Assembly (NCBI RefSeq): GCF_014217565.1 | Contig: NZ_CP043661.1 | Location: 2,666,001-2,730,000 of the forward strand | Reading direction: 5' to 3' | Source of the DNA: Kribbella qitaiheensis | GTDB lineage: Bacteria; Actinomycetota; Actinomycetes; Propionibacteriales; Kribbellaceae | DNA: 64,000 bases | In this document: positions 1 through 64,000 of the stretch, piece after piece | How positions within the stretch are numbered: position 1 is the first letter of the stretch | Layout: each line of letters starts with the position of its first letter | The notes under the pieces: model-generated | Seen by the model: the letters and a program-made list of their open reading frames with translations, nothing else | The model's database searches: none | What the model was told of the DNA's origin: nothing | Made by a program: the position numbers and the translations under genes

Positions 1-611
1 GTGTGGATCGCGGGTGGGGCGACGGGCGCGCCACCGGGCTCGTACTGCGAGACGAGCGCCTGGTAGTCGCCCCAGTTCTCCACCCGGAGCGGAACGTTGC
101 CTACGGCATCGACATCGGTGACCGTCCGCGGCCCGTCGTCGATCAGGTCCCAGATGTCCTGGTCGCGGCGCAGCGAGCGCAACTCGCCGAACATCTCCCG
201 GGTGAAGAAGCACGGGTGGCCACGGCCGTTGTCGTAGCGGCTGACCCCGACCGGCGTGGCCACCTCGGCGACCAGCGACCAGACCGCGGCCGACGTCACA
301 CCGGGCTGGTCACCAAGCATCACGACCAGGCCGTCCGTACGCCGGTCGACCACGTCCAGCGCGGGCACGATCGAAGAACTACCGGTGTCGGCATGCGGGG
401 ACTCCACCACCCGCGCACCGTCCAGGTCGACCCGTTCGCGAACCTGCTCGGAAGCGGCGCCCAGCGTCACGATCAACTGATCGAATCCACAGTCGCGGGC
501 GGTATCCAGCGAGGCGCCGAGCAGCGTTTCGCCTTGGTAGGAAAGCAGTTGCTTGGGGATGCCGAGTCCCGGCGACCCGTCGGCAGCAAGCAGCAACCCG
601 GTGACGAACAT
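1..611 (-). CDS. MobA/MocA-like NTP transferase (3' end outside window)
   Basis: The visible 203 residues form a nucleotidyltransferase fold of the molybdenum-cofactor cytidylyltransferase/guanylyltransferase type. The N-terminal nucleotide loop is LLLAADGSPGLGIPK (residues 6-20), the metal-binding motif is LGDQPGV (99-105) and the MocA-type GHP is at 131-133. The loop lacks the usual GxSxRMG spacing, so activity is uncertain. The C-terminus lies beyond position 1. The ATG at 611 has no good ribosome site. A better site (AAGGAG) precedes an ATG at 651 in another frame, and that frame joins this gene if one G is removed from the run at 623-626. The true start may therefore be 651. No neighbouring molybdoenzyme gene is visible, so the substrate is unknown. 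Confidence 0.75.
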   Translation of the reverse strand, partial: MFVTGLLLAADGSPGLGIPKQLLSYQGETLLGASLDTARDCGFDQLIVTLGAASEQVRERVDLDGARVVESPHADTGSSSIVPALDVVDRRTDGLVVMLGDQPGVTSAAVWSLVAEVATPVGVSRYDNGRGHPCFFTREMFGELRSLRRDQDIWDLIDDGPRTVTDVDAVGNVPLRVENWGDYQALVSQYEPGGAPVAPPAIH

Positions 612-731
612 GGACGCCTCAATCCCCGAGCAGGGAACAGAGGGTGACCATGACGGGCTCCTTCGTCGAATCCGATCTATTGATCGAACAACGCGGCGCC
701 CGTTATGTCAACGGTGCATAACGTCAGTGAA

Positions 732-1370
732 TCAGCGCACTGTGGCGGCAAACGTTTCCAGTGCGGGATATCCGGCATTCCCGGTCACGATGGTGGTCGC
801 GCCGGAACCGATAAGAACAAGCGCATGTTCATCGTGCCTGTCCAGCAAGGTCTTCCGCTGCCAGACGACGCCGGCCACGGTCGACGTACCGTCGTCGGAG
901 GTCTTGCCGAGTTCGTCGGCCTGAAAGCTCTTGCCGGTGACATTCGACTGCTCGAGCCCGACATATTTCTTCTTGTCGGTGACAATGCCCAGGTGCCAGG
1001 TCATCGGGCTTTGCTCCGGGGCGCGGAATTCGACACTGGTCACGGTCCAGCCGGCCGGCATCCGCTCGGGCCCGAGCACCCACGGGGCCAGCTTCTTCGC
1101 ATCCTGCAGCCGCGCCGTGTACTCGACCGCGCGGACCTTCTCCGACTTCGGCCGCCAGGTGACGATCGCCAGGAACGCGACCACGATCAGGCAGGCCAGC
1201 ATCGCCCAGACCATGTTGGTCATCGTCCGCGACTTCGCCCGGTCCGCACTGCTCTTCGCCCGGTACGCCGCGGCTTCGGCGCGCACCCGGGCGCGCTCGG
1301 CCTGCTCCGGGGAAACGTTCTCCTCGGTACCGGGCTGCGCGCGGGTCGACTCGGAATCCGTCGGGCTCAT
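732..1370 (-). CDS. DUF4245 membrane-anchored protein
   Basis: This 212-residue protein has an acidic, Ala/Arg-rich cytoplasmic N-terminus, one transmembrane helix at about residues 53-71 and a soluble extracytoplasmic domain. The last part matches the DUF4245 family as I know it from actinobacteria: a lipoprotein-like domain of unknown role. I chose the ATG at 1370 because AGGAG lies about ten bases upstream; a GTG at 1391 would put that site inside the gene. It is divergent from the sugar kinase on the other side. Family members often sit beside exonuclease VII or fructose-1,6-bisphosphatase genes, but neither is seen here. Confidence 0.75.
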   Translation of the reverse strand: MSPTDSESTRAQPGTEENVSPEQAERARVRAEAAAYRAKSSADRAKSRTMTNMVWAMLACLIVVAFLAIVTWRPKSEKVRAVEYTARLQDAKKLAPWVLGPERMPAGWTVTSVEFRAPEQSPMTWHLGIVTDKKKYVGLEQSNVTGKSFQADELGKTSDDGTSTVAGVVWQRKTLLDRHDEHALVLIGSGATTIVTGNAGYPALETFAATVR

Positions 1371-1425
1371 GGCACCAGTGTCTCCTGCCACCGAACTCGC
1401 CCGATCAACGAGGTCGGCCGTTGGC

Positions 1426-1431
1426 TACGAT
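1426..1431 (+). promoter_or_regulatory. Possible -10 element for a leaderless pfkB-operon transcript
   Basis: TACGAT lies seven bases before the ATG at 1439, the distance typical of leaderless actinobacterial transcripts. No clear -35 is seen. This is inference from spacing only. Confidence 0.3.
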
Positions 1432-1438
1432 CCGTGGC

Positions 1439-1525
1439 ATGAGCGACCCCAGTACGCCCCCCGCCCATCTCGAGGTCGTCGAACCGCGTGCACACTCCGC
1501 GACCGACTTCGAGCGCACCCGATGA
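1439..1525 (+). CDS. Possible 28-residue leader peptide coupled to the PfkB kinase
   Basis: A 28-codon frame starts at an ATG placed just after a -10-like TACGAT and ends in a TGA that overlaps the kinase ATG as ATGA. The peptide is hydrophilic (Pro-, Glu- and Arg-containing) and matches no family I know. The kinase start has no ribosome-binding site of its own, so translation by coupling from this frame is reasonable. It could equally be chance open sequence in high-GC DNA. Confidence 0.3.
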   Translation: MSDPSTPPAHLEVVEPRAHSATDFERTR

Positions 1526-2484
1526 CGGCACCCGTCCTCGTCATCGGCGAGGCTCTCGTGGACATCGTCAGCGGCGGTCCGGCCAACGGCGGCGGCTCGG
1601 CTCACGGCCGCAACGGGAAGAACGGCAGCAAGGCGACCCCAGGTGGCTCTCCCGCCAACGTCGCCGTCGGCCTGGCCCGGCTCGGCCTGCCGACCGAGCT
1701 CGTGACGCGGTTCGGCACCGACCCGTACGGCGATCAGCTCGGCGCGCACCTGTTCGGCAACGGGGTCCAGCTGACGCCGGGTTCGGTGGACCCGAGCTTC
1801 CGGACCAGTACGGCGACCGCGAAGCTCGATGCGGCCGGCGTCGCGTCGTACGAGTTCGACATCACCTGGGACCCGCCGGCGCTGTCGCTGAGGCGGGGTT
1901 GCCCGGCCGTGCACACCGGATCGATCGCGACTGTTCTCGAGCCGGGCGCCGAGGCGATCGGCCGGTTCCTCTCCTCGCTGGCGTCGGAGCCGGTGACGGT
2001 GACCCTGGACCCGAACGCGCGCCCGACGATCACGCCCGATCGGGTGAGCACCTGGGGCGCAGTACGGGAGTTGGCGGCAACTGCGGATCTGGTGAAGCTC
2101 AGTGACGAGGACTGTGAGTTCCTGCGGCCCGGGTTGTCGCCGGACGAGATCGCTGCCGAGCTGCTGAGTGTCGACCGGACGAAGTGCGTGGTGATCACGC
2201 GGGGCGGCGAGGGCGCGATCGGCGTCAGCCGGGCCGCGCGGGTCGAGGTTGCCGCGCCGGCGATCGAGGTGGTCGACACGGTGGGTGCTGGGGACTCGTT
2301 CATGTCGGCGCTGATCGCCGGACTGCAATCGCGCGACCTGCTGGGCGCAGTACGGCTGGAAGGTCTTAATGAGGAGAGCCTGCGCGACGTCGTCGATTAC
2401 GCGGTGAAGGCGGCCGCGATCACCTGCACGCGGCACGGCGCGGATCCGCCGACCGCTGCCGAGCACAAGGCGGCGTGGGGATGA
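1522..2484 (+). CDS. PfkB-family carbohydrate kinase (fructokinase-like)
   Basis: The 320-residue protein is a ribokinase-fold sugar kinase that transfers phosphate from ATP to a sugar. The N-terminal signature GGSPANVAVGLARLG spans residues 41-55, and the C-terminal signature DTVGAGDSFMSA spans 252-263, with Asp258 as catalytic base. Length and motifs fit fructokinases, but the substrate cannot be fixed from sequence alone. An unusual Gly/Asn/Ser-rich insert (about residues 18-40) lengthens the first loop. The start at 1522 overlaps a short upstream frame as ATGA and has no Shine-Dalgarno of its own. The gene's own stop overlaps the start of the next gene as ATGA, so the two are translationally coupled. 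Confidence 0.88.
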   Translation: MTAPVLVIGEALVDIVSGGPANGGGSAHGRNGKNGSKATPGGSPANVAVGLARLGLPTELVTRFGTDPYGDQLGAHLFGNGVQLTPGSVDPSFRTSTATAKLDAAGVASYEFDITWDPPALSLRRGCPAVHTGSIATVLEPGAEAIGRFLSSLASEPVTVTLDPNARPTITPDRVSTWGAVRELAATADLVKLSDEDCEFLRPGLSPDEIAAELLSVDRTKCVVITRGGEGAIGVSRAARVEVAAPAIEVVDTVGAGDSFMSALIAGLQSRDLLGAVRLEGLNEESLRDVVDYAVKAAAITCTRHGADPPTAAEHKAAWG

Positions 2485-2975
2485 GTACTGCGGACGCATG
2501 GGCGGCCGAGTTCGAGGCGGCCGGACGCGTCGTGTTTCCGCAACGTCGCGATCGGCTGGCGATCCGCCTCGCGGTCATCGTGCTGCTGATGGGCCTGTCG
2601 CTGTGGAGCAACGTCGACCATCTCCGGCAGGGCGATGTGGCTGGGGCTATCGGCGTACTACGGATCACCGCGCTCGCCGGATTCATCGCGGTCGTCGTAC
2701 TGACCGCCTTCCAGCTGATCACCAGGCGGCCGGTGATCACGGTCGAACAGGCCGGGATCAGACTCGGCCGGAAGGCCGCGGGACTGGTCACGTGGGACAA
2801 GATCGCCCGCATCGACGAACCGTCCGGCATCCCCGGCATCCGCACCATCCAGGTCCAGCCCGTCGACCGTCACCGGTCCACCGCCCTCGGCATCCCCCAG
2901 GACAACGTCCGCAACCTCCCCGAACTAGCCACCTGGCTCCGCACCTTGCACGCTGAGCGAGTAGACCCAACGTAA
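2481..2975 (+). CDS. Small membrane protein with a PH-like domain
   Basis: This 164-residue protein has two predicted transmembrane helices (about 27-45 and 58-79), followed by a soluble segment of beta strands resembling the bacterial PH-like domain found in many short actinobacterial membrane proteins. Its ATG overlaps the kinase stop as ATGA, so it is co-translated with the PfkB kinase. A GTG at 2475 is a less likely start because it precedes the coupling site. No catalytic motif is present and the function is unknown. The link to sugar metabolism rests only on gene order. Confidence 0.7.
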   Translation: MSTADAWAAEFEAAGRVVFPQRRDRLAIRLAVIVLLMGLSLWSNVDHLRQGDVAGAIGVLRITALAGFIAVVVLTAFQLITRRPVITVEQAGIRLGRKAAGLVTWDKIARIDEPSGIPGIRTIQVQPVDRHRSTALGIPQDNVRNLPELATWLRTLHAERVDPT

Positions 2976-3003
2976 GCAACCCGCCTCCCGGCGGCGGGGT
3001 GGG

Positions 3004-3741
3004 TCAGGTCAGGCGGAGGCGTTTGGTTAGGCGGGGGCCTCGTTTGATTTTGATTTCGCCGAGGATGGCGGTGCCGTGGATGTGGAAGATCTTGGGTGGA
3101 CCGGCGTCGGCGTCGGTGGGGCCGCTGAAGGTGGAGGACTGTTCGGCGACCGAGCCAAGGATCGGGTTGCTGTCGAGGTGGACGATCGCGTTCTGGGGGA
3201 CGCGGATCTTCACGTCGGCGAGTATCGATTTCACCTCGATGAAGATCTCGTCGTACGGGAGCTGCGCCTCGGTGTAGTCGAGTGTCACGTCGCCCAGGAC
3301 GGCGTTGACCTCCTGGCGTTGCGGCGGGAGCCAGGCGCCCATCCGCTTCTGGTCGGACAGGAACACGGTGATTACCGGCGCCGTCGCGGGAACATTCGGC
3401 GAGTAGTGCGGCGTCAGCGAGGCGGTGCCGGCATTCGGTACTGCGAGGCCGTTCGGCAGGTCGGCCGTGATCTGGACCAATTGGCCGTACGTCTTCGCGC
3501 CGTAGACCGTCTCCAGGCGCTCCTCGAGCTCGGCGAAGGTCAATCGTCCCTCGCCGGCCGCGTCCCGGAGCCTCTCGGCGACGTCCTCGCGCTCCAGATC
3601 CGAGACCCGTCTGCGCAGTGCCAGCTCGTCACCGGTAGGCGGCCGCGGCGGGTCCTGCGGGCGCGACGGGTCCTGCGGGTCGTTCTGCTGGGGAACCTCT
3701 TCCTGGGCCACGGTCAAAACCTTACGCGCGGGCCCGGCCAT
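3004..3741 (-). CDS. DUF1707 / LiaF-like C-terminal domain protein
   Basis: The 245-residue product has a Pro/Gln-rich N-terminal tail and then a DUF1707 (SHOCT-like) domain at about residues 45-95, with the typical run of REDVAERLRDAAGEGRLT and a Tyr-Gly-Leu helix. A C-terminal beta-rich domain resembles the LiaF/cell-wall-active antibiotic response region. Such proteins are common in actinobacteria and are thought to relate to envelope stress sensing, but no biochemical role is established. The start is uncertain: a GTG ten codons inside (about 3711) would give a more typical N-terminus. It ends close to the convergent membrane-protein gene. Confidence 0.72.
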   Translation of the reverse strand: MAGPARKVLTVAQEEVPQQNDPQDPSRPQDPPRPPTGDELALRRRVSDLEREDVAERLRDAAGEGRLTFAELEERLETVYGAKTYGQLVQITADLPNGLAVPNAGTASLTPHYSPNVPATAPVITVFLSDQKRMGAWLPPQRQEVNAVLGDVTLDYTEAQLPYDEIFIEVKSILADVKIRVPQNAIVHLDSNPILGSVAEQSSTFSGPTDADAGPPKIFHIHGTAILGEIKIKRGPRLTKRLRLT

Positions 3742-3891
3742 CCGGGGATGAGTTGTCCCCCGGAGAAACCCCCTAGCCGACCCTGACCCGGCCGACCCCG
3801 TCCCGGCCGGCTACCACCCTGCCGTTCCCGACCCGGCTGATCCTGACCCGGCTGCCTGACCTCGCATTCCCCGACCTTGCCAAGCCCCAAG

Positions 3892-3910
3892 CCAGGTAAC
3901 CCTTACCTGA
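3892..3910. promoter_or_regulatory. Iron-box-like palindrome upstream of fumA
   Basis: AGGTAA-CCC-TTACCT (3894-3908) is a perfect 6-3-6 inverted repeat. Over 19 positions it agrees with the DtxR/IdeR/DmdR iron-box consensus at about 12 sites. It lies about 65 bases before the start of the 4Fe-4S class I fumarase, in a position where a repressor could act. The iron link is inference from resemblance to the known family consensus. Confidence 0.4.
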
Positions 3911-3972
3911 GTCAGGAGCGGCGGTCGCCTTAGGCTGGTACAGCTCAGACCACTTGCCTGGAGGTACGCCCG

Positions 3973-5649
3973 GTGTCTGCCGATTTCACCTACTCCGACC
4001 TGCTCCCGCTCGGGGCCGACGACACGGAGTACCGGCTCCTCACCACCGAGGGAGTGAGCACCTTCACCGCCGGCGGCCGCAGCTTCCTGCAGGTCGACCC
4101 CGCCGTGCTGCAGATGCTCACCGCCGAGGCGATGCACGACATCTCGCACTACCTCCGCCCGACCCACCTCAGCCAGCTGCGCCGGATCATCGACGACCCG
4201 GAGGCGTCCGGGAACGACCGCTTCGTCGCGCTCGACCTGCTGAAGAACGCGAACATCTCCGCCGGCGGCATCCTGCCGATGTGTCAGGACACCGGTACGG
4301 CGATCGTGATGGGCAAGAAGTCCGAGGGCGTCCTGACCGGCGCGGTCGACGAGGAGTGGATCAGCCGCGGCGTGTACGACGCGTACACCAAGCTGAACCT
4401 GCGCTACTCCCAGATGGCGCCGCTGACCATGTGGGACGAGAAGAACACCGGGTCCAACCTGCCGGCCCAGATCGAGCTCTACGCCACGCCATCAGGGCCC
4501 GGCCCGGCGTCAATTCCGGCGTACAAGCTGCTCTTCATGGCGAAGGGCGGCGGCTCGGCCAACAAGTCGTTCCTGTTCCAGGAGACGAAGGCGGTGCTGA
4601 ACCCGGACGGGATGATGAAGTTCCTGGACGAGAAGATCCGCTCGCTCGGTACCGCGGCCTGCCCCCCGTACCACCTGGCGATCGTGGTCGGCGGTACGTC
4701 GGCCGAGTTCGCGCTGAAGACGGCCAAGTACGCGTCGGCGCACTATCTCGACGCGCTGCCGACGACGGGATCGCCGGTGGGGCACGGCTTCCGGGACGTG
4801 GAGCTGGAGGAAGAGGTCTTCAAGCTGACCCAGGAGTTCGGGATCGGCGCGCAGTTCGGCGGCAAGTACTTCTGCCACGACGTCCGGGTGATCCGGCTGC
4901 CGCGGCACGGCGCGTCCTGCCCGGTCGCGATCGCGGTCTCCTGCTCGGCCGATCGGCAGGCGCTGGCCAAGATCACCGCCGAGGGCGTGTTCCTGGAGCA
5001 GCTCGAGCGTGACCCGGCACGATTCCTGCCGGACATGACCGACGAGCACCTGGCCGACGAGGCGGACGTCGTCCGGATCGATCTGAACCGGCCGATGAGC
5101 GAGATCCGCACCGAGCTGTCGAAGCTGCCGGTGAAGACGCGGCTGTCGCTGAACGGACCGCTGGTGGTGGCGCGCGACATCGCGCACGCCAAAATCAAGG
5201 AGCGCCTCGACGCCGGCGAGCCGATGCCGCAGTACCTGAAGGACCACGCGGTGTACTACGCCGGGCCGGCCAAGACCCCCGCGGGCTACGCGTCGGGCTC
5301 GTTCGGTCCGACCACTGCCGGCCGGATGGACGCGTACGTCGACCAGTTCCAGGCGGCCGGTGGATCCTTCGTGATGCTTGCCAAGGGCAACCGTTCGGCC
5401 AAGGTCACGCAGGCCTGCAAGGACCACGGCGGCTTCTACCTCGGCTCGATCGGGGGTCCGGCGGCCCGGCTCGCGCAGGACTGCATCAAGTCCGTCGACG
5501 TGATCGAGTATGCCGAGCTCGGGATGGAAGCCGTCTGGAAGATCGAGGTCGAGGACTTCCCCGCCTTCGTCGTGGTCGATGACAAGGGCAACGACTTCTT
5601 CACCGACACCCGCAAGCCGGTCCCGCTCACCGTCCGCCCCCGCAGCTGA
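3973..5649 (+). CDS. fumA: Fumarate hydratase class I (4Fe-4S)
   Basis: The 558-residue protein catalyses reversible hydration of fumarate to malate in the TCA cycle, using a 4Fe-4S cluster. It is the single-chain class I type with N- and C-terminal domains fused. The three expected cluster cysteines are visible in MCQDTGT (Cys104), in TAACPPYH and in the [13 protein letters not shown] region, and the C-terminal half carries the beta-domain motif with [12 protein letters not shown]. The start is GTG at 3973 with a strong GGAGG site at about 3960. It stands alone, with an iron-box-like palindrome upstream. A class II, iron-free fumarase is encoded about 1 kb downstream on the other strand, so the cell can switch isozymes with iron or oxidative state (inference). 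Confidence 0.95.
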
Positions 5650-5692
5650 CGAACCCCGCAGCCGAAGGTCCGGCGCGCGCCGGCCCGGCCTG

Positions 5693-5789
5693 ACCACACT
5701 CAGGCGGCTCTGGCCTACCCACACTCAGGCGGCTCTGGCCTGCCCACACTCAGGCGGCCGCGGCCTGCCCGCGCTCAGCCGGCTGCGGC
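5693..5789. repeat. 25-nt tandem repeat, about 3.8 copies
   Basis: Copies of a unit containing ACACTCAGGCGG begin at 5696, 5721 and 5746, and a diverged fourth begins at 5771. The array fills the fumA 3' region and its last unit contains the stop codon of the small gene on the other strand. Function is unknown; the array may affect transcription end or mark slippage. Confidence 0.8.
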
Positions 5790-5936
5790 GGTGACGGCCG
5801 GGTCGGGGAGCTTGCGCATCAGTGCTTTGGCGGCTCGGAGAAGGTCGGCTTCGTTGTGGCCGAATGCTTGAAGGTACGACCGCAGAGCGGACCGCAGTAC
5901 GCGCAGCTCCTCGTCGTCCAGTTCGATCGTGTTCAT
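5775..5936 (-). CDS. Small helical protein of 53 residues
   Basis: The frame begins with ATG at 5936 and encodes an acidic, mostly helical peptide starting MNTIELDDEELRVLRSALRS. The composition is typical of a real small actinobacterial protein, and codon third positions are GC-rich. The stop codon sits inside the last 25-nt repeat unit. Short helical proteins of this kind are common next to metabolic genes, but I do not recognise a family. It is convergent with fumA. Confidence 0.55.
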   Translation of the reverse strand: MNTIELDDEELRVLRSALRSYLQAFGHNEADLLRAAKALMRKLPDPAVTAAAG

Positions 5937-6001
5937 ATTTTCAAGGTAAGTCCGTTACGGGCAGAAAGCTCCGCCCGTGACCGACTCGTTTCCATCAGGG
6001 C

Positions 6002-6694
6002 TCAGCCGAGCAGCTCCTCGGCGATGTGGGTGACCGCGAACCCGGTCGGCGCCTCCGGCAGCCGCAGGTGCGGATCCGGCCGCCAGTCCTGCCAGCCGTC
6101 GGCGAACGGTGACGCCCAAGCATCGATCTCCCGTACTGCGTCGTGCGCGTCGGCGATGATCCGCTCCGCCTCAGCGGCGGTGAACCGCCCGGCGGCCACC
6201 GCACCCTCGAGCTCGTCCTCGTCCTTCCACTCGATCGTCCGGTCCGGATTGATCCACAGGTCGAGCACGTAGTCCATCGAGATGGTCCGGCGTGCGTCCG
6301 CGTCGCGCCGATGCTCGGCCTCGAGGTTCACGTACCACCCGAGGAAGGTCTCGTCCGCCGCCCAGAAATGCCAGACGGACCACGGCTTGCCCGCCGGCGA
6401 CACCTTCAGGATCCCGGTCCCCCGCCAGACGTCGAGTTTGAGCACGCGCTCGTCGGTGAACATCGCGACCGGACCCGCGTGCCGCAGTTCGCGACCGTCC
6501 ACCAGCACCGGCTTGATCAGCGGCGTCCCCGGCGCAAGCCAGGCGACCAGCCCCTCCTCATCGTCCTGCACCACCGTCATCGGCCGGACGTTCGGCAGGT
6601 CGCTGTGCTGCCCCACCCCTTCGTAGACCCACTCGATCGTGGTGCCTGGCTCCCAGTAGTACTCGACGCCGGGCAGCGCCTCCGCGGCCGTCAC
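6002..6694 (-). CDS. DUF402 domain protein
   Basis: The 230-residue protein has the beta-barrel features of DUF402, including WVYEGVGQ near the N-terminus and [20 protein letters not shown] near the C-terminus. Family members include RNase E/G-like N-terminal (FAU-1-like) domains and nucleoside phosphatases such as Ntdp, so a nucleotide or RNA role is possible but not shown. I take the GTG at 6694, whose first base overlaps the fumC stop as GTGA and implies translational coupling with fumC. Many DUF402 genes lie beside fumarase genes in related genomes as far as I recall; this is not verified here. Confidence 0.75.
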
Positions 6695-8091
6695 GCGCCG
6701 GGCCGGGTCATCGAGAGCAGGTCGAGGGCGGCGTCGAGTTGCTCCTCGGTCAGATCGCCCTTCTCGACATGGCCGTTCTCGATGACGACCTCGCGGATCG
6801 TCTTGCCCTGCTTGAGCGCGCTCTTCGCCACCGCCGCGGCGTTCTCGTACCCGATGTAGCGGTTCAGCGGGGTCACGATCGACGGCGACGACTCGGCGAG
6901 CGCCCGCGCGTGCTCGACGTTGGCGGTGATCCCGTCGACACACCTGTCGGCCAGCAGCCGCGACGAGTTCGCCAGCAACTGGATCGACTCGAGCAGGTTG
7001 CGCGCGATCACCGGCAGCATCACGTTCAGCTCGAAGTTGCCGCCGGCACCGGCCACCGTGATGGCGGCGTCGTTGCCGATCACCTGCGCCGCGACCATCA
7101 GGGTCGCCTCGCAGATCACCGGATTCACCTTGCCGGGCATGATGCTGGAGCCCGGTTGCAGATCGGGCAGCGAGATCTCGCCGAGCCCGGCCCGCGGCCC
7201 GGAACCCATCCAGCGCAGGTCGTTGCAGATCTTCGTCAGGCTGACCGCGATCGTCTTCAGCTGCCCGGACAGCTCGACCAGGCCGTCCCGGGCCCCCTGT
7301 GCCTCGAAGTGGTCCTCGGCCTCGGTCAGCTCCAGCCCGGTCCGCTGGTTCAGCTCGGTGATCACCTTCGCGGCGAAGCCCGGCGGCGTGTTGATCCCGG
7401 TGCCGACCGCCGTCCCGCCCAGCGGCAGCTCGGACACCCGGGGCAGCGTCGCCCGCACCCGCTCGGCGCCGCGGCGTACCTGGGTGGCGTAGCCGTTGAA
7501 CTCCTGGCCGAGCGTCACCGGCGTCGCGTCCATCAGGTGCGTACGGCCGGACTTCACCACCTCGGCGAACTCGGATCCCTTACGGGACAGGGATTCCCCG
7601 AGGTGCTCCAGCGCCGGCAGCAGATCGCGCACGACGCCCGCCGTGGCCGCGACATGGATCGCGGACGGGAAGGTGTCGTTGCTCGACTGGCTCGCGTTCA
7701 CCTGGTCGTTCGGGTGCACCTCGGCACCGAGCTCGCGGGTCGCCAGTGTCGCCAGCACCTCGTTCGCGTTCATGTTCGTCGACGTACCGGAACCGGTCTG
7801 GAACACGTCGATCGGGAACTCGGCATCGAACTCGCCGGCCGCCACCCGGTCCGCCGCCGCGACGATCGCCGCGGCCTGCTCGGCCGACACCACCCCCAGC
7901 TCCGCGTTCACCACCGCCGCCGACGCCTTGATCTGCGCGAGCGCGTGCACGAGCGCCGGCGCCAGCGGCCGGCCGGAGATCGGGAAGTTCTCCACCGCAC
8001 GCTGGGTCTGCGCCCGCCACAACGCGTCGCGAGGCACCTTGACCTCGCCCATCGTGTCGTGCTCGATCCTGAATTCCGCGTTGTCACCCAT
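6691..8091 (-). CDS. fumC: Fumarate hydratase class II
   Basis: The 466-residue protein is a cofactor-free fumarase of the aspartase/fumarase superfamily, catalysing the same reaction as fumA. Recognisable motifs are [13 protein letters not shown] near residue 100, the HPNDHVN-like HPNDQVN, and the flexible loop signature [11 protein letters not shown] with the catalytic Ser. The start is ATG at 8091; longer in-frame extensions upstream lack coding character. The 3' end overlaps the DUF402 gene as GTGA. Unlike the class I enzyme nearby, it needs no iron-sulfur cluster, so it should keep the TCA cycle running under oxidative or iron-limited conditions (established for the enzyme classes, inferred here). 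Confidence 0.95.
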
Positions 8092-8200
8092 ACCTGCAGA
8101 GTACGTCGATCCGCCTTGTCGGCAGCGACTGATAGAACCTCTGTGGACAACGCCACAAGGAATACGACGCCACGAAGAACAGCGGCACGAGGGAGTACAG

Positions 8201-8578
8201 ATGAAGTTCACCCAGTCCTTCGAGATCACCAAATGGGACCAGTCGACCTACGACGAGGCCCGTGATCTCACCCTCGGCCGGGCCAGCGTCGGCAAGACCT
8301 TCAGCGGCGGCGAACTGGTCGGCACCAGCGCGGCCGAGCTCCTGATGGTCGGCACCGAGGCCGGCCCAGCGGCGTACACGGCGCTCGAGCGGTTCACCGG
8401 CACGCTGGCCGGCAAGGACGGCGAGTTCGTGATGCTCCACGGCGCCAGCGCCGACCAGGACGCTTCACCGGGCAAGATCGTGGCGGCCACGGGTGGGCTG
8501 GCCGGCCTGACCGGCACAGTCCTCTACGAACACGATGACCAGGGACCGCGGGTCACCTTGGACTACGAGCTGGCCTGA
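8201..8578 (+). CDS. DUF3224 domain protein
   Basis: The 125-residue protein fits DUF3224: a lipocalin-like barrel of short beta strands with motifs such as [12 protein letters not shown] and GEFVMLHG and a C-terminal strand ending VTLDYEL. Family members have no agreed biochemical function. The ATG at 8201 has a GAGGGAG ribosome site six bases upstream. It is divergent from fumC and its last 16 bases overlap the 3' end of the convergent methyltransferase-like gene. Confidence 0.78.
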
Positions 8579-9204
8579 TACACGTAGTACGTCTCTGGAC
8601 GCCCCTGCAGATCCACCGGCACGGGTTTGACCTCACAGTGCCCGAAGACGGCCTGTACGGCGGCCTCCAGCGGCGATGAGGCCGACGAGGACCACACAGT
8701 CAGTACGCCGTCCGCGCGGAGCTTCTCCTTGCACACGGCAAGGAACGACGACTCGTAGATCGCCGCGTTCTCGTCGTACACCAGAAAGTCCGGCCCGTTG
8801 TCCACATCGAGCAGGATGCCGTCGAGCGCCCCGGCCTCCTGAACGGAGACGGCATCGCGGACGTCGCCCACGAAGACCGACACCCGGGGATCGTCGAGCA
8901 CCGACGGCAGCAGCCCATCTCGCATCCACCGCACCAGGTCCGCCTCGATCTCGGCGACCACGACCTCGCGTACGCCGTCGTCGGCCAGCAGGGTCCGCAC
9001 GGTGTACCCGAGCCCCAACCCACCGACCAGCAACCGCGAAGGCTCTCCGGCCAACGCCACGGCGGCCAGCAGTTCCTCGCTGGACGTCTCCCGATCGTCC
9101 ATCACGAACACCCCGTTGACCCGCAGCTCCAGCGCGCCGTCATCCGCACGCCGCCGCAGCACCAACTCCCCACGCTCGCTCAGTACCCGTGCAATCTCGC
9201 TCAC
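8563..9204 (-). CDS. Spermidine synthase-like SAM-fold protein
   Basis: This 213-residue protein has a Rossmann methyltransferase/polyamine-synthase fold. The cofactor loop is LLVGGLGLGYTVRTLL, then EIEADLVRW and a DGILLDVDNGP motif 4-like segment, matching short actinobacterial spermidine synthase-like proteins. The aminopropyl-transfer residues cannot be confirmed, so the substrate is open. I use a GTG at 9204; a longer frame to 9288 would read through one palindromic repeat and is unlikely. Its 3' end overlaps the DUF3224 gene by 16 bases. Two palindromic repeats lie directly upstream. Confidence 0.72.
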   Translation of the reverse strand: MSEIARVLSERGELVLRRRADDGALELRVNGVFVMDDRETSSEELLAAVALAGEPSRLLVGGLGLGYTVRTLLADDGVREVVVAEIEADLVRWMRDGLLPSVLDDPRVSVFVGDVRDAVSVQEAGALDGILLDVDNGPDFLVYDENAAIYESSFLAVCKEKLRADGVLTVWSSSASSPLEAAVQAVFGHCEVKPVPVDLQGRPETYYVYQASS

Positions 9205-9226
9205 CCTGCAATCCTCCCCCAACCCC

Positions 9227-9274
9227 TTACGTCCGAAGAGGCGAGGGGCCGGCCCCACAGTTGTTCGGACGCAA
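9227..9274. repeat. Dispersed palindromic element, copy A
   Basis: TTACGTCCGAA opens and TTCGGACGCAA closes this 48-nt element, with an inner palindrome GGGGCCGGCCCC. Other copies are at 9301, 10415, 36284 and 52952. It lies between divergent genes, so it is unlikely to be only a terminator. Confidence 0.85.
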
Positions 9275-9300
9275 GCGGATCTCGACACCGGAAAGGAGCC

Positions 9301-9349
9301 TTACGTCCGAAGAGGCGAGGGGCCAGCCCCACAGGGGTTCGGACGCAAG
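9301..9349. repeat. Dispersed palindromic element, copy B
   Basis: The same TTACGTCCGAA / TTCGGACGCAAG ends enclose a 49-nt copy almost identical to copy A, which sits in direct repeat 27 bases upstream. The inner stem is GGGGC-CA-GCCCC. Confidence 0.85.
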
Positions 9350-9416
9350 CGGTTTTCCACAGGGGGGAAGGGAGGGGCCGGGAAAGGGGAGCAGAGTTGG
9401 CAAGTTCTCCGGTGTG

Positions 9417-10406
9417 GTGAACATCCGGAGAAAGGAAAGCAGATGTCGACGAGGAAATTGGTGCGGGCGATGTGAAACCTGCCGAAGGGCATGCGGGCAG
9501 GAGAAGCGGCGTCGGCAGGCGACGCTCCAAGCCGGTCAGCAAGGCGGCGTCGTCTCACGCGCCCAGCTTTACGGCGCCGGCTGGACCCGCTGGCAGGTGC
9601 ACGCCCAGGTGCTGGCCGGTCGATGGGCGATCAAAGGCCGACAGACCATCGCGGTAACCACTGGCGAACTGCCCGAGGACGGCGAGTGGTGGACGGCCGT
9701 TTTCGAGGTCGGCTCCGGAGCTGCGCTGGACGGCGCCACCGCGCTCAAGGCCCTCGGCCTGAAGGGCTTCGACGGGCCGATCCATATCTCGACCCCCAAG
9801 TCCGCACGACCTCGCCACCCGCGGGGAGTCGTGGTCCACGAGACCAGACGACGCCAGGCCACCGATCTCGCGCTGTCCACTCTTCCCCGGGTGCGGCCGT
9901 CGGTCGCGGCCATCCGGGCAGCCCTCTGGGCCATCAGCGACAAACAAGCCTCGCTGCTACTCGTGATGTCGGTACAACAACGTCTGACAACGCCAGCCCA
10001 CCTCGCCGAGGCATTGATGTCGATCCGGCGACATCGGCGGCGGCGCTTGCTGGATCAGGTGACCAACGAGATCGCCGGCGGAGCACAGTCGACCGGAGAG
10101 ATCGACTTCCTCCGCCTCGGCCAGGAGTATGGCCTGCCCGAACCCGATCGGCAGAGTCGCCGGGTGACGCCCGACGGAATCGCCTTCCTCGATGTGGAAT
10201 GGACGGCGTACGAAGTAGTGGTAGAGATCGAGGGCGTCCATCACCAGGAGGCAGATCGCGCCCTTGCCGATGCACTACGGCAGAACGAACTCACCATCGA
10301 CAGATCGCGCGTGCTGCGGATCCCGGTCGTCGGTCTGCGCACCGACCCCGCCCGCTTTCTCGACCAGGTCGCCCGCCTCCTCCGCTCGCAAGGCTGGCCC
10401 GGCTAA
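9417..10406 (+). CDS. AbiEi-antitoxin-like winged helix plus DUF559-type nuclease domain
   Basis: An N-terminal winged-helix segment (GGVVSRAQLYGAGWTRWQV) resembles the type IV antitoxin AbiEi domain. The C-terminal part (VEWTAYEVVVEIEGVHH and later) resembles the DUF559/Vsr-like endonuclease region. Such proteins are abundant singletons in actinobacteria and usually lack a partner toxin; none is seen here. The start is unclear. The coding frame has no ATG; GTG at 9417 is used by default, and the first 40 codons look non-coding and Cys-rich. A good ribosome site (GGAGAAAGGAAAG) instead precedes ATG 9443 in another frame, which stops after ten codons. A lost or gained base near 9443-9530 is likely. 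Confidence 0.6.
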   Translation: MNIRRKESRCRRGNWCGRCETCRRACGQEKRRRQATLQAGQQGGVVSRAQLYGAGWTRWQVHAQVLAGRWAIKGRQTIAVTTGELPEDGEWWTAVFEVGSGAALDGATALKALGLKGFDGPIHISTPKSARPRHPRGVVVHETRRRQATDLALSTLPRVRPSVAAIRAALWAISDKQASLLLVMSVQQRLTTPAHLAEALMSIRRHRRRRLLDQVTNEIAGGAQSTGEIDFLRLGQEYGLPEPDRQSRRVTPDGIAFLDVEWTAYEVVVEIEGVHHQEADRALADALRQNELTIDRSRVLRIPVVGLRTDPARFLDQVARLLRSQGWPG

Positions 10407-10414
10407 CCCCCAGC

Positions 10415-10466
10415 GCTAACGTCCGAACACCAGTGGGGCAGGCCCCACTGGTGTTCGGACGTTAGC
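10415..10466. repeat. Dispersed palindromic element, copy C (perfect 25-bp hairpin)
   Basis: Arms of 25 bases at 10415-10439 and 10442-10466 are exact inverted repeats around a two-base centre. The outer ends are the family sequence TAACGTCCGAA / TTCGGACGTTA. It lies between convergent genes and could end transcription from both sides. Confidence 0.9.
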
Positions 10467-10481
10467 GGGGAGAGAGGGGGG

Positions 10482-11180
10482 TCAGTACCAGTTCTTGGCC
10501 TTGGAGTGGGACCAGGCTGCGCAGGGGGAGCCGTAGGCGTCCTCGATGTAGTCGAGGCCCCACTTGATCTGGACGACCGGGTTGGTGCGCCAGTCGGAGC
10601 CGTAGGCCGCCATTCGATTGCCAGGCAGTGCCTGCGGGATGCCGAACGCCGAGGAGGTCGGGTTGTCCGCGTTCACCTTCCAGCGGGACTCCTTGGTCCA
10701 CAGGCTGTCCAGGCAGCTGAACTGGCTCGCCTTCCAGCCGTGGTCCGCGAGCAGGTTCATCGCGACCTCCTTCGGCGTACCGGAGATCTTCTTCCGCTCG
10801 GCGTCGCGGCTGGCGCGCTCGTCGCGGGACTTGCCGTCGGTCTTCTGCAGCGCCTTGTACCGGGCCAGGGCGGCGTTCTTCGCCTTGCGCCGGAGCGCTG
10901 CCTGGTCCTGCATCGCCTTGCGGGCGGACTCGACCGCCTCGATCTGGTTCCGGAGCCGGACGATCTCCTGGCTCTGCTCCTCGACACTGAGCGGCTTGGC
11001 CGACGGTGACTTCGCGGCCTTCGCCTTCTCGCTGTTCAGCACGGCGAGTTCGGCGCGGCCGGACACCGGGTCCGACGCGGTACTGCTCCCGGGGGAGCTG
11101 AAGAGATCGAGACCTGCGACAACCGAGACGACGACGATCCCACTCACTGCGAGGATCGCGACGGAGCGCTTCGCTTTCAT
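10482..11180 (-). CDS. Secreted lytic transglycosylase-like protein
   Basis: The 232-residue product has an N-terminal signal or anchor helix (residues 6-25), an extended helical coiled-coil region with Lys/Arg/Ala repeats (about 40-140) and a C-terminal SLT/lysozyme-like domain. The last domain shows the pattern of actinobacterial transglycosylases: LDSLWTKESRWKVNADN with the catalytic Glu, SSAFGIPQ, and a final GLDYIEDAYGSPCAAW. It should cleave peptidoglycan in the cell wall during growth. It sits alone, read opposite to the AbiEi-like gene. A c-di-AMP riboswitch would be expected for some relatives, but the leader is too short for one here. Confidence 0.82.
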   Translation of the reverse strand: MKAKRSVAILAVSGIVVVSVVAGLDLFSSPGSSTASDPVSGRAELAVLNSEKAKAAKSPSAKPLSVEEQSQEIVRLRNQIEAVESARKAMQDQAALRRKAKNAALARYKALQKTDGKSRDERASRDAERKKISGTPKEVAMNLLADHGWKASQFSCLDSLWTKESRWKVNADNPTSSAFGIPQALPGNRMAAYGSDWRTNPVVQIKWGLDYIEDAYGSPCAAWSHSKAKNWY

Positions 11181-11270
11181 CTGTCCTTCCGATTACCCGA
11201 CCCCCGTCGGCTGCAACAGGAACATACTCTGGCCTAAACACACTGTGATCACAAGCAGGTCACAATGAAC

Positions 11271-11299
11271 GGTGCGGCCACATCGCGTGTGGCCGCACC
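11271..11299 (-). terminator. Hairpin downstream of the transglycosylase start and phoH end
   Basis: A 12-bp perfect stem (GGTGCGGCCACA / TGTGGCCGCACC) with a 5-nt loop lies about 60 bases beyond the phoH stop. It has no strong T-run and is best read as the phoH terminator or a transcription barrier before the next minus-strand gene. Confidence 0.65.
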
Positions 11300-11357
11300 G
11301 GGTACCGCGAAAGTCTTACTTTTCCTTTACAGATTCAAGCTCAGTACAGAACTGCTC

Positions 11358-12695
11358 TCACAGCTGCACGTCCTCCAGCATCTCGGTGACCAGCGCCGCG
11401 ATCGGCGACCGCTCACTGCGGGTCAGCGTCACGTGGGCGAACAGCGGGTGCCCCTTCAGCTTCTCCACCACCGCGACGACGCCGTCGTGCCTACCGACCC
11501 GGAGGTTGTCGCGCTGGGCGACATCGTGGGTGAGTACCACCCGCGAGTTCGCCCCGATCCGGGACAGCACGGTCAGCAGCACGTTGCGCTCCAGCGACTG
11601 GGCCTCGTCCACGATCACGAACGCGTCGTGCAGCGAGCGGCCGCGGATGTGGGTCAGCGGCATCACTTCGAGCATGCCGCGGTCCATCACCTCGTCGATC
11701 ACGTCGCTGCTGGTCAGCGCGCCGAGCGTGTCGTGCACGGCCTGGGCCCAGGGCGCCATCTTCTCCGACTCCGACCCCGGCAGGTAGCCGAGCTCCTGGC
11801 CGCCGACCGCGAACAGCGGCCGGAAGACGACGACCTTCTTGTGCTGCCGGCGCTCCATCACCGCTTCGAGCCCGGCGCACAAGGCCAACGCGGACTTACC
11901 GGTACCGGCGCGGCCGCCGAGCGAGATGATCCCGACGTCGGGATCCAGCAGCAGGTCCAGCGCGACCCGCTGCTCGGCGGACCGGCCGCGGAGCCCGAAG
12001 GCCTCCCGGTCGCCCCGGACCAGTCTGATCCGCTTGTCCGGCATCACCCGGCCGAGCGCGCTGCCGCGTTCCGACAGCAGCACCAGCCCGGTGTGGGTCG
12101 GGAAGTCCCGGCCCTCGGGGATATCGAGCACGCCGTCCTCGTACAAGGAGTCGACGTCGCTGGTCGGTACCTCCAGCTCGGCCATCCCCGTCCAGCCGGA
12201 CGACTCCAGCGCGAGCTCCGCGCGGTACTCCTCGGCCGCCAGCCCACAGGCAGACGCCTTGACCCGCATCGGCAGGTCCTTGGAGACCAGCGTGACGTCG
12301 CGGCCCTCCGCCTTGTAGTTGCAGGCGACCGCGAGGATCCGGCTGTCGTTGTCACCGAGCCGGAAACCGGCCGGCAGGCCGTTCGGGTCGGTGTGATTGA
12401 GCTCGACCCGGATTGTTCCACCCTTCTCCCCCACTGGCAGGGGCGCGTCCAACCGTCCGTGCTTGATCCGGAGCTCGTCCATCAGGCGCAATGCGGTACG
12501 AGCGAAGTAGCCGAGCTCAGGATGATGCCGTTTTGCCTCCAGTTCGGTGACTACGACTACCGGGATGACCACCTCGTGCTCGTCGAACCGCGTCATCGCA
12601 TGCGGGTCCGACAGAAGCACGGAGGTGTCCAGCACAAAAGTGCGCTGGTCCGGCGTGGATGAGGTGTTTGACGCCTTGGCGTGGGTGGCAGCCAT
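11358..12695 (-). CDS. phoH: PIN-PhoH ATPase
   Basis: This 445-residue protein joins an N-terminal PIN nuclease domain (FVLDTSVLL from residue 20; acidic residues Asp23, Glu51 and a late GDNDSR motif) to a PhoH ATPase. The ATPase has Walker A GRAGTGKS at about 261-268 and an IVDEAQ Walker B. This is the PhoH2 architecture, described in mycobacteria as an RNA-unwinding ribonuclease acting with an antitoxin-like PhoAT; no PhoAT is apparent here. I use ATG 12695, which has a GAGAGG site upstream; the longer reading to 12740 lacks one. It is monocistronic. Confidence 0.9.
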
Positions 12696-13094
12696 GTCGC
12701 ACGTCCTCTCGGACCGCAGCGTGCACCACGCCCGGTCCACCAGTGGTTAGGTGTTGGACCGGGTCCGGACCCGGAGGTCTGGTGCAGACCCCCTCCGTCG
12801 CGCAGCACACACGCGACCGGAAATCAGCGACTCCGAGACCGTGGGTCTCGGGCACTCCGTTCGGCCCCTCATGGGGCTACCGGCGAGCAGTAAAGTCTCA
12901 TCTGATCGGGCCTCCCGGACGACCGGCTTCCCCTCCGACCGTCACTAGTGAGAGTAGGTCGGTCCGGCAAAGCCCGCAGCCCGACACGCCAGCCCGCGGG
13001 GTTAACACCGTGTTACGCCCTTCCCTCCCGCGAGGGACGACGTTCGGTCAGCGGAGTGAGCCGGTACTGCGGGCCGCTGCGACACCCTGATCGC
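12696..13094. other. Intergenic region between divergent phoH and membrane-protein genes
   Basis: No gene is supported in these 399 bases. Two dyads stand out: CCGAGACC-GTG-GGTCTCGG (12833-12851), a short hairpin, and TAACAC-C-GTGTTA (13003-13015), a perfect 6-1-6 palindrome about 80 bases before the membrane-protein start. Both promoters must lie here. The palindrome is a plausible operator, but I cannot name the regulator. Confidence 0.6.
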
Positions 13095-14336
13095 ATGCCC
13101 ACAGCAACACTCCGCGCTGTAATCACCCGACTCCGCATACGACCCGGCTACGCGGCAGCCGCCTGGTCCCTGGCGTACGGCGTACTCGGTGTCTACTGGT
13201 CCGCAGGCGGCGCCGGCTACCCGTTCGCCAAGCTTGACGACGACCACTCGACCGCCTCACTACTTGAAGGCACGCCTGTTCAGGTCGTGGGGCCTGCAAT
13301 CGCCGTAGTCGCGCTCCTGGGCGCAGTAGTGGCTCTGGTGATGACGCTCAGGCAGACGCGGAGCCGCGTGCTTGAGGTGTTCGCCGTCGCGCTGGCTGTC
13401 GTATTGGCGCTGCTGATCCCCGACTACACCCTGCTGGCGATGATCGCCCTGTCCCCTGCACTGCTCGTGTTCGCCTTCACCGGCATCCCCGGGCCGCAGG
13501 ACGGCATCGGCGACGTCCTGTACTGGCACCGGGTGAACCTCATCCTGATGTTCGTCGGCGGCCTGCTCTGGGCCGCCACAGCGCTGGCGTACCACCGTCG
13601 GGCGCGCGACCTCTGCCTGAGCTGCGGACGCGGCGACGGCCCTGAGAAGGCCTGGCAAACTCCCGAGGGCGCCCTGCGCTGGGGACGCCGCGCAGTGCTG
13701 GTCGCAGTCGTCTCCAACATCCCGTACGAGTTCACCCGCATCGCCTGGTACTTCGGCTGGCCGCTGGGCATCACCGACGAGTTCGAGCAGATGATGAAGG
13801 ACACGCCGTACATGCTCGAGCTGGCGCTCGTGATGGCGGTGATGGGCATCGGCGGCAGCATCCTGACCCATGGCCTGGTGCACCGTTGGGGCGAGGTCTA
13901 TCCGCGCTGGATCTGGTTCAAGGCGGGCAAGCGGATCCCGCCTGCGCTGGCGATCGTGCCGGCTGCGCTGGTGGCCGTAGTACTGGTTCCAGCGGGCCTG
14001 ATGAACATCCGGCTGCAGGGCGACGAGGCAGACGCCGGGTGGGGCCTGGTGTTGCCCGGCACCCTCTGGGTGGTCTGGGGTGCAGCGCTGGGCGCGGCCG
14101 CCTACGCCTACTACCTGCGACGCCGTACTACGTGTCGCCGGTGCGGCCGCGGCTCGCCTGCGCCCGCAGTACTCAGGTCCCGAAGCGACGCTCGCGCTGG
14201 GCGTAGTTCCGGATCGCTCGGAGAAAGTCCACGTGCCGGAAGTCCGGCCAGAGCGCCTCGCAGAAGTAGAACTCGCTCAGCGCGCTCTGCCAGAGCAGGA
14301 AGCCGCCGAGCCGCTGCTCCCCCGACGTACGGATGA
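13095..14336 (+). CDS. Polytopic membrane protein with an antisense-overlapping tail
   Basis: About eight predicted transmembrane helices fill residues 15-350. Two short Cys pairs (LCLSCGRG and CRRCGRG) flank cytoplasmic loops and look like rudimentary zinc ribbons. I do not recognise the family. The frame does not stop at the end of the last helix but runs on 50-60 residues, Arg/Ser-rich and probably non-functional, which are antisense to the last 164 bases of uppS. A lost stop codon or a small indel near 14160 would explain this tail. The start is ATG 13095 by position. Confidence 0.65.
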   Translation: MPTATLRAVITRLRIRPGYAAAAWSLAYGVLGVYWSAGGAGYPFAKLDDDHSTASLLEGTPVQVVGPAIAVVALLGAVVALVMTLRQTRSRVLEVFAVALAVVLALLIPDYTLLAMIALSPALLVFAFTGIPGPQDGIGDVLYWHRVNLILMFVGGLLWAATALAYHRRARDLCLSCGRGDGPEKAWQTPEGALRWGRRAVLVAVVSNIPYEFTRIAWYFGWPLGITDEFEQMMKDTPYMLELALVMAVMGIGGSILTHGLVHRWGEVYPRWIWFKAGKRIPPALAIVPAALVAVVLVPAGLMNIRLQGDEADAGWGLVLPGTLWVVWGAALGAAAYAYYLRRRTTCRRCGRGSPAPAVLRSRSDARAGRSSGSLGESPRAGSPARAPRRSRTRSARSARAGSRRAAAPPTYG

Positions 14337-14952
14337 CCAGGTCCGGGTCCGGCTGGCCCTTGGTGTACAGGTGTTCGGCGATGTGCTCGACGTCGACCCG
14401 CTCGGCCAGTTCCTCGATCGAGATGCCCTTGGCGGCCTCCTCGAGCAGCAGCGAGCGAACCGCGTCGGCCAGCTCGCGGCGGCCGCCGTACCCGACTGCC
14501 ACGTTGACGATCATGCCCTGCACGATCTGGGTGGCCGCCTCGGCGCCCTTGAGTACTTCGGCGGTCGCGCCGGGCAGCAGGTCGAGCGCGCCGACCGGGT
14601 GGATCCGCCAGCGGCCGATCGAGGTGAGCTCCTCGACCGTCTGCTCGATGATCCGCAGCAGCGGCTCCAGCTCCTCGGCGGGCCGGCTCAGGTTGTCCGT
14701 CGACAGCATCCAGACGGTGACCACCTTGACGCCGACCTCGTCGCACCAGCCGAGGAACTCGGTGATCTTGTTCGCCCCGGCCTCGTGGCCGCGCGACACC
14801 GGATCACCGGTGGCTCTGGCCCAGCGCCGGTTGCCGTCGATGATGACGCCGATATGGCGTGGCATCCGGTCCGGCGAGAGGGATTTCGCCAGCCGGCGCT
14901 CGTACAGTCCGTACACCGCGCTGCGCAGCTTTTGCTTGCCAGGTGTCCGCAT
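14173..14952 (-). CDS. uppS: Isoprenyl transferase (short-chain cis-prenyl type)
   Basis: The 259-residue cytosolic or membrane-associated enzyme joins isopentenyl diphosphate units in cis. The catalytic Asp39 lies in IIDGNRRWA, and the SGEQRLGGFLLWQS and SEFYFCEALWPDF motifs are present. By length and context it resembles the actinobacterial Z,E-farnesyl or decaprenyl diphosphate synthases that make lipid carriers for wall assembly. The start is ATG 14952. Its 3' end is overlapped by the tail of the convergent membrane-protein gene. A typical PhoH-UppS-hemolysin III neighbourhood is seen in other actinobacteria (general knowledge). Confidence 0.9.
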   Translation of the reverse strand: MRTPGKQKLRSAVYGLYERRLAKSLSPDRMPRHIGVIIDGNRRWARATGDPVSRGHEAGANKITEFLGWCDEVGVKVVTVWMLSTDNLSRPAEELEPLLRIIEQTVEELTSIGRWRIHPVGALDLLPGATAEVLKGAEAATQIVQGMIVNVAVGYGGRRELADAVRSLLLEEAAKGISIEELAERVDVEHIAEHLYTKGQPDPDLVIRTSGEQRLGGFLLWQSALSEFYFCEALWPDFRHVDFLRAIRNYAQRERRFGT

Positions 14953-15122
14953 GGGCAGATGATCTCCTTGGATGCTCGCCTACGAGGCTAACCGACAAAC
15001 GGCCGCTTGAGAGGTGCCGGAACCGACATCGAACTTTCGCCGGAGTTCGTTCGTCGGACACTCCGGGCAGACGTGCTGTGGCGGTGATCTGGCCTACATT
15101 TCATCCTTAGGACCCATTGGAC

Positions 15123-15152
15123 TTACGGGACCGTAGGTTACGGTTGCGTAGG
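15123..15152. promoter_or_regulatory. Two 15-bp direct repeats upstream of the hemolysin III gene
   Basis: TTACGGGACCGTAGG (15123-15137) is followed directly by TTACGGTTGCGTAGG (15138-15152), identical at 12 of 15 positions. They lie 32 bases before the start at 15184, a place where a regulator or activator would bind. The first unit is also an imperfect inverted repeat (TACGG-N2-CCGTA). Confidence 0.6.
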
Positions 15153-15183
15153 TAAGCTTTCGCCCACTCTCGAGAGGATGGCG

Positions 15184-15891
15184 ATGACGGCCAAGACCGC
15201 CACCAGCGACACCACCTCCCCCGAAGCAGGCCATCGCTTGTCCGGCGCCCTCGCGCCGTTGAAGCCGAAACTGCGCGGCTGGCTGCACGCCGGCACCTTC
15301 CCGTTCGCCACCGCGGCCGGGATCGTGCTGATCTGCCTGGCGCCGACCACAAGCGCGCGCTGGGCCGCGGCCGTCTACACGCTGGGCTCGATGCTGCTGT
15401 TCGGCATCTCGGCGCTCTACCACCGGTTCTACTGGGGCCCGACCGGCGAGGCGATCCTGCGCCGCCTCGACCACAGCAACATCTTCCTGCTGATCGCCGG
15501 CACCTACACCCCGCTGGGGATGGTGCTGCTGCGCGGCAACGACCGGATCCTGCTGCTCAGCCTGGCCTGGGGCGGCGCCCTGATCGGCATCCTGTTCCGG
15601 ATCTTCTGGGTCGGCGCGCCCCGCTGGCTCTACACGCCGATCTACCTGGCCCTCGGCTGGGTGGCGATCTTCTGGATGGACGACTTCTACCACCTGGGCG
15701 GCGCGGCGGTGGTCACGCTGCTCGCGATCGGCGGCGGGCTGTACTCGATCGGCGCGGTCGTCTACGGCATCAAGCGGCCGAACCCGTCACCGCTGTGGTT
15801 CGGCTTCCACGAGATCTTCCACGCCTGCACCGTGGCTGCCTTCATCTGCCACTACATCGCCGTCAGCATCGCCACCTACCGCGCCGGCTAA
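15184..15891 (+). CDS. Hemolysin III / PAQR-family membrane protein
   Basis: The 235-residue protein has seven predicted transmembrane helices and the family residues SALYHRFYW, the DHSNIF motif near the middle and a final FHACTVAAFICHY with conserved His. Hemolysin III proteins are zinc-site membrane hydrolase-like proteins; the direct reaction in bacteria is uncertain. I choose ATG 15184 because GAGAGG lies six bases before it; the ATG at 15178 would leave only one base of spacing. Its stop TAA overlaps the convergent MarR stop within CTAA. Confidence 0.85.
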   Translation: MTAKTATSDTTSPEAGHRLSGALAPLKPKLRGWLHAGTFPFATAAGIVLICLAPTTSARWAAAVYTLGSMLLFGISALYHRFYWGPTGEAILRRLDHSNIFLLIAGTYTPLGMVLLRGNDRILLLSLAWGGALIGILFRIFWVGAPRWLYTPIYLALGWVAIFWMDDFYHLGGAAVVTLLAIGGGLYSIGAVVYGIKRPNPSPLWFGFHEIFHACTVAAFICHYIAVSIATYRAG

Positions 15892-16379
15892 TCCCGCTCC
15901 AGCCACTCCAGCTCATCGGTGAAGGGCTGGCACAGCTCGAGCAGCATTCCCCGGAGCAGCTCGTAGCGTTCCGGCCCCAACTGCTCTTTCCACGCCTGCT
16001 CGACCCGTCCGATCGCGGCGTGACTGAAGGCGACCGCCTCGTCGCCCTTGCCCGTACGCCGTACCAACCGGACCCGGCGATCCTCGGGCAACCGGTCCGA
16101 CTCCGTGAAGCCGAGCTTGTCCAGATAATCCACGTGCTGGCCGAGACCCTGTTTCGTCATCCCCGCGATCTCGGCCAGGTCGGTGATCCGCGCCCCCGAG
16201 TCCGGGATCAGCTCCAGCAACCGGTAGTGCGACACCCGTAGGTCGGGGAACCCCCGCTCGGAGTCGATCTCGATCTCCGCCCGGAGTCGCTTCAGGGCGA
16301 GACCGAACAGGCCGGCTATGTGCAGCCCGCGCTCCACCGGAGGTCGCGGGCTGCCCGAGAGGGCGTTGACGGAAGTCAT
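15888..16379 (-). CDS. MarR-family regulator
   Basis: The 163-residue protein has the winged helix of MarR regulators: SGARITDLAEIAGMTKQGLG for the recognition helix and LPEDRRVRLVRRTGKG for the wing. It should bind a palindrome as a dimer. A near-perfect candidate operator lies directly upstream of its start at 16389-16406, so self-control is likely. Effector ligand and other targets are unknown. The divergent neighbour is an APH-like kinase, and the convergent one is the hemolysin III gene. Confidence 0.85.
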   Translation of the reverse strand: MTSVNALSGSPRPPVERGLHIAGLFGLALKRLRAEIEIDSERGFPDLRVSHYRLLELIPDSGARITDLAEIAGMTKQGLGQHVDYLDKLGFTESDRLPEDRRVRLVRRTGKGDEAVAFSHAAIGRVEQAWKEQLGPERYELLRGMLLELCQPFTDELEWLERD

Positions 16380-16388
16380 AAGGCAACT

Positions 16389-16406
16389 TTACTATCAAGA
16401 TGGTAA
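16389..16406. promoter_or_regulatory. MarR operator candidate
   Basis: TTACTATC-AA-GATGGTAA is a dyad with 7 of 8 arm positions matched, 10-27 bases upstream of the MarR start. It would block transcription of the marR gene itself and may also act on the divergent gene 120 bases away. Confidence 0.6.
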
Positions 16407-16525
16407 GGCTGCTTTACTTCTTCGGCGAGGCGGGGCCTGACAGCGATCGCAAGGCGGGGATCTGAAGGCTGGCTGAAGGGTGTGGCGGCAGCATCAAGGA
16501 AATGACGTCCACCCCGGGGGAAACC

Positions 16526-17713
16526 ATGAACAGCACCGCAAGCCTGACCGAGACGCTCGCGCCGCTCGGCCGGGACGCACTGGGCGAGCAGGAGTTCAGC
16601 CAACTAGTCGAGAGCATCACCGGACAGCCCGGCGCCCGGCCGACGGCGGTCCGGGTGGAGCCGGTCGACTACCTGATCGGTACGCCGAGCACCGCGGAGC
16701 TGCTCCGGCTGCTCGGTACGGCGGCTCTGCCCAACGGTGACGAGGTCAAGTGGTCCTGCTTCATCAAGAAGCTCCAGTCGGTCCGGCACTGGCCGCTGAT
16801 CCACCTCATCCCGGAGCCGGTCCGCCAGGACTTCATCGACAACATGCCCTGGCAGCTCGAGGTCGCGGTCCATCGCAGCGACATCGCGGGCATCCTTCCC
16901 GACGGGCTTCGGCTGCCGACGGCGTACCGGATCGACGAGCACGAGGACGATCGGGCCGTGCTGTGGATGGAGAACGTGGATCAGGCACCTGGCTGCTGGC
17001 CGATGGAGCGGTTCGAGCGCGCGGCGTACCTGCTGGGCAGGTTGTCCGCCCGGCGGCAGACTCACCTGGTGGAGCCGTTCCGGCGGGGCGGGTACGGCGA
17101 GACGGCGGGGATCGGGCTGCGCTACTACACAACCGGCCGGGTGCAGCTGGCCGCGTTGCCGGGACTGGCCGATGATCAGACCTGGCGGCATCCGATGCTC
17201 GCCTCAGCGGTCTGCAACGCCGGCGACCACGGGCTGAGGGACGAACTGCTCGAGCTCGGCGCCCGGCTGCCCGCAGTACTGGATGCCCTTGACGCGTTGC
17301 CGCAGACCTATCAGCACGGGGACGCGAGTCCGCAGAACCTGCTGGTGCCGAAGGACAACGAGAACGAGTTCGTGGTGATCGACTGGGGTTTCGACTGCCC
17401 GCAGGCGGTCGGATTCGACCTTGGTCAGCTACTGATCGGATTGGCGCACGCGGGCGAACTGTCGGCGGACGCGTTGCCGGCCGTCCACCGGACCATCGTC
17501 CCGGCGTTCATGGAGGGATTGGCCGCCGAGGGGATGATCGTGCCCGAGGAACAGGTGCGCTACGGCTACCTGGGTTCGTTGCTGTGCCGGGCGGCCTTCA
17601 CTGCCTTGCCGTTGGAGTTGTTCGGCAAGAACGACGCCGCCACCGAGAGCCTCTTCTACGAACGCGTCCGGCTCACCCGAGCCATCGTCGACCTGGTGAA
17701 AGAGATCATCTAG
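16526..17713 (+). CDS. Aminoglycoside phosphotransferase (APH)-fold kinase
   Basis: The 395-residue protein shows the APH/choline kinase active site: catalytic HGDASPQNLL and metal-binding VIDWGFD. Such proteins phosphorylate small molecules or antibiotics; there is no resistance signature to assign aminoglycoside modification. The N-terminal lobe has an FIKKLQS lysine. I choose ATG 16526 with CGGGGGA upstream; ATG 16502 is eight codons longer. Its stop region overlaps the end of the convergent Ddn-like gene. Confidence 0.75.
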   Translation: MNSTASLTETLAPLGRDALGEQEFSQLVESITGQPGARPTAVRVEPVDYLIGTPSTAELLRLLGTAALPNGDEVKWSCFIKKLQSVRHWPLIHLIPEPVRQDFIDNMPWQLEVAVHRSDIAGILPDGLRLPTAYRIDEHEDDRAVLWMENVDQAPGCWPMERFERAAYLLGRLSARRQTHLVEPFRRGGYGETAGIGLRYYTTGRVQLAALPGLADDQTWRHPMLASAVCNAGDHGLRDELLELGARLPAVLDALDALPQTYQHGDASPQNLLVPKDNENEFVVIDWGFDCPQAVGFDLGQLLIGLAHAGELSADALPAVHRTIVPAFMEGLAAEGMIVPEEQVRYGYLGSLLCRAAFTALPLELFGKNDAATESLFYERVRLTRAIVDLVKEII

Positions 17714-18179
17714 GAGTCAGGACGAAGACCCGGATCTCTCGGCCGCTGCGGACGACGTACGTGTCGTAGGCCGGCCAGACGCGAGTGACGAGTGGCCAGA
17801 CCCGATCCCGCTCAGGCCCTTCGGCCAAGGTGGCGCGGACCGGGATCTCGCGGCCGCCGGACAACGACACGGTGGCATCGGCGGACGCGAGCAGGTTGCC
17901 CGACCAGGCCGGGTGCGTCTCCTGACCCCAGTTGGACGCGGTGACGACGAATCCGTCACCGTCCGGCGCGTAGATCAGTGGCACGGTCCGGTGCAGACCG
18001 GATTTCCGCCCGCGGGTGGTCAGAAGCAAAGTAGGCAAGGCGGATCGGCCGAGGATGGTGACCCGGCCTCCGGTCTTTCGTTGCAGCCAGCGATCAATCG
18101 GCACGGCTGCGCGACCGACGGTAGCGAACCATCGGTGGTGCCCTAACGACCGGATGACATTCGTGTACCAGCCCACCAT
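17706..18179 (-). CDS. Ddn-like deazaflavin (F420)-dependent nitroreductase family protein
   Basis: The 157-residue protein fits the split-barrel DUF385/Ddn family. Key segments are LLLTTRGRKSGLHRTVPLIY, the F420 phosphate-binding loop, and the ASNWGQETHPAWSGNLLA region. Family members reduce quinones or nitro-compounds with F420H2; the physiological substrate here is unknown. The protein ends within an overlap with the kinase stop. Its start is only 30 bases from the divergent lipoprotein gene, so the promoter region is compact and one of the starts may be further inside. Confidence 0.8.
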   Translation of the reverse strand: MVGWYTNVIRSLGHHRWFATVGRAAVPIDRWLQRKTGGRVTILGRSALPTLLLTTRGRKSGLHRTVPLIYAPDGDGFVVTASNWGQETHPAWSGNLLASADATVSLSGGREIPVRATLAEGPERDRVWPLVTRVWPAYDTYVVRSGREIRVFVLTPR

Positions 18180-18208
18180 CGAAGGATCCCATCACCCCCA
18201 GCAAGGGT

Positions 18209-20232
<2,024 letters not shown>

Positions 20233-21825
20233 TTAGCAGACTGCGGTCCCTGCCGGAGCGTTGATCGCAGCGAATGCCTTCTGGATGCCCAGGCACTGGG
20301 CAGAGCCCGCGCCGTACAGCTCCTTGGCGGAGGTGATGGCACCGTTGCGGGCCGCCGCGTAGTTCGAGCCCGAGCTGAGCTTGGTGCTCAGCGTGCGGTA
20401 CCAAACCTTGGCGGCCACGTCACGACCCACACCGGCGAAGGTAGTGCCGTTGCAGGAGGTGCTGTTGTACGAGACACCGTTGATGGTCTTGCTTCCGGTG
20501 CCCTCGGAGGCCAGGTAGAACCAGTGGTTCAGCGGGCCGGACGAGTAGTGCGGGTCCAGGTTCTTGGTGCCGGTGGTCCAGCAGTCCTGGCTGCCGCGCC
20601 CGTCCTTGGACGGTTTGTCCATGTAGCGCAACGGGGTGCCGTTGCCGTTGATGTTGATCTTCTCGCCGATCAGGTAGTCACCGACGTCGGTCGGGTTGTT
20701 GGCGTAGAACTCCACCATCGTGCCGAAGATGTCGCTGGTGGCCTCGTTCAGGCCGCCCGCGTCACCGGAGTAGTTCAGGCCCGCCGTCGCCTCGGTGACA
20801 CCGTGGCTCATCTCGTGGCCCGCGACATCGATGGCGGTCAGCGGGTGGGTGTTGCCCGACCCGTCGCCGTACGTCATCTGGGTGCCGTCCCAGAAGGCGT
20901 TGACGTACGCGTTGCCGTAGTGAACGCGTGAGCGGGCACCTTGGCCGTTGTTGAAGATGCCGTTGCGGCCGTGGACGTTCTTGTAGTAGTCCCAGGTCAG
21001 CTGCGAGCCGTAGTGCGCGTCGACCGCGGCGGTCTGCCGGTTCGAAGCGGCTCCCGTACCCCAGACGTTGTCCGCGTCGGTGAAGGTGGTCCCCGCACCG
21101 GAAGATCCACCGTTCAGGTCCGTGGTGTAGTTGCCGCCACGGGCGGTGTCCTTCATGACGTAGTTGCCGGAGCTACCAGAGGTACCGATCGTGACCGTGC
21201 CGGCGTACATCGAGTTGCCGGTGCCGGTCTTGATCTCGTCGTCGGAGTCCAGCAGCGCACCGGTGCTCGCGTCGATGAACGAGTGCAGCACCGAGGGGGT
21301 CTGGTCGGCCTTGACTCCGGTGGTGACGACCTCGTAGGCCAGCACGGGCTTGCTCGGCGTCACGTAGATGACCAGCGTGCCCTGGTTGCCGGTGGCCTTG
21401 AAGCCGGCCGACTTCGCACCCTTGGCCAAGGCGGCCGACTGCGAGAGCGTGGGCTTGGTCGAGGCAACGCCGACCTTGCTCGCACCGCGGTTGTAGCTGA
21501 CTCCGCTGATCGCGCCGTCACCAGTGCGCTTCACGATCAGGTCACCGCCGGCCACCTTCAGGCCGTTGAACGTCCGGTCGTAGCGGACGTACTCGGTCCC
21601 GTCGGCGTCCTTCACCACATCCTTGACCTTCAGAACCTCACCACTGCCCAGGCCGAGTGCGGCCGCGGTCTTCGCGGACAGCACCTGCTCGGTCTGGACG
21701 GCTGCCGGCTGGTCGAAGCCCGAAGCGGGCAACGGGGCGGAGCGGACAGCTGCTCCCGCGGGCGCGATGGCCAGGCCCGCGGCCGCTACTACGGCGATTG
21801 CCCCTACTGATGTCAATCTCTTCAA
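20233..21825 (-). CDS. Secreted M4 (thermolysin-family) metalloprotease 1
   Basis: The precursor of about 530 residues has a signal peptide, an FTP/PepSY-like propeptide (about 60-200) and a thermolysin-like domain. The zinc motif VAGHEMSHGV (HExxH) is followed by GGLNEATSDIFG with the third ligand Glu. The start is taken as TTG 21825 because GTGAGGAG lies just upstream and the paralogue at 24070 has the same arrangement. The leader carries a hairpin (21847-21868). It lacks the C-terminal module present in its paralogue. The pair arose by duplication of one ancestral gene (inference from high identity). Confidence 0.9.
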   Translation of the reverse strand: MKRLTSVGAIAVVAAAGLAIAPAGAAVRSAPLPASGFDQPAAVQTEQVLSAKTAAALGLGSGEVLKVKDVVKDADGTEYVRYDRTFNGLKVAGGDLIVKRTGDGAISGVSYNRGASKVGVASTKPTLSQSAALAKGAKSAGFKATGNQGTLVIYVTPSKPVLAYEVVTTGVKADQTPSVLHSFIDASTGALLDSDDEIKTGTGNSMYAGTVTIGTSGSSGNYVMKDTARGGNYTTDLNGGSSGAGTTFTDADNVWGTGAASNRQTAAVDAHYGSQLTWDYYKNVHGRNGIFNNGQGARSRVHYGNAYVNAFWDGTQMTYGDGSGNTHPLTAIDVAGHEMSHGVTEATAGLNYSGDAGGLNEATSDIFGTMVEFYANNPTDVGDYLIGEKININGNGTPLRYMDKPSKDGRGSQDCWTTGTKNLDPHYSSGPLNHWFYLASEGTGSKTINGVSYNSTSCNGTTFAGVGRDVAAKVWYRTLSTKLSSGSNYAAARNGAITSAKELYGAGSAQCLGIQKAFAAINAPAGTAVC

Positions 21826-21846
21826 GACAGCACTCCTCACGGTTTC

Positions 21847-21868
21847 GTCGCTGAATGGGCGCAGCGAC
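21847..21868 (-). promoter_or_regulatory. Leader hairpin of M4 protease 1
   Basis: GTCGCTG and CAGCGAC form a 7-bp stem with an 8-nt loop, 20-40 bases upstream of the TTG start. The same hairpin occurs in the paralogous leader at 24092-24115. Confidence 0.55.
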
Positions 21869-21933
21869 CGGATTCGTTGGGACACGTGCTTCCCGGCAGG
21901 GGGAACTCCCTCATGACGGGAGGGAACAGGCAG

Positions 21934-21971
21934 GTCCGGGGACGAATCAGGGCGGTGACTCGCCCCCGGAC
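21934..21971 (-). terminator. Terminator between the two M4 genes
   Basis: GTCCGGGG (21934-21941) and CCCCGGAC (21964-21971) pair just past the stop of the second M4 gene on the minus strand. There is no strong T-run. Confidence 0.5.
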
Positions 21972-21994
21972 ACTTCGGTACTACGACGCGCTGG

Positions 21995-24070
21995 TCAGCT
22001 GACGGTCAGCGCGGTGTCGTCGATGACGAAGCTGGTCTGCAGCGAGGAGTCTTCCGCGCCGAGGAACTTCACCGTGACGGTCTTGCCCTTGTAGGACGTG
22101 ACATTGAACGTCTTCTGGGCGTAGGCGGTGTTCTTGTCGAGGTTGGACAGGGTGCCGAGCGTGGTGGTCGTCGAACCATCCACGATCTGTACCTTGACCG
22201 TGTCGTACACCGTCGAACTGGTCGTCTCGGCCGTGTCGATCTTGATCCACAGCGACAGGCTCGCGGCGGTCGCCGTGGCCGGGATCGCTACGGACTGGCC
22301 GATGTTCTCGGTGCTGCTGCGGCCGTTGCCCTGCAGCCACGCCTTGTAGCTGCCCGTGCGGGCCGGCTTCGAGGTGCTGTTGGTGATCACGCCCGTCGTA
22401 CCGGTCCAGTTCGTGGCACCGGACTCGAAGCCCGGGTTGAGCAGCTTGTTGTCACCGGTGGGCGGTGGCTCGGTGGTGCCACCGCAGGCGGCGGCGCCGG
22501 CCGGAACCGAGATGCCGTTGAACGCCGCCTGGATGCCCTTGCACTCGTTCGAATCGGCGCCGTACAGCTCCTTGGCGGAGGTGATGGCTCCTTCACGAGC
22601 GTCCTTGTAGGTGCTGCCCGAGCTGAGCTTGGTGCTCAGCGTGCGGTACCAGACCTTGGCTGCCACGTCGTGACCGACACCGACGATGGTCGCGCCGTCG
22701 CACGCGGTGCTGCTGTGCGTGACGCCGCCGATGACCTTGGAGCCGGTGCCCTCGGAGGCCAGGTAGAACCAATGGTTCAGCGGGCCGGAGGAGTAGTGCG
22801 GGTCGAGCCCGCCGGTGCTGGTGGTCCAGCAGTCCTTGCTGGCACCGTCCTTGGACGGCTTGTCCATGTAGCGCAGCGGCGTGCCGTTGCCGTTGATGTT
22901 GATCTTCTCGCCGATCAGGTAGTCACCCGGGTCCGACGAGTTGTTCGCGTAGAACTCGACCATCGTGCCGAAGATGTCCGAGGTCGCTTCGTTCAGACCG
23001 CCCGCGTCACCGGAGTAGTTCAGGTTGGCGGTGGCCTCGGTGACACCGTGGCTCATCTCGTGGCCGGCCACGTCGATCGCGGTCAGCGGGTGGGTGTTGC
23101 CCGAGCCGTCGCCGTACGTCATCTGGGTGCCGTCCCAGAACGCGTTCACGTACGAGCTGCCGTAGTGCACGCGGGAGCGAGCGCCCTGGCCGTTGTTGAA
23201 GATGCCGTTGCGGCCGTGAACGTTCTTGTAGTAATCCCAGGTCAGCTGCGAGCCGTAGTGCGCGTCGACACCGGCGGTCTGCCGGTTCGAAGCGGTTCCG
23301 TCGCCCCAGGTGTCGTCCGGGTCGGTGAACACCGTGCCGTTGCCGGAGGTGGCACCGTTCAGGTCCGTGGTGTTGTTGCCACCGCGGTTGGGGTCGGTCA
23401 TCGAGTAGCTGCCCGACGTACCGATGGTCACCGTGCCGGCGTACATGGAGTTGCCGGTACCGGTCTTGATCTCGTCGTCAGTGGCCAGCACCGCGCCGGA
23501 CTTGGCGTCGATGAAGGAGTGCAGGACCGACGGGGTCTGGTCGGCCTTGACGCCGGTGGTGACGACCTCGTAGGCGAGGACGGGCTTGCTGGGCGTCACG
23601 TAGACGACCAGTGCGCCCTTGTTGCCAGTGGCCTTGAAGTCCGCCGACTTCGCGCCCTTGGCAAGTGCTGCCGACTGCGACAGCGTCGGCCTGGTCGACG
23701 CGACACCGACCTTGCTGGCGCCGCGGTTGTAGGTGACGTGGCTGATCGACTCACCCTTGCGCTTCACGATCAGGTCGCCGCCGACAACCTTGAGACCGTT
23801 GAAGGTGCGGTCGTAGCGGACGTATTCGGTGCCGTCGGCATCCTTCACCACGTCGCGGACCTTGAGCACCTCGCCTCCTGCGAGACCGAGCGCTGCGGCC
23901 GTCCGCGCGGTGAGCGCTTGTTCGGCCTGAACGGCGGCCGGCTGGTTGAAGCCGGATACCGGCAGTGGAGCCGTACGGGTGGCGGCTCCGGCGGGCGAGC
24001 CGGTGAAGGTCGCAGCCAGTCCAGCTGCTGCGACGATGGCCACCGCCCCTGCTGATGTCAGTCGTTTCAA
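21995..24070 (-). CDS. Secreted M4 metalloprotease 2 with C-terminal binding module
   Basis: The 691-residue precursor has a signal peptide (about 1-30), an inhibitory FTP-type propeptide, a thermolysin-like catalytic domain and, from about 546, a module of 145 residues. The HExxH is at His337-Glu338-His341, with Glu361 as third ligand. The C-terminal module is almost the same in sequence as that of the M28 aminopeptidase. A TTG start at 24070 is supported by GGAG. Two M4 proteases and one aminopeptidase, all secreted, suggest a scavenging set for extracellular protein. A leader hairpin is at 24092-24115. Confidence 0.92.
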   Translation of the reverse strand: MKRLTSAGAVAIVAAAGLAATFTGSPAGAATRTAPLPVSGFNQPAAVQAEQALTARTAAALGLAGGEVLKVRDVVKDADGTEYVRYDRTFNGLKVVGGDLIVKRKGESISHVTYNRGASKVGVASTRPTLSQSAALAKGAKSADFKATGNKGALVVYVTPSKPVLAYEVVTTGVKADQTPSVLHSFIDAKSGAVLATDDEIKTGTGNSMYAGTVTIGTSGSYSMTDPNRGGNNTTDLNGATSGNGTVFTDPDDTWGDGTASNRQTAGVDAHYGSQLTWDYYKNVHGRNGIFNNGQGARSRVHYGSSYVNAFWDGTQMTYGDGSGNTHPLTAIDVAGHEMSHGVTEATANLNYSGDAGGLNEATSDIFGTMVEFYANNSSDPGDYLIGEKININGNGTPLRYMDKPSKDGASKDCWTTSTGGLDPHYSSGPLNHWFYLASEGTGSKVIGGVTHSSTACDGATIVGVGHDVAAKVWYRTLSTKLSSGSTYKDAREGAITSAKELYGADSNECKGIQAAFNGISVPAGAAACGGTTEPPPTGDNKLLNPGFESGATNWTGTTGVITNSTSKPARTGSYKAWLQGNGRSSTENIGQSVAIPATATAASLSLWIKIDTAETTSSTVYDTVKVQIVDGSTTTTLGTLSNLDKNTAYAQKTFNVTSYKGKTVTVKFLGAEDSSLQTSFVIDDTALTVS

Positions 24071-24091
24071 GACAACATCTCCTCACGGTGT

Positions 24092-24115
24092 GGTCGCTGT
24101 TTGGGCGCAGCGACC
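24092..24115 (-). promoter_or_regulatory. Leader hairpin of M4 protease 2
   Basis: GGTCGCTG / CAGCGACC form an 8-bp perfect stem with an 8-nt loop (CGCCCAAA on the transcript), conserved with the leader of M4 protease 1. Its position ahead of the ribosome site suggests an RNA-level role or a shared protein-binding site. Confidence 0.55.
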
Positions 24116-24296
24116 GCTATTCAAATGGGGACGCCGGACGTTCTGGCCCAGCAGTGCCATTGCTCACTTGTGACACTGTGTGTCAGACCGTGCGAGTTCT
24201 GTTACATCCGACTGAAGGAGGACTCTGGCCCCCGCAGGGCCGTGGCGTCAAGCGATTCTGCTGAAATGACAGGGAAAACCCGCGCTTCGCGAGGGG

Positions 24297-26282
24297 TCAG
24301 CGCGCGGGACGCAACGCATGCCGAAGGTCTTCCGGCAACACGACCGGCAGCCGGCAGGTGAACTTCTGACACACGTACGCCGCGGCGCGGCCATCGCGGA
24401 GCTCACGGCCTTCCATCAGCGGAACGGCGAGTCCGGGATCGCCCTGGACCACCGCGGTCCCCCACGGCGAATCGGTGATTGCGATCCGCAACAACTCGTC
24501 GGAGACGCCGGCGATGGCGATCTCCAACGGCCCGGCGGCCAGTGTCTCGGCGACGGCCAGAGCCCTCCCCGCGAATCGCGGAGCCCGGGCGGCCAGCGCC
24601 GCCGAAGCCGTCAGCGCCTGCCCGGCGGCGGTCTCGCAGCGGACCGATCCAGTCAGCGACGCCACTGTCGTCAACGCCTCCGCGGCGAGCGATACGCCGG
24701 ACGGGCTGGCGTTGTCCGTCGGGTCCTTCGGCCGCCAGACCAGCGCCTCGGCATCCGCGGCCGTGTCGTAGAAGGTGCCGTCGGCAACGAATTGCCCGAT
24801 CACCCGGTCCAGCAGGGATTCAGCGGTCGTCAGCCAGCTCGCATCCCCGGTCACCCCGAGCAAGGTGAGACAGGCCTGCGCAAATGCGGCGTAGTCCTCC
24901 AGCACTCCGTGCGCAGTACCGGCCTTGCCGTCCCGCGAAGTCCGGTGCAGCCGGCCGGACTCGTCGAGGTGAACGTCCCGGATCAATCCGGCCGCCCGCA
25001 CGGCCGCTTCGACATACTCCGGCTTACCCAGTACTACGCCCGCCCGGGCCAGCCCGGTGATGGCGAGACCGTTCCACGCCGCGATTACCTTGTCGTCGCG
25101 GGCGGGATAAGTACGCCGGGACCGAGCATCCCGTAGTACGGACTTCAGCTTGTCCCAGCGGTCGGGATCATCTGGGTCCTGGCGGAGCTGGAGAACGGAC
25201 AAGCCGTGTTCGAAGGTGCCGGTGACGTCGCAGAGCTCGATCACCCAGCCGGCGTCGTCGGGTCCGAGCACCTCGCGCAGCTCGTCCGGCGTCCAGACGT
25301 AGTACTTGCCTTCGACACCTTCGGTGTCCGCGTCGAGCGCGGAGGCGAAGCCGCCGTCGGGCGTGCGGAGCTCGGCGATCAGGAAGTCGGCGGTCTCGGT
25401 CGCGATCCGCCGGGCCAGCGGCTCGCCCGTGAGCGCGAACCACTGGGTGTAGAGGTCGAGCAGGAGCGCGTTGTCGTACAGCATCTTCTCGAAATGCGGC
25501 ACCACCCATTGCCCGTCCACGCTGTACCGCGCGAAGCCGCCGGCGAGCTGGTCGTACATGCCGCCGCGGGCCATCCGCTCGCAGGTCTCGGTGACCATCC
25601 GCAGCGCGTCGGCCGAGCCGGTCCGGCGGTGATGGCGGAGCAGGAAGTCGAGCACCATCGACGGCGGGAACTTCGGCGCCCGCCCGAAACCGGCGTCGAC
25701 CGGATCGAAGTCGGCCTTCAGCAGCGCGACCGCTCGTTCCAGGGTCTCGGCGCCGATCTCGTCGCCGGCGGGATGGCTACGGGCGCTGAGTTGCTCGACC
25801 ACGTCGCGACCGATCTTGTCGATCTGACCGCGCTTGCTCCGCCACGCCTCGGTCAGCGACTCCAGCAACTGGCGGAAGGTCGCCATCCCGGCGCGCGGCT
25901 CGGACGGGAAGTAGGTACCGCAGAAGAACGGCTCGGCGGCCGGGGTGAGGAACACCGACATCGGCCAGCCGCCCTGGCCGGTCATCGCGACCGTCGCCTC
26001 CATGTAGATCGCGTCCACATCGGGGCGTTCTTCGCGATCCACCTTGATGCTGACGAAATGCTCGTTCAGGTACGCCGCGGTCTGCTCGTCCTCGAACGAC
26101 TCGTGCGCCATCACATGACACCAATGGCAGGCCGAGTACCCGATCGAGAGGAACACCGGTACGTCGCGCTCCCGCGCCTCCGCGAACGCCGCCTCGGACC
26201 ACTGCCGCCAGTGCACCGGATTGTCCGCGTGCTGCCGCAAGTACGGTGAGGTCGACGATCCGAGCTCGTTCGAGGGCGCCAT
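24297..26282 (-). CDS. Thioredoxin-domain protein (YyaL/DUF255 family)
   Basis: The 661-residue cytosolic protein begins with the DUF255 thioredoxin-like domain containing SACHWCHVM (Cys-x-x-Cys) and continues into an alpha/alpha barrel related to N-acylglucosamine 2-epimerases, with KKIIAWNGL-like KVIAAWNGLAITGLARA. Family members (YyaL, human spermatogenesis-associated 20) lack a settled reaction. ATG 26282 is used; the longer upstream reading is antisense to the methyltransferase gene and not supported. It is divergent from the methyltransferase gene. Confidence 0.88.
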   Translation of the reverse strand: MAPSNELGSSTSPYLRQHADNPVHWRQWSEAAFAEARERDVPVFLSIGYSACHWCHVMAHESFEDEQTAAYLNEHFVSIKVDREERPDVDAIYMEATVAMTGQGGWPMSVFLTPAAEPFFCGTYFPSEPRAGMATFRQLLESLTEAWRSKRGQIDKIGRDVVEQLSARSHPAGDEIGAETLERAVALLKADFDPVDAGFGRAPKFPPSMVLDFLLRHHRRTGSADALRMVTETCERMARGGMYDQLAGGFARYSVDGQWVVPHFEKMLYDNALLLDLYTQWFALTGEPLARRIATETADFLIAELRTPDGGFASALDADTEGVEGKYYVWTPDELREVLGPDDAGWVIELCDVTGTFEHGLSVLQLRQDPDDPDRWDKLKSVLRDARSRRTYPARDDKVIAAWNGLAITGLARAGVVLGKPEYVEAAVRAAGLIRDVHLDESGRLHRTSRDGKAGTAHGVLEDYAAFAQACLTLLGVTGDASWLTTAESLLDRVIGQFVADGTFYDTAADAEALVWRPKDPTDNASPSGVSLAAEALTTVASLTGSVRCETAAGQALTASAALAARAPRFAGRALAVAETLAAGPLEIAIAGVSDELLRIAITDSPWGTAVVQGDPGLAVPLMEGRELRDGRAAAYVCQKFTCRLPVVLPEDLRHALRPAR

Positions 26283-26357
26283 GCCCCCACGGTATGCGGT
26301 CGGCCGCCCGCGCCTCCTGCGCGGGATGGTCCCGATCCCCAGAAGTAGGATCCAGCC

Positions 26358-27179
26358 ATGAGCGGCAGTGACATCGCAATCATCACCAGCGTCACCAATC
26401 CGAGGGTCAAACGGCTCGTGGCGCTGAGGAACCGCCGTCTCAGGGACAGGGAACAGGTCTGCCTGGTCGAGGGGTACAACGAACTCGCCCACGCCGTGTC
26501 CACCGGAGTCGCACCGATCGAGGTGTATCTCTGCCCGGACCTGATCGACGACGACCCGCTCGGACTCGCGGCGCGCCTGGGTGAGTTGGCCCCGGTCTTC
26601 CACCTGAGCCGGCCCGCGTTCGAGAAGGCTGCCTACCGCGAGGGAGCCGACGGGTGGCTGGCGGTCATTCCCACCGTCGAAACGGGCCTCGACCAGATCG
26701 CGCTGGATTCGAACCCGCTGGTGGTGGTCTGCGGCAGCGTGGAGAAGCCAGGCAACCTTGGCGCGATCCTGCGTACGGCCGACGCTGCCGGCGCGGTCGC
26801 GGTCGTGTCCGTGGACCCGGTCACCGATTGGGGGAACCCGAACGTCATCCGCGCCAGCAAGGGCGCTGTGTTCTCGGTTCGGGTGGCATCTGCGAGCACG
26901 GCCGATTTTCTTGCCTGGGCGCATTCCAACGGGCTGTCGACGGTGGCTACGACACCCGCGGCCACCGACTATGTGACTGATCTGGACCTGTCCGGACCCA
27001 CGGCAATCCTGGTCGGTTCTGAGAAGCACGGTCTCTCTGCCGAACTGCTGGAGAAGGCGGACCGGACCGCCAAGCTGCCGATGTACGGGCACGTCGACTC
27101 GTTGAACGTCGCGGTCAGCGCCGGCATCACGATCTACGAGGCAGTGCGGCAGAGACGAGCAGTCGAGCCCACCGCTTAG
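26358..27179 (+). CDS. SpoU-family rRNA/tRNA 2'-O-methyltransferase
   Basis: The 273-residue protein has the trefoil-knot SPOUT motifs: VEKPGNLGAILRTADAAG (motif 1), ILVGSEKHGLS (motif 2) and PMYGHVDSLNVAVSAGI (motif 3). It has an N-terminal RNA-binding substrate domain with ITSVTNPRVKRL. It should transfer methyl from SAM to the 2'-O of an RNA ribose; the exact target nucleotide is not fixed by sequence. The start is ATG 26358. It is convergent with the CopD gene at its 3' end. Confidence 0.9.
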   Translation: MSGSDIAIITSVTNPRVKRLVALRNRRLRDREQVCLVEGYNELAHAVSTGVAPIEVYLCPDLIDDDPLGLAARLGELAPVFHLSRPAFEKAAYREGADGWLAVIPTVETGLDQIALDSNPLVVVCGSVEKPGNLGAILRTADAAGAVAVVSVDPVTDWGNPNVIRASKGAVFSVRVASASTADFLAWAHSNGLSTVATTPAATDYVTDLDLSGPTAILVGSEKHGLSAELLEKADRTAKLPMYGHVDSLNVAVSAGITIYEAVRQRRAVEPTA

Positions 27180-27186
27180 CCGGTGC

Positions 27187-28209
27187 CTAGGCGGTTTGGG
27201 CCAGGGCGACCGAGAGGCCGATGGCGATCGCCATCACGACGAGTTCGCCGCCGACCAGTTGCCAGAAGCCCGCGGTGAATTCGTCGACCTTGGCGATCAC
27301 CCGCCGGCGGTGGAACCAGCCGCAGATGATGAGTACGACGAACGCGAGCGTCTTGGCCAGCAGCAAACCGCCGTACGCGTCGGAGGTGAGCACGTCCATC
27401 GCGGAACTGAAGCCGCCGCCCTTGGCCGCGAGCCGTCCGGCCGCGCTGATCACGCCGCTCACCAGCACCGCGATCGAGGATGCCAGTGCGACCTGGCTGA
27501 ACCGCTCGAGCACCATCGGGAGCCCTTGCCGGCTGGCACGGCCGTACCGGACCAGGCCGGCCAGTCCGCCGACCCAGGTGGTCGCGGCGATCACGTGGAT
27601 GACGAGCGCGGCACCCGCGAGTACGACGTACGACTCGTTGCGGGGGTAAGTGGTGAGAGCCGGTGGGACCAGTGCGGCGATGGCGACCAGCACGCCGAGC
27701 CCCGCGGCCGACGAGGTCTGGACGCGGCGGATCCCGACCGCCAGCGCGACGACGAGGATGCCGGTGATCAGCAGTGCCTTCACCTCGGGCACGCCGAGCG
27801 CGTCGTCCAGCTTCAGCCGGAGCAGATCGACCCGGGTGTTGGTCAGCACGGCGGCCGTGATGATCGCGCCGCCGAAGGCCGCGGCGGCCCAGATGATCGC
27901 CGAGTTGCTCGCGTCCCGGATCGCCCGCCGGCCCTGGATACCCAGCGGGCCGCCGTCCGTCCGGAGCAGCACGACGGCGGCGAGCAAGGCGCCCGCACAA
28001 CCGACGGTGGCCATCGTGGACAGCAATCGGAAAAAGGGCAGCAGCCAGTGGACGAAGCTGCCCGGGCCACCGATCCCGTCGTCCTGAGGCTCGCTACCGG
28101 CGGCATACAGCCCGATGACCAGCGCTACGGAAGCGACCAGTACTGCGCTCGCGCCACCCGCTACCAGACGTCCGGGCACGCGATGCCGGGCGGCGCGGGT
28201 CGCGGTCAC
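27187..28209 (-). CDS. CopD-family copper resistance membrane protein
   Basis: The 340-residue protein has about eight transmembrane helices and the CopD domain in the last 150 residues: VIHVIAATTWVGGLAGLV and LLLAKTLAFVVLIICGWFHRRR. The family takes part in copper import or handling across the inner membrane. CopC or other copper genes are not adjacent. The start is GTG 28209 by position. It ends in a Gln-Thr-Ala tail close to the convergent SpoU gene. Confidence 0.8.
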   Translation of the reverse strand: MTATRAARHRVPGRLVAGGASAVLVASVALVIGLYAAGSEPQDDGIGGPGSFVHWLLPFFRLLSTMATVGCAGALLAAVVLLRTDGGPLGIQGRRAIRDASNSAIIWAAAAFGGAIITAAVLTNTRVDLLRLKLDDALGVPEVKALLITGILVVALAVGIRRVQTSSAAGLGVLVAIAALVPPALTTYPRNESYVVLAGAALVIHVIAATTWVGGLAGLVRYGRASRQGLPMVLERFSQVALASSIAVLVSGVISAAGRLAAKGGGFSSAMDVLTSDAYGGLLLAKTLAFVVLIICGWFHRRRVIAKVDEFTAGFWQLVGGELVVMAIAIGLSVALAQTA

Positions 28210-28307
28210 AGAGCGTTCCCGCCCTCGGCACCTTGGTTCGACACGCGCTCACTATAGGTGTGCGACGAAAAAGTGACCCGTCACGACACCATCTCGTGAC
28301 AATCCCC

Positions 28308-28586
28308 TTACCTAGTTGGTTTCGGGGCTTCCGGATCCGTCGTCGCCGGCGCGGCAGCGCCAGCCTGGTCCGCTGAGCTGTCCGTGGTCGGCCGGTCTAC
28401 GGACTGTGCTCGGCCGGGCGCAGAAGCGTCCTCGGCCGGCGGCTGTCCATCGCTGGGATCGAAGTCGATCCGCTTCAGCTGTTTGCCCATGTTGCGCCAC
28501 AACAGCACCGTGGCGGCAGCGAGCGCGAGCACGATCAGCAGCGCGACCCAGCCGGGCTTGACCGAGTTCGGGTCGATCTCGGTCAT
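28308..28586 (-). CDS. Small single-pass membrane protein
   Basis: The 92-residue protein starts MTEIDPNSVKPGWVALL, with one transmembrane helix (about residues 10-30) and the motif LWRNMGKQLKRIDF, followed by a disordered Pro/Ala/Asp-rich tail. The same short protein is conserved in many actinobacteria near the mycothiol-conjugate amidase (general knowledge). I choose ATG 28586 over 28625 because it gives the conserved N-terminus. It lies just downstream of mca in the same direction, so the two are probably transcribed together. Confidence 0.7.
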   Translation of the reverse strand: MTEIDPNSVKPGWVALLIVLALAAATVLLWRNMGKQLKRIDFDPSDGQPPAEDASAPGRAQSVDRPTTDSSADQAGAAAPATTDPEAPKPTR

Positions 28587-28656
28587 CGGGCGCACGGTCG
28601 TCAGAAGTGGGGTCATCGCGGTCACCTGGCCAGTGTCTCACCGTCGCGCCCCGGCC

Positions 28657-29520
28657 TCAGCGCAGCCCCGCGAAGAGGTCGTCCTCGGGCAGTTCGGATT
28701 CCACCAGACTGCGAGCCAGTTCGTAGTCCTCGGTGGGCCAGGCCTGCTGGTGCACCTCGAGCGGCACGGTGAACCAGCCGCCGTCGGGATCGATCTGGGT
28801 CGCATGCGCGAGCAGGGCCCGATCCCGTACGCCGAAGTACTCGGCGCACTCCACCCGGGTGGTGATCCGGCGCTCGTTCTCCGGGTCCGGCTTCCAGTCC
28901 TTCAGCCGCTCGGCGTACGGCGACTCCAGCCCGCGGGCGGCCATCGCGTCGTGCAGCGCCTTCATCCGCTCGCGGTGGAAGGTGTGGTGGTAGTACAGCT
29001 TCAGCGGCTGCCACGGCTCGCCCAGTTCCGGGTAGGCCTCCTTGTCACCGGCGGCCTCGAAGGCGGCGACGGTGATCTGGTGGCACATCACGTGATCCGG
29101 GTGCGGGTAGCCGCCGTTCTCGTCGTACGTCGTGACGACCTGCGGACGGAACTCGCGGATCAGCTTCACCAGCGGAGCGGCGGCGTCCTCCACCTTCAGC
29201 GAGGCGAAGCAGCCCTCGGGCAGCGGGGGCAGCGGATCGCCCTCGGGAAAACCGGAGTCGACCCAGCCGAGCCATTCCTGCCGGATGCCGAGGATCTCGC
29301 GGGCCGCGTCCATCTCCTGGCGACGGATCTCGCTGATGTTCGCCAATACCTCGGGGCGATCCATCTTCGGGTTCAGAATCGAGCCACGCTCGCCGCCGGT
29401 ACAGGTGGCCACCATCACATCGACGCCTTCGGCGACGTATTTGGCGGTGGATGCGGCGCCCTTGCTGGACTCGTCATCGGGGTGAGCATGGACATGCAGC
29501 AGACGAAGATCTTCGGTCAC
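28657..29520 (-). CDS. mca: Mycothiol S-conjugate amidase
   Basis: The 287-residue cytosolic enzyme hydrolyses mycothiol-toxin conjugates to release a mercapturic acid and GlcN-inositol. The zinc-binding motif HPDDE is at residues 13-17, and a second His motif YPHPDHVMCH lies near residue 145. A TCTGGERGSILNP loop and the C-terminal EDDLFAGLR tail are typical of Mca rather than MshB. This gene is a strong marker for mycothiol-making actinobacteria. It is divergent from a DUF4307 gene and followed by the small single-pass membrane protein. Confidence 0.93.
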   Translation of the reverse strand: MTEDLRLLHVHAHPDDESSKGAASTAKYVAEGVDVMVATCTGGERGSILNPKMDRPEVLANISEIRRQEMDAAREILGIRQEWLGWVDSGFPEGDPLPPLPEGCFASLKVEDAAAPLVKLIREFRPQVVTTYDENGGYPHPDHVMCHQITVAAFEAAGDKEAYPELGEPWQPLKLYYHHTFHRERMKALHDAMAARGLESPYAERLKDWKPDPENERRITTRVECAEYFGVRDRALLAHATQIDPDGGWFTVPLEVHQQAWPTEDYELARSLVESELPEDDLFAGLR

Positions 29521-29555
29521 AAGTCACAATGGTCCTCCAAGCCCGAGGAGAACCG

Positions 29556-29978
29556 TTGACCGACCCATCCGCAACCGACCTGGACGCCCGTTACGGCCGG
29601 ACCCGCAACGGCCGTGGCCGCCAGCCGCTGGTGCTGGGGATCATCGGTGTCCTGGCGCTGACGGCACTCGCCTGGCTGCTGTGGGCCGCGTTCGTGCAGT
29701 CCACCCCGCCGGTGTCATCGCGGTTGCTCGGGTTCACCATCACCTCGCCGACGTCGGCGACCGCGACCATCCAGGTGGACCGGGCCAAGGACGTCGAGGC
29801 GTCCTGCCGACTGCAGGCGAAGGCGGCCGACTTCTCGATCGTCGGCGAGCTGACCCTCACCGTCACGGCCGATTCACCCCGTCGGCAGAGCCTGGATGCG
29901 ACCCTCACCACCCAGCGGGACGCGACCGCCGTCGTACTGGTCGGCTGCACCACCGCGGACGTCCACCACCCCCGCTGA
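29556..29978 (+). CDS. DUF4307 single-pass membrane protein
   Basis: A TTG start at 29556 is preceded by GAGGAG at five bases, better than the ATG at 29529, which lacks a site. The 140-residue protein has a short N-terminal tail, one transmembrane helix (about residues 20-42) and an extracytoplasmic beta domain ending TVVLVGC-like CTTADVHHP. This is DUF4307, an actinobacterial family usually adjacent to mca and greA; function unknown. The context matches that expectation. Confidence 0.75.
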   Translation: MTDPSATDLDARYGRTRNGRGRQPLVLGIIGVLALTALAWLLWAAFVQSTPPVSSRLLGFTITSPTSATATIQVDRAKDVEASCRLQAKAADFSIVGELTLTVTADSPRRQSLDATLTTQRDATAVVLVGCTTADVHHPR

Positions 29979-30113
29979 TCCGACGCTGCCCCCCCGCTGA
30001 TCCGGCACTGAACCCCGCGCTGGCCCGCGTCGATCCCCGCATTTGGCCGGCTCTCGGCCCGCCTTGAGGCGGATCGACCCGTTCCCGCTGGGTAAACGAT
30101 TGCCTTCGATGCC

Positions 30114-30129
30114 GCGCAAACGTTTGCGC
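30114..30129. promoter_or_regulatory. PurR/LacI-type perfect palindrome upstream of greA
   Basis: GCGCAAACGTTTGCGC is a perfect 16-bp dyad with the AAACGTTT core and CpG centre typical of LacI-family operators (similar to the E. coli PurR box). A weaker relative, GGTAAACGATTGCC, lies about 20 bases upstream (30091-30104). It is 127 bases before the greA start. Confidence 0.6.
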
Positions 30130-30255
30130 AGCGCTAGAGGGAGCACTGAACAGTGGGGTTCGGGGCCCGATCTTGCTACGCTCAGTGGATTGGTCGCCGT
30201 CGACGACGGCGGCCAGTGGCTTTTTCTGTCCACCCATCGATACAAGGAGCAGCCC

Positions 30256-30768
30256 GTGACGCAGAAGATTGCCGAGGAGAGCGTTGTCTGGCTGACACAG
30301 GATGGCTACGACCAGCTGAAGGCCGAACTGGAGCACCTCAAGGGCCCGTCCCGGGCCGAGATCACCCAGCGGATCAGCGACGCCAGGGACGAGGGCGACC
30401 TCAAGGAGAACGGCGGGTACCACGCCGCCAAGGACGAGCAGGGCAAGATGGAGGCCCGGATCCGGCAGCTCGAGGACATGCTGCGCCGTGCCCAGGTCGG
30501 CGAGACGCCGAAGGCCGGCGGCAAGGTCGAGCCCGGTATGAAGGTGTCCATCAAGTTCGCCGGTGACGACGACGTCGAGACCTTCCTGCTCGGCTCCCGC
30601 GAACTGCTGGCCCTGGACGCCTCGGTCGACATCGACGTGTACTCGCCGCAGTCCCCGCTCGGCTCAGCCATCCTGGGCAAGAAGAAGGGTGAGAAGGCGA
30701 CCTACGCGGCGCCCAACGGCAAGGACGTCACCGTCGAGATCGTCGCGGCGGTCCCGTTCACCGGCTGA
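30256..30768 (+). CDS. greA: Transcription elongation factor GreA
   Basis: The 170-residue protein helps RNA polymerase recover from backtracking by stimulating transcript cleavage. The N-terminal coiled-coil carries the acidic tip RISDARDEGDLKENGGYHAA, and the C-terminal FKBP-like domain has SPLGSAILGKKKGE. The GTG start at 30256 follows AAGGAG by six bases. A PurR/LacI-like palindrome lies upstream, which is not expected for greA. A hairpin terminator follows at 30786. Confidence 0.95.
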   Translation: MTQKIAEESVVWLTQDGYDQLKAELEHLKGPSRAEITQRISDARDEGDLKENGGYHAAKDEQGKMEARIRQLEDMLRRAQVGETPKAGGKVEPGMKVSIKFAGDDDVETFLLGSRELLALDASVDIDVYSPQSPLGSAILGKKKGEKATYAAPNGKDVTVEIVAAVPFTG

Positions 30769-30785
30769 CCCCACCAGCGTCCTGT

Positions 30786-30809
30786 GCCCCGGTGAGCAAT
30801 CACCGGGGC
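30786..30809 (+). terminator. Terminator of greA
   Basis: GCCCCGGTGA and TCACCGGGGC form a 10-bp perfect stem with a GCAA loop, 18 bases after the greA stop; a weak T-rich run follows. Confidence 0.7.
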
Positions 30810-30865
30810 GCTCTGGTTTCCAGGCACTCTGGTTTCCGGCAGACGTGCGAGGGGACTGGAGGGCT

Positions 30866-31688
30866 GTGAATATTCGGATCGGGACGTCGGGGTGGGTTTA
30901 TCCGCCGTGGCGTGGGGTGTTCTATCCCGAGGGGCTCGCGCAGAAGCGTGAGCTGGAGTATTTGTCCCGGCAGGTGAACTCGGTCGAGATCAACGGCTCG
31001 TTCTATTCGCTGCAACGGCCGGAGAGCTACCAGCGCTGGCGGGCGAGTACTCCGGACGACTTCGTCTTCTCGGTCAAGGGCGGCCGGTTCATCACCCACA
31101 TGAAGCGACTGCGCGACGCCGACACCGTGCTCGCGAACTTCTTCGCCTCAGGCGTGCTCGGACTCGGCCCCGCGCTGGGCCCGATCCTCTGGCAGACCCC
31201 CGCGAATCTGCCTTTCGAAGCCGAAGTCGTCGACCGGTTCCTGGCGGCACTACCTCGTACCACGACCGAGGCGGCCCGCGCTCGCCGCGAAGCACGACGA
31301 GCGGCTCGACGGCCGCGCGTTGACCGAGACCGACGCCGACCGCCCCGTGCGTCACGCGATGGAGGTGCGGCATCCCGGGTTCGCCGACCCCGCCTTCACC
31401 GACCTGCTGCGCAAACACGGAGTGGCTTGCGTGATCGCGGATACGGCCGGCACCTGGCCGGTGTTCGATCATGTCACCGCCGATTTCGTCTACGTCCGCT
31501 TGCACGGCGACGAGGAGCTCTACGTCAGCGGCTACACCGACAAGGCTCTGAAGAACTGGGCGAAGCGGATCCGCGGCTGGGCGAGCGACCACGACGTCTT
31601 CGTGTACTTCGACAACGACACCAAGGTGATGGCGCCCAGAGACGCCACCACTTTGATGAAACTCCTCGACCTGTCCCCCAGCCCCTGA
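30866..31688 (+). pseudogene. DUF72 (YecE-family) gene with single-base frameshift
   Basis: The first 135 codons match the N-terminal half of DUF72 (NIRIGTSGWVYPPWRGVFYP, then FVFSVKGGRFITHMKRL) from a GTG start at 30866 with GGAGG upstream. Near 31277-31281 one extra base shifts the frame. The second half, from ALTETDADRPVRHAMEVRHP to the end at 31688 (RLHGDEELYVSGYT), continues one frame over with good DUF72 sequence. Deleting one C restores an intact protein of about 273 residues. It is either a recently inactivated gene or a sequence error. Confidence 0.8.
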
Positions 31689-31752
31689 GCCGGCCGCCCG
31701 ATCAGCGCGGCTAACCGTCAGCGCGAAGTGGCGCGGCGGTCCAGACTCAGAG

Positions 31753-31801
31753 TTGAGTGTGGTCGACTCAAGTTTCTTGACATTGAGTCGACAGGGCTCA
31801 A
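31753..31801. promoter_or_regulatory. Two 19-bp TTGAG-N9-CTCAA boxes over a TTGACA promoter
   Basis: Boxes at 31753-31771 and 31783-31801 share the ends TTGAG / CTCAA separated by nine bases. TTGACA (31777-31782), a -35 candidate, sits between them, so a bound regulator would cover the promoter of the MFS gene that starts at 31823. The spacing of 30 bp is close to three helical turns. Confidence 0.65.
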
Positions 31802-31822
31802 CTTGCGGTCTACGGTCGCCGG

Positions 31823-33055
31823 ATGAAGCCCAGCATCCTGAGCCATCCCGACTTCCGCCGGTTGTGGACGGCTGATCTGCTGAGTCAGCTCGGCAGCCGC
31901 CTGGCGATGTCGGCGGCGCCGCTGCTCGCAGTACTGACTCTGAATGCCACAGCGATGCAGGTCTCGCTACTACGGACCTGCGAGACAGCCGCGTGGCTAC
32001 TGCTCGGCTTGTTCGCCGGCGCCTGGGTCGACCGGATCCGCTGCCTACCGGTCCTCGTCTGGTCGGATCTCGGCCGCGCAGTGCTCTTCGGGTCGATCCC
32101 GGTCGCGGCCTGGTTCGGCGTACTGAACCTGACCCAGCTGTACGTCGTACTCGCGTTGTCCGGGATTCTGACAGTCCTGTTCGACGTGGCGCATAGCTCG
32201 TACCCGCCGAGGCTGCTCGCACCGGACCAATTGCTGCCGGGCAACGCGAAGCTGGCCGCCAACCATTCGGTCGCGGCGGTGATCGGGGCCGGAGCCGGCG
32301 GATTTCTGGTTCAGTGGCTGACCGCGGCCGTCACGCTCGGCCTGAACGCACTGAGCTTCGTCTGGTCCGCGCTCTGGCTCCGCTCGATCCGTATGCCGGA
32401 ACCTCGGCCCTCGCCGCTCGAGCGTCCGAACCTCCGGCGGGAGATCGGGGAAGGGATGCGCTACGTGTTCCGGCATCCGCTACTGCGACCGATCGCGCTG
32501 AACCTGACGACCACGTTCCTGTTCCAGTCGGCCAACAACGCCGTGATCATCGTCTTCCTGGTCCGGGAGGTCCACCTCTCCCCCAGCACGATCGGCCTGC
32601 TCAGCATGATCGGGTTGCTCGGTGCGCTGGCGGCCTCGTGGTTCACGGAACGGCTCAGCAGGCGACTCGGCGAGGCACGCGCTCTCTTGCTGGCCAGCAT
32701 CGGGATCGGCGTGGCCTTCTTGGTCCAGGCGATGACCGGCCCGGGCTGGCGACTGACCTGGTACGTCGTGGCGACGCTGCTCGCCGCGGTCAGCATCATC
32801 GTCTGCTACATCCTGCAGTCGAGCATCCGCCAGCGCCTCTGCCCGCCCGAACTCCAAGGTCGTGTGAGCGCCACGATGAGCTTCGTCGGCTGGGGAGTCG
32901 CACCCATCGGCAGCCTGCTGGGCGGCTTCCTCGCCACCGCCCTCAGCCTCCGCGTGACCCTCTGGATCAGCGGAGCCGGCGCCCTACTCGGCGCCGGCTT
33001 CGTCGTCCTCTCCCCCTTGCGCACCCTCCACCAAATCCCCGAACCAGCCACCTGA
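31823..33055 (+). CDS. MFS exporter (MdtG/MefA-like)
   Basis: The 410-residue protein has twelve predicted transmembrane helices, DRIRCLPVLV after helix 2 and a short cytoplasmic C-terminus. Its start, with a SHPDFRRLWTADLLSQLGSRLA N-terminus, is typical of drug and macrolide-efflux MFS proteins of the enterobactin/EntS group. The substrate is unknown. It is controlled by a promoter with two 19-bp dyads upstream but has no linked regulator gene. Confidence 0.82.
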   Translation: MKPSILSHPDFRRLWTADLLSQLGSRLAMSAAPLLAVLTLNATAMQVSLLRTCETAAWLLLGLFAGAWVDRIRCLPVLVWSDLGRAVLFGSIPVAAWFGVLNLTQLYVVLALSGILTVLFDVAHSSYPPRLLAPDQLLPGNAKLAANHSVAAVIGAGAGGFLVQWLTAAVTLGLNALSFVWSALWLRSIRMPEPRPSPLERPNLRREIGEGMRYVFRHPLLRPIALNLTTTFLFQSANNAVIIVFLVREVHLSPSTIGLLSMIGLLGALAASWFTERLSRRLGEARALLLASIGIGVAFLVQAMTGPGWRLTWYVVATLLAAVSIIVCYILQSSIRQRLCPPELQGRVSATMSFVGWGVAPIGSLLGGFLATALSLRVTLWISGAGALLGAGFVVLSPLRTLHQIPEPAT

Positions 33056-33144
33056 ACCGGGGGTTGTCCACAGCTCGCCCGGACCCGGCCCACCGACCGC
33101 GCACGATTCCCTACGATGAGTGCGACGACGACGAAAGGACCTTC

Positions 33145-33447
33145 GTGGCAACGGATATCCCTGACGAGAAGGCAGCTCCGACCTTGCGGGAGGGAGTCGA
33201 CTACGAGGTAGCCGAGGACGTGTTCGGCGACCTGATCGGCTGGTGTGCGGCTCAGGCCGAGGCCGAGAGCGCGAAACCCGACCCGGACCCGGCCGTCCTG
33301 CAGAAATGGGAGGACCAGGCAACGCAGTACGTGGCCGAACGAAAGGCACTAGATCCACGCGACCGCGCCGCAGTAGCCGCCGCGATCGCGAAGTACACCC
33401 CGCTGGTCCGGCAGCTCTACCCCGGCCGGTGGACCGATGACGACTGA
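33145..33447 (+). CDS. Antitoxin partner of the zeta-type toxin
   Basis: This 100-residue acidic helical protein starts at GTG 33145 (AAAGGA five bases before) and overlaps the toxin start by 11 bases. Short acidic proteins translationally coupled to a zeta-like kinase are typical antitoxins; this one does not show a recognisable epsilon fold. Its antitoxin role is inferred from position, size and coupling. Confidence 0.65.
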   Translation: MATDIPDEKAAPTLREGVDYEVAEDVFGDLIGWCAAQAEAESAKPDPDPAVLQKWEDQATQYVAERKALDPRDRAAVAAAIAKYTPLVRQLYPGRWTDDD

Positions 33448-34522
33448 ACCGCCAACGGAACTGGACGCCAACAGGTACCGGCTGGAGCCGGACAGGTACC
33501 GACAGATCTTCGAGCGGCGAATCGTGCCGTACGAACTGGCTGGCGGGGTGTCGCAAAAACGGCCACGAGTGCTGCTGCTGGGCGGGCAGACGGGCGCCGG
33601 GAAGTCCGTGATGAAAGGGATGCTCGCTGCCGAACCGCACTGGCGTGAGGCGGTCGAGTTCGGCAGCGACTCGTTGCGGGTCTATCACCCGGAGTTCGAG
33701 CGGCTACTGCGGGCGGACGCCGATTCTGCTTGTTTTTATACCGATCCGGACGCACGCGCCTGGGTGAGCGACGCGCTGGACCATTGCCTGGAGCGCAGGT
33801 TCCCGGTGGTCTTCGACAGCACCTTGAGCCGGCCGGCTATCGCCGCGTCCATCAAGCAGAGATTCCGGCAGGCCGGCTACGAGATCGAAGCCGCCTTCGT
33901 CGCAGCTCCAGCCGCGCTCAGCAAACTGGGCGTAGTGACGCGGTACCTCGAATCCGTACGACGCCGCGGCACCGGGCGATTCAGTCTCAATCACGACGAG
34001 ACGTACCGCGGGGTCGTCGACGTCGCGGGCTGGATCGATGATGAGAAGCCGTTCGACGAGGTCTCGGTCTATCGACGCAGTGGTGAGCTGCTCTACCAGT
34101 ACAAGGCCGCCGACGGTTGGGTGCCGACGAACGCGCGCGGAGTGATTGAGAACGAACGCCGGCGCCCATGGTCAGCCCCGGAGAGCCGGCGGTTCATCGC
34201 GGACGCGGAACGTGCGGCAGCCACCGTCGACGCCATCACCGTCGCGGGGCGGCAGCTCGACCCGATCTGGCTCACCCGCATCGCCGACGCCGTCGAGTTG
34301 GCCATCCCGCTGTCCGCCGACTCGATGACTCGTCACCTCCGCGACACTCTCCGCCAGGAGGCCAACGCCCGAACGATCGCCACGGAAACGCCCATCGGCG
34401 CAGACACCAGCCATCCCCCGGCCGAACCCCGACCATCCACCTCCACATCTCACCCATCCCGGTCCACGCCCCCTGGACAACAAACAGCACCTCGCCCCAC
34501 CGCCGAGCTACCAAGCCGCTGA
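33437..34522 (+). CDS. Zeta-toxin-family kinase with disordered tail
   Basis: The first 280 residues match zeta/PezT toxins, which phosphorylate UDP-N-acetylglucosamine-type precursors and poison wall synthesis. The Walker A GGQTGAGKS is at residues 49-57, followed by FGSDSLRVYHPEF and VVFDSTLS motifs. The last 60 residues are Pro/Ser/Thr-rich and probably disordered. Together with the upstream gene it forms an epsilon-zeta-like toxin-antitoxin pair. It could also be a solitary zeta-like ATPase of another role, since several actinobacterial homologues are not toxic. Confidence 0.78.
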   Translation: MTTEPPTELDANRYRLEPDRYRQIFERRIVPYELAGGVSQKRPRVLLLGGQTGAGKSVMKGMLAAEPHWREAVEFGSDSLRVYHPEFERLLRADADSACFYTDPDARAWVSDALDHCLERRFPVVFDSTLSRPAIAASIKQRFRQAGYEIEAAFVAAPAALSKLGVVTRYLESVRRRGTGRFSLNHDETYRGVVDVAGWIDDEKPFDEVSVYRRSGELLYQYKAADGWVPTNARGVIENERRRPWSAPESRRFIADAERAAATVDAITVAGRQLDPIWLTRIADAVELAIPLSADSMTRHLRDTLRQEANARTIATETPIGADTSHPPAEPRPSTSTSHPSRSTPPGQQTAPRPTAELPSR

Positions 34523-34834
34523 CCTGCCCCCACCCGATCGACCCACGTGCCCGGCTCGATCGGTGAGCCCTGCTCGGCCGGCAGGACGAGGCGAGCCTCG
34601 TCAGGTCGCGGGTCGGTCGGTCGAGGTGAGGTGACGCTCGCGGGTCGGTCGGTCGGTCGAGGTGAGGTGACGGTCGCGGGTCGGTCGGTCGAGGTGAGGT
34701 GACGCTCGCGGGTCGGTCGGTCGGTCGAGGTGAGGTGAGGGTCGGTCGAGGCGGGTCGCGGGTCGCGGGTCGGTCGAGGTGAGCTTGAACGGCGGATGTG
34801 GTGGTTGGGTGGAGTTGGTCGGAGTGAAGGTTTG
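34523..34834. repeat. Intergenic region with a GGTCGGTCGAGG-type repeat
   Basis: Between the zeta gene and the DUF4097 gene, 34606-34784 is made of GGTCGCGGGTCGGTCG and GGTCGAGGTGAGGTGA units repeated three to four times each with small changes. No gene is supported in the remaining bases. The repeat is not palindromic and is typical of slippage in GC-rich DNA. Confidence 0.7.
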
Positions 34835-36214
34835 TTAGTCGGAGGTGATTTGGGCGCTGCCTACCAGGACCTCTACGTCGAGGGCGGCTCGGCCGCGGCC
34901 GATTTCTACGTCCTTGGACTGGCCGGTGACGGCGCCGGTCCAGCTGACCCGGCCGAGTTGCGCCTCGGTGTGGACCCGGACGTCGGAACCGCGGCGGAGA
35001 TGCACGGTCGCGGAGCCGGATTCGACCCGGACCCGCGAACGGCCCTTGGTGATCTGGGCGTCGAGCGTCGCGGTACCGGCCTGGACGAGTACGTCGATGG
35101 GGCCGTCTACGTCCGTGACCTTCGCAGTACCGGCGGTGACGCGGACCCTGGTGAGACCGGGCAGGCGCTCGCCGACGACGCTGCCGCCGGTGACCTCTAC
35201 CTCCACCTCGAGCATCGGATTGACCCGGATCGACAACTCCTTGGCGAGTCCGTTGACGTGCGACTTGAGGTCGGTCGGGTTGCGCAACATGCTGAACCCG
35301 TCGATCGAGACGCCCATGTCACCTTCACTGCTGATCGCGAGCGTGTCCCCGTCCCGCTTGATCACATGCGGCCCGTCGACAGCCACGCCCTGGATCGCCG
35401 GCTCACCGATCAACCGCACCCGGCGCCCGACCGCACGAACAGTCACCCGCCGTACGCCGGAAGGCACCGGCACATTGCTGTGCTCGGCCTCAGCCTCCAC
35501 CGGTGCATCATCCACAACGCTGTCCTGCACCCCAGCCGCTGAGTCGTCCGGCGCGCTCGGCGCGGCGGGGGCGCTGGGAGCGCTCGATGCGCTCGATGCG
35601 CTGGGAGCGCTCGGTGCGCTGGGAGCGCTCGGTGCGCTCGGTGCGGTGGGGGCGCTCGGTGCGGTGGGAGCGCTGGGAGCGCTCGGCGCGGATGGCGCGC
35701 TCGGCGCGGATGGTGCGAGGGGGTCCGGGGAGTCGACTACCTCCGCCCAGACCGAGGCAGACGGGCGATCGGCGGGATCCGCCGGCGTCGCCGGGTCGGC
35801 GGGATCCGCCGCGGCGGAGCGGTCAGTCGGCGTGGTCGCGCCAGATGCAGCGACTCCCGGGGTGCTCGCCCCGGATGCAGCGACTCCCGGGGTGCTCGCC
35901 CCGGATGCAGCGACTCCCGGGGTGCTCGCCCCGGATGCAGCGACTCCCGGGGTGCTCGCCCCGGATGCGGCATCTCCTGGCGTGGTCGCGCCGGGTGCAG
36001 CTTCTCCTGGCGTGGTCGCGCCGGGTGCGGCGTCTGCTGGGGTGGTCGCGTCTGCCGCTGGTGCGGGGGCGGCGTGGCGGGGGTCGGGGGGTGTGGGGTT
36101 GGCGGCAGCGATCAGGGTCGCGGCTTCGTCGCTGGAGAGGTGGCCCTTCGCGACCCGGTCGAGGATGTCCTTCACCCGACGGTCGTAGTCGCTCTGCTTG
36201 CTCTGATCGCTCAT
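34835..36214 (-). CDS. DUF4097-domain protein with long Ala/Ser/Pro/Thr repeats
   Basis: The 459-residue protein has a short SHOCT-like helix (KDILDRVAKGHLSSDEAATL), a low-complexity middle of about 200 residues, and a C-terminal DUF4097 right-handed beta-helix region (GGSVVGERLPGLTRVRV, ending EVLVGSAQITSD). DUF4097 proteins are thought to be envelope- or adhesion-related. The middle has ten-residue units (GASTPGVAAS) repeated about eight times and an Ala-Pro-Ser run. Units are multiples of three bases, so length change will not shift the frame. The start is ATG 36214. Confidence 0.7.
   Translation of the reverse strand: MSDQSKQSDYDRRVKDILDRVAKGHLSSDEAATLIAAANPTPPDPRHAAPAPAADATTPADAAPGATTPGEAAPGATTPGDAASGASTPGVAASGASTPGVAASGASTPGVAASGASTPGVAASGATTPTDRSAAADPADPATPADPADRPSASVWAEVVDSPDPLAPSAPSAPSAPSAPSAPTAPSAPTAPSAPSAPSAPSAPSASSASSAPSAPAAPSAPDDSAAGVQDSVVDDAPVEAEAEHSNVPVPSGVRRVTVRAVGRRVRLIGEPAIQGVAVDGPHVIKRDGDTLAISSEGDMGVSIDGFSMLRNPTDLKSHVNGLAKELSIRVNPMLEVEVEVTGGSVVGERLPGLTRVRVTAGTAKVTDVDGPIDVLVQAGTATLDAQITKGRSRVRVESGSATVHLRRGSDVRVHTEAQLGRVSWTGAVTGQSKDVEIGRGRAALDVEVLVGSAQITSD
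35851..35964. repeat. 30-nt in-frame tandem repeat inside the DUF4097 gene
   Basis: Four near-identical 30-base units (CGACTCCCGGGGTGCTCGCC is part of each) run from 35851. More diverged units continue to about 36060. They encode the ten-residue repeats and can change in copy number without a frameshift. Confidence 0.85.
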
Positions 36215-36283
36215 GCCTCCACTTCAGCACCCGGACGGGTCCAAACCAATCGGGGATCGCCCGGAACTCTCCCGTCCCACCCC

Positions 36284-36331
36284 TTACGTCCGAAAAACCG
36301 GAGGGACGTCTACTCCACTTCTTCGGACGTA
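36284..36331. repeat. Dispersed palindromic element, copy D
   Basis: TTACGTCCGAA opens and TTCGGACGTA closes this 48-nt copy. The inner part is more diverged than in copies A and B, which suggests an older copy. It lies between the DUF4097 start and the MFS end. Confidence 0.8.
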
Positions 36332-36489
36332 GGGAGGCGGCACAGACCTCACCCACACAGCAGTGCGGGTCACGGCGGAGTAGCCCGTGACCCGCACTGC
36401 GCCCCTGAACCGCAGGTTCGCTATGACTTCCCGGCTCCCCCCGGAACCGGTGTTTCATGCCTTCCCGGCTCCCCCCGGAGCCGGGGTTT

Positions 36490-38013
36490 TCAGGCTGCCG
36501 GGGACATTTCTTCCTCGGCCAGTTCGGCCTGGACGGCGTCGAGTTCGGCCGCCTCGGCTTCGGCGAGTGCCCGGCGGCCCTTCAGGCCGCGGAGACCCAT
36601 CAGGCCGAGCAGCAGACCCAGGACGGTGATCCCGGTGACTACGACCAGCGCCGGCTTGTACGCCCCGAGCACCCCGCTCGGCGTGGTGACACCGTGCGAC
36701 TGGCTGCCGATGACCGCGGTCGTGATGGCGAGCACGATCGCGCCGCCGACCTGGCTGGAGGTGTTGAACAGACCGGACGCGAGCCCCTGCTCGTTGTCGT
36801 CCACGCCGTTCGTCGCCTGCATGTTCAGCGCCGGGAAGGTGATCGCGAAGCCCAGACCGATCAGCACGATCGTCGGCAACACCGTCGCGAGGTAGTTCGA
36901 CTGCTCGCCGATCCGGAGGAAGAGCGCGTAGCCGACCACGAAGAACACCATGCCGGCCGCGACCATCCGCTCGGTACCGATCCGGTCGGCGATCTTGCCC
37001 GCGTTCGGCGACAGCAGTACGACCAGCAGACCGGCCGGCAGGAAGCCCAGCGACGTCTCGAACGAGGACCAGCCGAGCAGGTTCTGCAGGTAGAGCGTGC
37101 CGATGAACTGGAACGACACGTACGCGCCGAACACGGTCATGATGCCGAGGTTCGCCAGCCGCAGGTTGGTCTTACGCAGGATGCCGAGCCGGACCAGCGG
37201 GTGCTTGGTGTGCGTCTCGATCCAGACGAATGCCGACAGCAACGCGGCCGACAGGACGAACAGCCCGATGGTGCGGAAGGAGACCCAGCCGGCCCCTTCG
37301 GCACCGACCACCGCGAACACCAGGCTCAGCATTCCGGCAGTGACCGTGACGGCACCCGGTACGTCGTACCCGCCGGCGGTTTCGTCACGCGGGCTGCTCG
37401 GGATCAGCTTGATCGCGAAGAGCAGCACGATCAGGGCCACCGGGCCAGGCATCAGGAAGGTCCAGCGCCAGCCAACCTCGGTCAAGGCTCCGCCGAGGAT
37501 CAGCCCCAGCGAGAAACCGCTCGCGGCGCAGGTGGTGAAGATACTGAGCGCCCGGTTCCGGTCCGGACCCTCGTGGAACGTTGTGGTGAGGATGGAGAGC
37601 GCTGCCGGCGCGGTGAACGCGGCGGCGATGCCCTTCACGAACCGCGCGGCGATGAGCAGTTCGGGGTTGGTCGCCAGCGAACTCAACATCGAGACGACGG
37701 CGAACACGGCCAGCGCGGCCAGGAAGACGCGGCGGCGGCCGAGCAGGTCGGCGGCCCGGCCGCCGAGCAGCAGGAAGCCGCCGTAGCCGAGCACGTACCC
37801 GGTGACGACCCATTGCAGAGAGGACAGGGAGACGCCGAGGTCGGCGCCGATGGAAGGCAGCGACATGCCGACCATGGACACGTCGAGGCCATCGAGGAAG
37901 ATCACGCCGCAGACCACCAGGAGAGCGCCCCACAGGCGTGCATCCCAGGTCAGGCGGGTCGGAGGTACTTGCGTTGTGTGTGTCACGAGAGAGAGCTTTG
38001 CATGCATACGCAT
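36490..38013 (-). CDS. MFS DHA2-type drug exporter
   Basis: The 507-residue protein has 14 predicted transmembrane helices typical of the DHA2 (QacA/EmrB) group, with GYGGFLLLGGRAADLLGRRR after helix 2. It is divergent from a MarR gene; the pair is a classic MarR-controlled efflux unit. Start options are ATG 38013 or 38007; both lie within the operator region. Confidence 0.85.
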   Translation of the reverse strand: MRMHAKLSLVTHTTQVPPTRLTWDARLWGALLVVCGVIFLDGLDVSMVGMSLPSIGADLGVSLSSLQWVVTGYVLGYGGFLLLGGRAADLLGRRRVFLAALAVFAVVSMLSSLATNPELLIAARFVKGIAAAFTAPAALSILTTTFHEGPDRNRALSIFTTCAASGFSLGLILGGALTEVGWRWTFLMPGPVALIVLLFAIKLIPSSPRDETAGGYDVPGAVTVTAGMLSLVFAVVGAEGAGWVSFRTIGLFVLSAALLSAFVWIETHTKHPLVRLGILRKTNLRLANLGIMTVFGAYVSFQFIGTLYLQNLLGWSSFETSLGFLPAGLLVVLLSPNAGKIADRIGTERMVAAGMVFFVVGYALFLRIGEQSNYLATVLPTIVLIGLGFAITFPALNMQATNGVDDNEQGLASGLFNTSSQVGGAIVLAITTAVIGSQSHGVTTPSGVLGAYKPALVVVTGITVLGLLLGLMGLRGLKGRRALAEAEAAELDAVQAELAEEEMSPAA

Positions 38014-38038
38014 CTAATGTCTACTCATTAATTGCAGT

Positions 38039-38051
38039 TGCATTGAATGCA
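38039..38051. promoter_or_regulatory. MarR operator candidate between efflux pump and marR
   Basis: TGCATTGAATGCA is a 6-1-6 palindrome between the divergent exporter and MarR gene. Further TGCAT half-sites flank it (38055 and around 38000). It overlaps an ATG at 38047 that I therefore do not use as the gene start. Confidence 0.6.
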
Positions 38052-38073
38052 GATGCATGATAACGTCCCGGCC

Positions 38074-38505
38074 ATGACCGAGACGAAGGTCAGCGCTGGG
38101 ACTGGTGAGACCAGCGCCGATGTCCGCGAATGGCGCCAGTTGCTCGCCAGGCACGCGGATCTCACCTGCGCGCTCGACCGTGAGCTGCAATCCGGCCACG
38201 GCCTGGGCATGAGCGAGTACGAGGTGCTCGAGCGGCTCGCCGAGCTCCCGAATCAGTCGGCGAAGGTGCAGCAGATCGCCGGCTCGGTGCATCTGAGCCA
38301 GAGCGCGCTCTCCCGGGTGATCGGCCGGCTGGAGTCAGCCGGACTCGTCGAGCGGAACATGTGCCCGGAGGACCGGCGCGCGGTCAGCGTCTGCATGACC
38401 GACAAGGGCCTGCACCGGCAGACCGAAGCACGACCGACCCACCAGCGTGTCCTCGCCGAGCGCCTGCACGCCCCGCTGACCAAAACCTGCGACCCGACCG
38501 ACTGA
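38074..38505 (+). CDS. MarR-family regulator of the divergent MFS gene
   Basis: The 143-residue protein has the winged helix of MarR, with VQQIAGSVHLSQSALSRVIGRL and PEDRRAVSVCMTDKG. It should bind the palindrome at 38039 as a dimer and release it when a drug or ligand binds. I use ATG 38074, since earlier ATGs (38047, 38053) fall within the operator. The stop codon lies in the first unit of a 37-nt tandem repeat. Confidence 0.82.
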   Translation: MTETKVSAGTGETSADVREWRQLLARHADLTCALDRELQSGHGLGMSEYEVLERLAELPNQSAKVQQIAGSVHLSQSALSRVIGRLESAGLVERNMCPEDRRAVSVCMTDKGLHRQTEARPTHQRVLAERLHAPLTKTCDPTD

Positions 38506-38632
38506 CGGCCACTCCCCAGCCAGCCGCGAGCCGACCGACTGACGGCCACTCCCCAGCCAGCCGCGAGCCGACCGACTGACGGCCACTCCCCAGCCAGCCG
38601 CGAGCCGACCGACTGACGGCCACTTCCCAGCC
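38494..38632. repeat. 37-nt tandem repeat at the marR end
   Basis: Units begin at 38494, 38531 and 38568, with a partial one at 38605. Each contains CCGACCGACTGACGGCCAC. The marR stop codon TGA is in the first unit. The array lies between convergent genes. Confidence 0.85.
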
Positions 38633-38651
38633 GGGCGCGGAGGGTCTGCTG

Positions 38652-39857
38652 TCAGTTCAGCGTGTAGGTGTAGCCGTTGCCGATCAGGCTGGCGAGGACC
38701 CGCTCACGGTGTTCCTCACCCCGGGTCTCGAGCTGCAGGGCGACCTCGACCTCGTCCAGGTTCAGCGTTTCCGAGATGCGCTCGTGCAGTACCTCGATGA
38801 TGTTGACCTCGACCTCGGCCAGCCGGGCCAGCAAGGTGGCCAGCCCACCCGGGGTGTCCGGGATCCGCACCCGGAGAGACAGATAACGCCCCGCTGCCGC
38901 CATACCGTGCCGCAGGACCCGCATCAGCAGCACCGGATCGATGTTCCCACCGGACAGCACCGCCACCACCGGCGGCTTGAACCGCTTTGGGTTGTCCAGC
39001 AGCGCTGCCACCGCGGCGGCACCGGCAGGCTCGACCACGAGCTTGGCCCGTTCGAGCACCAGCAAGAGTGCCTTCGACAACGAATCCTCGGCAACGGTGA
39101 GCACCTCGCTCACGTACTGCTGGATCGCCGCGAACGGAACCGTGCCGGGCAGCCCGACCGCGATCCCGTCAGCCATCGTCGCCATCTTCTCCAGCTGCAC
39201 CGGAACGCCGGCAGCAAGCGAGGCCGGGTACGCCGCGGCGCCCTTCGCCTGCACCCCGACGACCTCGATCGGCATCCCGTCGCGCTGCATCGCCGAGGCG
39301 ATCCCGGCGATCAACCCACCGCCACCAGTCGGTACGACGACGGTCCGCACCTGCGGGCATTGCTCGACGATCTCCAGTCCGGTGGTCGCCTGCCCAGCGA
39401 CGATGTCCTTGTGGTCGAACGGGTGGATCAGGATCGCTCCCGTCTCCGCCTCGAACTCCCGGGCAGCCTTCAGGCAGTCGTCGATCGAAGTACCGACGAA
39501 CCGGATCTCGGCGCCGTACGCGCGAGTCGCCTTCTCCTTCGGGATCGGCGCGCCGTACGGCATGAACACGGTCGCCTTGATCCCGAGCAACTGCGCGGCC
39601 AGGGCGACACCTTGCGCGTGGTTCCCGGCGCTCGCGGCGACGACCCCCTTCGCCCGCTCCTTCTTGGACAGCCTCGCCATCCGCACGTACGCACCGCGCA
39701 GCTTGAACGAACCGGTCCGCTGCAGGTTCTCGCACTTGAGGAAGACGTCACCACCGACGAGGTCGCTCAACCACCGCGAGTACTCCAGTGGCGTCGGCGC
39801 CACCACGTCATGCAGCAGATCCGCTGCCCGGGCAATCTCGGCCGCACTGATCGTCAC
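38652..39857 (-). CDS. ilvA: Threonine ammonia-lyase (threonine dehydratase) with ACT domain
   Basis: The 401-residue PLP enzyme deaminates L-threonine to 2-oxobutanoate, the first step toward isoleucine. The Schiff-base Lys52 is in TGSFKLRGAY, the phosphate-binding loop is VPTGGGGLIAG, and a C-terminal ACT-like domain begins near 325 with SLRVRIPDTPGGLATLLARL. The single ACT domain fits the short regulated enzyme group. GTG 39857 is the start. No ilvBCD genes are adjacent, so regulation is local. An efflux-related repeat lies downstream. Confidence 0.9.
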   Translation of the reverse strand: MTISAAEIARAADLLHDVVAPTPLEYSRWLSDLVGGDVFLKCENLQRTGSFKLRGAYVRMARLSKKERAKGVVAASAGNHAQGVALAAQLLGIKATVFMPYGAPIPKEKATRAYGAEIRFVGTSIDDCLKAAREFEAETGAILIHPFDHKDIVAGQATTGLEIVEQCPQVRTVVVPTGGGGLIAGIASAMQRDGMPIEVVGVQAKGAAAYPASLAAGVPVQLEKMATMADGIAVGLPGTVPFAAIQQYVSEVLTVAEDSLSKALLLVLERAKLVVEPAGAAAVAALLDNPKRFKPPVVAVLSGGNIDPVLLMRVLRHGMAAAGRYLSLRVRIPDTPGGLATLLARLAEVEVNIIEVLHERISETLNLDEVEVALQLETRGEEHRERVLASLIGNGYTYTLN

Positions 39858-39944
39858 CCGGCTCAGCCTACGACCGCAGTACTGCGGGGTCGTGCAGGCC
39901 ACAAACCAGGTGTGGCGTCACCGCCCACCACATAGTGTCCTGGT

Positions 39945-41225
39945 GTGACAGTGACAGCAGTGGTTATCCGTCCGCAGGATCAGGCGATCCTCGTCCTGCC
40001 CGGCGGTCTCCCGCAACTGGATCTTGCCGACGAGTTCTGGTTCCCGGACGTCGAGGCGCCGGTTCGGGCTCTGCGCGAGCAGCACGGCATCGAGGCCTAC
40101 GTCTTGGTCTGCCTGACCGGGCAACCTGACGCGACCGCCTATCTGATGGTCAACGTCGGCGAGACGCCTGCGAACGCGAACTGGGTAACCGACCTCGACG
40201 ACCCGCTGGTCCTTGCCGCCCGCAATCATCTGGCGCTGCCGACGGATGCCCGCGTGACGCCGGCCTGGACCAGACCTGCCTGGTACGCCGAAGCGCTCCC
40301 CTGGATCGACGATCAGCTGACCGGGGCGGCCACGCCGCGGACCGGCGTACCGACTCAAGTGCGGTCGTGGGGGTTGTCGAACGTACTGCGCTGTCCCACC
40401 GCGAAGGGGGACGTGTACTTCAAAGCTATCGCCCATTCGAGCACCATCCGGCCGGTGAGCGACGATGCGTTGCCGCTGCTCTTCGCGCACGAGCCCTCGT
40501 TGCTGCGTCAGGTTGCCGCTGAGCGCCCAGGGCTGGTGCCTTCCCCTGTTGCGATCGACGAGGAACGCGCCTGGATGCTGTTGCCGGATCTCGGGCCGAT
40601 GCTGGTTTCGCAGTCCGAGGTCGGGGTGTGGATCCAGGCGATTCGCGGGCATGCTCAGTTGCAGCGCAGCTATGCCGACCAGGCGGACCGGCTGCTCGCT
40701 TTCAGCTGCGTCGACCGGCGACTCGCAGTACTGGACGGCGAGCTCGATCGGCTCTTCGGGCCGAACCCGGCGACCGAGTTGCTCGAACCGGCCGAGCGGG
40801 CCGCGCTGCCCGCCCGGGCGGCTCAGTTGCGCGAGGCAATCAACGAGCTCGCGGCCATCGGCGTACCGGAGACGTTGCTGCACGGCGATCTGCACCCGCG
40901 CAACCTCGCAGTACGAGATGGCCGGGTGCTGGCCTTCGACTGGACCGATGCGGCGGTGGCGCATCCGTTCCTCGACCTGGTCACGTTCTTCGACAAGCGG
41001 TCGCCGCTGTCCAACGACCCGCGCGTGCGGGACGGCTACCTGGCCGAGTGGGAGGAGTACGCCGCTCCGGCCGAGCTGCGGCGAGCCTTGGAGCTCGCGC
41101 AGGAGCTTGGCGCGGCGCACCAGGTGATGACGTCACTGCACCTGTCTGGCTATCTGTCCGACCCCAGCGCGAGCTCCATGATCCGAGGCGCTCGCTGGTG
41201 GCTGCGAGCACTACTTGAGAAGTAG
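39945..41225 (+). CDS. APH-fold kinase with N-terminal extension
   Basis: The 426-residue protein has a C-terminal APH-fold kinase (LLHGDLHPRNLAV catalytic loop; LAFDWTDAAVAHPF metal-binding motif) and an N-terminal extension of about 120 residues that resembles a degenerate NUDIX or recognition domain. The substrate is unknown. A GTG at 39945 is the start; it is divergent from ilvA by about 87 bases. The end overlaps the convergent permease gene by 15 bases. Confidence 0.68.
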   Translation: MTVTAVVIRPQDQAILVLPGGLPQLDLADEFWFPDVEAPVRALREQHGIEAYVLVCLTGQPDATAYLMVNVGETPANANWVTDLDDPLVLAARNHLALPTDARVTPAWTRPAWYAEALPWIDDQLTGAATPRTGVPTQVRSWGLSNVLRCPTAKGDVYFKAIAHSSTIRPVSDDALPLLFAHEPSLLRQVAAERPGLVPSPVAIDEERAWMLLPDLGPMLVSQSEVGVWIQAIRGHAQLQRSYADQADRLLAFSCVDRRLAVLDGELDRLFGPNPATELLEPAERAALPARAAQLREAINELAAIGVPETLLHGDLHPRNLAVRDGRVLAFDWTDAAVAHPFLDLVTFFDKRSPLSNDPRVRDGYLAEWEEYAAPAELRRALELAQELGAAHQVMTSLHLSGYLSDPSASSMIRGARWWLRALLEK

Positions 41226-42014
41226 CTTGCCGAGGCGGCGGGAGGCGACGTACATGCCGAAGGTGCCCATCGCGATCAGGTAGAGCGCGTTGATGATCAG
41301 TGACCAGCTCACCGTGCCGGTGGTGAAGGCACGTTCGAGAGCGACGCCTTGGTAGAGCGGGGTGATCTCGACCAGCCAGCGGATCGCGCCCGGGTACGTC
41401 TCGACCGGGTAGAAGGTCGCCGAGAACAGGAACATCGGCATCGTCGTGAGCTGGACGAACTCGAAGTCCTGCCAGCTCCGCATGAACGTGGTCAGCGCCA
41501 TCCCCGCACCGGCGAACGCGAAGCCGATCAGCACCGAGACCGGCAGCGCCAGTAGCGCCCACCAGGACTGGATCAGGCCCATCACGAGCATCACCAGCAG
41601 GAACATCGCCGAGTAGCAAGCGCCGCGCAGCAACGCCCAGGTCACCTCGCCGGTCGCGATGTCCCACGGTCGCAGCGGAGTAGCCAGCATCGAGTCGTAG
41701 AGCTTCGCGTACTTCATCCGGAAGAAGATGTTGTACGTCGAGTCGAAGACGGCACCGTTCATCGCCGAGCTCGCCAGCATCGCGGGCGCCACGAACGCGG
41801 CGTACCCGATCACCGTGCCGTCGGAGAGGGTGAAGTCGCCGACCAGTTTGGCGACGCCGATGCCGATCGAGAGCAGGTAGAAGACCGGCTCGAAGAAGCC
41901 GGACACGAACACGATCCAGGACCGGCGGTAGACCAGGAAGTTCCGCTCGACGATCTGGCGGCCGCTGGCGGCCCGGACCGGCAGCGGGAGCACCCGCGCA
42001 GTGAGAGTCGCCAT
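41211..42014 (-). CDS. ABC-2-type permease (exporter, second subunit)
   Basis: The 267-residue protein has six predicted helices and the ABC-2 permease features of the DrrB/DrrC group, including SFAAFVAPAMLASSAMN-like segments and TVSWSLIINALYL near the end. It overlaps the upstream permease by the TGATG start/stop pair, so translation is coupled. With the next two genes it forms a drug-export type ABC system of ATPase, permease, permease. Its 3' end overlaps the convergent kinase gene. Confidence 0.8.
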   Translation of the reverse strand: MATLTARVLPLPVRAASGRQIVERNFLVYRRSWIVFVSGFFEPVFYLLSIGIGVAKLVGDFTLSDGTVIGYAAFVAPAMLASSAMNGAVFDSTYNIFFRMKYAKLYDSMLATPLRPWDIATGEVTWALLRGACYSAMFLLVMLVMGLIQSWWALLALPVSVLIGFAFAGAGMALTTFMRSWQDFEFVQLTTMPMFLFSATFYPVETYPGAIRWLVEITPLYQGVALERAFTTGTVSWSLIINALYLIAMGTFGMYVASRRLGKLLLK

Positions 42015-42799
42015 CAGCTGATCAACCTCTTCGTCAGGCCGCGGACCGCGAACCAGGTACCGATGCCGAACCAGGCGGTGAGATAGGCAAGATTGCCGAG
42101 CGCCGGCAACAGTTGGACCGTGTTCAGGCTGAGGTCACGTGATAGCTCGACCCCGTGCCACAGCGGGCTCACGTACGCGAGCCACTCGATCCAGTCCGGC
42201 AACTGGGAGACCGGGAAGAACGCGCCGGAGAACAGGAAGGCCGGCACCACGCCGAACCGGAAGATCATCGCGAAACCGGAGTCGTTCTCGAGGGTGGTCG
42301 CGACCGCGCAGACCGGCGCGGACGCGGCCATCCCCACCAGCAACGCGACCAGCAGGGCGAGCACTCCGAGTGGTGATCCGAGCCCACCGAAGGCGGCGAT
42401 CACCACCAGGAACACAGTGCAGGTGGTCAGCACCCGGAAGGCGATGAAGGCGAGCTGGCCGTACATCACGTCGGCCGGGCGCAGCGGGGTGGCGACCATC
42501 GAGAAGTAGAACTTCTGCCACTTGATGCCGCCCATCACCGGGTACGTCGATTCGCCGACCGCGATCTGCAAGGCGGTCGAGGCGAGCAGGCCGGGCGCGA
42601 TGAACTGCAGATAGCTGACTCCGCCGAGCGAGCCGGTGCCGTTGGAGTCGACGAACGAACCGAGGCCGATCCCCATCGCGGCCAGGTAGAGCAGCGGCAA
42701 CAGGAAGCTGCTGACCAGACTGCCCTTCCAGGTCCGCTTGTAGACGGTGAGCCAGTAGTCGAACTGTCTGCGCCCGTTCTCGATGGCGACGGCGGTCAT
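42014..42799 (-). CDS. ABC-2-type permease (exporter, first subunit)
   Basis: The 261-residue protein has six predicted helices and the ABC-2 motif LLYLAAMGIGLGSFV near the N-terminus. It overlaps both the ATPase stop and the next permease start as TGATG, which argues for tightly coupled production of the three subunits. Substrate unknown; antibiotic or lipid export is typical for this group. Confidence 0.8.
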   Translation of the reverse strand: MTAVAIENGRRQFDYWLTVYKRTWKGSLVSSFLLPLLYLAAMGIGLGSFVDSNGTGSLGGVSYLQFIAPGLLASTALQIAVGESTYPVMGGIKWQKFYFSMVATPLRPADVMYGQLAFIAFRVLTTCTVFLVVIAAFGGLGSPLGVLALLVALLVGMAASAPVCAVATTLENDSGFAMIFRFGVVPAFLFSGAFFPVSQLPDWIEWLAYVSPLWHGVELSRDLSLNTVQLLPALGNLAYLTAWFGIGTWFAVRGLTKRLIS

Positions 42800-43746
42800 C
42801 AGTCCACCAACGTCCGGCCGGTGAGTCGCAGGAACACGTCCTCCAGCGTCGACCGGCGTACCAGCACCGCGGCAGGCTCCAGGCCACGCTCGTGCACAGC
42901 CGCGACCGCGCGCTCGCCGTCGTCGGTATAGAGCAGCAACCGATCAGGCAGTACTTCGATCCGCTGGGCCAGGTCTTCCACCTTGCCGGCCAAGGCGTCG
43001 TGGTCCGCGAACATCACCTCGGGACCGAACCGCAACTCGGTGACCTCACGGGTCGAGTAGTCCCGGATCAGCTCCGCCGGCGATCCTTCGGCCGCGATCA
43101 GCCCGCCGTCCATCACGACCAGCCGGTCGCACAACTGCTCGGCCTCGTCCATGTAGTGGGTCGTGATGATCAGCGTCACGCCCGCCTGCTTGAGGCGGAA
43201 CAGCTTGTCCCAGAGCAGATGCCGCGCCTGCGGATCCAGGCCGGTGGTCGGCTCGTCGAGCAGCAACAGATCCGGCTTGCTCACCAGCGAACGCGCGATC
43301 GTCAGCCGCCGCTTCATCCCGCCGGACAGCTCGTCGACCTTCACCTTCGCCTTCTCCGTCAACGCGACGAACTCGAGCAGCTCCGCGGCCCGCTCACGGC
43401 ATTCGGCGCGACTGAGCCCGAAGTACCGGCCGTAGACGGTGAGGTTCTCCTGCACGGACAACTCGGTGTCCAGCGTGTCGTCCTGCGGGCACACCCCGAT
43501 CCGGGCCCGGATCCCCGGCCCGTCGGCGGCCGGATCCATCCCGAGGATCCGCAGCACTCCCCCACTGACCGGCGACACCGCCCCGATCATCCGCATCGTC
43601 GACGACTTCCCCGCGCCGTTGGGCCCGAGAAACCCGAACGCCTCGCCCTTCCACACATCCAGATCGATCCCAGCGACGGCCTCGAAGTCCCCATAGGACT
43701 TCCGCAACCCGCGCGCATGAACCAGCGCCTCCACCTGTCCCGTCAC
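42799..43746 (-). CDS. ABC transporter ATPase (DrrA-like)
   Basis: The 315-residue protein has Walker A GPNGAGKSS (early), the LSGGMKRR signature and Walker B LLLDEPTTGLDP, with a C-terminal DrrA-like extension of about 80 residues. It powers the two permeases downstream. I use GTG 43746; a GTG at 43734 or a longer upstream frame is possible. A 358-base intergenic region with several hairpins precedes it. Confidence 0.9.
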   Translation of the reverse strand: MTGQVEALVHARGLRKSYGDFEAVAGIDLDVWKGEAFGFLGPNGAGKSSTMRMIGAVSPVSGGVLRILGMDPAADGPGIRARIGVCPQDDTLDTELSVQENLTVYGRYFGLSRAECRERAAELLEFVALTEKAKVKVDELSGGMKRRLTIARSLVSKPDLLLLDEPTTGLDPQARHLLWDKLFRLKQAGVTLIITTHYMDEAEQLCDRLVVMDGGLIAAEGSPAELIRDYSTREVTELRFGPEVMFADHDALAGKVEDLAQRIEVLPDRLLLYTDDGERAVAAVHERGLEPAAVLVRRSTLEDVFLRLTGRTLVD

Positions 43747-44104
43747 ACCCCAGACCCTAGACGCCCGCCCAGACACTTTCCTGTCGATTTGAGACGCCGT
43801 ACTACGAGAAGCCGGTGTGCTTCGCTCCTCCCATTGGGGTTCCCCCATCGCTATATCAATGGGCCAACCCTCACGGGAGGGTGCTAACCCCCAGAGGCGG
43901 GAGCTAGCCATGGCGACCACGGCCGGCGTACGAGTTGAGTCGGGAACGGCGGTCCGCCGGCCAGGCAGTGGCCCCTGCGGCGACTGACCACTCACGCCCA
44001 ACATGCCCACGCCGTGCCCGACCTGGACGAGCACTGCCTGTCTGGCGGATCAGGTCGCCCGGAGATGGCGGACCGACCGCACCGAGGCGGCGTAGTACGG
44101 GCAG
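43747..44104. other. Intergenic region with stacked hairpins before the ABC operon
   Basis: No gene is supported in these 358 bases; a 24-codon frame from ATG 43910 (plus strand) is too weak to call. Dyads include CCCATTG / CAATGGG (around 43837-43863), ACCCTC-ACGG-GAGGGT (around 43868-43883) and GCTAAC / AGCTAGC-type ends (around 43883-43910). Read on the minus strand they would lie in the leader of the ABC ATPase operon. Confidence 0.55.
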
Positions 44105-44864
44105 CTAGCCGCGGCCGGCGTACGGCATGCCGGCGGCCATGACCATCAGGGTGGGGACGGCTACCGAGGTGGGGAGTTGGGCGATGTGGACCACGAAGGC
44201 CGCCACCGTGCGGGGGTCGAAGGTCGGCTCGACGACGATGGTTCCGTCGGGTTGGAGGGCGCCTTGTTCCATTCGCTCTGTCATCGCCGTAGCCGCGTTG
44301 CCGATGTCGATCTGGGTGGCGGTGATTCCGTGCGGGCGGCCTTCCAGTTCGAGGCTCTTGGTCAGGCCTGAGATGGCGTGCTTGCTCGCGGTGTAGGCGA
44401 TCGCCTGCGGGCGCGGCGTGTGCGCGGAGATCGAGCCGTTGTTGATGATCCGCCCGCCCTTGGGGTCTTGTCGCAGCATCAAGGCGTACGCGGCCTGCGC
44501 GCAAAGGAACGATCCGGTGAGGTTGGTGTCGACCACCGCCCGCCAGTCCTCCTCACTCACGTCCTCGATCGGCGCCGCCGGCATCCCGGTACCAGCGTTG
44601 TTCACCAACAGGTCGATCCGCTCAAGCCCCTCGAAGAACGCCCGTACGGCGGGACCGTCGGTCACATCCAGTACCGCGGTCCGCACCGTCCCAACCCCTG
44701 CAGCCCCGACCGCGGCGACCCCACGACCGGCCTCGGCAGTTTCGAGCAACTTCTGCGAGGTGCGCCCGGTCACCGTGACGTCGAAGCCGGCCCGCGGCCA
44801 GCGCCAGCGCCATCTCCCGCCCGAGTCCCGACCCGCCACCGGTGACCACCGCGACCTGCTGCAT
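44105..44864 (-). pseudogene. Short-chain dehydrogenase/reductase gene with single-base frameshift
   Basis: The N-terminal nucleotide motif [17 protein letters not shown] is in one frame from ATG 44864 (GGAGG upstream). From about 44790 the rest ([22 protein letters not shown], and YTASKHA with the catalytic Tyr-x3-Lys) continues in another frame. One extra G in a run near 44788-44793 separates them; removing it gives an intact SDR of about 253 residues. SDRs reduce ketones or oxidise alcohols with NAD(P). It is divergent from a MarR gene. Confidence 0.8.
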
Positions 44865-44979
44865 ACGCGCATTCCTCCAACGTAGGGATGCACCACATTG
44901 AACCCTGCTGACTCTCCGCAACCGTAAAATCACCCATAGTTAATGGGTTGCCGGAAGCTCAGCGAGGCCGGAAACTCAT

Positions 44980-44996
44980 TTGCGTGTATCACGCAA
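44980..44996. promoter_or_regulatory. Perfect palindrome upstream of marR-MFS operon
   Basis: TTGCGTG-TAT-CACGCAA is a perfect 7-3-7 dyad overlapping a likely -35. TATATG (45002-45007) is the matching -10, nine bases before the ATG at 45016, so the mRNA should be leaderless. This fits auto-repression by the MarR protein. Confidence 0.7.
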
Positions 44997-45015
44997 CCAT
45001 GTATATGCTTGCACC

Positions 45016-45552
45016 ATGCATGTAAATGATCCGTATGCTCCGCAGACCCCGATGGAGGGCGTGCTGCACGCATTCACGCGGATCGGCCGCCGGTTGAAGA
45101 GCAAGCAGCCCGGCGACACGATCGACCACAGCGCCCACCTGGTGCTGTTCGTACTGCGGTGCAACGGGGCACTGCGGTTGTCCGAGCTGGCCGCCCGGAT
45201 GGAGATCGACGCTTCGACCGCGAGCCGGCACGTCCGGTCACTGGAGCAGGTTGGCCTGATCCGCCGATCTGCCGATCCGGACGACGGTCGCGCCTTCCGG
45301 GTCGAGCTGACCGGGCAAGGCACCGAGGAGTGGAAAGCCGCGGCCAAGCGGCGGATGGAGTTGCTGACCCAGGCCATGGAGGGCTGGACCGACTCCGATA
45401 TCGAGACTTTCGAGAAGTTGATGACCCGGTTCGCGGACGGGGTCACCAGCATCGTCGACGAGCGGGGCGAAGGCAGGGCCTGGGCCGACAAGGGCGGGAC
45501 CGCCGCGATGGCCACGCACCAGAACACCGAGAAGAACGTGGAGAACCGATGA
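45016..45552 (+). CDS. MarR-family regulator
   Basis: The 178-residue protein has winged-helix motifs LRLSELAARMEIDASTASRH and PDDGRAFRVELTGQG. It starts at ATG 45016, nine bases after the -10, and overlaps the exporter start as ATGA. The upstream palindrome at 44980 is the probable operator for auto-control and control of the exporter gene. Confidence 0.85.
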   Translation: MHVNDPYAPQTPMEGVLHAFTRIGRRLKSKQPGDTIDHSAHLVLFVLRCNGALRLSELAARMEIDASTASRHVRSLEQVGLIRRSADPDDGRAFRVELTGQGTEEWKAAAKRRMELLTQAMEGWTDSDIETFEKLMTRFADGVTSIVDERGEGRAWADKGGTAAMATHQNTEKNVENR

Positions 45553-47168
45553 GCACCACCGAGCCGGCTACGACTGGCGGCGCGTCCGCTGCGCCTGATT
45601 CAAATGCACCGAACTACCTTTCCCATCGACAGATCCTGGTCATCCTCGGTGGCCTGATGGCCGGCATGTTCCTGGCCGCACTCGACCAGAGCATCGTCGG
45701 TACGGCGCTGCCGCAGATCGTCAGTGAGTTCAACAGCCTGGACAAGCTGTCCTGGGTGGTCACCGCGTACCTGCTGACGTCGACCGCCTCCACTCCGCTG
45801 TGGGGCAAGATCTCCGACCTGTACGGCCGCCGCCCGCTGTTCATCGCGGCGATCGTCACCTTCCTGGCCGGCTCCGTGCTGGCCGCGCTGTCGCAGAACA
45901 TCGAGCAGCTGATCGGCTTCCGGGCCGTCCAGGGTCTCGGTGCCGGTGGCCTGATGTCGCTCGCGTTCGCCACCATCGGCGACGTGATCCCGCCGCGTGA
46001 GCGCGGCAAGTACATGGGGTACTTCGGTGCCGTCTTCGGCCTCTCCTCGGTAGCCGGCCCGCTGCTCGGCGGTCTGCTCACCGACGGTCCCGGCTGGCGC
46101 TGGATCTTCTGGATCAACCTGCCGATCGGCCTGGCCGCGCTGGGCATCGTGGGCGCCGTACTCAAGCTCCCGCACGTGAAGCGCAGCCACAAGATCGACT
46201 ACCTGGGTGCCGCGATCGTCACCGGTGCCGTCACCGCGCTGCTGCTCGCCGTCTCCTGGAGCGGTCCGACCAACGGCTGGGGCAACGGAACCACGCTCGC
46301 CCTGCTGATCGGCGCCGTCGTACTGGCTGTCGCCTTCGTCCTGGTCGAGCTGCGCGTCTCCGAGCCGATCATCCCGATGGACCTGTTCAAGGGCCGGATC
46401 TTCTCCGGCTACGCGGGCTTCGCCTTCCTGCTCGGCTTCGCGATGTTCGGTGCGCTGATCTTCCTGCCGCTCTACCTGCAGGCGGTCAAGGACCTCTCCC
46501 CGACCCGGTCGGGCCTGGCCCTGCTGCCGATGATCGTCGGCATCTTCTGCGCCTCGATCCCGAGCGGTCAGCTGATGAGCAAGACCGGCCGCTACAAGAT
46601 CTACCCGATCATCTCGGCGATCCTGGTCAGCGGCGCGATGGTGCTGCTGTCGACGATCGGCCTGAACACGCCGTACTGGCATCTGGCGATCTATATGTTC
46701 ATCATGGGCTCCGGCCTGGGCCTGTCGATGCAGATCACCGTGACCGCGGCGCAGAACAGCGTGCCCCGGCAGCACATGGGGACCGCGACCTCGACGATGA
46801 CCTTCTTCCGCTCGATGGGTGGCGCGGTCGGTACGGCCGTGTACGGCGCGGTGCTGACCAGCCGCTTGAAGGTGCACCTGGGCGACATCGTCCCGGCGAC
46901 GATGCAGAACATGGTCGAGCCGCTGACCAAGGCCGCGAACAGCGTGCAGGCGCTGCACGGTCTGAAGGATCCGATGAAGGGCTGGGCGCTGTCCGGTCTG
47001 GTCAACGCGATGGACGACGTGTTCCTGGTCTCGCTGCCGTTCCTGGCGATCGCCCTGGTACTGGCGATCATCACCCCGGAGCAGCGGCTGGCCGGCCGCA
47101 ACGACGGCCCCAAGACCGAGGCCGACGCGAACGCCGAACTGGAAGCAGCAGCCGCCTCGATGGGCTGA
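45549..47168 (+). CDS. MFS DHA2-type multidrug exporter (EmrB/QacA-like)
   Basis: The 539-residue protein has 14 predicted transmembrane helices with the DHA2 motif LAALDQSIVGTALPQIV in helix 1 and the loop after helix 2 LWGKISDLYGRRPLF. It should pump cationic or amphipathic drugs by proton antiport. It is translationally coupled to the MarR gene and followed by a strong terminator at 47183. Confidence 0.92.
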   Translation: MSTTEPATTGGASAAPDSNAPNYLSHRQILVILGGLMAGMFLAALDQSIVGTALPQIVSEFNSLDKLSWVVTAYLLTSTASTPLWGKISDLYGRRPLFIAAIVTFLAGSVLAALSQNIEQLIGFRAVQGLGAGGLMSLAFATIGDVIPPRERGKYMGYFGAVFGLSSVAGPLLGGLLTDGPGWRWIFWINLPIGLAALGIVGAVLKLPHVKRSHKIDYLGAAIVTGAVTALLLAVSWSGPTNGWGNGTTLALLIGAVVLAVAFVLVELRVSEPIIPMDLFKGRIFSGYAGFAFLLGFAMFGALIFLPLYLQAVKDLSPTRSGLALLPMIVGIFCASIPSGQLMSKTGRYKIYPIISAILVSGAMVLLSTIGLNTPYWHLAIYMFIMGSGLGLSMQITVTAAQNSVPRQHMGTATSTMTFFRSMGGAVGTAVYGAVLTSRLKVHLGDIVPATMQNMVEPLTKAANSVQALHGLKDPMKGWALSGLVNAMDDVFLVSLPFLAIALVLAIITPEQRLAGRNDGPKTEADANAELEAAAASMG

Positions 47169-47182
47169 TCAGCACACAACGA

Positions 47183-47217
47183 ACAGCCGCCCCCGGGATT
47201 GTCCCGGGGGCGGCTGT
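47183..47217. terminator. Strong bidirectional terminator
   Basis: ACAGCCGCCCCCGGGA and TCCCGGGGGCGGCTGT form a 16-bp perfect stem with a TTG loop; CTTTCT follows on the plus strand. It lies between convergent exporter and permease genes. Confidence 0.9.
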
Positions 47218-47221
47218 CTTT

Positions 47222-48523
47222 CTACTCCAAGGCCTCAGCGGCTGGATGTCTTCGGCGTGGCAGCGGTCGCGGTGGTTCCGGATCGACGTCGTTGCCGGCC
47301 AGGTGATTCACGATCGTGTTCAGTACTGCGGCTGTCGGTACTGCGACCAGCGCGCCCACGATCCCCGCGATCACCACGCCGGTGGCGATCGACAGGATCA
47401 CCGCCAGCGGATGGACACTCACCGCCCGGCCGAGCAGGAACGGCTGCAGGACGTGCGCCTCCAGTTGCTGTACGCCGATCACCACGGCCAGCATGATGAT
47501 CGCGACAACCGGGCCCTTGGCAACCAAGGCGACCAGTACTGCGACGATGCCGCTGACGAAGGCACCGACGACCGGGATGAACGCGCCGACGAACACCAGG
47601 ATCCCGATCGCGCTGACCAGCGGCAGGCCGAGGATCGCCGCACCCAGCGAGATCCCGATCGCGTCCACCGCGGCCACGATGATGGTGGCCCGGACGAAGG
47701 CGGTCAGCGAGACCCAGGCCTTCCGCCCGGACGAGTCCGTCTTGCCCCGGGCCTGCCTCGGGAACAGCCTGACCAGCCAGGCCCAGATCTGCTCACCTTG
47801 GTAGAGGAAGAAGAACAAGCAGAACAGCGTGATGAACAGGCCGGCCACGACGTGCGTCGCCGTGGTACCGACTTCTGCTGCTCGTTGGCCGAGCGCTCCA
47901 CCGGACGTCACGGTGTCCTTGAGCTTGTTCAGCGAGTCGGTGATGTCCTTGTCGGTGACGTTGAGGTTGATCTTGGCCAGGTCGCGAAGCTTCGTCACGC
48001 CTTCGCCGATCTGACCCGACAAGGCGTCGAACTGGGTCGCGATCTGCGTGCCTACCAGCGTCAGCAGGCCGGCCACGACGGCGATCGTGCCGATCACGGT
48101 GATCCCGGCCGCCGGTCCGCGCGGCAGCCGCGCCTTGTGCAGGGCGTTCGTCACCGGGACGAGCAGCGCGGTCAGCAGGACGCCGACCGTCACCGGCACC
48201 ACGACCTCGGACAGGTACCGCAGCCCGTAGCCGATGATGAAGACCGCGGCCACGATCACCAGGAACCGCCAGGCCCAGGCGCTCGCGATCTGCATGCCGG
48301 GAGTCACCCCGAGATCCACCGGCCCCCGGCTGGAAGGCGCCACCAGGCGCTGATCCTCAGGCACCTCTGGGACGGTGTCGCTGACCTCCTCGGCCACCTC
48401 GTTGTCCGCGACAGGGCTTTCCTCGTCCCGCCCGACCTCGGGCACGCCGGCAGAGTCGCCCCGCCCAAGATCCGGCACGTCGGCCGAGTCGTCCCGCCCC
48501 ACCGGCTCGTCCGGCTTGTTCAT
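47222..48523 (-). CDS. AI-2E/UPF0118-family permease
   Basis: The 433-residue protein has an acidic N-terminal tail of about 80 residues, then eight predicted helices with the family core LFFFLYQGEQIWAWL and GAFIPVVGAFVSGIVAVLVA. The family includes TqsA (autoinducer-2) and CadC-like antiporters, so the substrate cannot be set by homology. AGGAGGTGTC lies directly upstream of ATG 48523. Confidence 0.83.
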   Translation of the reverse strand: MNKPDEPVGRDDSADVPDLGRGDSAGVPEVGRDEESPVADNEVAEEVSDTVPEVPEDQRLVAPSSRGPVDLGVTPGMQIASAWAWRFLVIVAAVFIIGYGLRYLSEVVVPVTVGVLLTALLVPVTNALHKARLPRGPAAGITVIGTIAVVAGLLTLVGTQIATQFDALSGQIGEGVTKLRDLAKINLNVTDKDITDSLNKLKDTVTSGGALGQRAAEVGTTATHVVAGLFITLFCLFFFLYQGEQIWAWLVRLFPRQARGKTDSSGRKAWVSLTAFVRATIIVAAVDAIGISLGAAILGLPLVSAIGILVFVGAFIPVVGAFVSGIVAVLVALVAKGPVVAIIMLAVVIGVQQLEAHVLQPFLLGRAVSVHPLAVILSIATGVVIAGIVGALVAVPTAAVLNTIVNHLAGNDVDPEPPRPLPRRRHPAAEALE

Positions 48524-48553
48524 GACACCTCCTGGTCTCAAGTTCTGCTGAGA

Positions 48554-49936
48554 CTAGTGCCCGCTCCGAACGGTTCCATGAATGTCGGAGCCCACTCGCC
48601 GGGCGAGGCCCTCCGCGGCGACCGGGGCAACGTCCGCGAGTAGCCCGACACCGGCCAGGACATAGTCCGTGTCGACGCAGGTCCTGGCGCCCGAAGGAAC
48701 CAGCCAACCTTCCTCCTGGGCACCGGCCGCGACTGCTCCGAGCACCCGCGCGGCGAGCTCGGGACCGTTGTGCCGCAACACTCCCCCGGACCCGACCAGC
48801 AGGTCCACCTCGCGCAGGTCCTTCCCGGACCGCTCGATCACCCGCCCGCCCGGCCCGAACACCACCCGCTGCCGGCCTGCATGCCGCCGCAACGCCACCG
48901 TCACGGCCACACGCGCCAGCGTCTCGTCGTACGACGTCTCCTCGGCCGAACCGGGCAAGTAGGCCGGATCGTCATGCCGCCGCGTCGCCGCGTCGCGCAG
49001 TACCGGGTCGTCGGGGATCAATCCAGCTTCGATGCCTGCGGCAACAACCGGTACTGCGCTCCAGCGCATCCCGAGGTCGCCTTCGACGGTCCGGGTCACC
49101 GGATGCGTGGCCACCACCTCACGACCGAGGTTCGCGTCTTCCGGGTCGAGCTCGATCACCGAATGCACGTCGGTCGTCGCCCCGCCGATGTCGACCACGG
49201 CCACATCCCCGTGCAGCGACGCGAGCACCTCGACACCCCGCAGTACGACGTCCGGCGTGGCCGCGCGAACCATCCGGGCGAACCCGGGATCGCGGGACAG
49301 GTTCTTGCCGCCGATCACATGGGCCAGGAACATCTCCCGGATCGCGGCTCGCGCGCTGTCCGGCGCGAACACCCCGATCTCCGGTACGACGTTGTCCGCG
49401 AAGACATGCGGCACCGCGGCGCCGGTCAGCAACGAGCCGATCACGCCCTTCGCCTCGAGGTTGCCAGCAGCAACCACCGGCTTACGCCATTTGTACTTCG
49501 CCAGCACAGCCGCCGCGTTCTCCAGTACGGCGGAGTTGCCGCCGTCCGTGCCGCCGAGCAACAGCACGACATCGGGACGCTCGGCACGCAGCGCCTTCAA
49601 GGACGTCGGCGTCAGTCCACCGTTGACCACGGCAACTACTCGGCCACCACTCGACAACGCGACCCGGCGACCAGCTTCAGCCGTGACGAGCTCTTCGTTG
49701 CCGACGACACCGATCCGCAGTCCGCCACCCGCGCTCGAACACGCGAGCACCTCGGCCTTGGCGATTCCCTTGTCGACCGCGAGCAACGCGGTACGGCAGG
49801 CTTCGTAGCCGTCCAGCACGTCGGTGTCGATCGTGGTGCGATGTTCGGCCCGGGCGATCAACTCGCCCGAGCCGGCATCCACCGCGATCGCCTTCGTGAA
49901 GGTCGACCCGAAGTCGACCGCCACAAAGGACTGCAT
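48554..49936 (-). CDS. MutL/GlmL-family reactivating protein
   Basis: The 460-residue protein has an actin-like ATPase fold starting VAVDFGSTFTKAIAVD and containing VVDIGGATTDVHSV. MutL/GlmL proteins reactivate the B12-dependent glutamate mutase by removing inactive cobalamin. No mutase subunits are in the window, so the partner enzyme is elsewhere or the family has another role here. The gene is close to the metB gene in the same direction. Confidence 0.82.
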   Translation of the reverse strand: MQSFVAVDFGSTFTKAIAVDAGSGELIARAEHRTTIDTDVLDGYEACRTALLAVDKGIAKAEVLACSSAGGGLRIGVVGNEELVTAEAGRRVALSSGGRVVAVVNGGLTPTSLKALRAERPDVVLLLGGTDGGNSAVLENAAAVLAKYKWRKPVVAAGNLEAKGVIGSLLTGAAVPHVFADNVVPEIGVFAPDSARAAIREMFLAHVIGGKNLSRDPGFARMVRAATPDVVLRGVEVLASLHGDVAVVDIGGATTDVHSVIELDPEDANLGREVVATHPVTRTVEGDLGMRWSAVPVVAAGIEAGLIPDDPVLRDAATRRHDDPAYLPGSAEETSYDETLARVAVTVALRRHAGRQRVVFGPGGRVIERSGKDLREVDLLVGSGGVLRHNGPELAARVLGAVAAGAQEEGWLVPSGARTCVDTDYVLAGVGLLADVAPVAAEGLARRVGSDIHGTVRSGH

Positions 49937-49974
49937 CAGTACCCTCCGTGGGAGGTTGCCGGAGCGGAGCGCAC

Positions 49975-51129
49975 TTACGCCATCGCGCGGTCGAGGTCCG
50001 CGAGGAGGTCGTCGATCGTCTCGATACCGACGCTGAGCCGGATCAGGTCCGCCGGAACCTCCAGCGGGGTGCCCGCGACCGAGGCGTGCGTCATCTTGCC
50101 CGGGTGCTCGATCAGCGACTCGACGCCGCCGAGCGACTCACCCAGCGTGAACACCTCGGCCTTGTTGCAGATGTCGAGCGCGTGCTGCTCGCCGCCCGTC
50201 ACCCGGAACGACACGATCCCGCCGAAGCGCTTCATCTGCTTCGCCGCGGTCTCGTGGCCGGGGTGGCCGTCGACGCCCGGGTAGAGCACCGAGGTGACGC
50301 CCTTGTGCCGCTGCAGGAACTCGACGACCTTCTCGGCGTTGTCGCTGTGGCGGTCCATCCGGACGCCCAGGGTCTTGATGCCACGCAGTACCAGCCAGGC
50401 GTCGAACGGGCCGGCGACGGCGCCGATCGCGTTCTGGTGGAAGGCGATCTTCTCGATCAGTTCGGCGTCGCGGACGATCAGCGCGCCACCGACGACGTCC
50501 GAGTGACCACCCATGTACTTCGTGGTCGAGTGCACCACCACGTCGGCGCCGAGCTCGAGCGGCTGCTGCAGGTACGGCGAGGCGAAGGTGTTGTCCACCA
50601 CCAGCAGCGCACCCGCATCGTGGGCGATCTGCGCCACGATGGCAATGTCGGCCACGTTCAGCAGCGGGTTGGTCGGCGTCTCCAGCCAGACGACCTTCGT
50701 CTTGCCCGGGCGGATCGCGGCCCGGATCGCCTCCGGGTTGGTGACGGCCGCCGGGGTCATCTCGACACCCCAGGTGCCCAGGACCTTGGCGAAGAGGCGG
50801 AACGTGCCGCCGTACGCGTCGTCGGGGAAGACCACGTGGTCACCCGGCACGCAGAGCGAGCGGATCAGGGTGTCTTCGGCGGCCAGGCCGCTCGCGAACG
50901 CGAACCCTCTGGTGCCCGCTTCGATCGCGGCCAGACACTCCTCGAGCGCGCTCCGGGTCGGGTTCGCCGACCGGGAGTACTCGTAGCCGTTACGCAGCCC
51001 GCCGACGCCGTCCTGCTTGTACGTGCTGGTCGCGTAGATCGGCGGAACCACCGAGCCGGTGGTCGGGTCGGGCTCGTTCCCGGCATGAATGGCGAGCGTT
51101 TCGAATCCGTAGGAGTGTTCGTAGGTCAC
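49975..51129 (-). CDS. metB: Cystathionine gamma-synthase / homocysteine-forming PLP enzyme
   Basis: The 384-residue PLP enzyme belongs to the Cys/Met metabolism family. The Schiff-base lysine is in HSTTKYMGGHSD, and the catalytic surroundings YSRSANPTRSALE and GHETAAKQMKRFGG are typical. It joins an activated homoserine to cysteine; the choice between O-succinyl and O-acetyl homoserine and between MetB and O-acetylhomoserine sulfhydrylase cannot be settled from sequence alone. GTG 51129 is the start, about 110 bases from the divergent unknown gene. Confidence 0.87.
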   Translation of the reverse strand: MTYEHSYGFETLAIHAGNEPDPTTGSVVPPIYATSTYKQDGVGGLRNGYEYSRSANPTRSALEECLAAIEAGTRGFAFASGLAAEDTLIRSLCVPGDHVVFPDDAYGGTFRLFAKVLGTWGVEMTPAAVTNPEAIRAAIRPGKTKVVWLETPTNPLLNVADIAIVAQIAHDAGALLVVDNTFASPYLQQPLELGADVVVHSTTKYMGGHSDVVGGALIVRDAELIEKIAFHQNAIGAVAGPFDAWLVLRGIKTLGVRMDRHSDNAEKVVEFLQRHKGVTSVLYPGVDGHPGHETAAKQMKRFGGIVSFRVTGGEQHALDICNKAEVFTLGESLGGVESLIEHPGKMTHASVAGTPLEVPADLIRLSVGIETIDDLLADLDRAMA

Positions 51130-51245
51130 CGGACCAGCGTACGGCCTGGTCTGATGACCCCGATCCGGGCCTACCGTTCTGTGGACAGCTGTCATGGACC
51201 GGTGTCCGTGGCCCCGTGTTGCTCGAGGAAAAGGTTCAAGCGCGG

Positions 51246-51830
51246 ATGAAGACGCAGGACAGGTCGCTCGACGACGACGCCCTCGCGATGGCCGATCTGG
51301 CGGAAGTTCCGGACTGGACCGCTGTGGCCGGGCCGGACGCGGACCAGACCGGCGAAGCGGTGGTCAGAGCGCTGGTGCAACGAGTCATGGCCGCCACCGG
51401 TTGGCAGCCCTGGCCGCTCGAGCAGGGCGAGAAGATCGGCGACGAATCCGCCTCCTGGGGGTTCACCACCCGGCGCGGCATCACGATGATCGTGTTCGAC
51501 GGCCTCGCGTTCGCCGACGTACGGACCAGCGGCTGGTCGGCGTACCAGATCGGCCCGGACGACATCGCCGAGGCCGAGGCCGGGCTCGACGCGCACTGGC
51601 CGGAGCATCTCGAGCTGGCGATCAAGACCTGGGGCGAACCGGCGTACGTCGGGCAGTCGTCGGGTAACCCGGCGTTCCTGGACGAATGGGGTCCCGGGGC
51701 CGGCGCGGATCGGCTGCATCTGGCCGTGTGGGTCCGGCCGGGCGCTCAGATCCAGCTCTTCAGCGACATGCCGACACGGGATCCTTTGACCCCGTCGGTC
51801 GGCGTCAACTACGCGGTCTACCTCGACTAG
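51246..51830 (+). CDS. Conserved hypothetical protein
   Basis: The 194-residue protein is soluble and acidic with Trp- and Gly-rich blocks (ASWGFTTRRGITMIVFDGLAF, HLAVWVRPGAQIQLFSD). I do not recognise a family. ATG 51246 is used; TTG 51216 would add ten residues. It is followed after eight bases by a Gln/Gly/Ala-rich protein gene, so both are probably one operon. Confidence 0.55.
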   Translation: MKTQDRSLDDDALAMADLAEVPDWTAVAGPDADQTGEAVVRALVQRVMAATGWQPWPLEQGEKIGDESASWGFTTRRGITMIVFDGLAFADVRTSGWSAYQIGPDDIAEAEAGLDAHWPEHLELAIKTWGEPAYVGQSSGNPAFLDEWGPGAGADRLHLAVWVRPGAQIQLFSDMPTRDPLTPSVGVNYAVYLD

Positions 51831-51838
51831 GAGTTCTG

Positions 51839-52900
51839 ATGACGACACCACACCAGGGCCCGGGCATGTGGCAGCAGGGCAACCGTGATCAGGCGCTCGA
51901 CTGGCTGGCCAACCTCGATCCGCGTCAGCAGCAGGCGCTGCAGCGCTCGATCCAGACCCACCAGGCACTCGGGCCGATCTACAACGCGACCAACCGCGTC
52001 ATCCAGACCGCCCAGCGGACGGCAGCGCGACTGAGCGACTACGCGCAGCGGCTGGCCAGCAGCGCGCAGGTGAACCGGGCGGTGGAGTTCGGTCAAAATG
52101 TGGCGGCGCAGGCGACCGAGCTCGGGCAGCGCGGCCGGGACAACGTCACCGAGGCGGTCGGGCGGACCACCGCGGCTGTGACGAATGCGGGGAACCGGGC
52201 GATCGACGGAGCGACGGCCGCCGGGCGCGGGATCGCCGATGGAGCGACAGCCGCAGGTCGTGGGCTGGCCACTGCCGGCCGCCAGGTGGCCGCGACCGGT
52301 CGACAGGCCGTCGAGGCGGGACAGAACGCGGTGGGCAAGGTGTCGCGCTGGTTCAAGGAGAAGCAGTCCAACACCTCTGTCCGGGCCAACGCGGCGCGGG
52401 CGGCGTTCCAGGCGTTCCGGACCGACCCTGCGCTGCAGCAGACGGTCAGCCCCAAGGACGTGAAGGTGCTGAGCGAGCAGGCTGCTGCGATCGGTACCGC
52501 GAAGAACTGGGAGGAGCTGAACGCGGCCATCCAGCAGTTCGGCCAGTCAGCCGATCAGCGCCTCGGCGTACCGAGCCAGAACGCCCAGGGTGCGAATGCC
52601 CAGGGCACGGACGGCCAGAGTGCGAACGCTCAGAGCACGGCGACTCAGGGCACGGCGACTCAGGGCACGAGCGGTCAGGGCACGAGCGGCCAGGGCACGA
52701 GCGGCCAGGCGAGTGCTGCTGAGAAGGCCAGCAATCCGGCCTGGGCATTGCAGGGCACCACCGACCCCCGCGGCGCGCTCACCCAGAACGTGGGCGGACA
52801 GGCGCCCGGCGGGCAGGCAGCAGGCGGGCAAGGCCAGCAGGGCGAGGCCGCCAAGACGACCGGCGGCAAACACCGCTCCGGTCCGGAAACCGAGCGCTGA
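51839..52900 (+). CDS. Ala/Gln-rich helical protein with low-complexity tail
   Basis: The 353-residue protein has helical segments with DRAWLANLDPRQQQALQ-like content, a long Ala/Arg/Gln-rich region with heptad character (about 40-160) and a Gly/Gln/Thr-rich repetitive tail (about 240-340). It shows no membrane helix. AGGAG precedes ATG 51839 by six bases. The composition resembles the Gln-rich protein encoded at 57296. No known domain is recognisable. Confidence 0.5.
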   Translation: MTTPHQGPGMWQQGNRDQALDWLANLDPRQQQALQRSIQTHQALGPIYNATNRVIQTAQRTAARLSDYAQRLASSAQVNRAVEFGQNVAAQATELGQRGRDNVTEAVGRTTAAVTNAGNRAIDGATAAGRGIADGATAAGRGLATAGRQVAATGRQAVEAGQNAVGKVSRWFKEKQSNTSVRANAARAAFQAFRTDPALQQTVSPKDVKVLSEQAAAIGTAKNWEELNAAIQQFGQSADQRLGVPSQNAQGANAQGTDGQSANAQSTATQGTATQGTSGQGTSGQGTSGQASAAEKASNPAWALQGTTDPRGALTQNVGGQAPGGQAAGGQGQQGEAAKTTGGKHRSGPETER

Positions 52901-52909
52901 TCAACTGAC

Positions 52910-52949
52910 AGCGGGAGCCCGATCCACCCCTGCGGACCGGGCTCCCGCT
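52910..52949 (+). terminator. Terminator after the Ala/Gln-rich protein gene
   Basis: AGCGGGAGCCCG and CGGGCTCCCGCT form a 12-bp stem with a 16-nt loop, then TTCTT. It is followed directly by dispersed palindromic element E. Confidence 0.75.
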
Positions 52950-52951
52950 TC

Positions 52952-53000
52952 TTACGTCCGAAGAGGTGTGGGGCGCGGCCCTCAGTTCTTCGGACGCAAG
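52952..53000. repeat. Dispersed palindromic element, copy E
   Basis: TTACGTCCGAA opens and TTCGGACGCAAG closes this 49-nt copy, which lies between convergent genes, directly after the terminator. The inner part is diverged from A and B. Confidence 0.85.
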
Positions 53001-53001
53001 C

Positions 53002-53664
53002 TCATTTGGTTGCTGCGGGCAACCGGACGGTGAAGATCGGCAGCAGGAAGTGGACGAGCGGGCCGATGGCGAGCGCGTAGGCGACGGTTCCGAAGCCGAG
53101 GACGCCGCCGAGTAGCCAGCCGATCGCAAGCACGGTCACCTCCAGCGTCGTACGCACCAATCGCACGCTCAGCCCGGTACGCCGTACGAGTCCCGTCATC
53201 AGCCCATCGCGCGGACCGGGGCCGAACTGGGCGCCGATGTACAGCGCACCCGCCAGCGCGTTCACCACGATTCCGCTGAGCATGAAGACGATCCGCAACC
53301 AGAGAGCGTCCGGACGATCCACCGTCGACAGCGTCAGGTCGGTGACCAGCCCGATCACGATGGCGTTGCTGATCGTGCCGAGCCCCGGCCATTGCCGCAA
53401 CGGGATCCAGCCGAGCAGCACCACGAAGCTCATCGCGATCACCACGGTCCCGAAGCTGACGTCCAGGTGCTTGGTGATGCCCGAGTGCAGCACGTCCCAC
53501 GGATCCAGCCCGAGGTTGCCCTGGATCATCAGGCCCATCGATGCGCCGTACAGCGTCAGCCCGACATACAGCTGCACCAGCCGTCGCGGCAGTTTGCCGG
53601 CCTGGAGTTGCTGGATCGGATTGAGGGCGGCAAGAACGCGTGGGGCTTCGAGAGTGGCGGTCAC
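53002..53664 (-). CDS. YczE/YitT-type membrane protein
   Basis: The 220-residue protein has five predicted transmembrane helices and the motif LGLDPWDVLHSGI, as in YczE of Bacillus. It is divergent from the MocR-type gene; the same yczE-yczR pairing is known in Bacillus. GTG 53664 is the start. It may transport or sense a small compound, but the role is unknown. Confidence 0.78.
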   Translation of the reverse strand: MTATLEAPRVLAALNPIQQLQAGKLPRRLVQLYVGLTLYGASMGLMIQGNLGLDPWDVLHSGITKHLDVSFGTVVIAMSFVVLLGWIPLRQWPGLGTISNAIVIGLVTDLTLSTVDRPDALWLRIVFMLSGIVVNALAGALYIGAQFGPGPRDGLMTGLVRRTGLSVRLVRTTLEVTVLAIGWLLGGVLGFGTVAYALAIGPLVHFLLPIFTVRLPAATK

Positions 53665-53683
53665 AAGAACCAGTTTGAGTTCG

Positions 53684-53708
53684 ATTGGCCTGGTGTTCGA
53701 TAGCCAAT
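53684..53708. promoter_or_regulatory. Dyad in the YczE-MocR intergenic region
   Basis: ATTGGC-N13-GCCAAT is an inverted repeat between the two divergent genes. It is in the right place to be the MocR-family binding site, but known MocR sites are often direct repeats, so this is tentative. Confidence 0.45.
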
Positions 53709-53726
53709 TGAGCAATAGTGGACTGC

Positions 53727-55166
53727 ATGACAGGGCGACATGTTCCGGCAAGCACCCTTTCCGGCCTGCTCGGTGGCTGGTCCGACGCCTCCGGCCCGGC
53801 GTACCGGAGCCTGGCCGACCGGCTCCGGCTGCTGATCGCGGACGGCCGGATCATGCCCGGCGCCCGGGTCCCGAGTGAGCGCGAGCTGACCGATGCGCTC
53901 GGGGTCAGCCGGACGACCGTCGCCTCGGCGTACCGGGAGCTGCGCGATCGCGGGTACCTCACCAGCCGGCGCGGGTCGGGCAGCGTCACGTCGTTGCCGT
54001 CCAAGATCGAGCCCGAGCCCGGGCGGCACCACGCTCCGGGGATCGACACGGTGGGGCTCTACGACTTCACCTGCGCCGCCTCCCCCGCAGTACCGGGAAT
54101 CAGTACTGCGGTTGCCGAGGCACTCGAGGATCTGCCGGGGCATCTGGCGACTCCCGGCTATCACCCGCAGGGGCTGCCAGAGCTCCGGGCAGCGATCGCC
54201 GCGTCGTACGAGGATCGTGGGCTGCCGACGTCCGCGGACCAGATCATCGTCACCGCCGGGGCATTGGCCGCCACTTCCATCGTGATCCGGGCGATGACGC
54301 AGATCGGCGACCGGGTGCTGACCGAGAGCCCGACCCACCCGAACTCGGTGGACGCGATCCGCCGCAGCGGTTGCCGGGTCGTGGCCGTGCCGATGAGTCC
54401 GGGCGGCTGGGACCTTCCCTTGCTAGAGGCAACGATCCGGCAGACGTCGCCGCGCGCGGCCTGGATGGTGGCCGACTTCCAGAACCCGACCGGACGGTTG
54501 ATGTCCGCCGCTGACCGGCAGCGGCTGGCGATCGCGTTCGCTCGCGCCCGGACCACCGCGATCGTCGACGAGACGCTGTTCGAGCTTTCGCTGGACGGGC
54601 AGGAGATGCCGCCGCCGTTCGCGCTGTTCGACCCGGCGAGCGTGATCACGGTCGGGTCGGTCAGCAAGTCGTTCTGGGGTGGGCTGCGGATCGGCTGGAT
54701 CCGGGCGCCTGAGGCGCTGGTCGCGCGGATCCTCGATGCTCGCGGATCGCTGGACCTGGGTGCGCCCGTCCTGGAGCAGCTGGTCGTCTGCCGGTTGCTG
54801 GGCGATCGCGCCGCAGTACTGGCTGAGCGTCGTCCTGGGCTGGCCATGCAGCGCGATGCTCTCGCGGCCGCTTTGCGTACCACGCTGCCGTCGTGGCGGT
54901 TCGACGTACCTGGCGGCGGGCTGTCGCTTTGGTGTGAGCTGCCCGAACCGGTCGGCTCCAGCCTGGTCGGGGTCGCACAGCGCAACGGCGTACTGCTCGT
55001 GGCCGGCTCGCGCTTCTCGCCGGACGGGGGTCTGGAGAGCTTCCTCCGATTGCCGTACACGCTCGACGCGGACACGCTGCGTGACGCAGTACAGCGATTG
55101 GCTGACTCGTACGAGGGGCTCGCGGCGGGACCACCTCCCCGGCGTACGGCGGCCATGATCGCGTGA
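53727..55166 (+). CDS. MocR-family regulator (GntR helix-turn-helix plus aminotransferase fold)
   Basis: The 479-residue protein has an N-terminal GntR winged helix (SERELTDALGVSRTTVASA, about residues 50-70) followed by a PLP aminotransferase-like domain. The lysine is in VGSVSKSFWGGLRIGW. MocR proteins sense PLP or amino compounds and often control pyridoxine or taurine/GABA genes. Here the divergent target is probably the YczE-like membrane protein. ATG 53727 is the start. Confidence 0.87.
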   Translation: MTGRHVPASTLSGLLGGWSDASGPAYRSLADRLRLLIADGRIMPGARVPSERELTDALGVSRTTVASAYRELRDRGYLTSRRGSGSVTSLPSKIEPEPGRHHAPGIDTVGLYDFTCAASPAVPGISTAVAEALEDLPGHLATPGYHPQGLPELRAAIAASYEDRGLPTSADQIIVTAGALAATSIVIRAMTQIGDRVLTESPTHPNSVDAIRRSGCRVVAVPMSPGGWDLPLLEATIRQTSPRAAWMVADFQNPTGRLMSAADRQRLAIAFARARTTAIVDETLFELSLDGQEMPPPFALFDPASVITVGSVSKSFWGGLRIGWIRAPEALVARILDARGSLDLGAPVLEQLVVCRLLGDRAAVLAERRPGLAMQRDALAAALRTTLPSWRFDVPGGGLSLWCELPEPVGSSLVGVAQRNGVLLVAGSRFSPDGGLESFLRLPYTLDADTLRDAVQRLADSYEGLAAGPPPRRTAAMIA

Positions 55167-55248
55167 GCGCCCCGTAATCGGCCGGGGGAAGGTTCACCCG
55201 GGGGCGGGCGTTGAGAGACTATGTAAGTCACTCTGCGAGAGGCGTGAG

Positions 55249-55887
55249 ATGTCGTTCTTCAAGCGCAACACAGCCCTGGTCGAGCCCGCGGCCGCCCTGC
55301 CCGGCCGTCAGGACCCCGGATTCGCCGTACCGGCGGACAACATCGTGCTCGGTACGCCGCAGACCGCACCTGTTCCGGCCGGCTTCGAGGAAGTCTGGTT
55401 CGGCACCGGCTGCTTCTGGGGCACCGAGGAGATCTTCTGGCAGCAGCCGGGCGTCTACACGACGGCCGTCGGCTACGCCGGTGGGTACACCCCCAACCCG
55501 TCGTACGAGGAAGTCTGCACCGGAGGCACCGGTCACACCGAGGCCGTCCGCGTCCTCTACGACCCGGCCAGGACCACCTTCACCGACCTGCTGAAGGTCT
55601 TCTGGGAAACCCACGACCCGACCCAGGGAATGCGCCAGGGCAACGACCTCGGTTCGCAGTACCGGTCGGCCATCTACTACACCACCGACGAGCAGCGCGC
55701 CGAGGCCGAGCGCACCCGCGACCTCTACGCCCCCGTCATCAAGCCCCTCGGCTACGGCGACATCACCACCGAAATCGCCCCCCTGGGCCCCGTCTACTAC
55801 GCCGAGGGCTACCACCAGCAGTACCTCCACAAAAACCCCAACGGCTACCGCTGCCACAGCAACACTGGCGCTGCCTTCCCGGCCTAA
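55249..55887 (+). CDS. msrA: Peptide methionine sulfoxide reductase MsrA
   Basis: The 212-residue enzyme reduces S-methionine sulfoxide in oxidised proteins. The catalytic Cys55 is in GTGCFWGTEE, followed by the HTEAVRVLYDP and EGYHQQYLHKNP motifs and a late Cys in GYRCHS that may act as resolving residue. The start ATG 55249 follows GAGAGGCG. A hairpin terminator follows at 55898. Confidence 0.93.
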   Translation: MSFFKRNTALVEPAAALPGRQDPGFAVPADNIVLGTPQTAPVPAGFEEVWFGTGCFWGTEEIFWQQPGVYTTAVGYAGGYTPNPSYEEVCTGGTGHTEAVRVLYDPARTTFTDLLKVFWETHDPTQGMRQGNDLGSQYRSAIYYTTDEQRAEAERTRDLYAPVIKPLGYGDITTEIAPLGPVYYAEGYHQQYLHKNPNGYRCHSNTGAAFPA

Positions 55888-55897
55888 CCAGCCCGTA

Positions 55898-55937
55898 CGA
55901 CGGAGGAGCAAGAGCCCCACCGCTCGCTCCTCCGTCG
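55898..55937 (+). terminator. Terminator of msrA
   Basis: CGACGGAGGAGC and GCTCCTCCGTCG form a 12-bp perfect stem with a 16-nt loop, about ten bases after the msrA stop. Confidence 0.8.
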
Positions 55938-56662
55938 GGCGCTGGTTGGTGCTGCCCACCATGGTTCGCCGCCACCTGGTTCCCGGGGTGCTGGTGGTCC
56001 CTGAGATCGGGTCCGCTGACGCGATGTTCGGCCGATAGCGCGCTATAAGTCCGGCAGCGGACGAAGGACCCGGCAGCCGACGACCCAGACCCGCCCTCGT
56101 CGAGCAGGCTAAGCAACGTTCAACCTGTAGCAGCTGACACCCTTCCGCAACGCGAACCCGGGGGGCTTGTGCACCAGATGAGCACGGCCACCGCGGGGGA
56201 TGCTCAACCGGTGCTCAAAGACGCCGAATCGGGGGTCGATCGGTCGGGGGCAACCCCCGGCCGGGGCCGGTCTTACCAAGGCCGGCATGAACCCCGGGCC
56301 GGCCTTGCCGACCACACGGGCGGGTCACACCTGCCCGCAGGATCCGCGGAGCCGCGTCCCCACAGCTTGACCTCCAAGCTCCTGGGAGGTCTCCGTCGCC
56401 CACCGACCCCCAGACGCCGGTCCTACGTCGCGGCTAATGCCGTGGCTGGCGGCGCTTAGAACGCGCGCCTTGGCTGGACCGACGGCAACCGAGCTGGTCG
56501 ACCTGCTCACCAACCAGCCGCCGAAGCCGCCCGCCGACCCCGTCGGGAACCCGGCGCCGTTCGAGGGCCTGCTGAACAGCTGAAATGTCGAGAGCCGCGG
56601 GTCGGCTCCGATGTAGCGTCGAGAGGGCCGACCAGCGGCTGCTCCGACGTTAGGGATCTCTG
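55938..56662. other. Gene-poor stretch with one small possible remnant
   Basis: No convincing gene is present between msrA and the DGPF gene. A 48-codon frame from ATG 56437 to TGA 56583 has GC-rich third positions and reads as a plausible coding C-terminus (TATELVDLLTNQPPKPP), so it may be a gene remnant. The rest shows only short antisense frames. Confidence 0.45.
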
Positions 56663-57037
56663 ATGAAGTACGTCGTACTGATCCACTCCAACCCGCAGCC
56701 GTGGGGCCACCCGACCGGCGACACCGTGGCCGAGCACCAGGCCCTCCCCAAGGCCGAGCGCGACCGGCTGAACTCGGACTTCGAGAAGCTCCTGAGCGAG
56801 CTCCAGGCCAACGGCGAACTGCTCGGCGGCGAGGCCCTGGGCGACCCGGCCACCTCCCGCCTCTACCGCTACTCCGGCCGCCCGGTCGTCACCGACGGCC
56901 CGTACTCGGAGTCGAAGGAACACCTGGCCGGCTTCTTCCTCATCGACGTCGACACCCCGGAACGCGCCGACGCCGTAGCCCAAACCTTCGCCGGCCCCGG
57001 CGAAACCATCGAACTCCGCCCGATCCACGTCTTCTGA
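56663..57037 (+). CDS. DGPF/YCII-domain protein
   Basis: The 124-residue protein fits the YCII-related DGPF family: VTDGPYSESKEHLAGFFLIDV. Such proteins are small dimeric ferredoxin-like folds often encoded next to ECF sigma factors; no sigma factor is seen here. ATG 56663 is the start. A stem-loop terminator follows at 57046. Confidence 0.85.
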   Translation: MKYVVLIHSNPQPWGHPTGDTVAEHQALPKAERDRLNSDFEKLLSELQANGELLGGEALGDPATSRLYRYSGRPVVTDGPYSESKEHLAGFFLIDVDTPERADAVAQTFAGPGETIELRPIHVF

Positions 57038-57045
57038 ACTCCCTG

Positions 57046-57074
57046 GCCGGGCCAGTACATCGTCCTGGCCCGGC
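57046..57074 (+). terminator. Terminator of the DGPF gene
   Basis: GCCGGGCCAG and CTGGCCCGGC pair in a perfect 10-bp stem around a 9-nt loop right after the stop codon. Confidence 0.7.
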
Positions 57075-57295
57075 GGTCAGGGCATCGGAGGCTTCCACGC
57101 CTGCCGTCCCACCTGACGATCCTGCGGCTGCCCGCACATCAACTGCTGAGTGAGGGTGTCAGCATCGATTCGGTGACTGCGTCACTGTCCGGGTGATCTG
57201 GCGGTCACCACCGTCGACCGGCGCGATGGTTGCTTCGAAAACCCCGGTCATCAAGCCCCTCGACCTGTTAGGCGGCCGAGCCACTGGACGGCGGG

Positions 57296-58516
57296 TCAGC
57301 CACGTTCGGCGGTTAGAGGCTTGGTCGGGCCGGCCTGCGGGCGAGTGATCTGCCGGCCAGGCGTTTGTCCGCCGCGATCGGGCCGGGCGCCGTCGGGCGA
57401 ACTGACAGAACGGTTCACGGCACCGGCCGCGGGAGCCTGGCCGGTCGTCATGGCGCGAAGCTTCGCGATCTCCGGCGAAGTACTGACCTCGGCGCCTGGC
57501 GTTGTCTGCTGGCCGGTCGCCTGCGGCTGGCCCTGATGGACGGGTTGCGGCCGCGGCTGACTTCCAGACTGCTGCTGCCCTTGTTGCGGTCCAGCCTGCT
57601 CCCCTTGCTGGGGTCCTGCCTGCTGGCCGGGGCCTTGCTGTGTCTGTTGCTGGGCGGCTTGTTGTTGATACCAGTTCTTGTAGTACTGCTCGGCGTGACC
57701 GACCACCTGGTCTATACCACTGATAGCGTAGTTGGCGGCGTCCGAGGCCAGCGTGGCCTTCTGCGCGCTGGTAGCGGATGGATCGGCCCGCACCGTGGCG
57801 AGCCTCTCGAACTCCGCACGCATCGGCGCGACCACCGCAGCCCGGATGGCGTCGCGATGGGATTCCGGCATCAGGCCGCCGAGGCGATGGTCTATGACCA
57901 TGTCGGCCGCCATGTTCCAGCGCTGCGCCCGCTCGGTGCCGATCAACTGGGTGGCCACCTGGTCGGTGGACTGCGCGGTGCGGGCGGCGATACCGCTGTT
58001 CAGCTCCGCCGAGGCCGGGGTGTACGCGGGATAGGCGTCCACGCCGGGCTGTGTCAGCACACCGGGCGAGACACGGTCGAGCCCAACATCCGCGATGACA
58101 TCGTCGAGGTTGCGGTGGACCCAGTGCTCGGCCTGGCCTTCCTCGAGTGCGAGGGCCGCCCGGTCTTGGGCCGGATACGCGCCGGGCGCGCTTTCATCGC
58201 CGAACCGGGACGACAGGTGGACGGCCTCGTGAGCGACCGTGGCCGCCGCATCCCGAAGGCGGTAGTTCTCGTCGTCGGTGAGCGGGCGCCCGCCGGTGTA
58301 GGCATGCCTGACCGGATCCAGCACCCGGCCTCGGCTGACCGTCATCGTGCCGTCCGGATGCGCGCTGCCGAGGATGCCGGCGTCCAGCTCCTCGAAGACG
58401 CGCCCGTTCCATCGGGTCGGCGAACCGGTCCGCTGCTCGACGGACCTGATCACGCTCGCCACCCATTGGTACTCCGGTGATGACGGGTGAAGCTCCTTGC
58501 CCTTTTGACTGGGCAT
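57296..58516 (-). CDS. HExxH putative zinc metalloprotease with Gln-rich tail
   Basis: The 406-residue protein has an N-terminal domain with HEAVH at residues 96-100 (His96, His100 as zinc ligands, Glu97 as base) and EEGQAE at 125-130 as likely third ligand, the gluzincin spacing. A helical middle region follows (to about 275), and then a Gln/Gly/Pro-rich low-complexity tail. No signal peptide is apparent. The start ATG 58516 lies within the end of the upstream gene, with 67 bases of overlap, so the two are coupled. I recognise no named family, so the protease activity is inferred from the motif alone. Confidence 0.55.
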   Translation of the reverse strand: MPSQKGKELHPSSPEYQWVASVIRSVEQRTGSPTRWNGRVFEELDAGILGSAHPDGTMTVSRGRVLDPVRHAYTGGRPLTDDENYRLRDAAATVAHEAVHLSSRFGDESAPGAYPAQDRAALALEEGQAEHWVHRNLDDVIADVGLDRVSPGVLTQPGVDAYPAYTPASAELNSGIAARTAQSTDQVATQLIGTERAQRWNMAADMVIDHRLGGLMPESHRDAIRAAVVAPMRAEFERLATVRADPSATSAQKATLASDAANYAISGIDQVVGHAEQYYKNWYQQQAAQQQTQQGPGQQAGPQQGEQAGPQQGQQQSGSQPRPQPVHQGQPQATGQQTTPGAEVSTSPEIAKLRAMTTGQAPAAGAVNRSVSSPDGARPDRGGQTPGRQITRPQAGPTKPLTAERG

Positions 58517-58932
58517 TTCAGCCCGGCCCGGTCCTCTAACCAGAGCTCTTCGATCAGCCGGGCCAGCGACGAGTTCATCCGCAGGATCGTGCCCGCTTCG
58601 CGGGCCGGGGCCTGATCGGCCAGCGCCGCGATGGCCCGGATCGCCGACTCGGCAACGGCGATGCGCTCCTGCGTCGATCCCTGCGCGCTCGCGGCTTGGC
58701 CTTGCAACTGTACGGCTCGCTCGAACTGCTCACTCGTACCCGGCGGTGGCCCGGTGATCAGCTCGGGCAGCCGGTCCGCCCTGGCCAGGGCGCGCGCCCG
58801 CCAGAGGTCGTCCGGGATCAGCGCCGCCAGGTTCTTCAACCGCTCAACCTCGGCCGCGATCGTCGCCTGATCCGCGCCGCGGAGCGAGTCGGACAGCGCG
58901 CGGACCTGAGTGTCTACGGTCTGGTAATCCAT
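58450..58932 (-). CDS. Helical partner protein of the HExxH gene
   Basis: The product of 160 residues is acidic and helical in the first 130 residues (LKNLAALIPDDLWRARALAR) and then has a basic tail. The tail (from about residue 138) may not be real: a TGA in the +1 frame lies immediately before the next gene's ATG, and one base change in the G/C run near 58510-58525 would end the protein there. The gene is co-directional and coupled with the HExxH gene. No family recognised. Confidence 0.5.
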   Translation of the reverse strand: MDYQTVDTQVRALSDSLRGADQATIAAEVERLKNLAALIPDDLWRARALARADRLPELITGPPPGTSEQFERAVQLQGQAASAQGSTQERIAVAESAIRAIAALADQAPAREAGTILRMNSSLARLIEELWLEDRAGLKCPVKRARSFTRHHRSTNGWRA

Positions 58933-59080
58933 CCACGCACCTTAACGAGTCCCCGGCCCTTCCAGGACAGCCTCAGGTGTGGAGACAGCAGGGATGACCT
59001 GCCGGATCGACCATCAAGAACTGCGTCGCAACCTCCGACTCACCTCGAGACGTTGCACGGGGGTGTGTCAACACCCGGGA

Positions 59081-59709
59081 TCACCGTGCCGCCGCAGCGG
59101 CAACCTCCGAAAGTCTGCGGTTGAGCTCGGTGGAGGCGTGCGTTTCCGAGATAGGGACAACGAATGCGAGTTCCCGTTGTGCGGCGAGTAGGTCACCCAG
59201 GTGCGCGTGGGTGAAGGCGACCACCAAACGAGCTCGGGGATCGTGAATATCGAATGCGTTGGCAGCTTGCCGATAGGCCTCTGAGAGCACGCCCACAGCG
59301 TCCGCGGTCGCGTCCCACCAGGCGGCAGCGCTCCTGGCGACCTGCCGCACAGCCTTCGCCGCCTGCCGTCGTAGCTGCTTCTCGCCCTCGAGCCTCGAGA
59401 TCCACTGCCGGGGCTCAGCGTCCGCCGAGAAGTGATCGACCCACAGATCCAGTCGCGTTTGCTTGAGCGTCCGATGCCAGTGAAACGTCTCGCGGTGCCG
59501 GTGTGGCACCCAGTCACAGCAGACCCCGTACCGGATGTCGAACTGTCCACCTTGACTGCCTGGACGTCGACCACCGCACGGATTCCGTCCGACAACCACC
59601 TGGCCCACAGCAGACCGCGAACGTGTTCGAAATCCACCACGACCGGCTACAAGGCCGCGCCGATCAAGTCCCTCGCCCGCTGTGCTGCGACTTCCTCGAG
59701 GCTGACCAC
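59081..59709 (-). pseudogene. Degraded gene of unknown function
   Basis: Reading from GTG 59709, good coding sequence (VVSLEEVAAQRARDLIGAAL, then VDFEHVRGLLWARWLSDGIR) is cut by TAG at 59647-59649. From about 59550-59560 it changes frame to a clear C-terminal half (DWVPHRHRETFHWHRTLK, and the end RRLSEVAAAAAR) that stops at 59081. One stop and one frameshift make this a pseudogene or a badly read region. I do not recognise the family. Confidence 0.6.
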
Positions 59710-59939
59710 CGCAGCACCTTATCCGGGCTGGATCGACTGTTCCCCTCTTAGCTCCGAACACGTGCCGGTCACTGACATCCCTTACGCAGATGGCCTTCGC
59801 GATCGGTTGCATTGCGGTCCAGCCACGGTGAGTCAGGGGTGTCTTCGCGCTGGTTTATGGAGCCGGTCGCCGGGTACCGGCCGAGCGGCTGGGGGCCTGG
59901 TATGTCGTCGTACATCATCAGGATCTAGGAGGCAGCGAC

Positions 59940-60866
59940 ATGGCTGGAGCAGGTGCGGCGGGCAGGCTGGTCAAAGCCTGGGGCATCGGGGTCAAGGACT
60001 TACCGCGGAACACGACCTGGCTGCTGACGAAGGCGTTGACGCCGTTGGAAGCGACAAAGGAAGCGGCCGCAAGCGCGACTCAGTCGGCCGGAAGCGGGCT
60101 GGTGGACATCGCTCGCCATGCGGGAGCTTCTGTCATGGACGTGTTGCCTGTGGGCGATTCGATCGAAACGAAACTCCAGCGAGCCAGAGCCGCGGCCGAC
60201 GAAGCCCAGCAGGCGGAGGAGAACGCCGTCCGCGAGGCCGAGGAGGCGAAGGCGCGCAGCGACGAGGCACGGCAGGTCGCCGAGCGGTGCCGGGCGTACG
60301 TGCGCGACGTCGAGCAGGAGCAGACCCAAGAGGTCAACGACAAGGTCGCCGAGGCTCGCCGTGAGGCCGATGCGCGGATCGAGCGGGCTCGTGTCTCGGC
60401 GCAGACAGACGCCGACCGCGTGATGCAACGGGCGAAGGCGGAGGCAGACGACCGCGTCGCGAAGGCACGCGACGAAGCGGAGGCGGCACAGTCGAAGGCC
60501 AAGCAGACGATGGCCGACGCGACGGCCAGCCTCGCGGAGGCCAGACGGCTGGCCGACGAGGCCACGGAAGCGACGAAGGCAGCCGCCGAGGAGGCGCACC
60601 GACAGGCCGCGCAGCTTGCCGCGAACGCCGATCGCGAGGCCAGGAGCGCCGACGAACGGGTGGCCGAGGCCGAGCAGGTCCGGTCGCGCGCCCGCGTCCA
60701 CCCAAAGCGCAACGGACGGACTCAAGGCGCCGCGGACCTCAACGAGATGACCAAGGTGGACCTGCTGAACCTCGCCACGACAGAGGACGTCAAAGGCAGG
60801 TCCGCGATGAGCAAGACCGAACTGGTGACCGCCCTCAAACGATCGACCGGATCGAAGCGGCGATAG
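59940..60866 (+). CDS. Long coiled-coil protein with C-terminal Rho-N/SAP-like motif
   Basis: The 308-residue protein has an N-terminal segment (1-75) with short hydrophobic helices, a coiled coil from about 80 to 245 rich in Ala, Glu, Lys and Arg heptads, and a C-terminal MTKVDLLNLATTEDVKGRS-type segment resembling the Rho-N or SAP helical nucleic-acid-binding motif. AGGAGGC precedes ATG 59940. It is the first of four adjacent small genes in one direction. The function is unknown. Confidence 0.65.
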   Translation: MAGAGAAGRLVKAWGIGVKDLPRNTTWLLTKALTPLEATKEAAASATQSAGSGLVDIARHAGASVMDVLPVGDSIETKLQRARAAADEAQQAEENAVREAEEAKARSDEARQVAERCRAYVRDVEQEQTQEVNDKVAEARREADARIERARVSAQTDADRVMQRAKAEADDRVAKARDEAEAAQSKAKQTMADATASLAEARRLADEATEATKAAAEEAHRQAAQLAANADREARSADERVAEAEQVRSRARVHPKRNGRTQGAADLNEMTKVDLLNLATTEDVKGRSAMSKTELVTALKRSTGSKRR

Positions 60867-60884
60867 CCAGGAGTGGAGAAGATC

Positions 60885-61064
60885 ATGGGACTGTTACACA
60901 GGAAGAGCCGGTGGGAGCGGATCGCGGAGCCGGTTGCGACCGCTGCGAACAACGCGGTGCACCGCGGTGCTGTGCGCAACGGCGTCGCCGCCGCTGCAGC
61001 GGCGATCGGCATGAGCGCTGCCAGCGCGGTGGTCTCGTCGCGGCGGAACAAGGACAAGAAGTGA
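60885..61064 (+). CDS. Small basic protein of 59 residues
   Basis: ATG 60885 has a GGAGAAG site upstream. The peptide has basic ends around a central Ala-rich hydrophobic run (VAAAAAAIGMSAASAVV) and could be a membrane-associated helix. It is part of the small-gene cassette; its stop TGA overlaps the next GTG as GTGA. Confidence 0.5.
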   Translation: MGLLHRKSRWERIAEPVATAANNAVHRGAVRNGVAAAAAAIGMSAASAVVSSRRNKDKK

Positions 61065-61264
61065 AGCTGCGCAGTCTCGCGGTGTTCGGCGCGGGGTACG
61101 TGCTGGGAGCCAAGGCGGGACGTGAACGCTATGCACAGATTGTCGAAGCGATCCAGACGGCGTCGCAGCGATTCGATGAGGTCCGTCGTCAACGCGGCAA
61201 GCCTGCTTCCCGAAAGGGAAGCGACGGGCTCGACAGCTATCTGGATGATGCCAGGCGCAACTAA
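61061..61264 (+). CDS. YtxH-like small protein
   Basis: The 67-residue product starts with GTG 61061, overlapping the upstream stop as GTGA. An N-terminal hydrophobic stretch (AVFGAGYVLGAKAG) is followed by a polar helix (QIVEAIQTASQRFDEVRR). This is the YtxH-like layout seen in many actinobacteria, often in envelope stress clusters. Role unknown. Confidence 0.6.
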   Translation: MKLRSLAVFGAGYVLGAKAGRERYAQIVEAIQTASQRFDEVRRQRGKPASRKGSDGLDSYLDDARRN

Positions 61265-61511
61265 CACCCTGGCGGGCGGCGCCCTAATACACACCTCGCT
61301 CGTCGCCCGCCTGCTCGGAGTGCGGCTGCTGACCGTGGAGGGGACGATCTTGCTGTCACCGGCGTCGTTCGCCGCACCGCCATCGGACCTCGCCCGCACA
61401 ACAACCCATCTCGCAGCGACCGCCGGGCCCAAGGGGATCGGGGCACGGCTGGGCCCGTCGGCGCGGCTGATCGACGAAAGCATCGACGATCTGCGGTCGC
61501 TCGATCACTGA
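61245..61511 (+). CDS. Small protein of 88 residues
   Basis: ATG 61245 (or 61248) lies in the end of the previous gene, an overlap of 20 bases. The protein has a hydrophobic N-terminal half and ends RLIDESIDDLRSLDH, which looks like real coding. It completes the four-gene cassette. Confidence is limited because GC-rich antisense frames also read through. Confidence 0.45.
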   Translation: MMPGATNTLAGGALIHTSLVARLLGVRLLTVEGTILLSPASFAAPPSDLARTTTHLAATAGPKGIGARLGPSARLIDESIDDLRSLDH

Positions 61512-61689
61512 GCGAGCGCGCCGGAACGGCTGGGACGCGTAGCTGCGGACCACCGTGCGGAAACGGGCGGTACCGCGGTGTCACGAGCGGTTCTGAACCG
61601 TTGCGCGGCAGGGGGAGTGGGTGCACTGTCGAAACGTCCAGACGGGCCGGGAACGGTCTCGGACCGATGGGTCGTCCCGGGAGGGAATC

Positions 61690-63430
61690 GTGGGCAGACC
61701 ACGCCTCATCATCGCTTCCGTCGCAGCGCTCGCAGCCGCCAGCTCCGGCGCCGCGGTCAGTGCGTCCGCGTCACCCGCCGACACCCGGGTGAGCGTCGGC
61801 AGCCCCACGACACCCTTCTCGCAGAACAAGCAGAACGAGCCTGCCGTCGCGATCGACGCACACGACCCGGCAGTGATGGTGGCAGGTTCGAACGACGAGA
61901 TCGACGAGGAGTCCTGCGCGGGCCGGTGACCCAGCTACCTGTCCGTTCACGGACGGCGTCGGGGTCTCCGGCGTGTACTTCTCATTCGACGGCGGCGGGT
62001 CCTGGACCCAGCCGACATACTCCGGCTGGACCGCTCGGCACTGCCTCGGCCCGGTCGCGTGTGCCCCGCGGGTGGGTCCGATCGGGACGCTGCCCCGTTA
62101 CTACGAGGCCGGGCTGGTGTCCGACGGCGACCCGGCGGTGGCCTTCGGACCGCGCCCCGGGCCCGACGGCACCTTCTCCTGGGCCAACGGGTCGCGGTTG
62201 TACTACGCGAACCTGACGTCGAACTTCGCCACCAGCCGCGCACTCGAGACCTTCCGCGGCTTCGAGGCGATCGCGGTGTCACGGACGGATGACGCCCGCG
62301 CTGCCGCCGGCGGTAGCGCCTCAGCTTGGGCCGAACCGGTGATCATCTCGAAGCAGTCGGCCACGACCTTCTCCGACAAGGAGCAGATCTGGGCTGACAA
62401 CGCATCGAGCAGCCGGTTCTTCGGTCGCGTGTACACCTGCTGGGCCAGCTTCCGCAGCAACAGCCAGGGCCAGGCTTTCCCGGCGCCTCTGACCGTGGCG
62501 GTGTCCAGCGACGGTGGAGGCAGGTGGACCACGAAGCAGGTCGGGCCCGCAGGCAGCAACCGCATCAACCAACAGGCCGATGGCTGCGTCGTACGCACCG
62601 ACAGCACCGGCAACGTCTACATCTTCGGTGTCGGCGCACGCCGCGGCGCCACCGTGCAGTTGATGTACAAGTCGACCGATGGCGGCGCGCACTGGGCAGG
62701 ACCGACCGTGGTGGCCCCCGTGGTTTCGCCAGGTGTCATCGACCCGGTTCTCGGCCGCCCGGTCATGGACGGTATCGCCGGCGCCCGGGTCGACCTGGCC
62801 GGCGGGCCGAACGTCGACATCGCGAACGGCCGTCCGACCGGCGCCCGCGCGACCGATGAGCTTTTCATGACCTGGTCGGATGGCCGGGCCGGCCTGAACC
62901 ACGAGCAGCTGATGCTGACCTGGTCGCGCAACGGCGGCACGTCCTGGGCCTCGCCGACCGCTGTGGCGCTGGCCGCGGGCGACCGGCCGGTCTACACCGC
63001 ACCAACTGTTTCGCCGGACGGCACAGACCTGTACGTCGTGCACAACTCGTTCACGACGCCTTACCGCAACGACACCACCAGCCCGCGCGGCCTGATCGGT
63101 GAAGTGCGGCACGCGAACGTGGCGGCCGGCGTACCGACCGGGTGGTCGACACTGGAGCGCAGCCCCGTGGGCGACCCGAGGGGCAGCAGCCAGAACAGCC
63201 TGACGGCGGAGTTCCTCGGTGACTACGTGTACGCCGCGTCGACGAACGACTCCGCGGTCGCCGTCTGGAACGACACCCGGAACGCCGGCGTGTGCTCGTC
63301 GATCAACGCCTATCGGGCCTCGCTGTACACGGCCAGTCCGATGGCGGCCCCGAACGTGCTCGGCACCTGCCCGGCTGCTTTCGGCAACAGCGACATCTTC
63401 GGAGGGAGGTACCCCGACCCGACCCCGTGA
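61690..63430 (+). pseudogene. Secreted Asp-box (sialidase-like) protein with frameshift
   Basis: GTG 61690 (GGGAGGGA upstream) opens a signal peptide (ASVAALAAASSGAAVSASA) and a short mature region, but TGA at 61927 stops the frame. One base extra (T61927) separates it from a long frame that reads to 63430. The restored protein of about 580 residues has four Asp-box motifs (SFDGGGSW, SSDGGGRW, STDGGAHW, SRNGGTSW), typical of secreted beta-propeller hydrolases such as sialidases. The catalytic identity is uncertain. Either a pseudogene or a sequence error. Confidence 0.7.
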
Positions 63431-63496
63431 CAGCTCACCCATCGCCTGGGGAGGTGGGTGCTCCGGCGCTCATCTCCCCGCTCCGGATCTGGTTCG

Positions 63497-64000
63497 TCAG
63501 GGGCGGAGGGATTTGGTGAACATGAGGGTGGTGTCGTCGTCGTTTCGGACCATCTCGCCGGGTGGGACCTGCTTGAGGTTGTAGAGGATGCCACGGCCGT
63601 CGGGCAGATAGCCACGGCGTACGTACATCCGTTGTGCCGCGCCGTAATCGGCGTACAGACCGACCCCGATGCCAACGGTGTCGGAGCGCTCGGCGACCAG
63701 GGCCTCGGCGGCGTCCATCAACGCGCTGCCGATCCCGCGACGGCGGAGCTTCGACTTGATGATCTCGTTGGGAGGACGTTGAAGTCCTGGATTTCCGGGA
63801 TCCCGTTGAACGGCTCGTACGGCGATTTCCACCACACCGTCACGTAGCCGACGTACTCGTCATCAACGGTCGCCACCAACACACTACGAACCCCGGCCCG
63901 CTGCTGCTCAACGTACTTCTCGTACTGCGACACCGGCTTGTTCCACCCGATCGCGGTCATCGCTGCCGAGATCACCTCCGGGTCGTCGTCCCGCAACGCC
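63497..64000 (-). pseudogene. GNAT acetyltransferase, frameshifted, 5' end outside window
   Basis: The C-terminal half (KLRRRGIGSALMDAAEALVAE, with the GNAT A-motif R-R-x-G-I-G/A) is in one frame, and the N-terminal half (VATVDDEYVGYVTVWWKSPY) in another. The break is one base missing from the GGG run at about 63770-63772 (minus-strand CCC). The start lies beyond 64000. The family acetylates amino groups; the target is unknown. Confidence 0.7.

Follow-up and report, generated by a model that had tools for sequence, protein, structure and literature searches.

Dispersed palindromes served by a dedicated enzyme are known chiefly through RAYTs. In such a system, the REPtron (a RAYT, or TnpA-REP, together with its REP or REPIN elements), the palindromes framing the enzyme gene are dispersed as well. 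They lie at the 3′ ends of genes, form tandem pairs and occur in lineage-specific numbers, and each gene lineage has one cognate palindrome; the enzyme is a HuH Y1 transposase. Another kind of REP, tagged with CGTC, is described as having no dedicated transposase (PMC3733652), and its CGTC is an unpaired tag on a stem of 8-9 bp. Two further systems resemble the present one in their proteins. AbiEi proteins of the AbiE type IV toxin-antitoxin system autoregulate via inverted repeats upstream of their own gene, and AbiEi binds two 23-bp inverted repeats placed 3 bp apart, 49 bp in total (PMC7319586). For the EDxHD (Vsr-like) homing endonuclease I-Bth0305I, dimerisation on a target of nearly 60 bp has been reported (PMC3943268).

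The present locus lies in a 64,000-nucleotide stretch of the Kribbella qitaiheensis genome, the whole of which is called the window. Its palindromes frame a gene and also occur dispersed; they vary from one paralog lineage to another and have been gained recently. All the REPtron traits listed above are shared, whereas the enzyme here is a predicted AbiEi-like/EDxHD-like nuclease, the palindromes are 44-52 bp long with long fixed arms, a DnaA-box-like site is present, and a RAYT is absent. An unpaired GTAG or CGTC tag is absent from the palindrome ends; both arms are paired and symmetrical, with the ends CTTRCGTCCGAA/TTCGGACGYAAG. The genome has no Y1 transposase and the palindromes have no unpaired tag; the system works like RAYT-REP but lacks these two tested defining features of it and is not assigned to that class. 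Like the CGTC-tagged REPs, these are dispersed palindromes without a RAYT, and several arms contain CGTC, but in these the CGTC is part of a paired arm within a dyad of approximately 50 bp. AbiEi, the best structural match, also has inverted half-sites of approximately 23 bp upstream of its own gene; unlike AbiEi, the present protein is fused to a predicted nuclease part, and its sites are found downstream and dispersed too. I-Bth0305I may have a similar catalytic fold (a weak match), whereas the protein here has another DNA-binding part, a free-standing gene, and multi-copy palindromic sites. No open-access PMC paper was found that connects palindromes with DUF559 or AbiEi fusions, and the elements apparently form a so far undescribed equivalent of the REPs known from other bacteria. 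They are probably dispersed non-autonomous copies of a nuclease-linked REP-like element, with an enzyme superfamily different from that of RAYTs.

Five palindromes and a predicted nuclease gene in the window

The original prediction placed five palindromic copies with common ends in the window, and all five were found there. The features of the window are as follows.

9226..9275 (core 9228-9273), no strand assigned: palindrome copy 1, CTTACGTCCGAA..TTCGGACGCAAG, 46-bp subtype, the outer copy upstream of the nuclease gene
9300..9349 (core 9302-9347), no strand assigned: palindrome copy 2, the inner copy upstream of the nuclease gene
9354..9363, + strand: DnaA-box-like site TTTTCCACAG, between the upstream palindrome and the nuclease gene
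9417..10406, + strand: predicted nuclease gene, 329 aa, with an inferred GTG start
10416..10465 (core 10418-10463), no strand assigned: palindrome copy 3, CTAACGTCCGAA..TTCGGACGTTAG, framing the nuclease gene downstream
36283..36333 (core 36285-36331), no strand assigned: palindrome copy 4, 47-bp subtype, a dispersed copy
52951..53000 (core 52953-52998), no strand assigned: palindrome copy 5, 46-bp subtype

The five copies share the core TACGTCCGAA..TTCGGACGYA. Four of them have TTACGTCCGAA, while the 10.4-kb copy has TAACGTCCGAA together with a compensating TTCGGACGTTA on the opposite side. Copies 1 and 2 are in tandem with a step of 74 bp, the outer stem of copy 3 extends further outward, and copy 5 lies between the convergent predicted genes 51839-52900(+) and 53002-53577(-). 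Single-arm matches in the window outside the five copies are all mismatched, and their count is at the chance level.

Three of the five copies frame the gene at 9417-10406. Thus, a candidate for the mover, which was supposed to be perhaps encoded elsewhere, sits inside the window. The predicted protein has a Cys-rich N-terminus, an AbiEi-like winged-helix part, and a C-terminal DUF559/EDxHD-like (Vsr-like) nuclease part. E228, D259, E270, H276, D285, R288, and N290 are invariant in an alignment of 23 sequences. The AbiEi-like DNA-binding fold was found by PADLOC for the window protein (AbiEi, 3.6e-6), by AbiEi_4 matches in 13 of the 23 family members, and by Foldseek, where the best structural match of the AF2 model (pLDDT 88) is AbiEi 6y8q (E 7e-4); the best profile matches of the family are also AbiEi. 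The C-terminal part appears to be DUF559/EDxHD-like, from sequence and fold evidence that is weak singly: the Pfam DUF559 match of the window protein is below the cutoff (E 0.027), and the Foldseek matches to 3r3p, the catalytic domain of the EDxHD homing endonuclease I-Bth0305I (E 0.028), and to 3hrl (ngo0050; E 0.079) are weak. Of 54 homolog loci, 44 have a DnaA-box-like match resembling TTNTCCACAG ahead of the gene, usually in the interval separating the gene from its upstream palindrome. In the own genome, such a site is near only 1 of 125 palindromes, the one belonging to the nuclease gene itself.

Number, placement and gain of the palindromes in the genome

How common is the palindrome outside the window? 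A search of the 8,156,807-base genome for the ends revealed 129 strict copies, whereas the reversed pattern, used as a control, gave none. Thus, copies outside the window are not few, and the family is larger than first proposed. The copies have a rigid core of 46 or 47 bp, CGTCCGAA-N26/27-TTCGGACG. Base-by-base examination of 2.06 Mb gave 125 copies; up to three mismatches across both nine-base arms were allowed, and more decayed copies escape detection. In these copies, CGTCCGAA and TTCGGACG are separated by 26 nt (about 91 copies), 27 nt (30 copies), or 28 nt. The arms are near-invariant, the eight-base arms varying in only 5 of the 125 copies, while the interior is variable but retains the pattern GWGGG..CCCWC, with covariation that is modest.

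Placement was scored with a simple purpose-written gene caller. Fifty-five of the 125 copies lie between convergent genes, 50 between co-directional genes, and 9 between divergent genes; the others are within a predicted gene (9), overlapping a predicted gene (1), or at the edge (1). Convergent regions are enriched (odds ratio 5.6, p 1e-15; against random regions 4.8, p 4e-9), and the copies come after the nearest stop codon at a median distance of 8 nt. The mixture of convergent, divergent, and co-directional positions that the original prediction reported is real for the window, but the family as a whole is strongly biased to the 3′ ends of genes. Because of this strong preference, placement is no argument against a role as terminators, and the claim drawn from it that the copies are "not just terminators" fails.

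Selection might then have multiplied the copies as terminators or as hairpins at mRNA ends, their association with the nuclease being incidental. The convergent and 3′-end bias fits this, as does the unrelated hairpin that relatives frequently have at the corresponding site. On the other hand, the arms are near-invariant in a sequence-specific manner, a T-tract is absent at the copies, and a bias of G-U over A-C on the transcribed strand is also absent (GU 34 and AC 45 in the co-directional copies), on which grounds selection at the RNA level was rejected. Many orthologous sites are, moreover, empty in relatives, as described below. The lineage-specific gain and the lack of both a T-tract and a G-U over A-C bias argue against plain terminators, and this explanation is quite improbable.

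It was also assessed whether a RAYT or a conventional IS moves the elements, which would make them of the REP/REPIN or MITE kind. They are REP-like in their size and palindromy, in lying at 3′ ends, in forming tandem pairs, and in varying in copy number (PMC3733652), but PF01797 (RAYT/Y1) has 0 matches in the own genome, where the same search detects it in 5 of 14 controls, and there is no GTAG tag. Concerning an IS with matching ends, unpaired arms number 19 of 264 in the 2.06 Mb examined (of 8.16 Mb), where approximately 31 are expected, and thus are not in excess. Furthermore, no consistent target-site duplication was found, the flanking direct repeats being similar to those of shuffled pairings with few longer ones. 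A RAYT/Y1 mover was therefore rejected for the absence of PF01797 from the genome, and a conventional IS or MITE appears very unlikely from the unpaired arms of the 2.06 Mb and from the lack of consistent target duplications; there is hardly any likelihood left for this explanation. What stands of the predicted REP/REPIN- or MITE-like family moved by an enzyme is that the elements are dispersed, REP-like, apparently mobile, and associated with an enzyme; the RAYT is absent. A DNA-uptake-type signal was rejected as well, since single arms are not in excess in the 2.06 Mb.

Are the copies old or new? G008, which is one of the two nearest relatives used for comparison, lacks the element at 32 of 34 orthologous sites; of the other two, one has the element and one a decayed copy. 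Thus, the family disperses. In G025, outside the gene locus, 9 of 26 orthologous sites have the element and 17 are empty. The sites of the 47-bp subtype are empty at 7 of 7 (G008) and 5 of 5 (G025). These copies have been gained recently and in a lineage-specific manner. At two sites of the own genome (G000; 851936 and 3888052), a relative also has a copy, whose interior differs as though a replacement had occurred. The loci L159 and L161, and the G025 site that matches 4519783 of the own genome, lack the family and have long inverted repeats of other kinds or stretches that are repeated (e.g. GTTAACCCCTCAGGTGGTGGGT); these are possibly another repeat family. On several contigs of G015, the palindromes often form head-to-tail runs of up to 4 copies with a step of approximately 62 bp.

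The gene and its palindromes in close relatives

A palindrome is present on both flanks of the gene in 8 of 8 intact close orthologs of the genus, all of which are at one locus. The gene and the palindromes occur together at this locus in G025, G033, G007, G012, G026, G016, and G015 (at a contig end), while the gene-less relatives whose site was examined have neither. In the species with a gene remnant (G018, G020, and G036), the elements are also worn or partly lost. Copies occur in all 8 genomes with an intact gene, and none in 15 of the 27 gene-less genomes (Fisher p 0.006; this and the other genome-count p-values ignore the relatedness of species and are guides only). The linkage between the nuclease and the palindromes is well supported. 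Twelve genomes of the genus without the close gene hold 1-40 strict copies. Thus, the gene is dispensable for the persistence of the copies, which may be leftovers or may be served by another nuclease in these genomes.

Inside the arms, the left and right framing copies of the same species are more alike (0.81) than the copies at the same framing site of different species (0.54-0.56; permutation p 5e-5), which points to homogenisation of the copies. I infer that the nuclease is what binds and cuts the palindromes and causes them to spread. The full unit would consist of one or more palindromes, the DnaA-box-like site, the AbiEi-like/EDxHD-like nuclease gene, and a further palindrome. Two protein monomers would bind the two half-sites of approximately 23 bp in a palindrome; the elements measure 46-52 bp, to be set beside the 49 bp of the AbiEi site. 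The nuclease may then cut the palindrome itself, its immediate surroundings, or the target DNA, and repair of the break may copy the palindrome of approximately 50 bp to new sites and also convert existing copies toward a single sequence. The surviving insertions would be those just past stop codons, where harm is least and where they may act as bidirectional hairpins.

Alternatively, the gene may encode an autoregulated defence or self/non-self nuclease, for which the gene-side palindromes are operators and the dispersed copies are binding sites beneficial to the host. Such copies would be self marks, decoys, or regulated sites, spread by unrelated recombination. The known autoregulation of AbiEi proteins via repeats upstream of their own gene, the AbiEi proteins as best profile matches, and the near-invariant arms with a variable interior are in line with this, but the palindromes are downstream of the gene too, the dispersed copies follow stop codons rather than lying in promoters, the DnaA-box-like site occurs only with the gene's own copy, and gain and loss are fast and lineage-specific. 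It is an unlikely explanation, although a less remote one than that of terminators.

Paralogs with palindromes of their own

The gene family was found in 216 of the 248 genomes searched within the order. Paralogs at approximately 26-35% identity have different palindromes, which often match on both sides of the gene. Outside the genus, in other families, 20 of 23 loci have an arm of at least 7 nt that is common to both flanks; in the first set from the genus, 15 of 26 loci do, compared with 1 of 678 ordinary genes in the control. The 20 of 23 loci also count against an incidental association of the nuclease with terminator hairpins. Two arm sequences were chosen solely from the flanks of paralogs and then searched in genomes, the reversed controls being 0. 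The first, TTGGGGAGGAT..ATCCTCCCCAA, has 1-14 copies in 12 of 38 genomes of the genus and 0 in the remaining 26. The second, CGTCATACG..CGTATGACG, has up to 28 copies; 16 of the 20 genomes that bear the gene have it, and so do 0 of the 5 that were chosen for having no gene match (four genomes) or a marginal one (G222, E 5.5e-4) (Fisher p 0.002, kinship ignored).

These dispersed palindromes of one actinobacterial order are thus linked to a nuclease that is not a RAYT, and the linking arm sequence is readable directly from the gene flanks. As the nuclease gene family is common in the order, many unexplained palindromes there may be assignable. The system may even represent a new class of selfish elements, a suggestion I make with some reserve, in which a nuclease spreads and homogenises palindromes of approximately 50 bp by break-driven copying, possibly coupled to the binding of the replication initiator, and each nuclease lineage evolves its own palindrome.

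For one paralog of the own genome, L309, no dispersed copies of its palindrome were found in the 2.06 Mb examined. This counts against spread by the nuclease, as does the lack of a consistent target-site duplication that would mark how insertion takes place. Another, L320 (G000 4848939-4849829), bears its own palindrome, GGGGGTT..AACCCCC; there are 4 matches to this pattern elsewhere in the 2.06 Mb, two of which have a similar interior. Three protein queries found no homologs in plasmid records, and profile A2 found no confirmed homologs in IMG/VR contigs. With the window protein as the query, phage records gave one match, on the unverified scaffold MT837139.1. This scaffold, recorded as "Bacteriophage sp." and obtained from human faeces, codes for a relative with 44% identity (L340; MT837139.1 1137-7051), whose gene is framed by CGGTGATGCA..TGCATCACCG palindromes and has a TTGTCCACAG site.

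Follow-up and report, generated by a model that had tools for sequence, protein, structure and literature searches.

The locus analysed here raises the question of whether four closely packed open frames in a Kribbella genome (8.16 Mb, single contig) constitute a real gene cassette and, if so, what such a cassette might do. The window, by which we mean the whole 64-kb stretch of DNA that was analysed, carries a long frame, CC, followed by three small frames, SB, YT and N88 (Table 1). The preliminary description of this DNA had listed four tightly packed frames with GTGA and nested overlaps, all of which were found at the positions claimed, and an 88-residue fourth protein, for which the forward frame does exist at the site claimed, its length being 87 residues plus the stop codon rather than 88. 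Among the Kribbella copies of the cassette the overlap between SB and YT reads either GTGA or ATGA; overlaps of this kind would allow translational coupling and were counted in favour of reading the four genes as one operon.

Table 1. Features of the cassette and its upstream region (positions in the window).
Feature	Position	Strand	Description
Sigma-B-type promoter (predicted), GTTT-N15-GGGTAC	59853-59877	+	-35 at 59853-59856, -10 at 59872-59877; 62 nt ahead of the CC start codon
Invariant 15-nt 5'-leader element, GGCTGGGGGCCTGGT	59887-59901	+	identical in 7/7 Kribbella
CC	59940-60866	+	308 aa; predicted helical rod, C-terminal Rho_N domain
SB	60885-61064	+	59 aa; one predicted hydrophobic helix
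YT	61061-61264	+	67 aa; GTG start overlaps the SB stop (GTGA)
N88	61248-61511	+	87 aa plus stop; overlaps YT by 17 nt; a second possible start, ATG, at 61245

The coding status of the small frames was examined in an alignment of seven Kribbella genomes that covered the three small frames and the end of CC, and synonymous and other changes were counted in every frame. The differences sit mainly at the third positions of each gene's own frame, with pN/pS values of 0.31 for SB, 0.31 for YT and 0.36 for N88 downstream of the YT stop, as compared with 0.41 to 2.7 in the five remaining frames of SB and N88; most of the alternative frames contain stops. The constraint stops at the N88 stop codon, the sequence directly after it giving a pN/pS of 1.13. 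The part of CC that was counted, its last 20 codons, gave 0.40, and the CC frame is open and alignable across 300 residues in five lineages. An antisense gene opposite N88 was considered and rejected, since the third-position-matched reverse frame, although its ratio is low as well (0.41), contains stops and is poorer than the forward frame. This indicated that SB, YT and N88 are real genes under purifying selection in their own frames and that the four frames are more than chance open frames. Judged from selection alone, the small frames appear to be translated, so that the condition of untranslated small frames, set as a refutation in the preliminary description, came out in favour of its proposal.

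The exact beginning of N88 is a special case. The N88 frame is unconstrained where it runs inside YT (pN/pS 0.96), which puts the beginning of N88 proper near the YT stop. Candidate start codons in the window copy are those of the ATGATG at 61245-61250. In the six other Kribbella copies (6/7) ATG, GTG and TTG are all absent around the point where constraint sets in, yet the sequence downstream of it is constrained. Elsewhere the start is ATG in the g15 Nocardioidaceae (L067, L130-L133) and GTG in L070 and L139. In the six Kribbella a rare start codon, an ATG inside YT that is common to 7/7 Kribbella copies, or a frameshift from YT are possible, which makes the N-terminal end of N88 less secure than the remainder.

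The order CC-SB-YT-N88 was found in Kribbella (L057-L062), in Nocardioidaceae (L067, L130-L133, L135, L138), in a third family of the order (G049), in another family of the class (L139) and in another class (L070), where family labels other than Kribbella are our own reading of kinship groupings. Among 99 relatives, SB is present in exactly the 13 that have a full-length or near full-length CC (Fisher's Exact Test, P = 1.6e-16, with genomes treated as unrelated); one further CC entry, a weak match to the C-terminus only, lies outside these 13. Similarly, among 38 Kribbella genomes YT and CC are present in an identical set of seven. The expectation that the genes co-occur across actinobacteria was therefore confirmed, with the gene order kept across classes. 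The prevalence is low, 20/397 genomes in the order and 4/395 in the class sample, and given that five candidate places were scored per genome in these scans the counts of absence are approximate. The cassette is carried by scattered soil actinobacteria, and the relatives of CC show 33-89% identity across five lineages, those in Kribbella sharing the cassette at 85-89% identity.

Not all copies are complete. No recognisable YT was found in L136, CC lacks a full Rho_N domain in G043 and G059, and in the third family of the order N88 is cut short in G046 and missing from G057, some copies thus keeping CC and SB without an intact N88. Either the parts are dispensable or these copies are decaying. 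In genus g7 (L064, L065, L066, L068) the cassette looks decaying, as seen in the copies of G043, G046, G057 and G059, and gas-vesicle genes are present in 6/6 sampled genomes of that genus.

Because the flanking genes differ between lineages the cassette stands alone, and a longer conserved operon was ruled out on the same ground. A sialidase-like gene lies directly 3' of the cassette only in the window; in L058 and L060 some 9 kb separate the two. In the window this BNR-type gene (61690-63430) is interrupted, with 61690-61929 and 61973-63430 in different frames, which may reflect a pseudogene or a sequencing error. Two further candidates, a plasmid or phage mobile element and an anti-phage defence system, were also rejected: CC had no match in the plasmid or phage collection and viral contigs contained no SB relative, and PADLOC returned weak helix-type matches for CC (best E 0.01) and none for the small proteins. 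No description of this gene set was found in the open-licence literature, where absence is weak evidence; the author of the preliminary description likewise knew no system with this gene order. The cassette is genuine, co-conserved and apparently undescribed.

CC opens with the motif G-x-K-D-L-P-R-N-x-x-W. Its AlphaFold model, obtained from a shallow alignment, shows residues 75-251 as one helix, most of it at pLDDT 91-98, and two short C-terminal helices, the remainder of the model having low confidence; the predicted rod of 177 residues, at 0.15 nm each, would be about 26 nm long. Of the four copies whose hydrophobic periodicity was calculated, L135 has its peak near 102.4 degrees and the three others at 99.4-99.6 degrees, the latter value suggesting that the helix is straight, continuous and amphipathic and not a heptad coil. 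In the C-terminal part (residues about 266-303) 9/12 family members match Rho_N (PF07498) at E <= 0.01 (best 2e-7), so that the Rho-N/SAP-like C-terminus reported earlier is, as judged by profile matches, secure at the level of the family; the window copy itself falls below the Pfam cut-off (E 0.0094, 16.3 vs 24.9 bits). The putative Rho_N tip may bind nucleic acid. A PDB search with the CC profile gave generic helical proteins only.

The C-terminal motif, (T)K-x-E-L-x-x-L-A...GRS-x-M-x-K-x-E-L-x-x-A(L/I), is shared with the Rho_N/SAP-like C-termini of actinobacterial Ku, CsbD-like and other small proteins, and it also closes Ku-like proteins (L098, L099) in a related class (that of G196). Unlike in the Ku and CsbD-like carriers, in CC it closes a helical rod of about 300 residues encoded in an operon with three small proteins. 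Small Rho_N proteins were also seen adjoining true gas-vesicle clusters in other Kribbella (L077:3-269, L078:188-454, L081:2698-2961 and L176:11251-11526), and the CC profile matches two of them (E 4.6e-6 and 3.2e-4).

SB and YT are probably tiny membrane proteins. SB begins with F/L-H-R-K-S-x-W-E and has a hydrophobic helix at residues about 33-51 (mean hydropathy 1.7-2.0) with basic residues on either side. The hydrophobic stretch of YT is weak (0.5-0.85), and its motifs are GYVLGxKAGRERYxQI and a C-terminal D-S-Y-x-D. The label YtxH-like did not hold for YT, since none of 12 members matched any YtxH model (PF12732, no match at E <= 1). YT belongs instead to a widespread, unnamed actinobacterial family of small proteins with GYVLG(T/A)(K/R)AGRERYEQI, to other members of which its profile matches at E 1e-9 to 1e-12, and it differs from them in being shorter and tied to SB and N88. 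In a gas-vesicle cluster of genus g7 (L174:5958-6590) there is a protein whose start, GGYVLGRRKKAR, recalls YT; the YT profile does not match it. The preliminary description therefore stands as regards a genuine, co-conserved cassette with coding small frames, and fails as regards the Pfam membership of YT in YtxH. Two features that it did not contain, a probable relation of N88 to the gas-vesicle shell protein GvpA and a promoter of the sigma-B type, put the possible nature of the cassette in a different light.

N88 is probably a remote relative of GvpA; no single value is decisive and it is the several lines of comparison together that favour this. The N88 members matched one family each in Pfam and NCBIfam, both of them gas vesicle protein, with PF00741 weakly matched by 5/13 members (best E 0.05) and N88 remaining under its curated cut-off (25 bits). 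When the N88 profile was searched against 177,635 PDB sequences at E <= 10, the single match was GvpA (8gbs, E 0.07), and GvpA is thus the top or only match of N88 in three libraries. An hhalign comparison with ten GvpA/J/S proteins of the same order gave Prob 72%, E 3.3e-5 and 37 gapless columns, the controls SB and YT giving under 1% against the same set. In sequence, the putative strand-turn-strand core of N88, a predicted GvpA-like hairpin at residues about 8-38, aligns to GvpA, and the gapless 37-residue core shared with GvpA/GvpJ/GvpS (PF00741) reads L-x-x-G-V-V...L-x-G-V-x-L-L-x-(I/L)-(E/D)-A.

One alternative is that this likeness arose by convergence of short amphipathic hairpins, the operon then encoding further general-stress small proteins without a joint structure. 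The similarity is limited to about 37 residues, the single-sequence E value is only about 0.05 and the AlphaFold model of N88 is helical at the hairpin region, which speak for convergence, the poor confidence of that model being such that in the comparison with GvpA as a whole it weighs neither way. Against it, the N88-GvpA score of 31.5 exceeds the best of 400 column shuffles (21.5) and holds without the Kribbella rows; the N88 profile recovered from 7,895 ORFs the cassette N88s and then GvpA proteins only, and from 890 ORFs of gvp loci six proteins, all GvpA; and the gene order is kept across classes. We consider convergence unlikely.

Differences from GvpA/J/S are nevertheless clear: N88 lacks the helix 1 that precedes the hairpin in GvpA, the constrained region beginning at the hairpin itself, its C-terminus is variable, it lies below the Pfam cut-off and no other Gvp gene is recognised alongside it (the neighbouring genes scanned in the window included no GvpF/L, G, K, N or O). 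No protein of its own genome matched PF00741 at E <= 1e-5. With GvpA thus unrecognised in the genome and helix 1 missing from N88, a gas-vesicle cluster was rejected. Within Kribbella the genomes bearing PF00741 (9) and those with the cassette (7) do not overlap, for which chance is a possible explanation (38 genomes, P = 0.12).

The sequence ahead of CC suggests that the cassette lies behind a stress-type promoter. The string GTTT-N15-GGGTAC is exact in 7/7 Kribbella copies, 84-92 nt 5' of the CC start codon, and the upstream conservation among these copies starts at the GTTT. The pattern GTTT-N14-16-GGGTAY has a single match in the window, the site ahead of CC, and 17 sites in the genome as compared with 6 for the reversed control pattern; three of the 17 are identical copies that look to us like 16S rRNA sequence. 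A looser form, GNNT-N14-16-GGGTA, was found in 6/8 Nocardioidaceae copies (1-8% in shuffles), and the motif was absent upstream in L138, L139 and L070. One of the 17 precedes a sigma-factor gene: in L141 (genome 1114959, the same genome) a second GTTT-N15-GGGTAC site stands about 210 nt ahead of it. A search for a sigma-70-type promoter found none, and the genome has five SigBFG-type sigma genes, two of which exceed the curated cut-off. The published SigB consensus is GTTTAA-N12-14-GGGA/TAA/T, and the GTTT is retained in Streptomyces SigF/H/N promoters (PMC8346170). Written as GTTTxx-N13-GGGTAC, the present site falls inside this consensus of the SigB-type general stress regulons of Bacillus and Streptomyces; no description of the CC-SB-YT-N88 genes as members of such a regulon was found in the literature searched. 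Between promoter and CC lies the invariant leader element of Table 1, and Rfam gave no match within 59000-62500, a range that includes it.

The reading that we prefer, tentatively, is a stress-inducible scaffold that links membrane-associated small proteins to nucleic acid via the rod of about 26 nm. A SigB/F/G-type sigma factor would have CC-SB-YT-N88 transcribed as one unit; SB and YT would sit in or on the cytoplasmic membrane via their short hydrophobic helices; and N88, perhaps itself membrane-associated, would contribute a GvpA-type amphipathic hairpin that self-associates or lies on a hydrophobic surface. The 70 conserved residues at the N-terminus of CC would dock to SB, YT and N88, the rigid helix of CC would extend inward and the Rho_N tip would bind DNA or RNA. 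In a cell exposed to osmotic, desiccation or stationary-phase stress, the four proteins would then hold the nucleoid (or RNA) at the membrane or organise it there. The tests made here support the cassette, its coding status and co-occurrence, the promoter motif, the Rho_N domain and the N88-GvpA similarity; the membrane location, mutual binding, nucleic-acid binding and protection under stress are inferred. We counted in favour of the scaffold the conserved order with unlike flanks, the co-occurrence, the overlaps, the stress-type promoter, the sigma genes, the long helix, Rho_N and the SB helix, and against it the weak hydrophobicity of YT, the window Rho_N match below cut-off, the copies that lack a part and the lack of the promoter motif in L138, L139 and L070. 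As regards the earlier suggestion of an envelope or nucleoid-associated system, the parts of the cassette would suit an association with the envelope as well as with nucleic acid.

The most interesting rival of the scaffold is a GvpA-derived compartment or rib that holds no gas, in which N88 would polymerise via its hairpin, CC would form a helical belt like that of GvpC, SB and YT would anchor the structure to the membrane and Rho_N would tie it to the nucleoid. Such a structure would account for the specific resemblance of N88 to GvpA and for the periodicity of a continuous amphipathic helix in CC, but N88 is without GvpA helix 1, GvpF/G/K/L/N are missing among the window neighbours scanned and some copies with CC and SB have a shortened N88 or none; on balance it is improbable. 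A coat that would connect lipid, polyester or other storage inclusions with the nucleoid, in the manner of the Pseudomonas phasin PhaF, is less probable still. The C-terminus of PhaF has a DNA-binding role, and the long amphipathic helix of CC with its nucleic-acid-type C-terminus would make a PhaF-like layout. We use PhaF as a working analogy only, given that phasin profiles found no match among the 12 CC members scanned, that the C-terminus of CC is Rho_N and not Lys/Ala-rich, and that no polyester or other storage-polymer gene was recognised in the flanks; one CC member does match an apolipoprotein profile, possibly by composition bias, this and Rho_N being the only matches obtained. A PspA-like scaffold for repair under membrane stress, in which SB and YT would be the partners in the membrane and Rho_N would serve RNA or regulation, would suit the stress-type promoter and the long helix with small hydrophobic proteins, but the same members matched no PspA/IM30 profile and to our knowledge PspA carries no Rho_N domain, which makes it the least plausible of these readings.

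What is new here is the assembly, for which no described match was found; two of its parts lie in or near known superfamilies, GvpA and Rho_N, and its type of regulation is known. It is conceivable, if somewhat doubtful, that the GvpA family has a second life outside gas vesicles, in which N88 with CC, SB and YT would build, under stress, a structure anchored in the membrane and tethered to the nucleoid, different from gas vesicles and from all described compartments. If N88 is a true relative of GvpA, the gas-vesicle shell fold acts without the gas-vesicle assembly factors, which would bear on the origin of gas vesicles and on what the hairpin is capable of by itself. Should the cassette encode the proposed scaffold, one operon would give these scattered actinobacteria a compact, stress-switched connection from the membrane to nucleic acid, built of four small parts. 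Either way, four nameless conserved protein families gain a promoter, a set of partners and a testable model.
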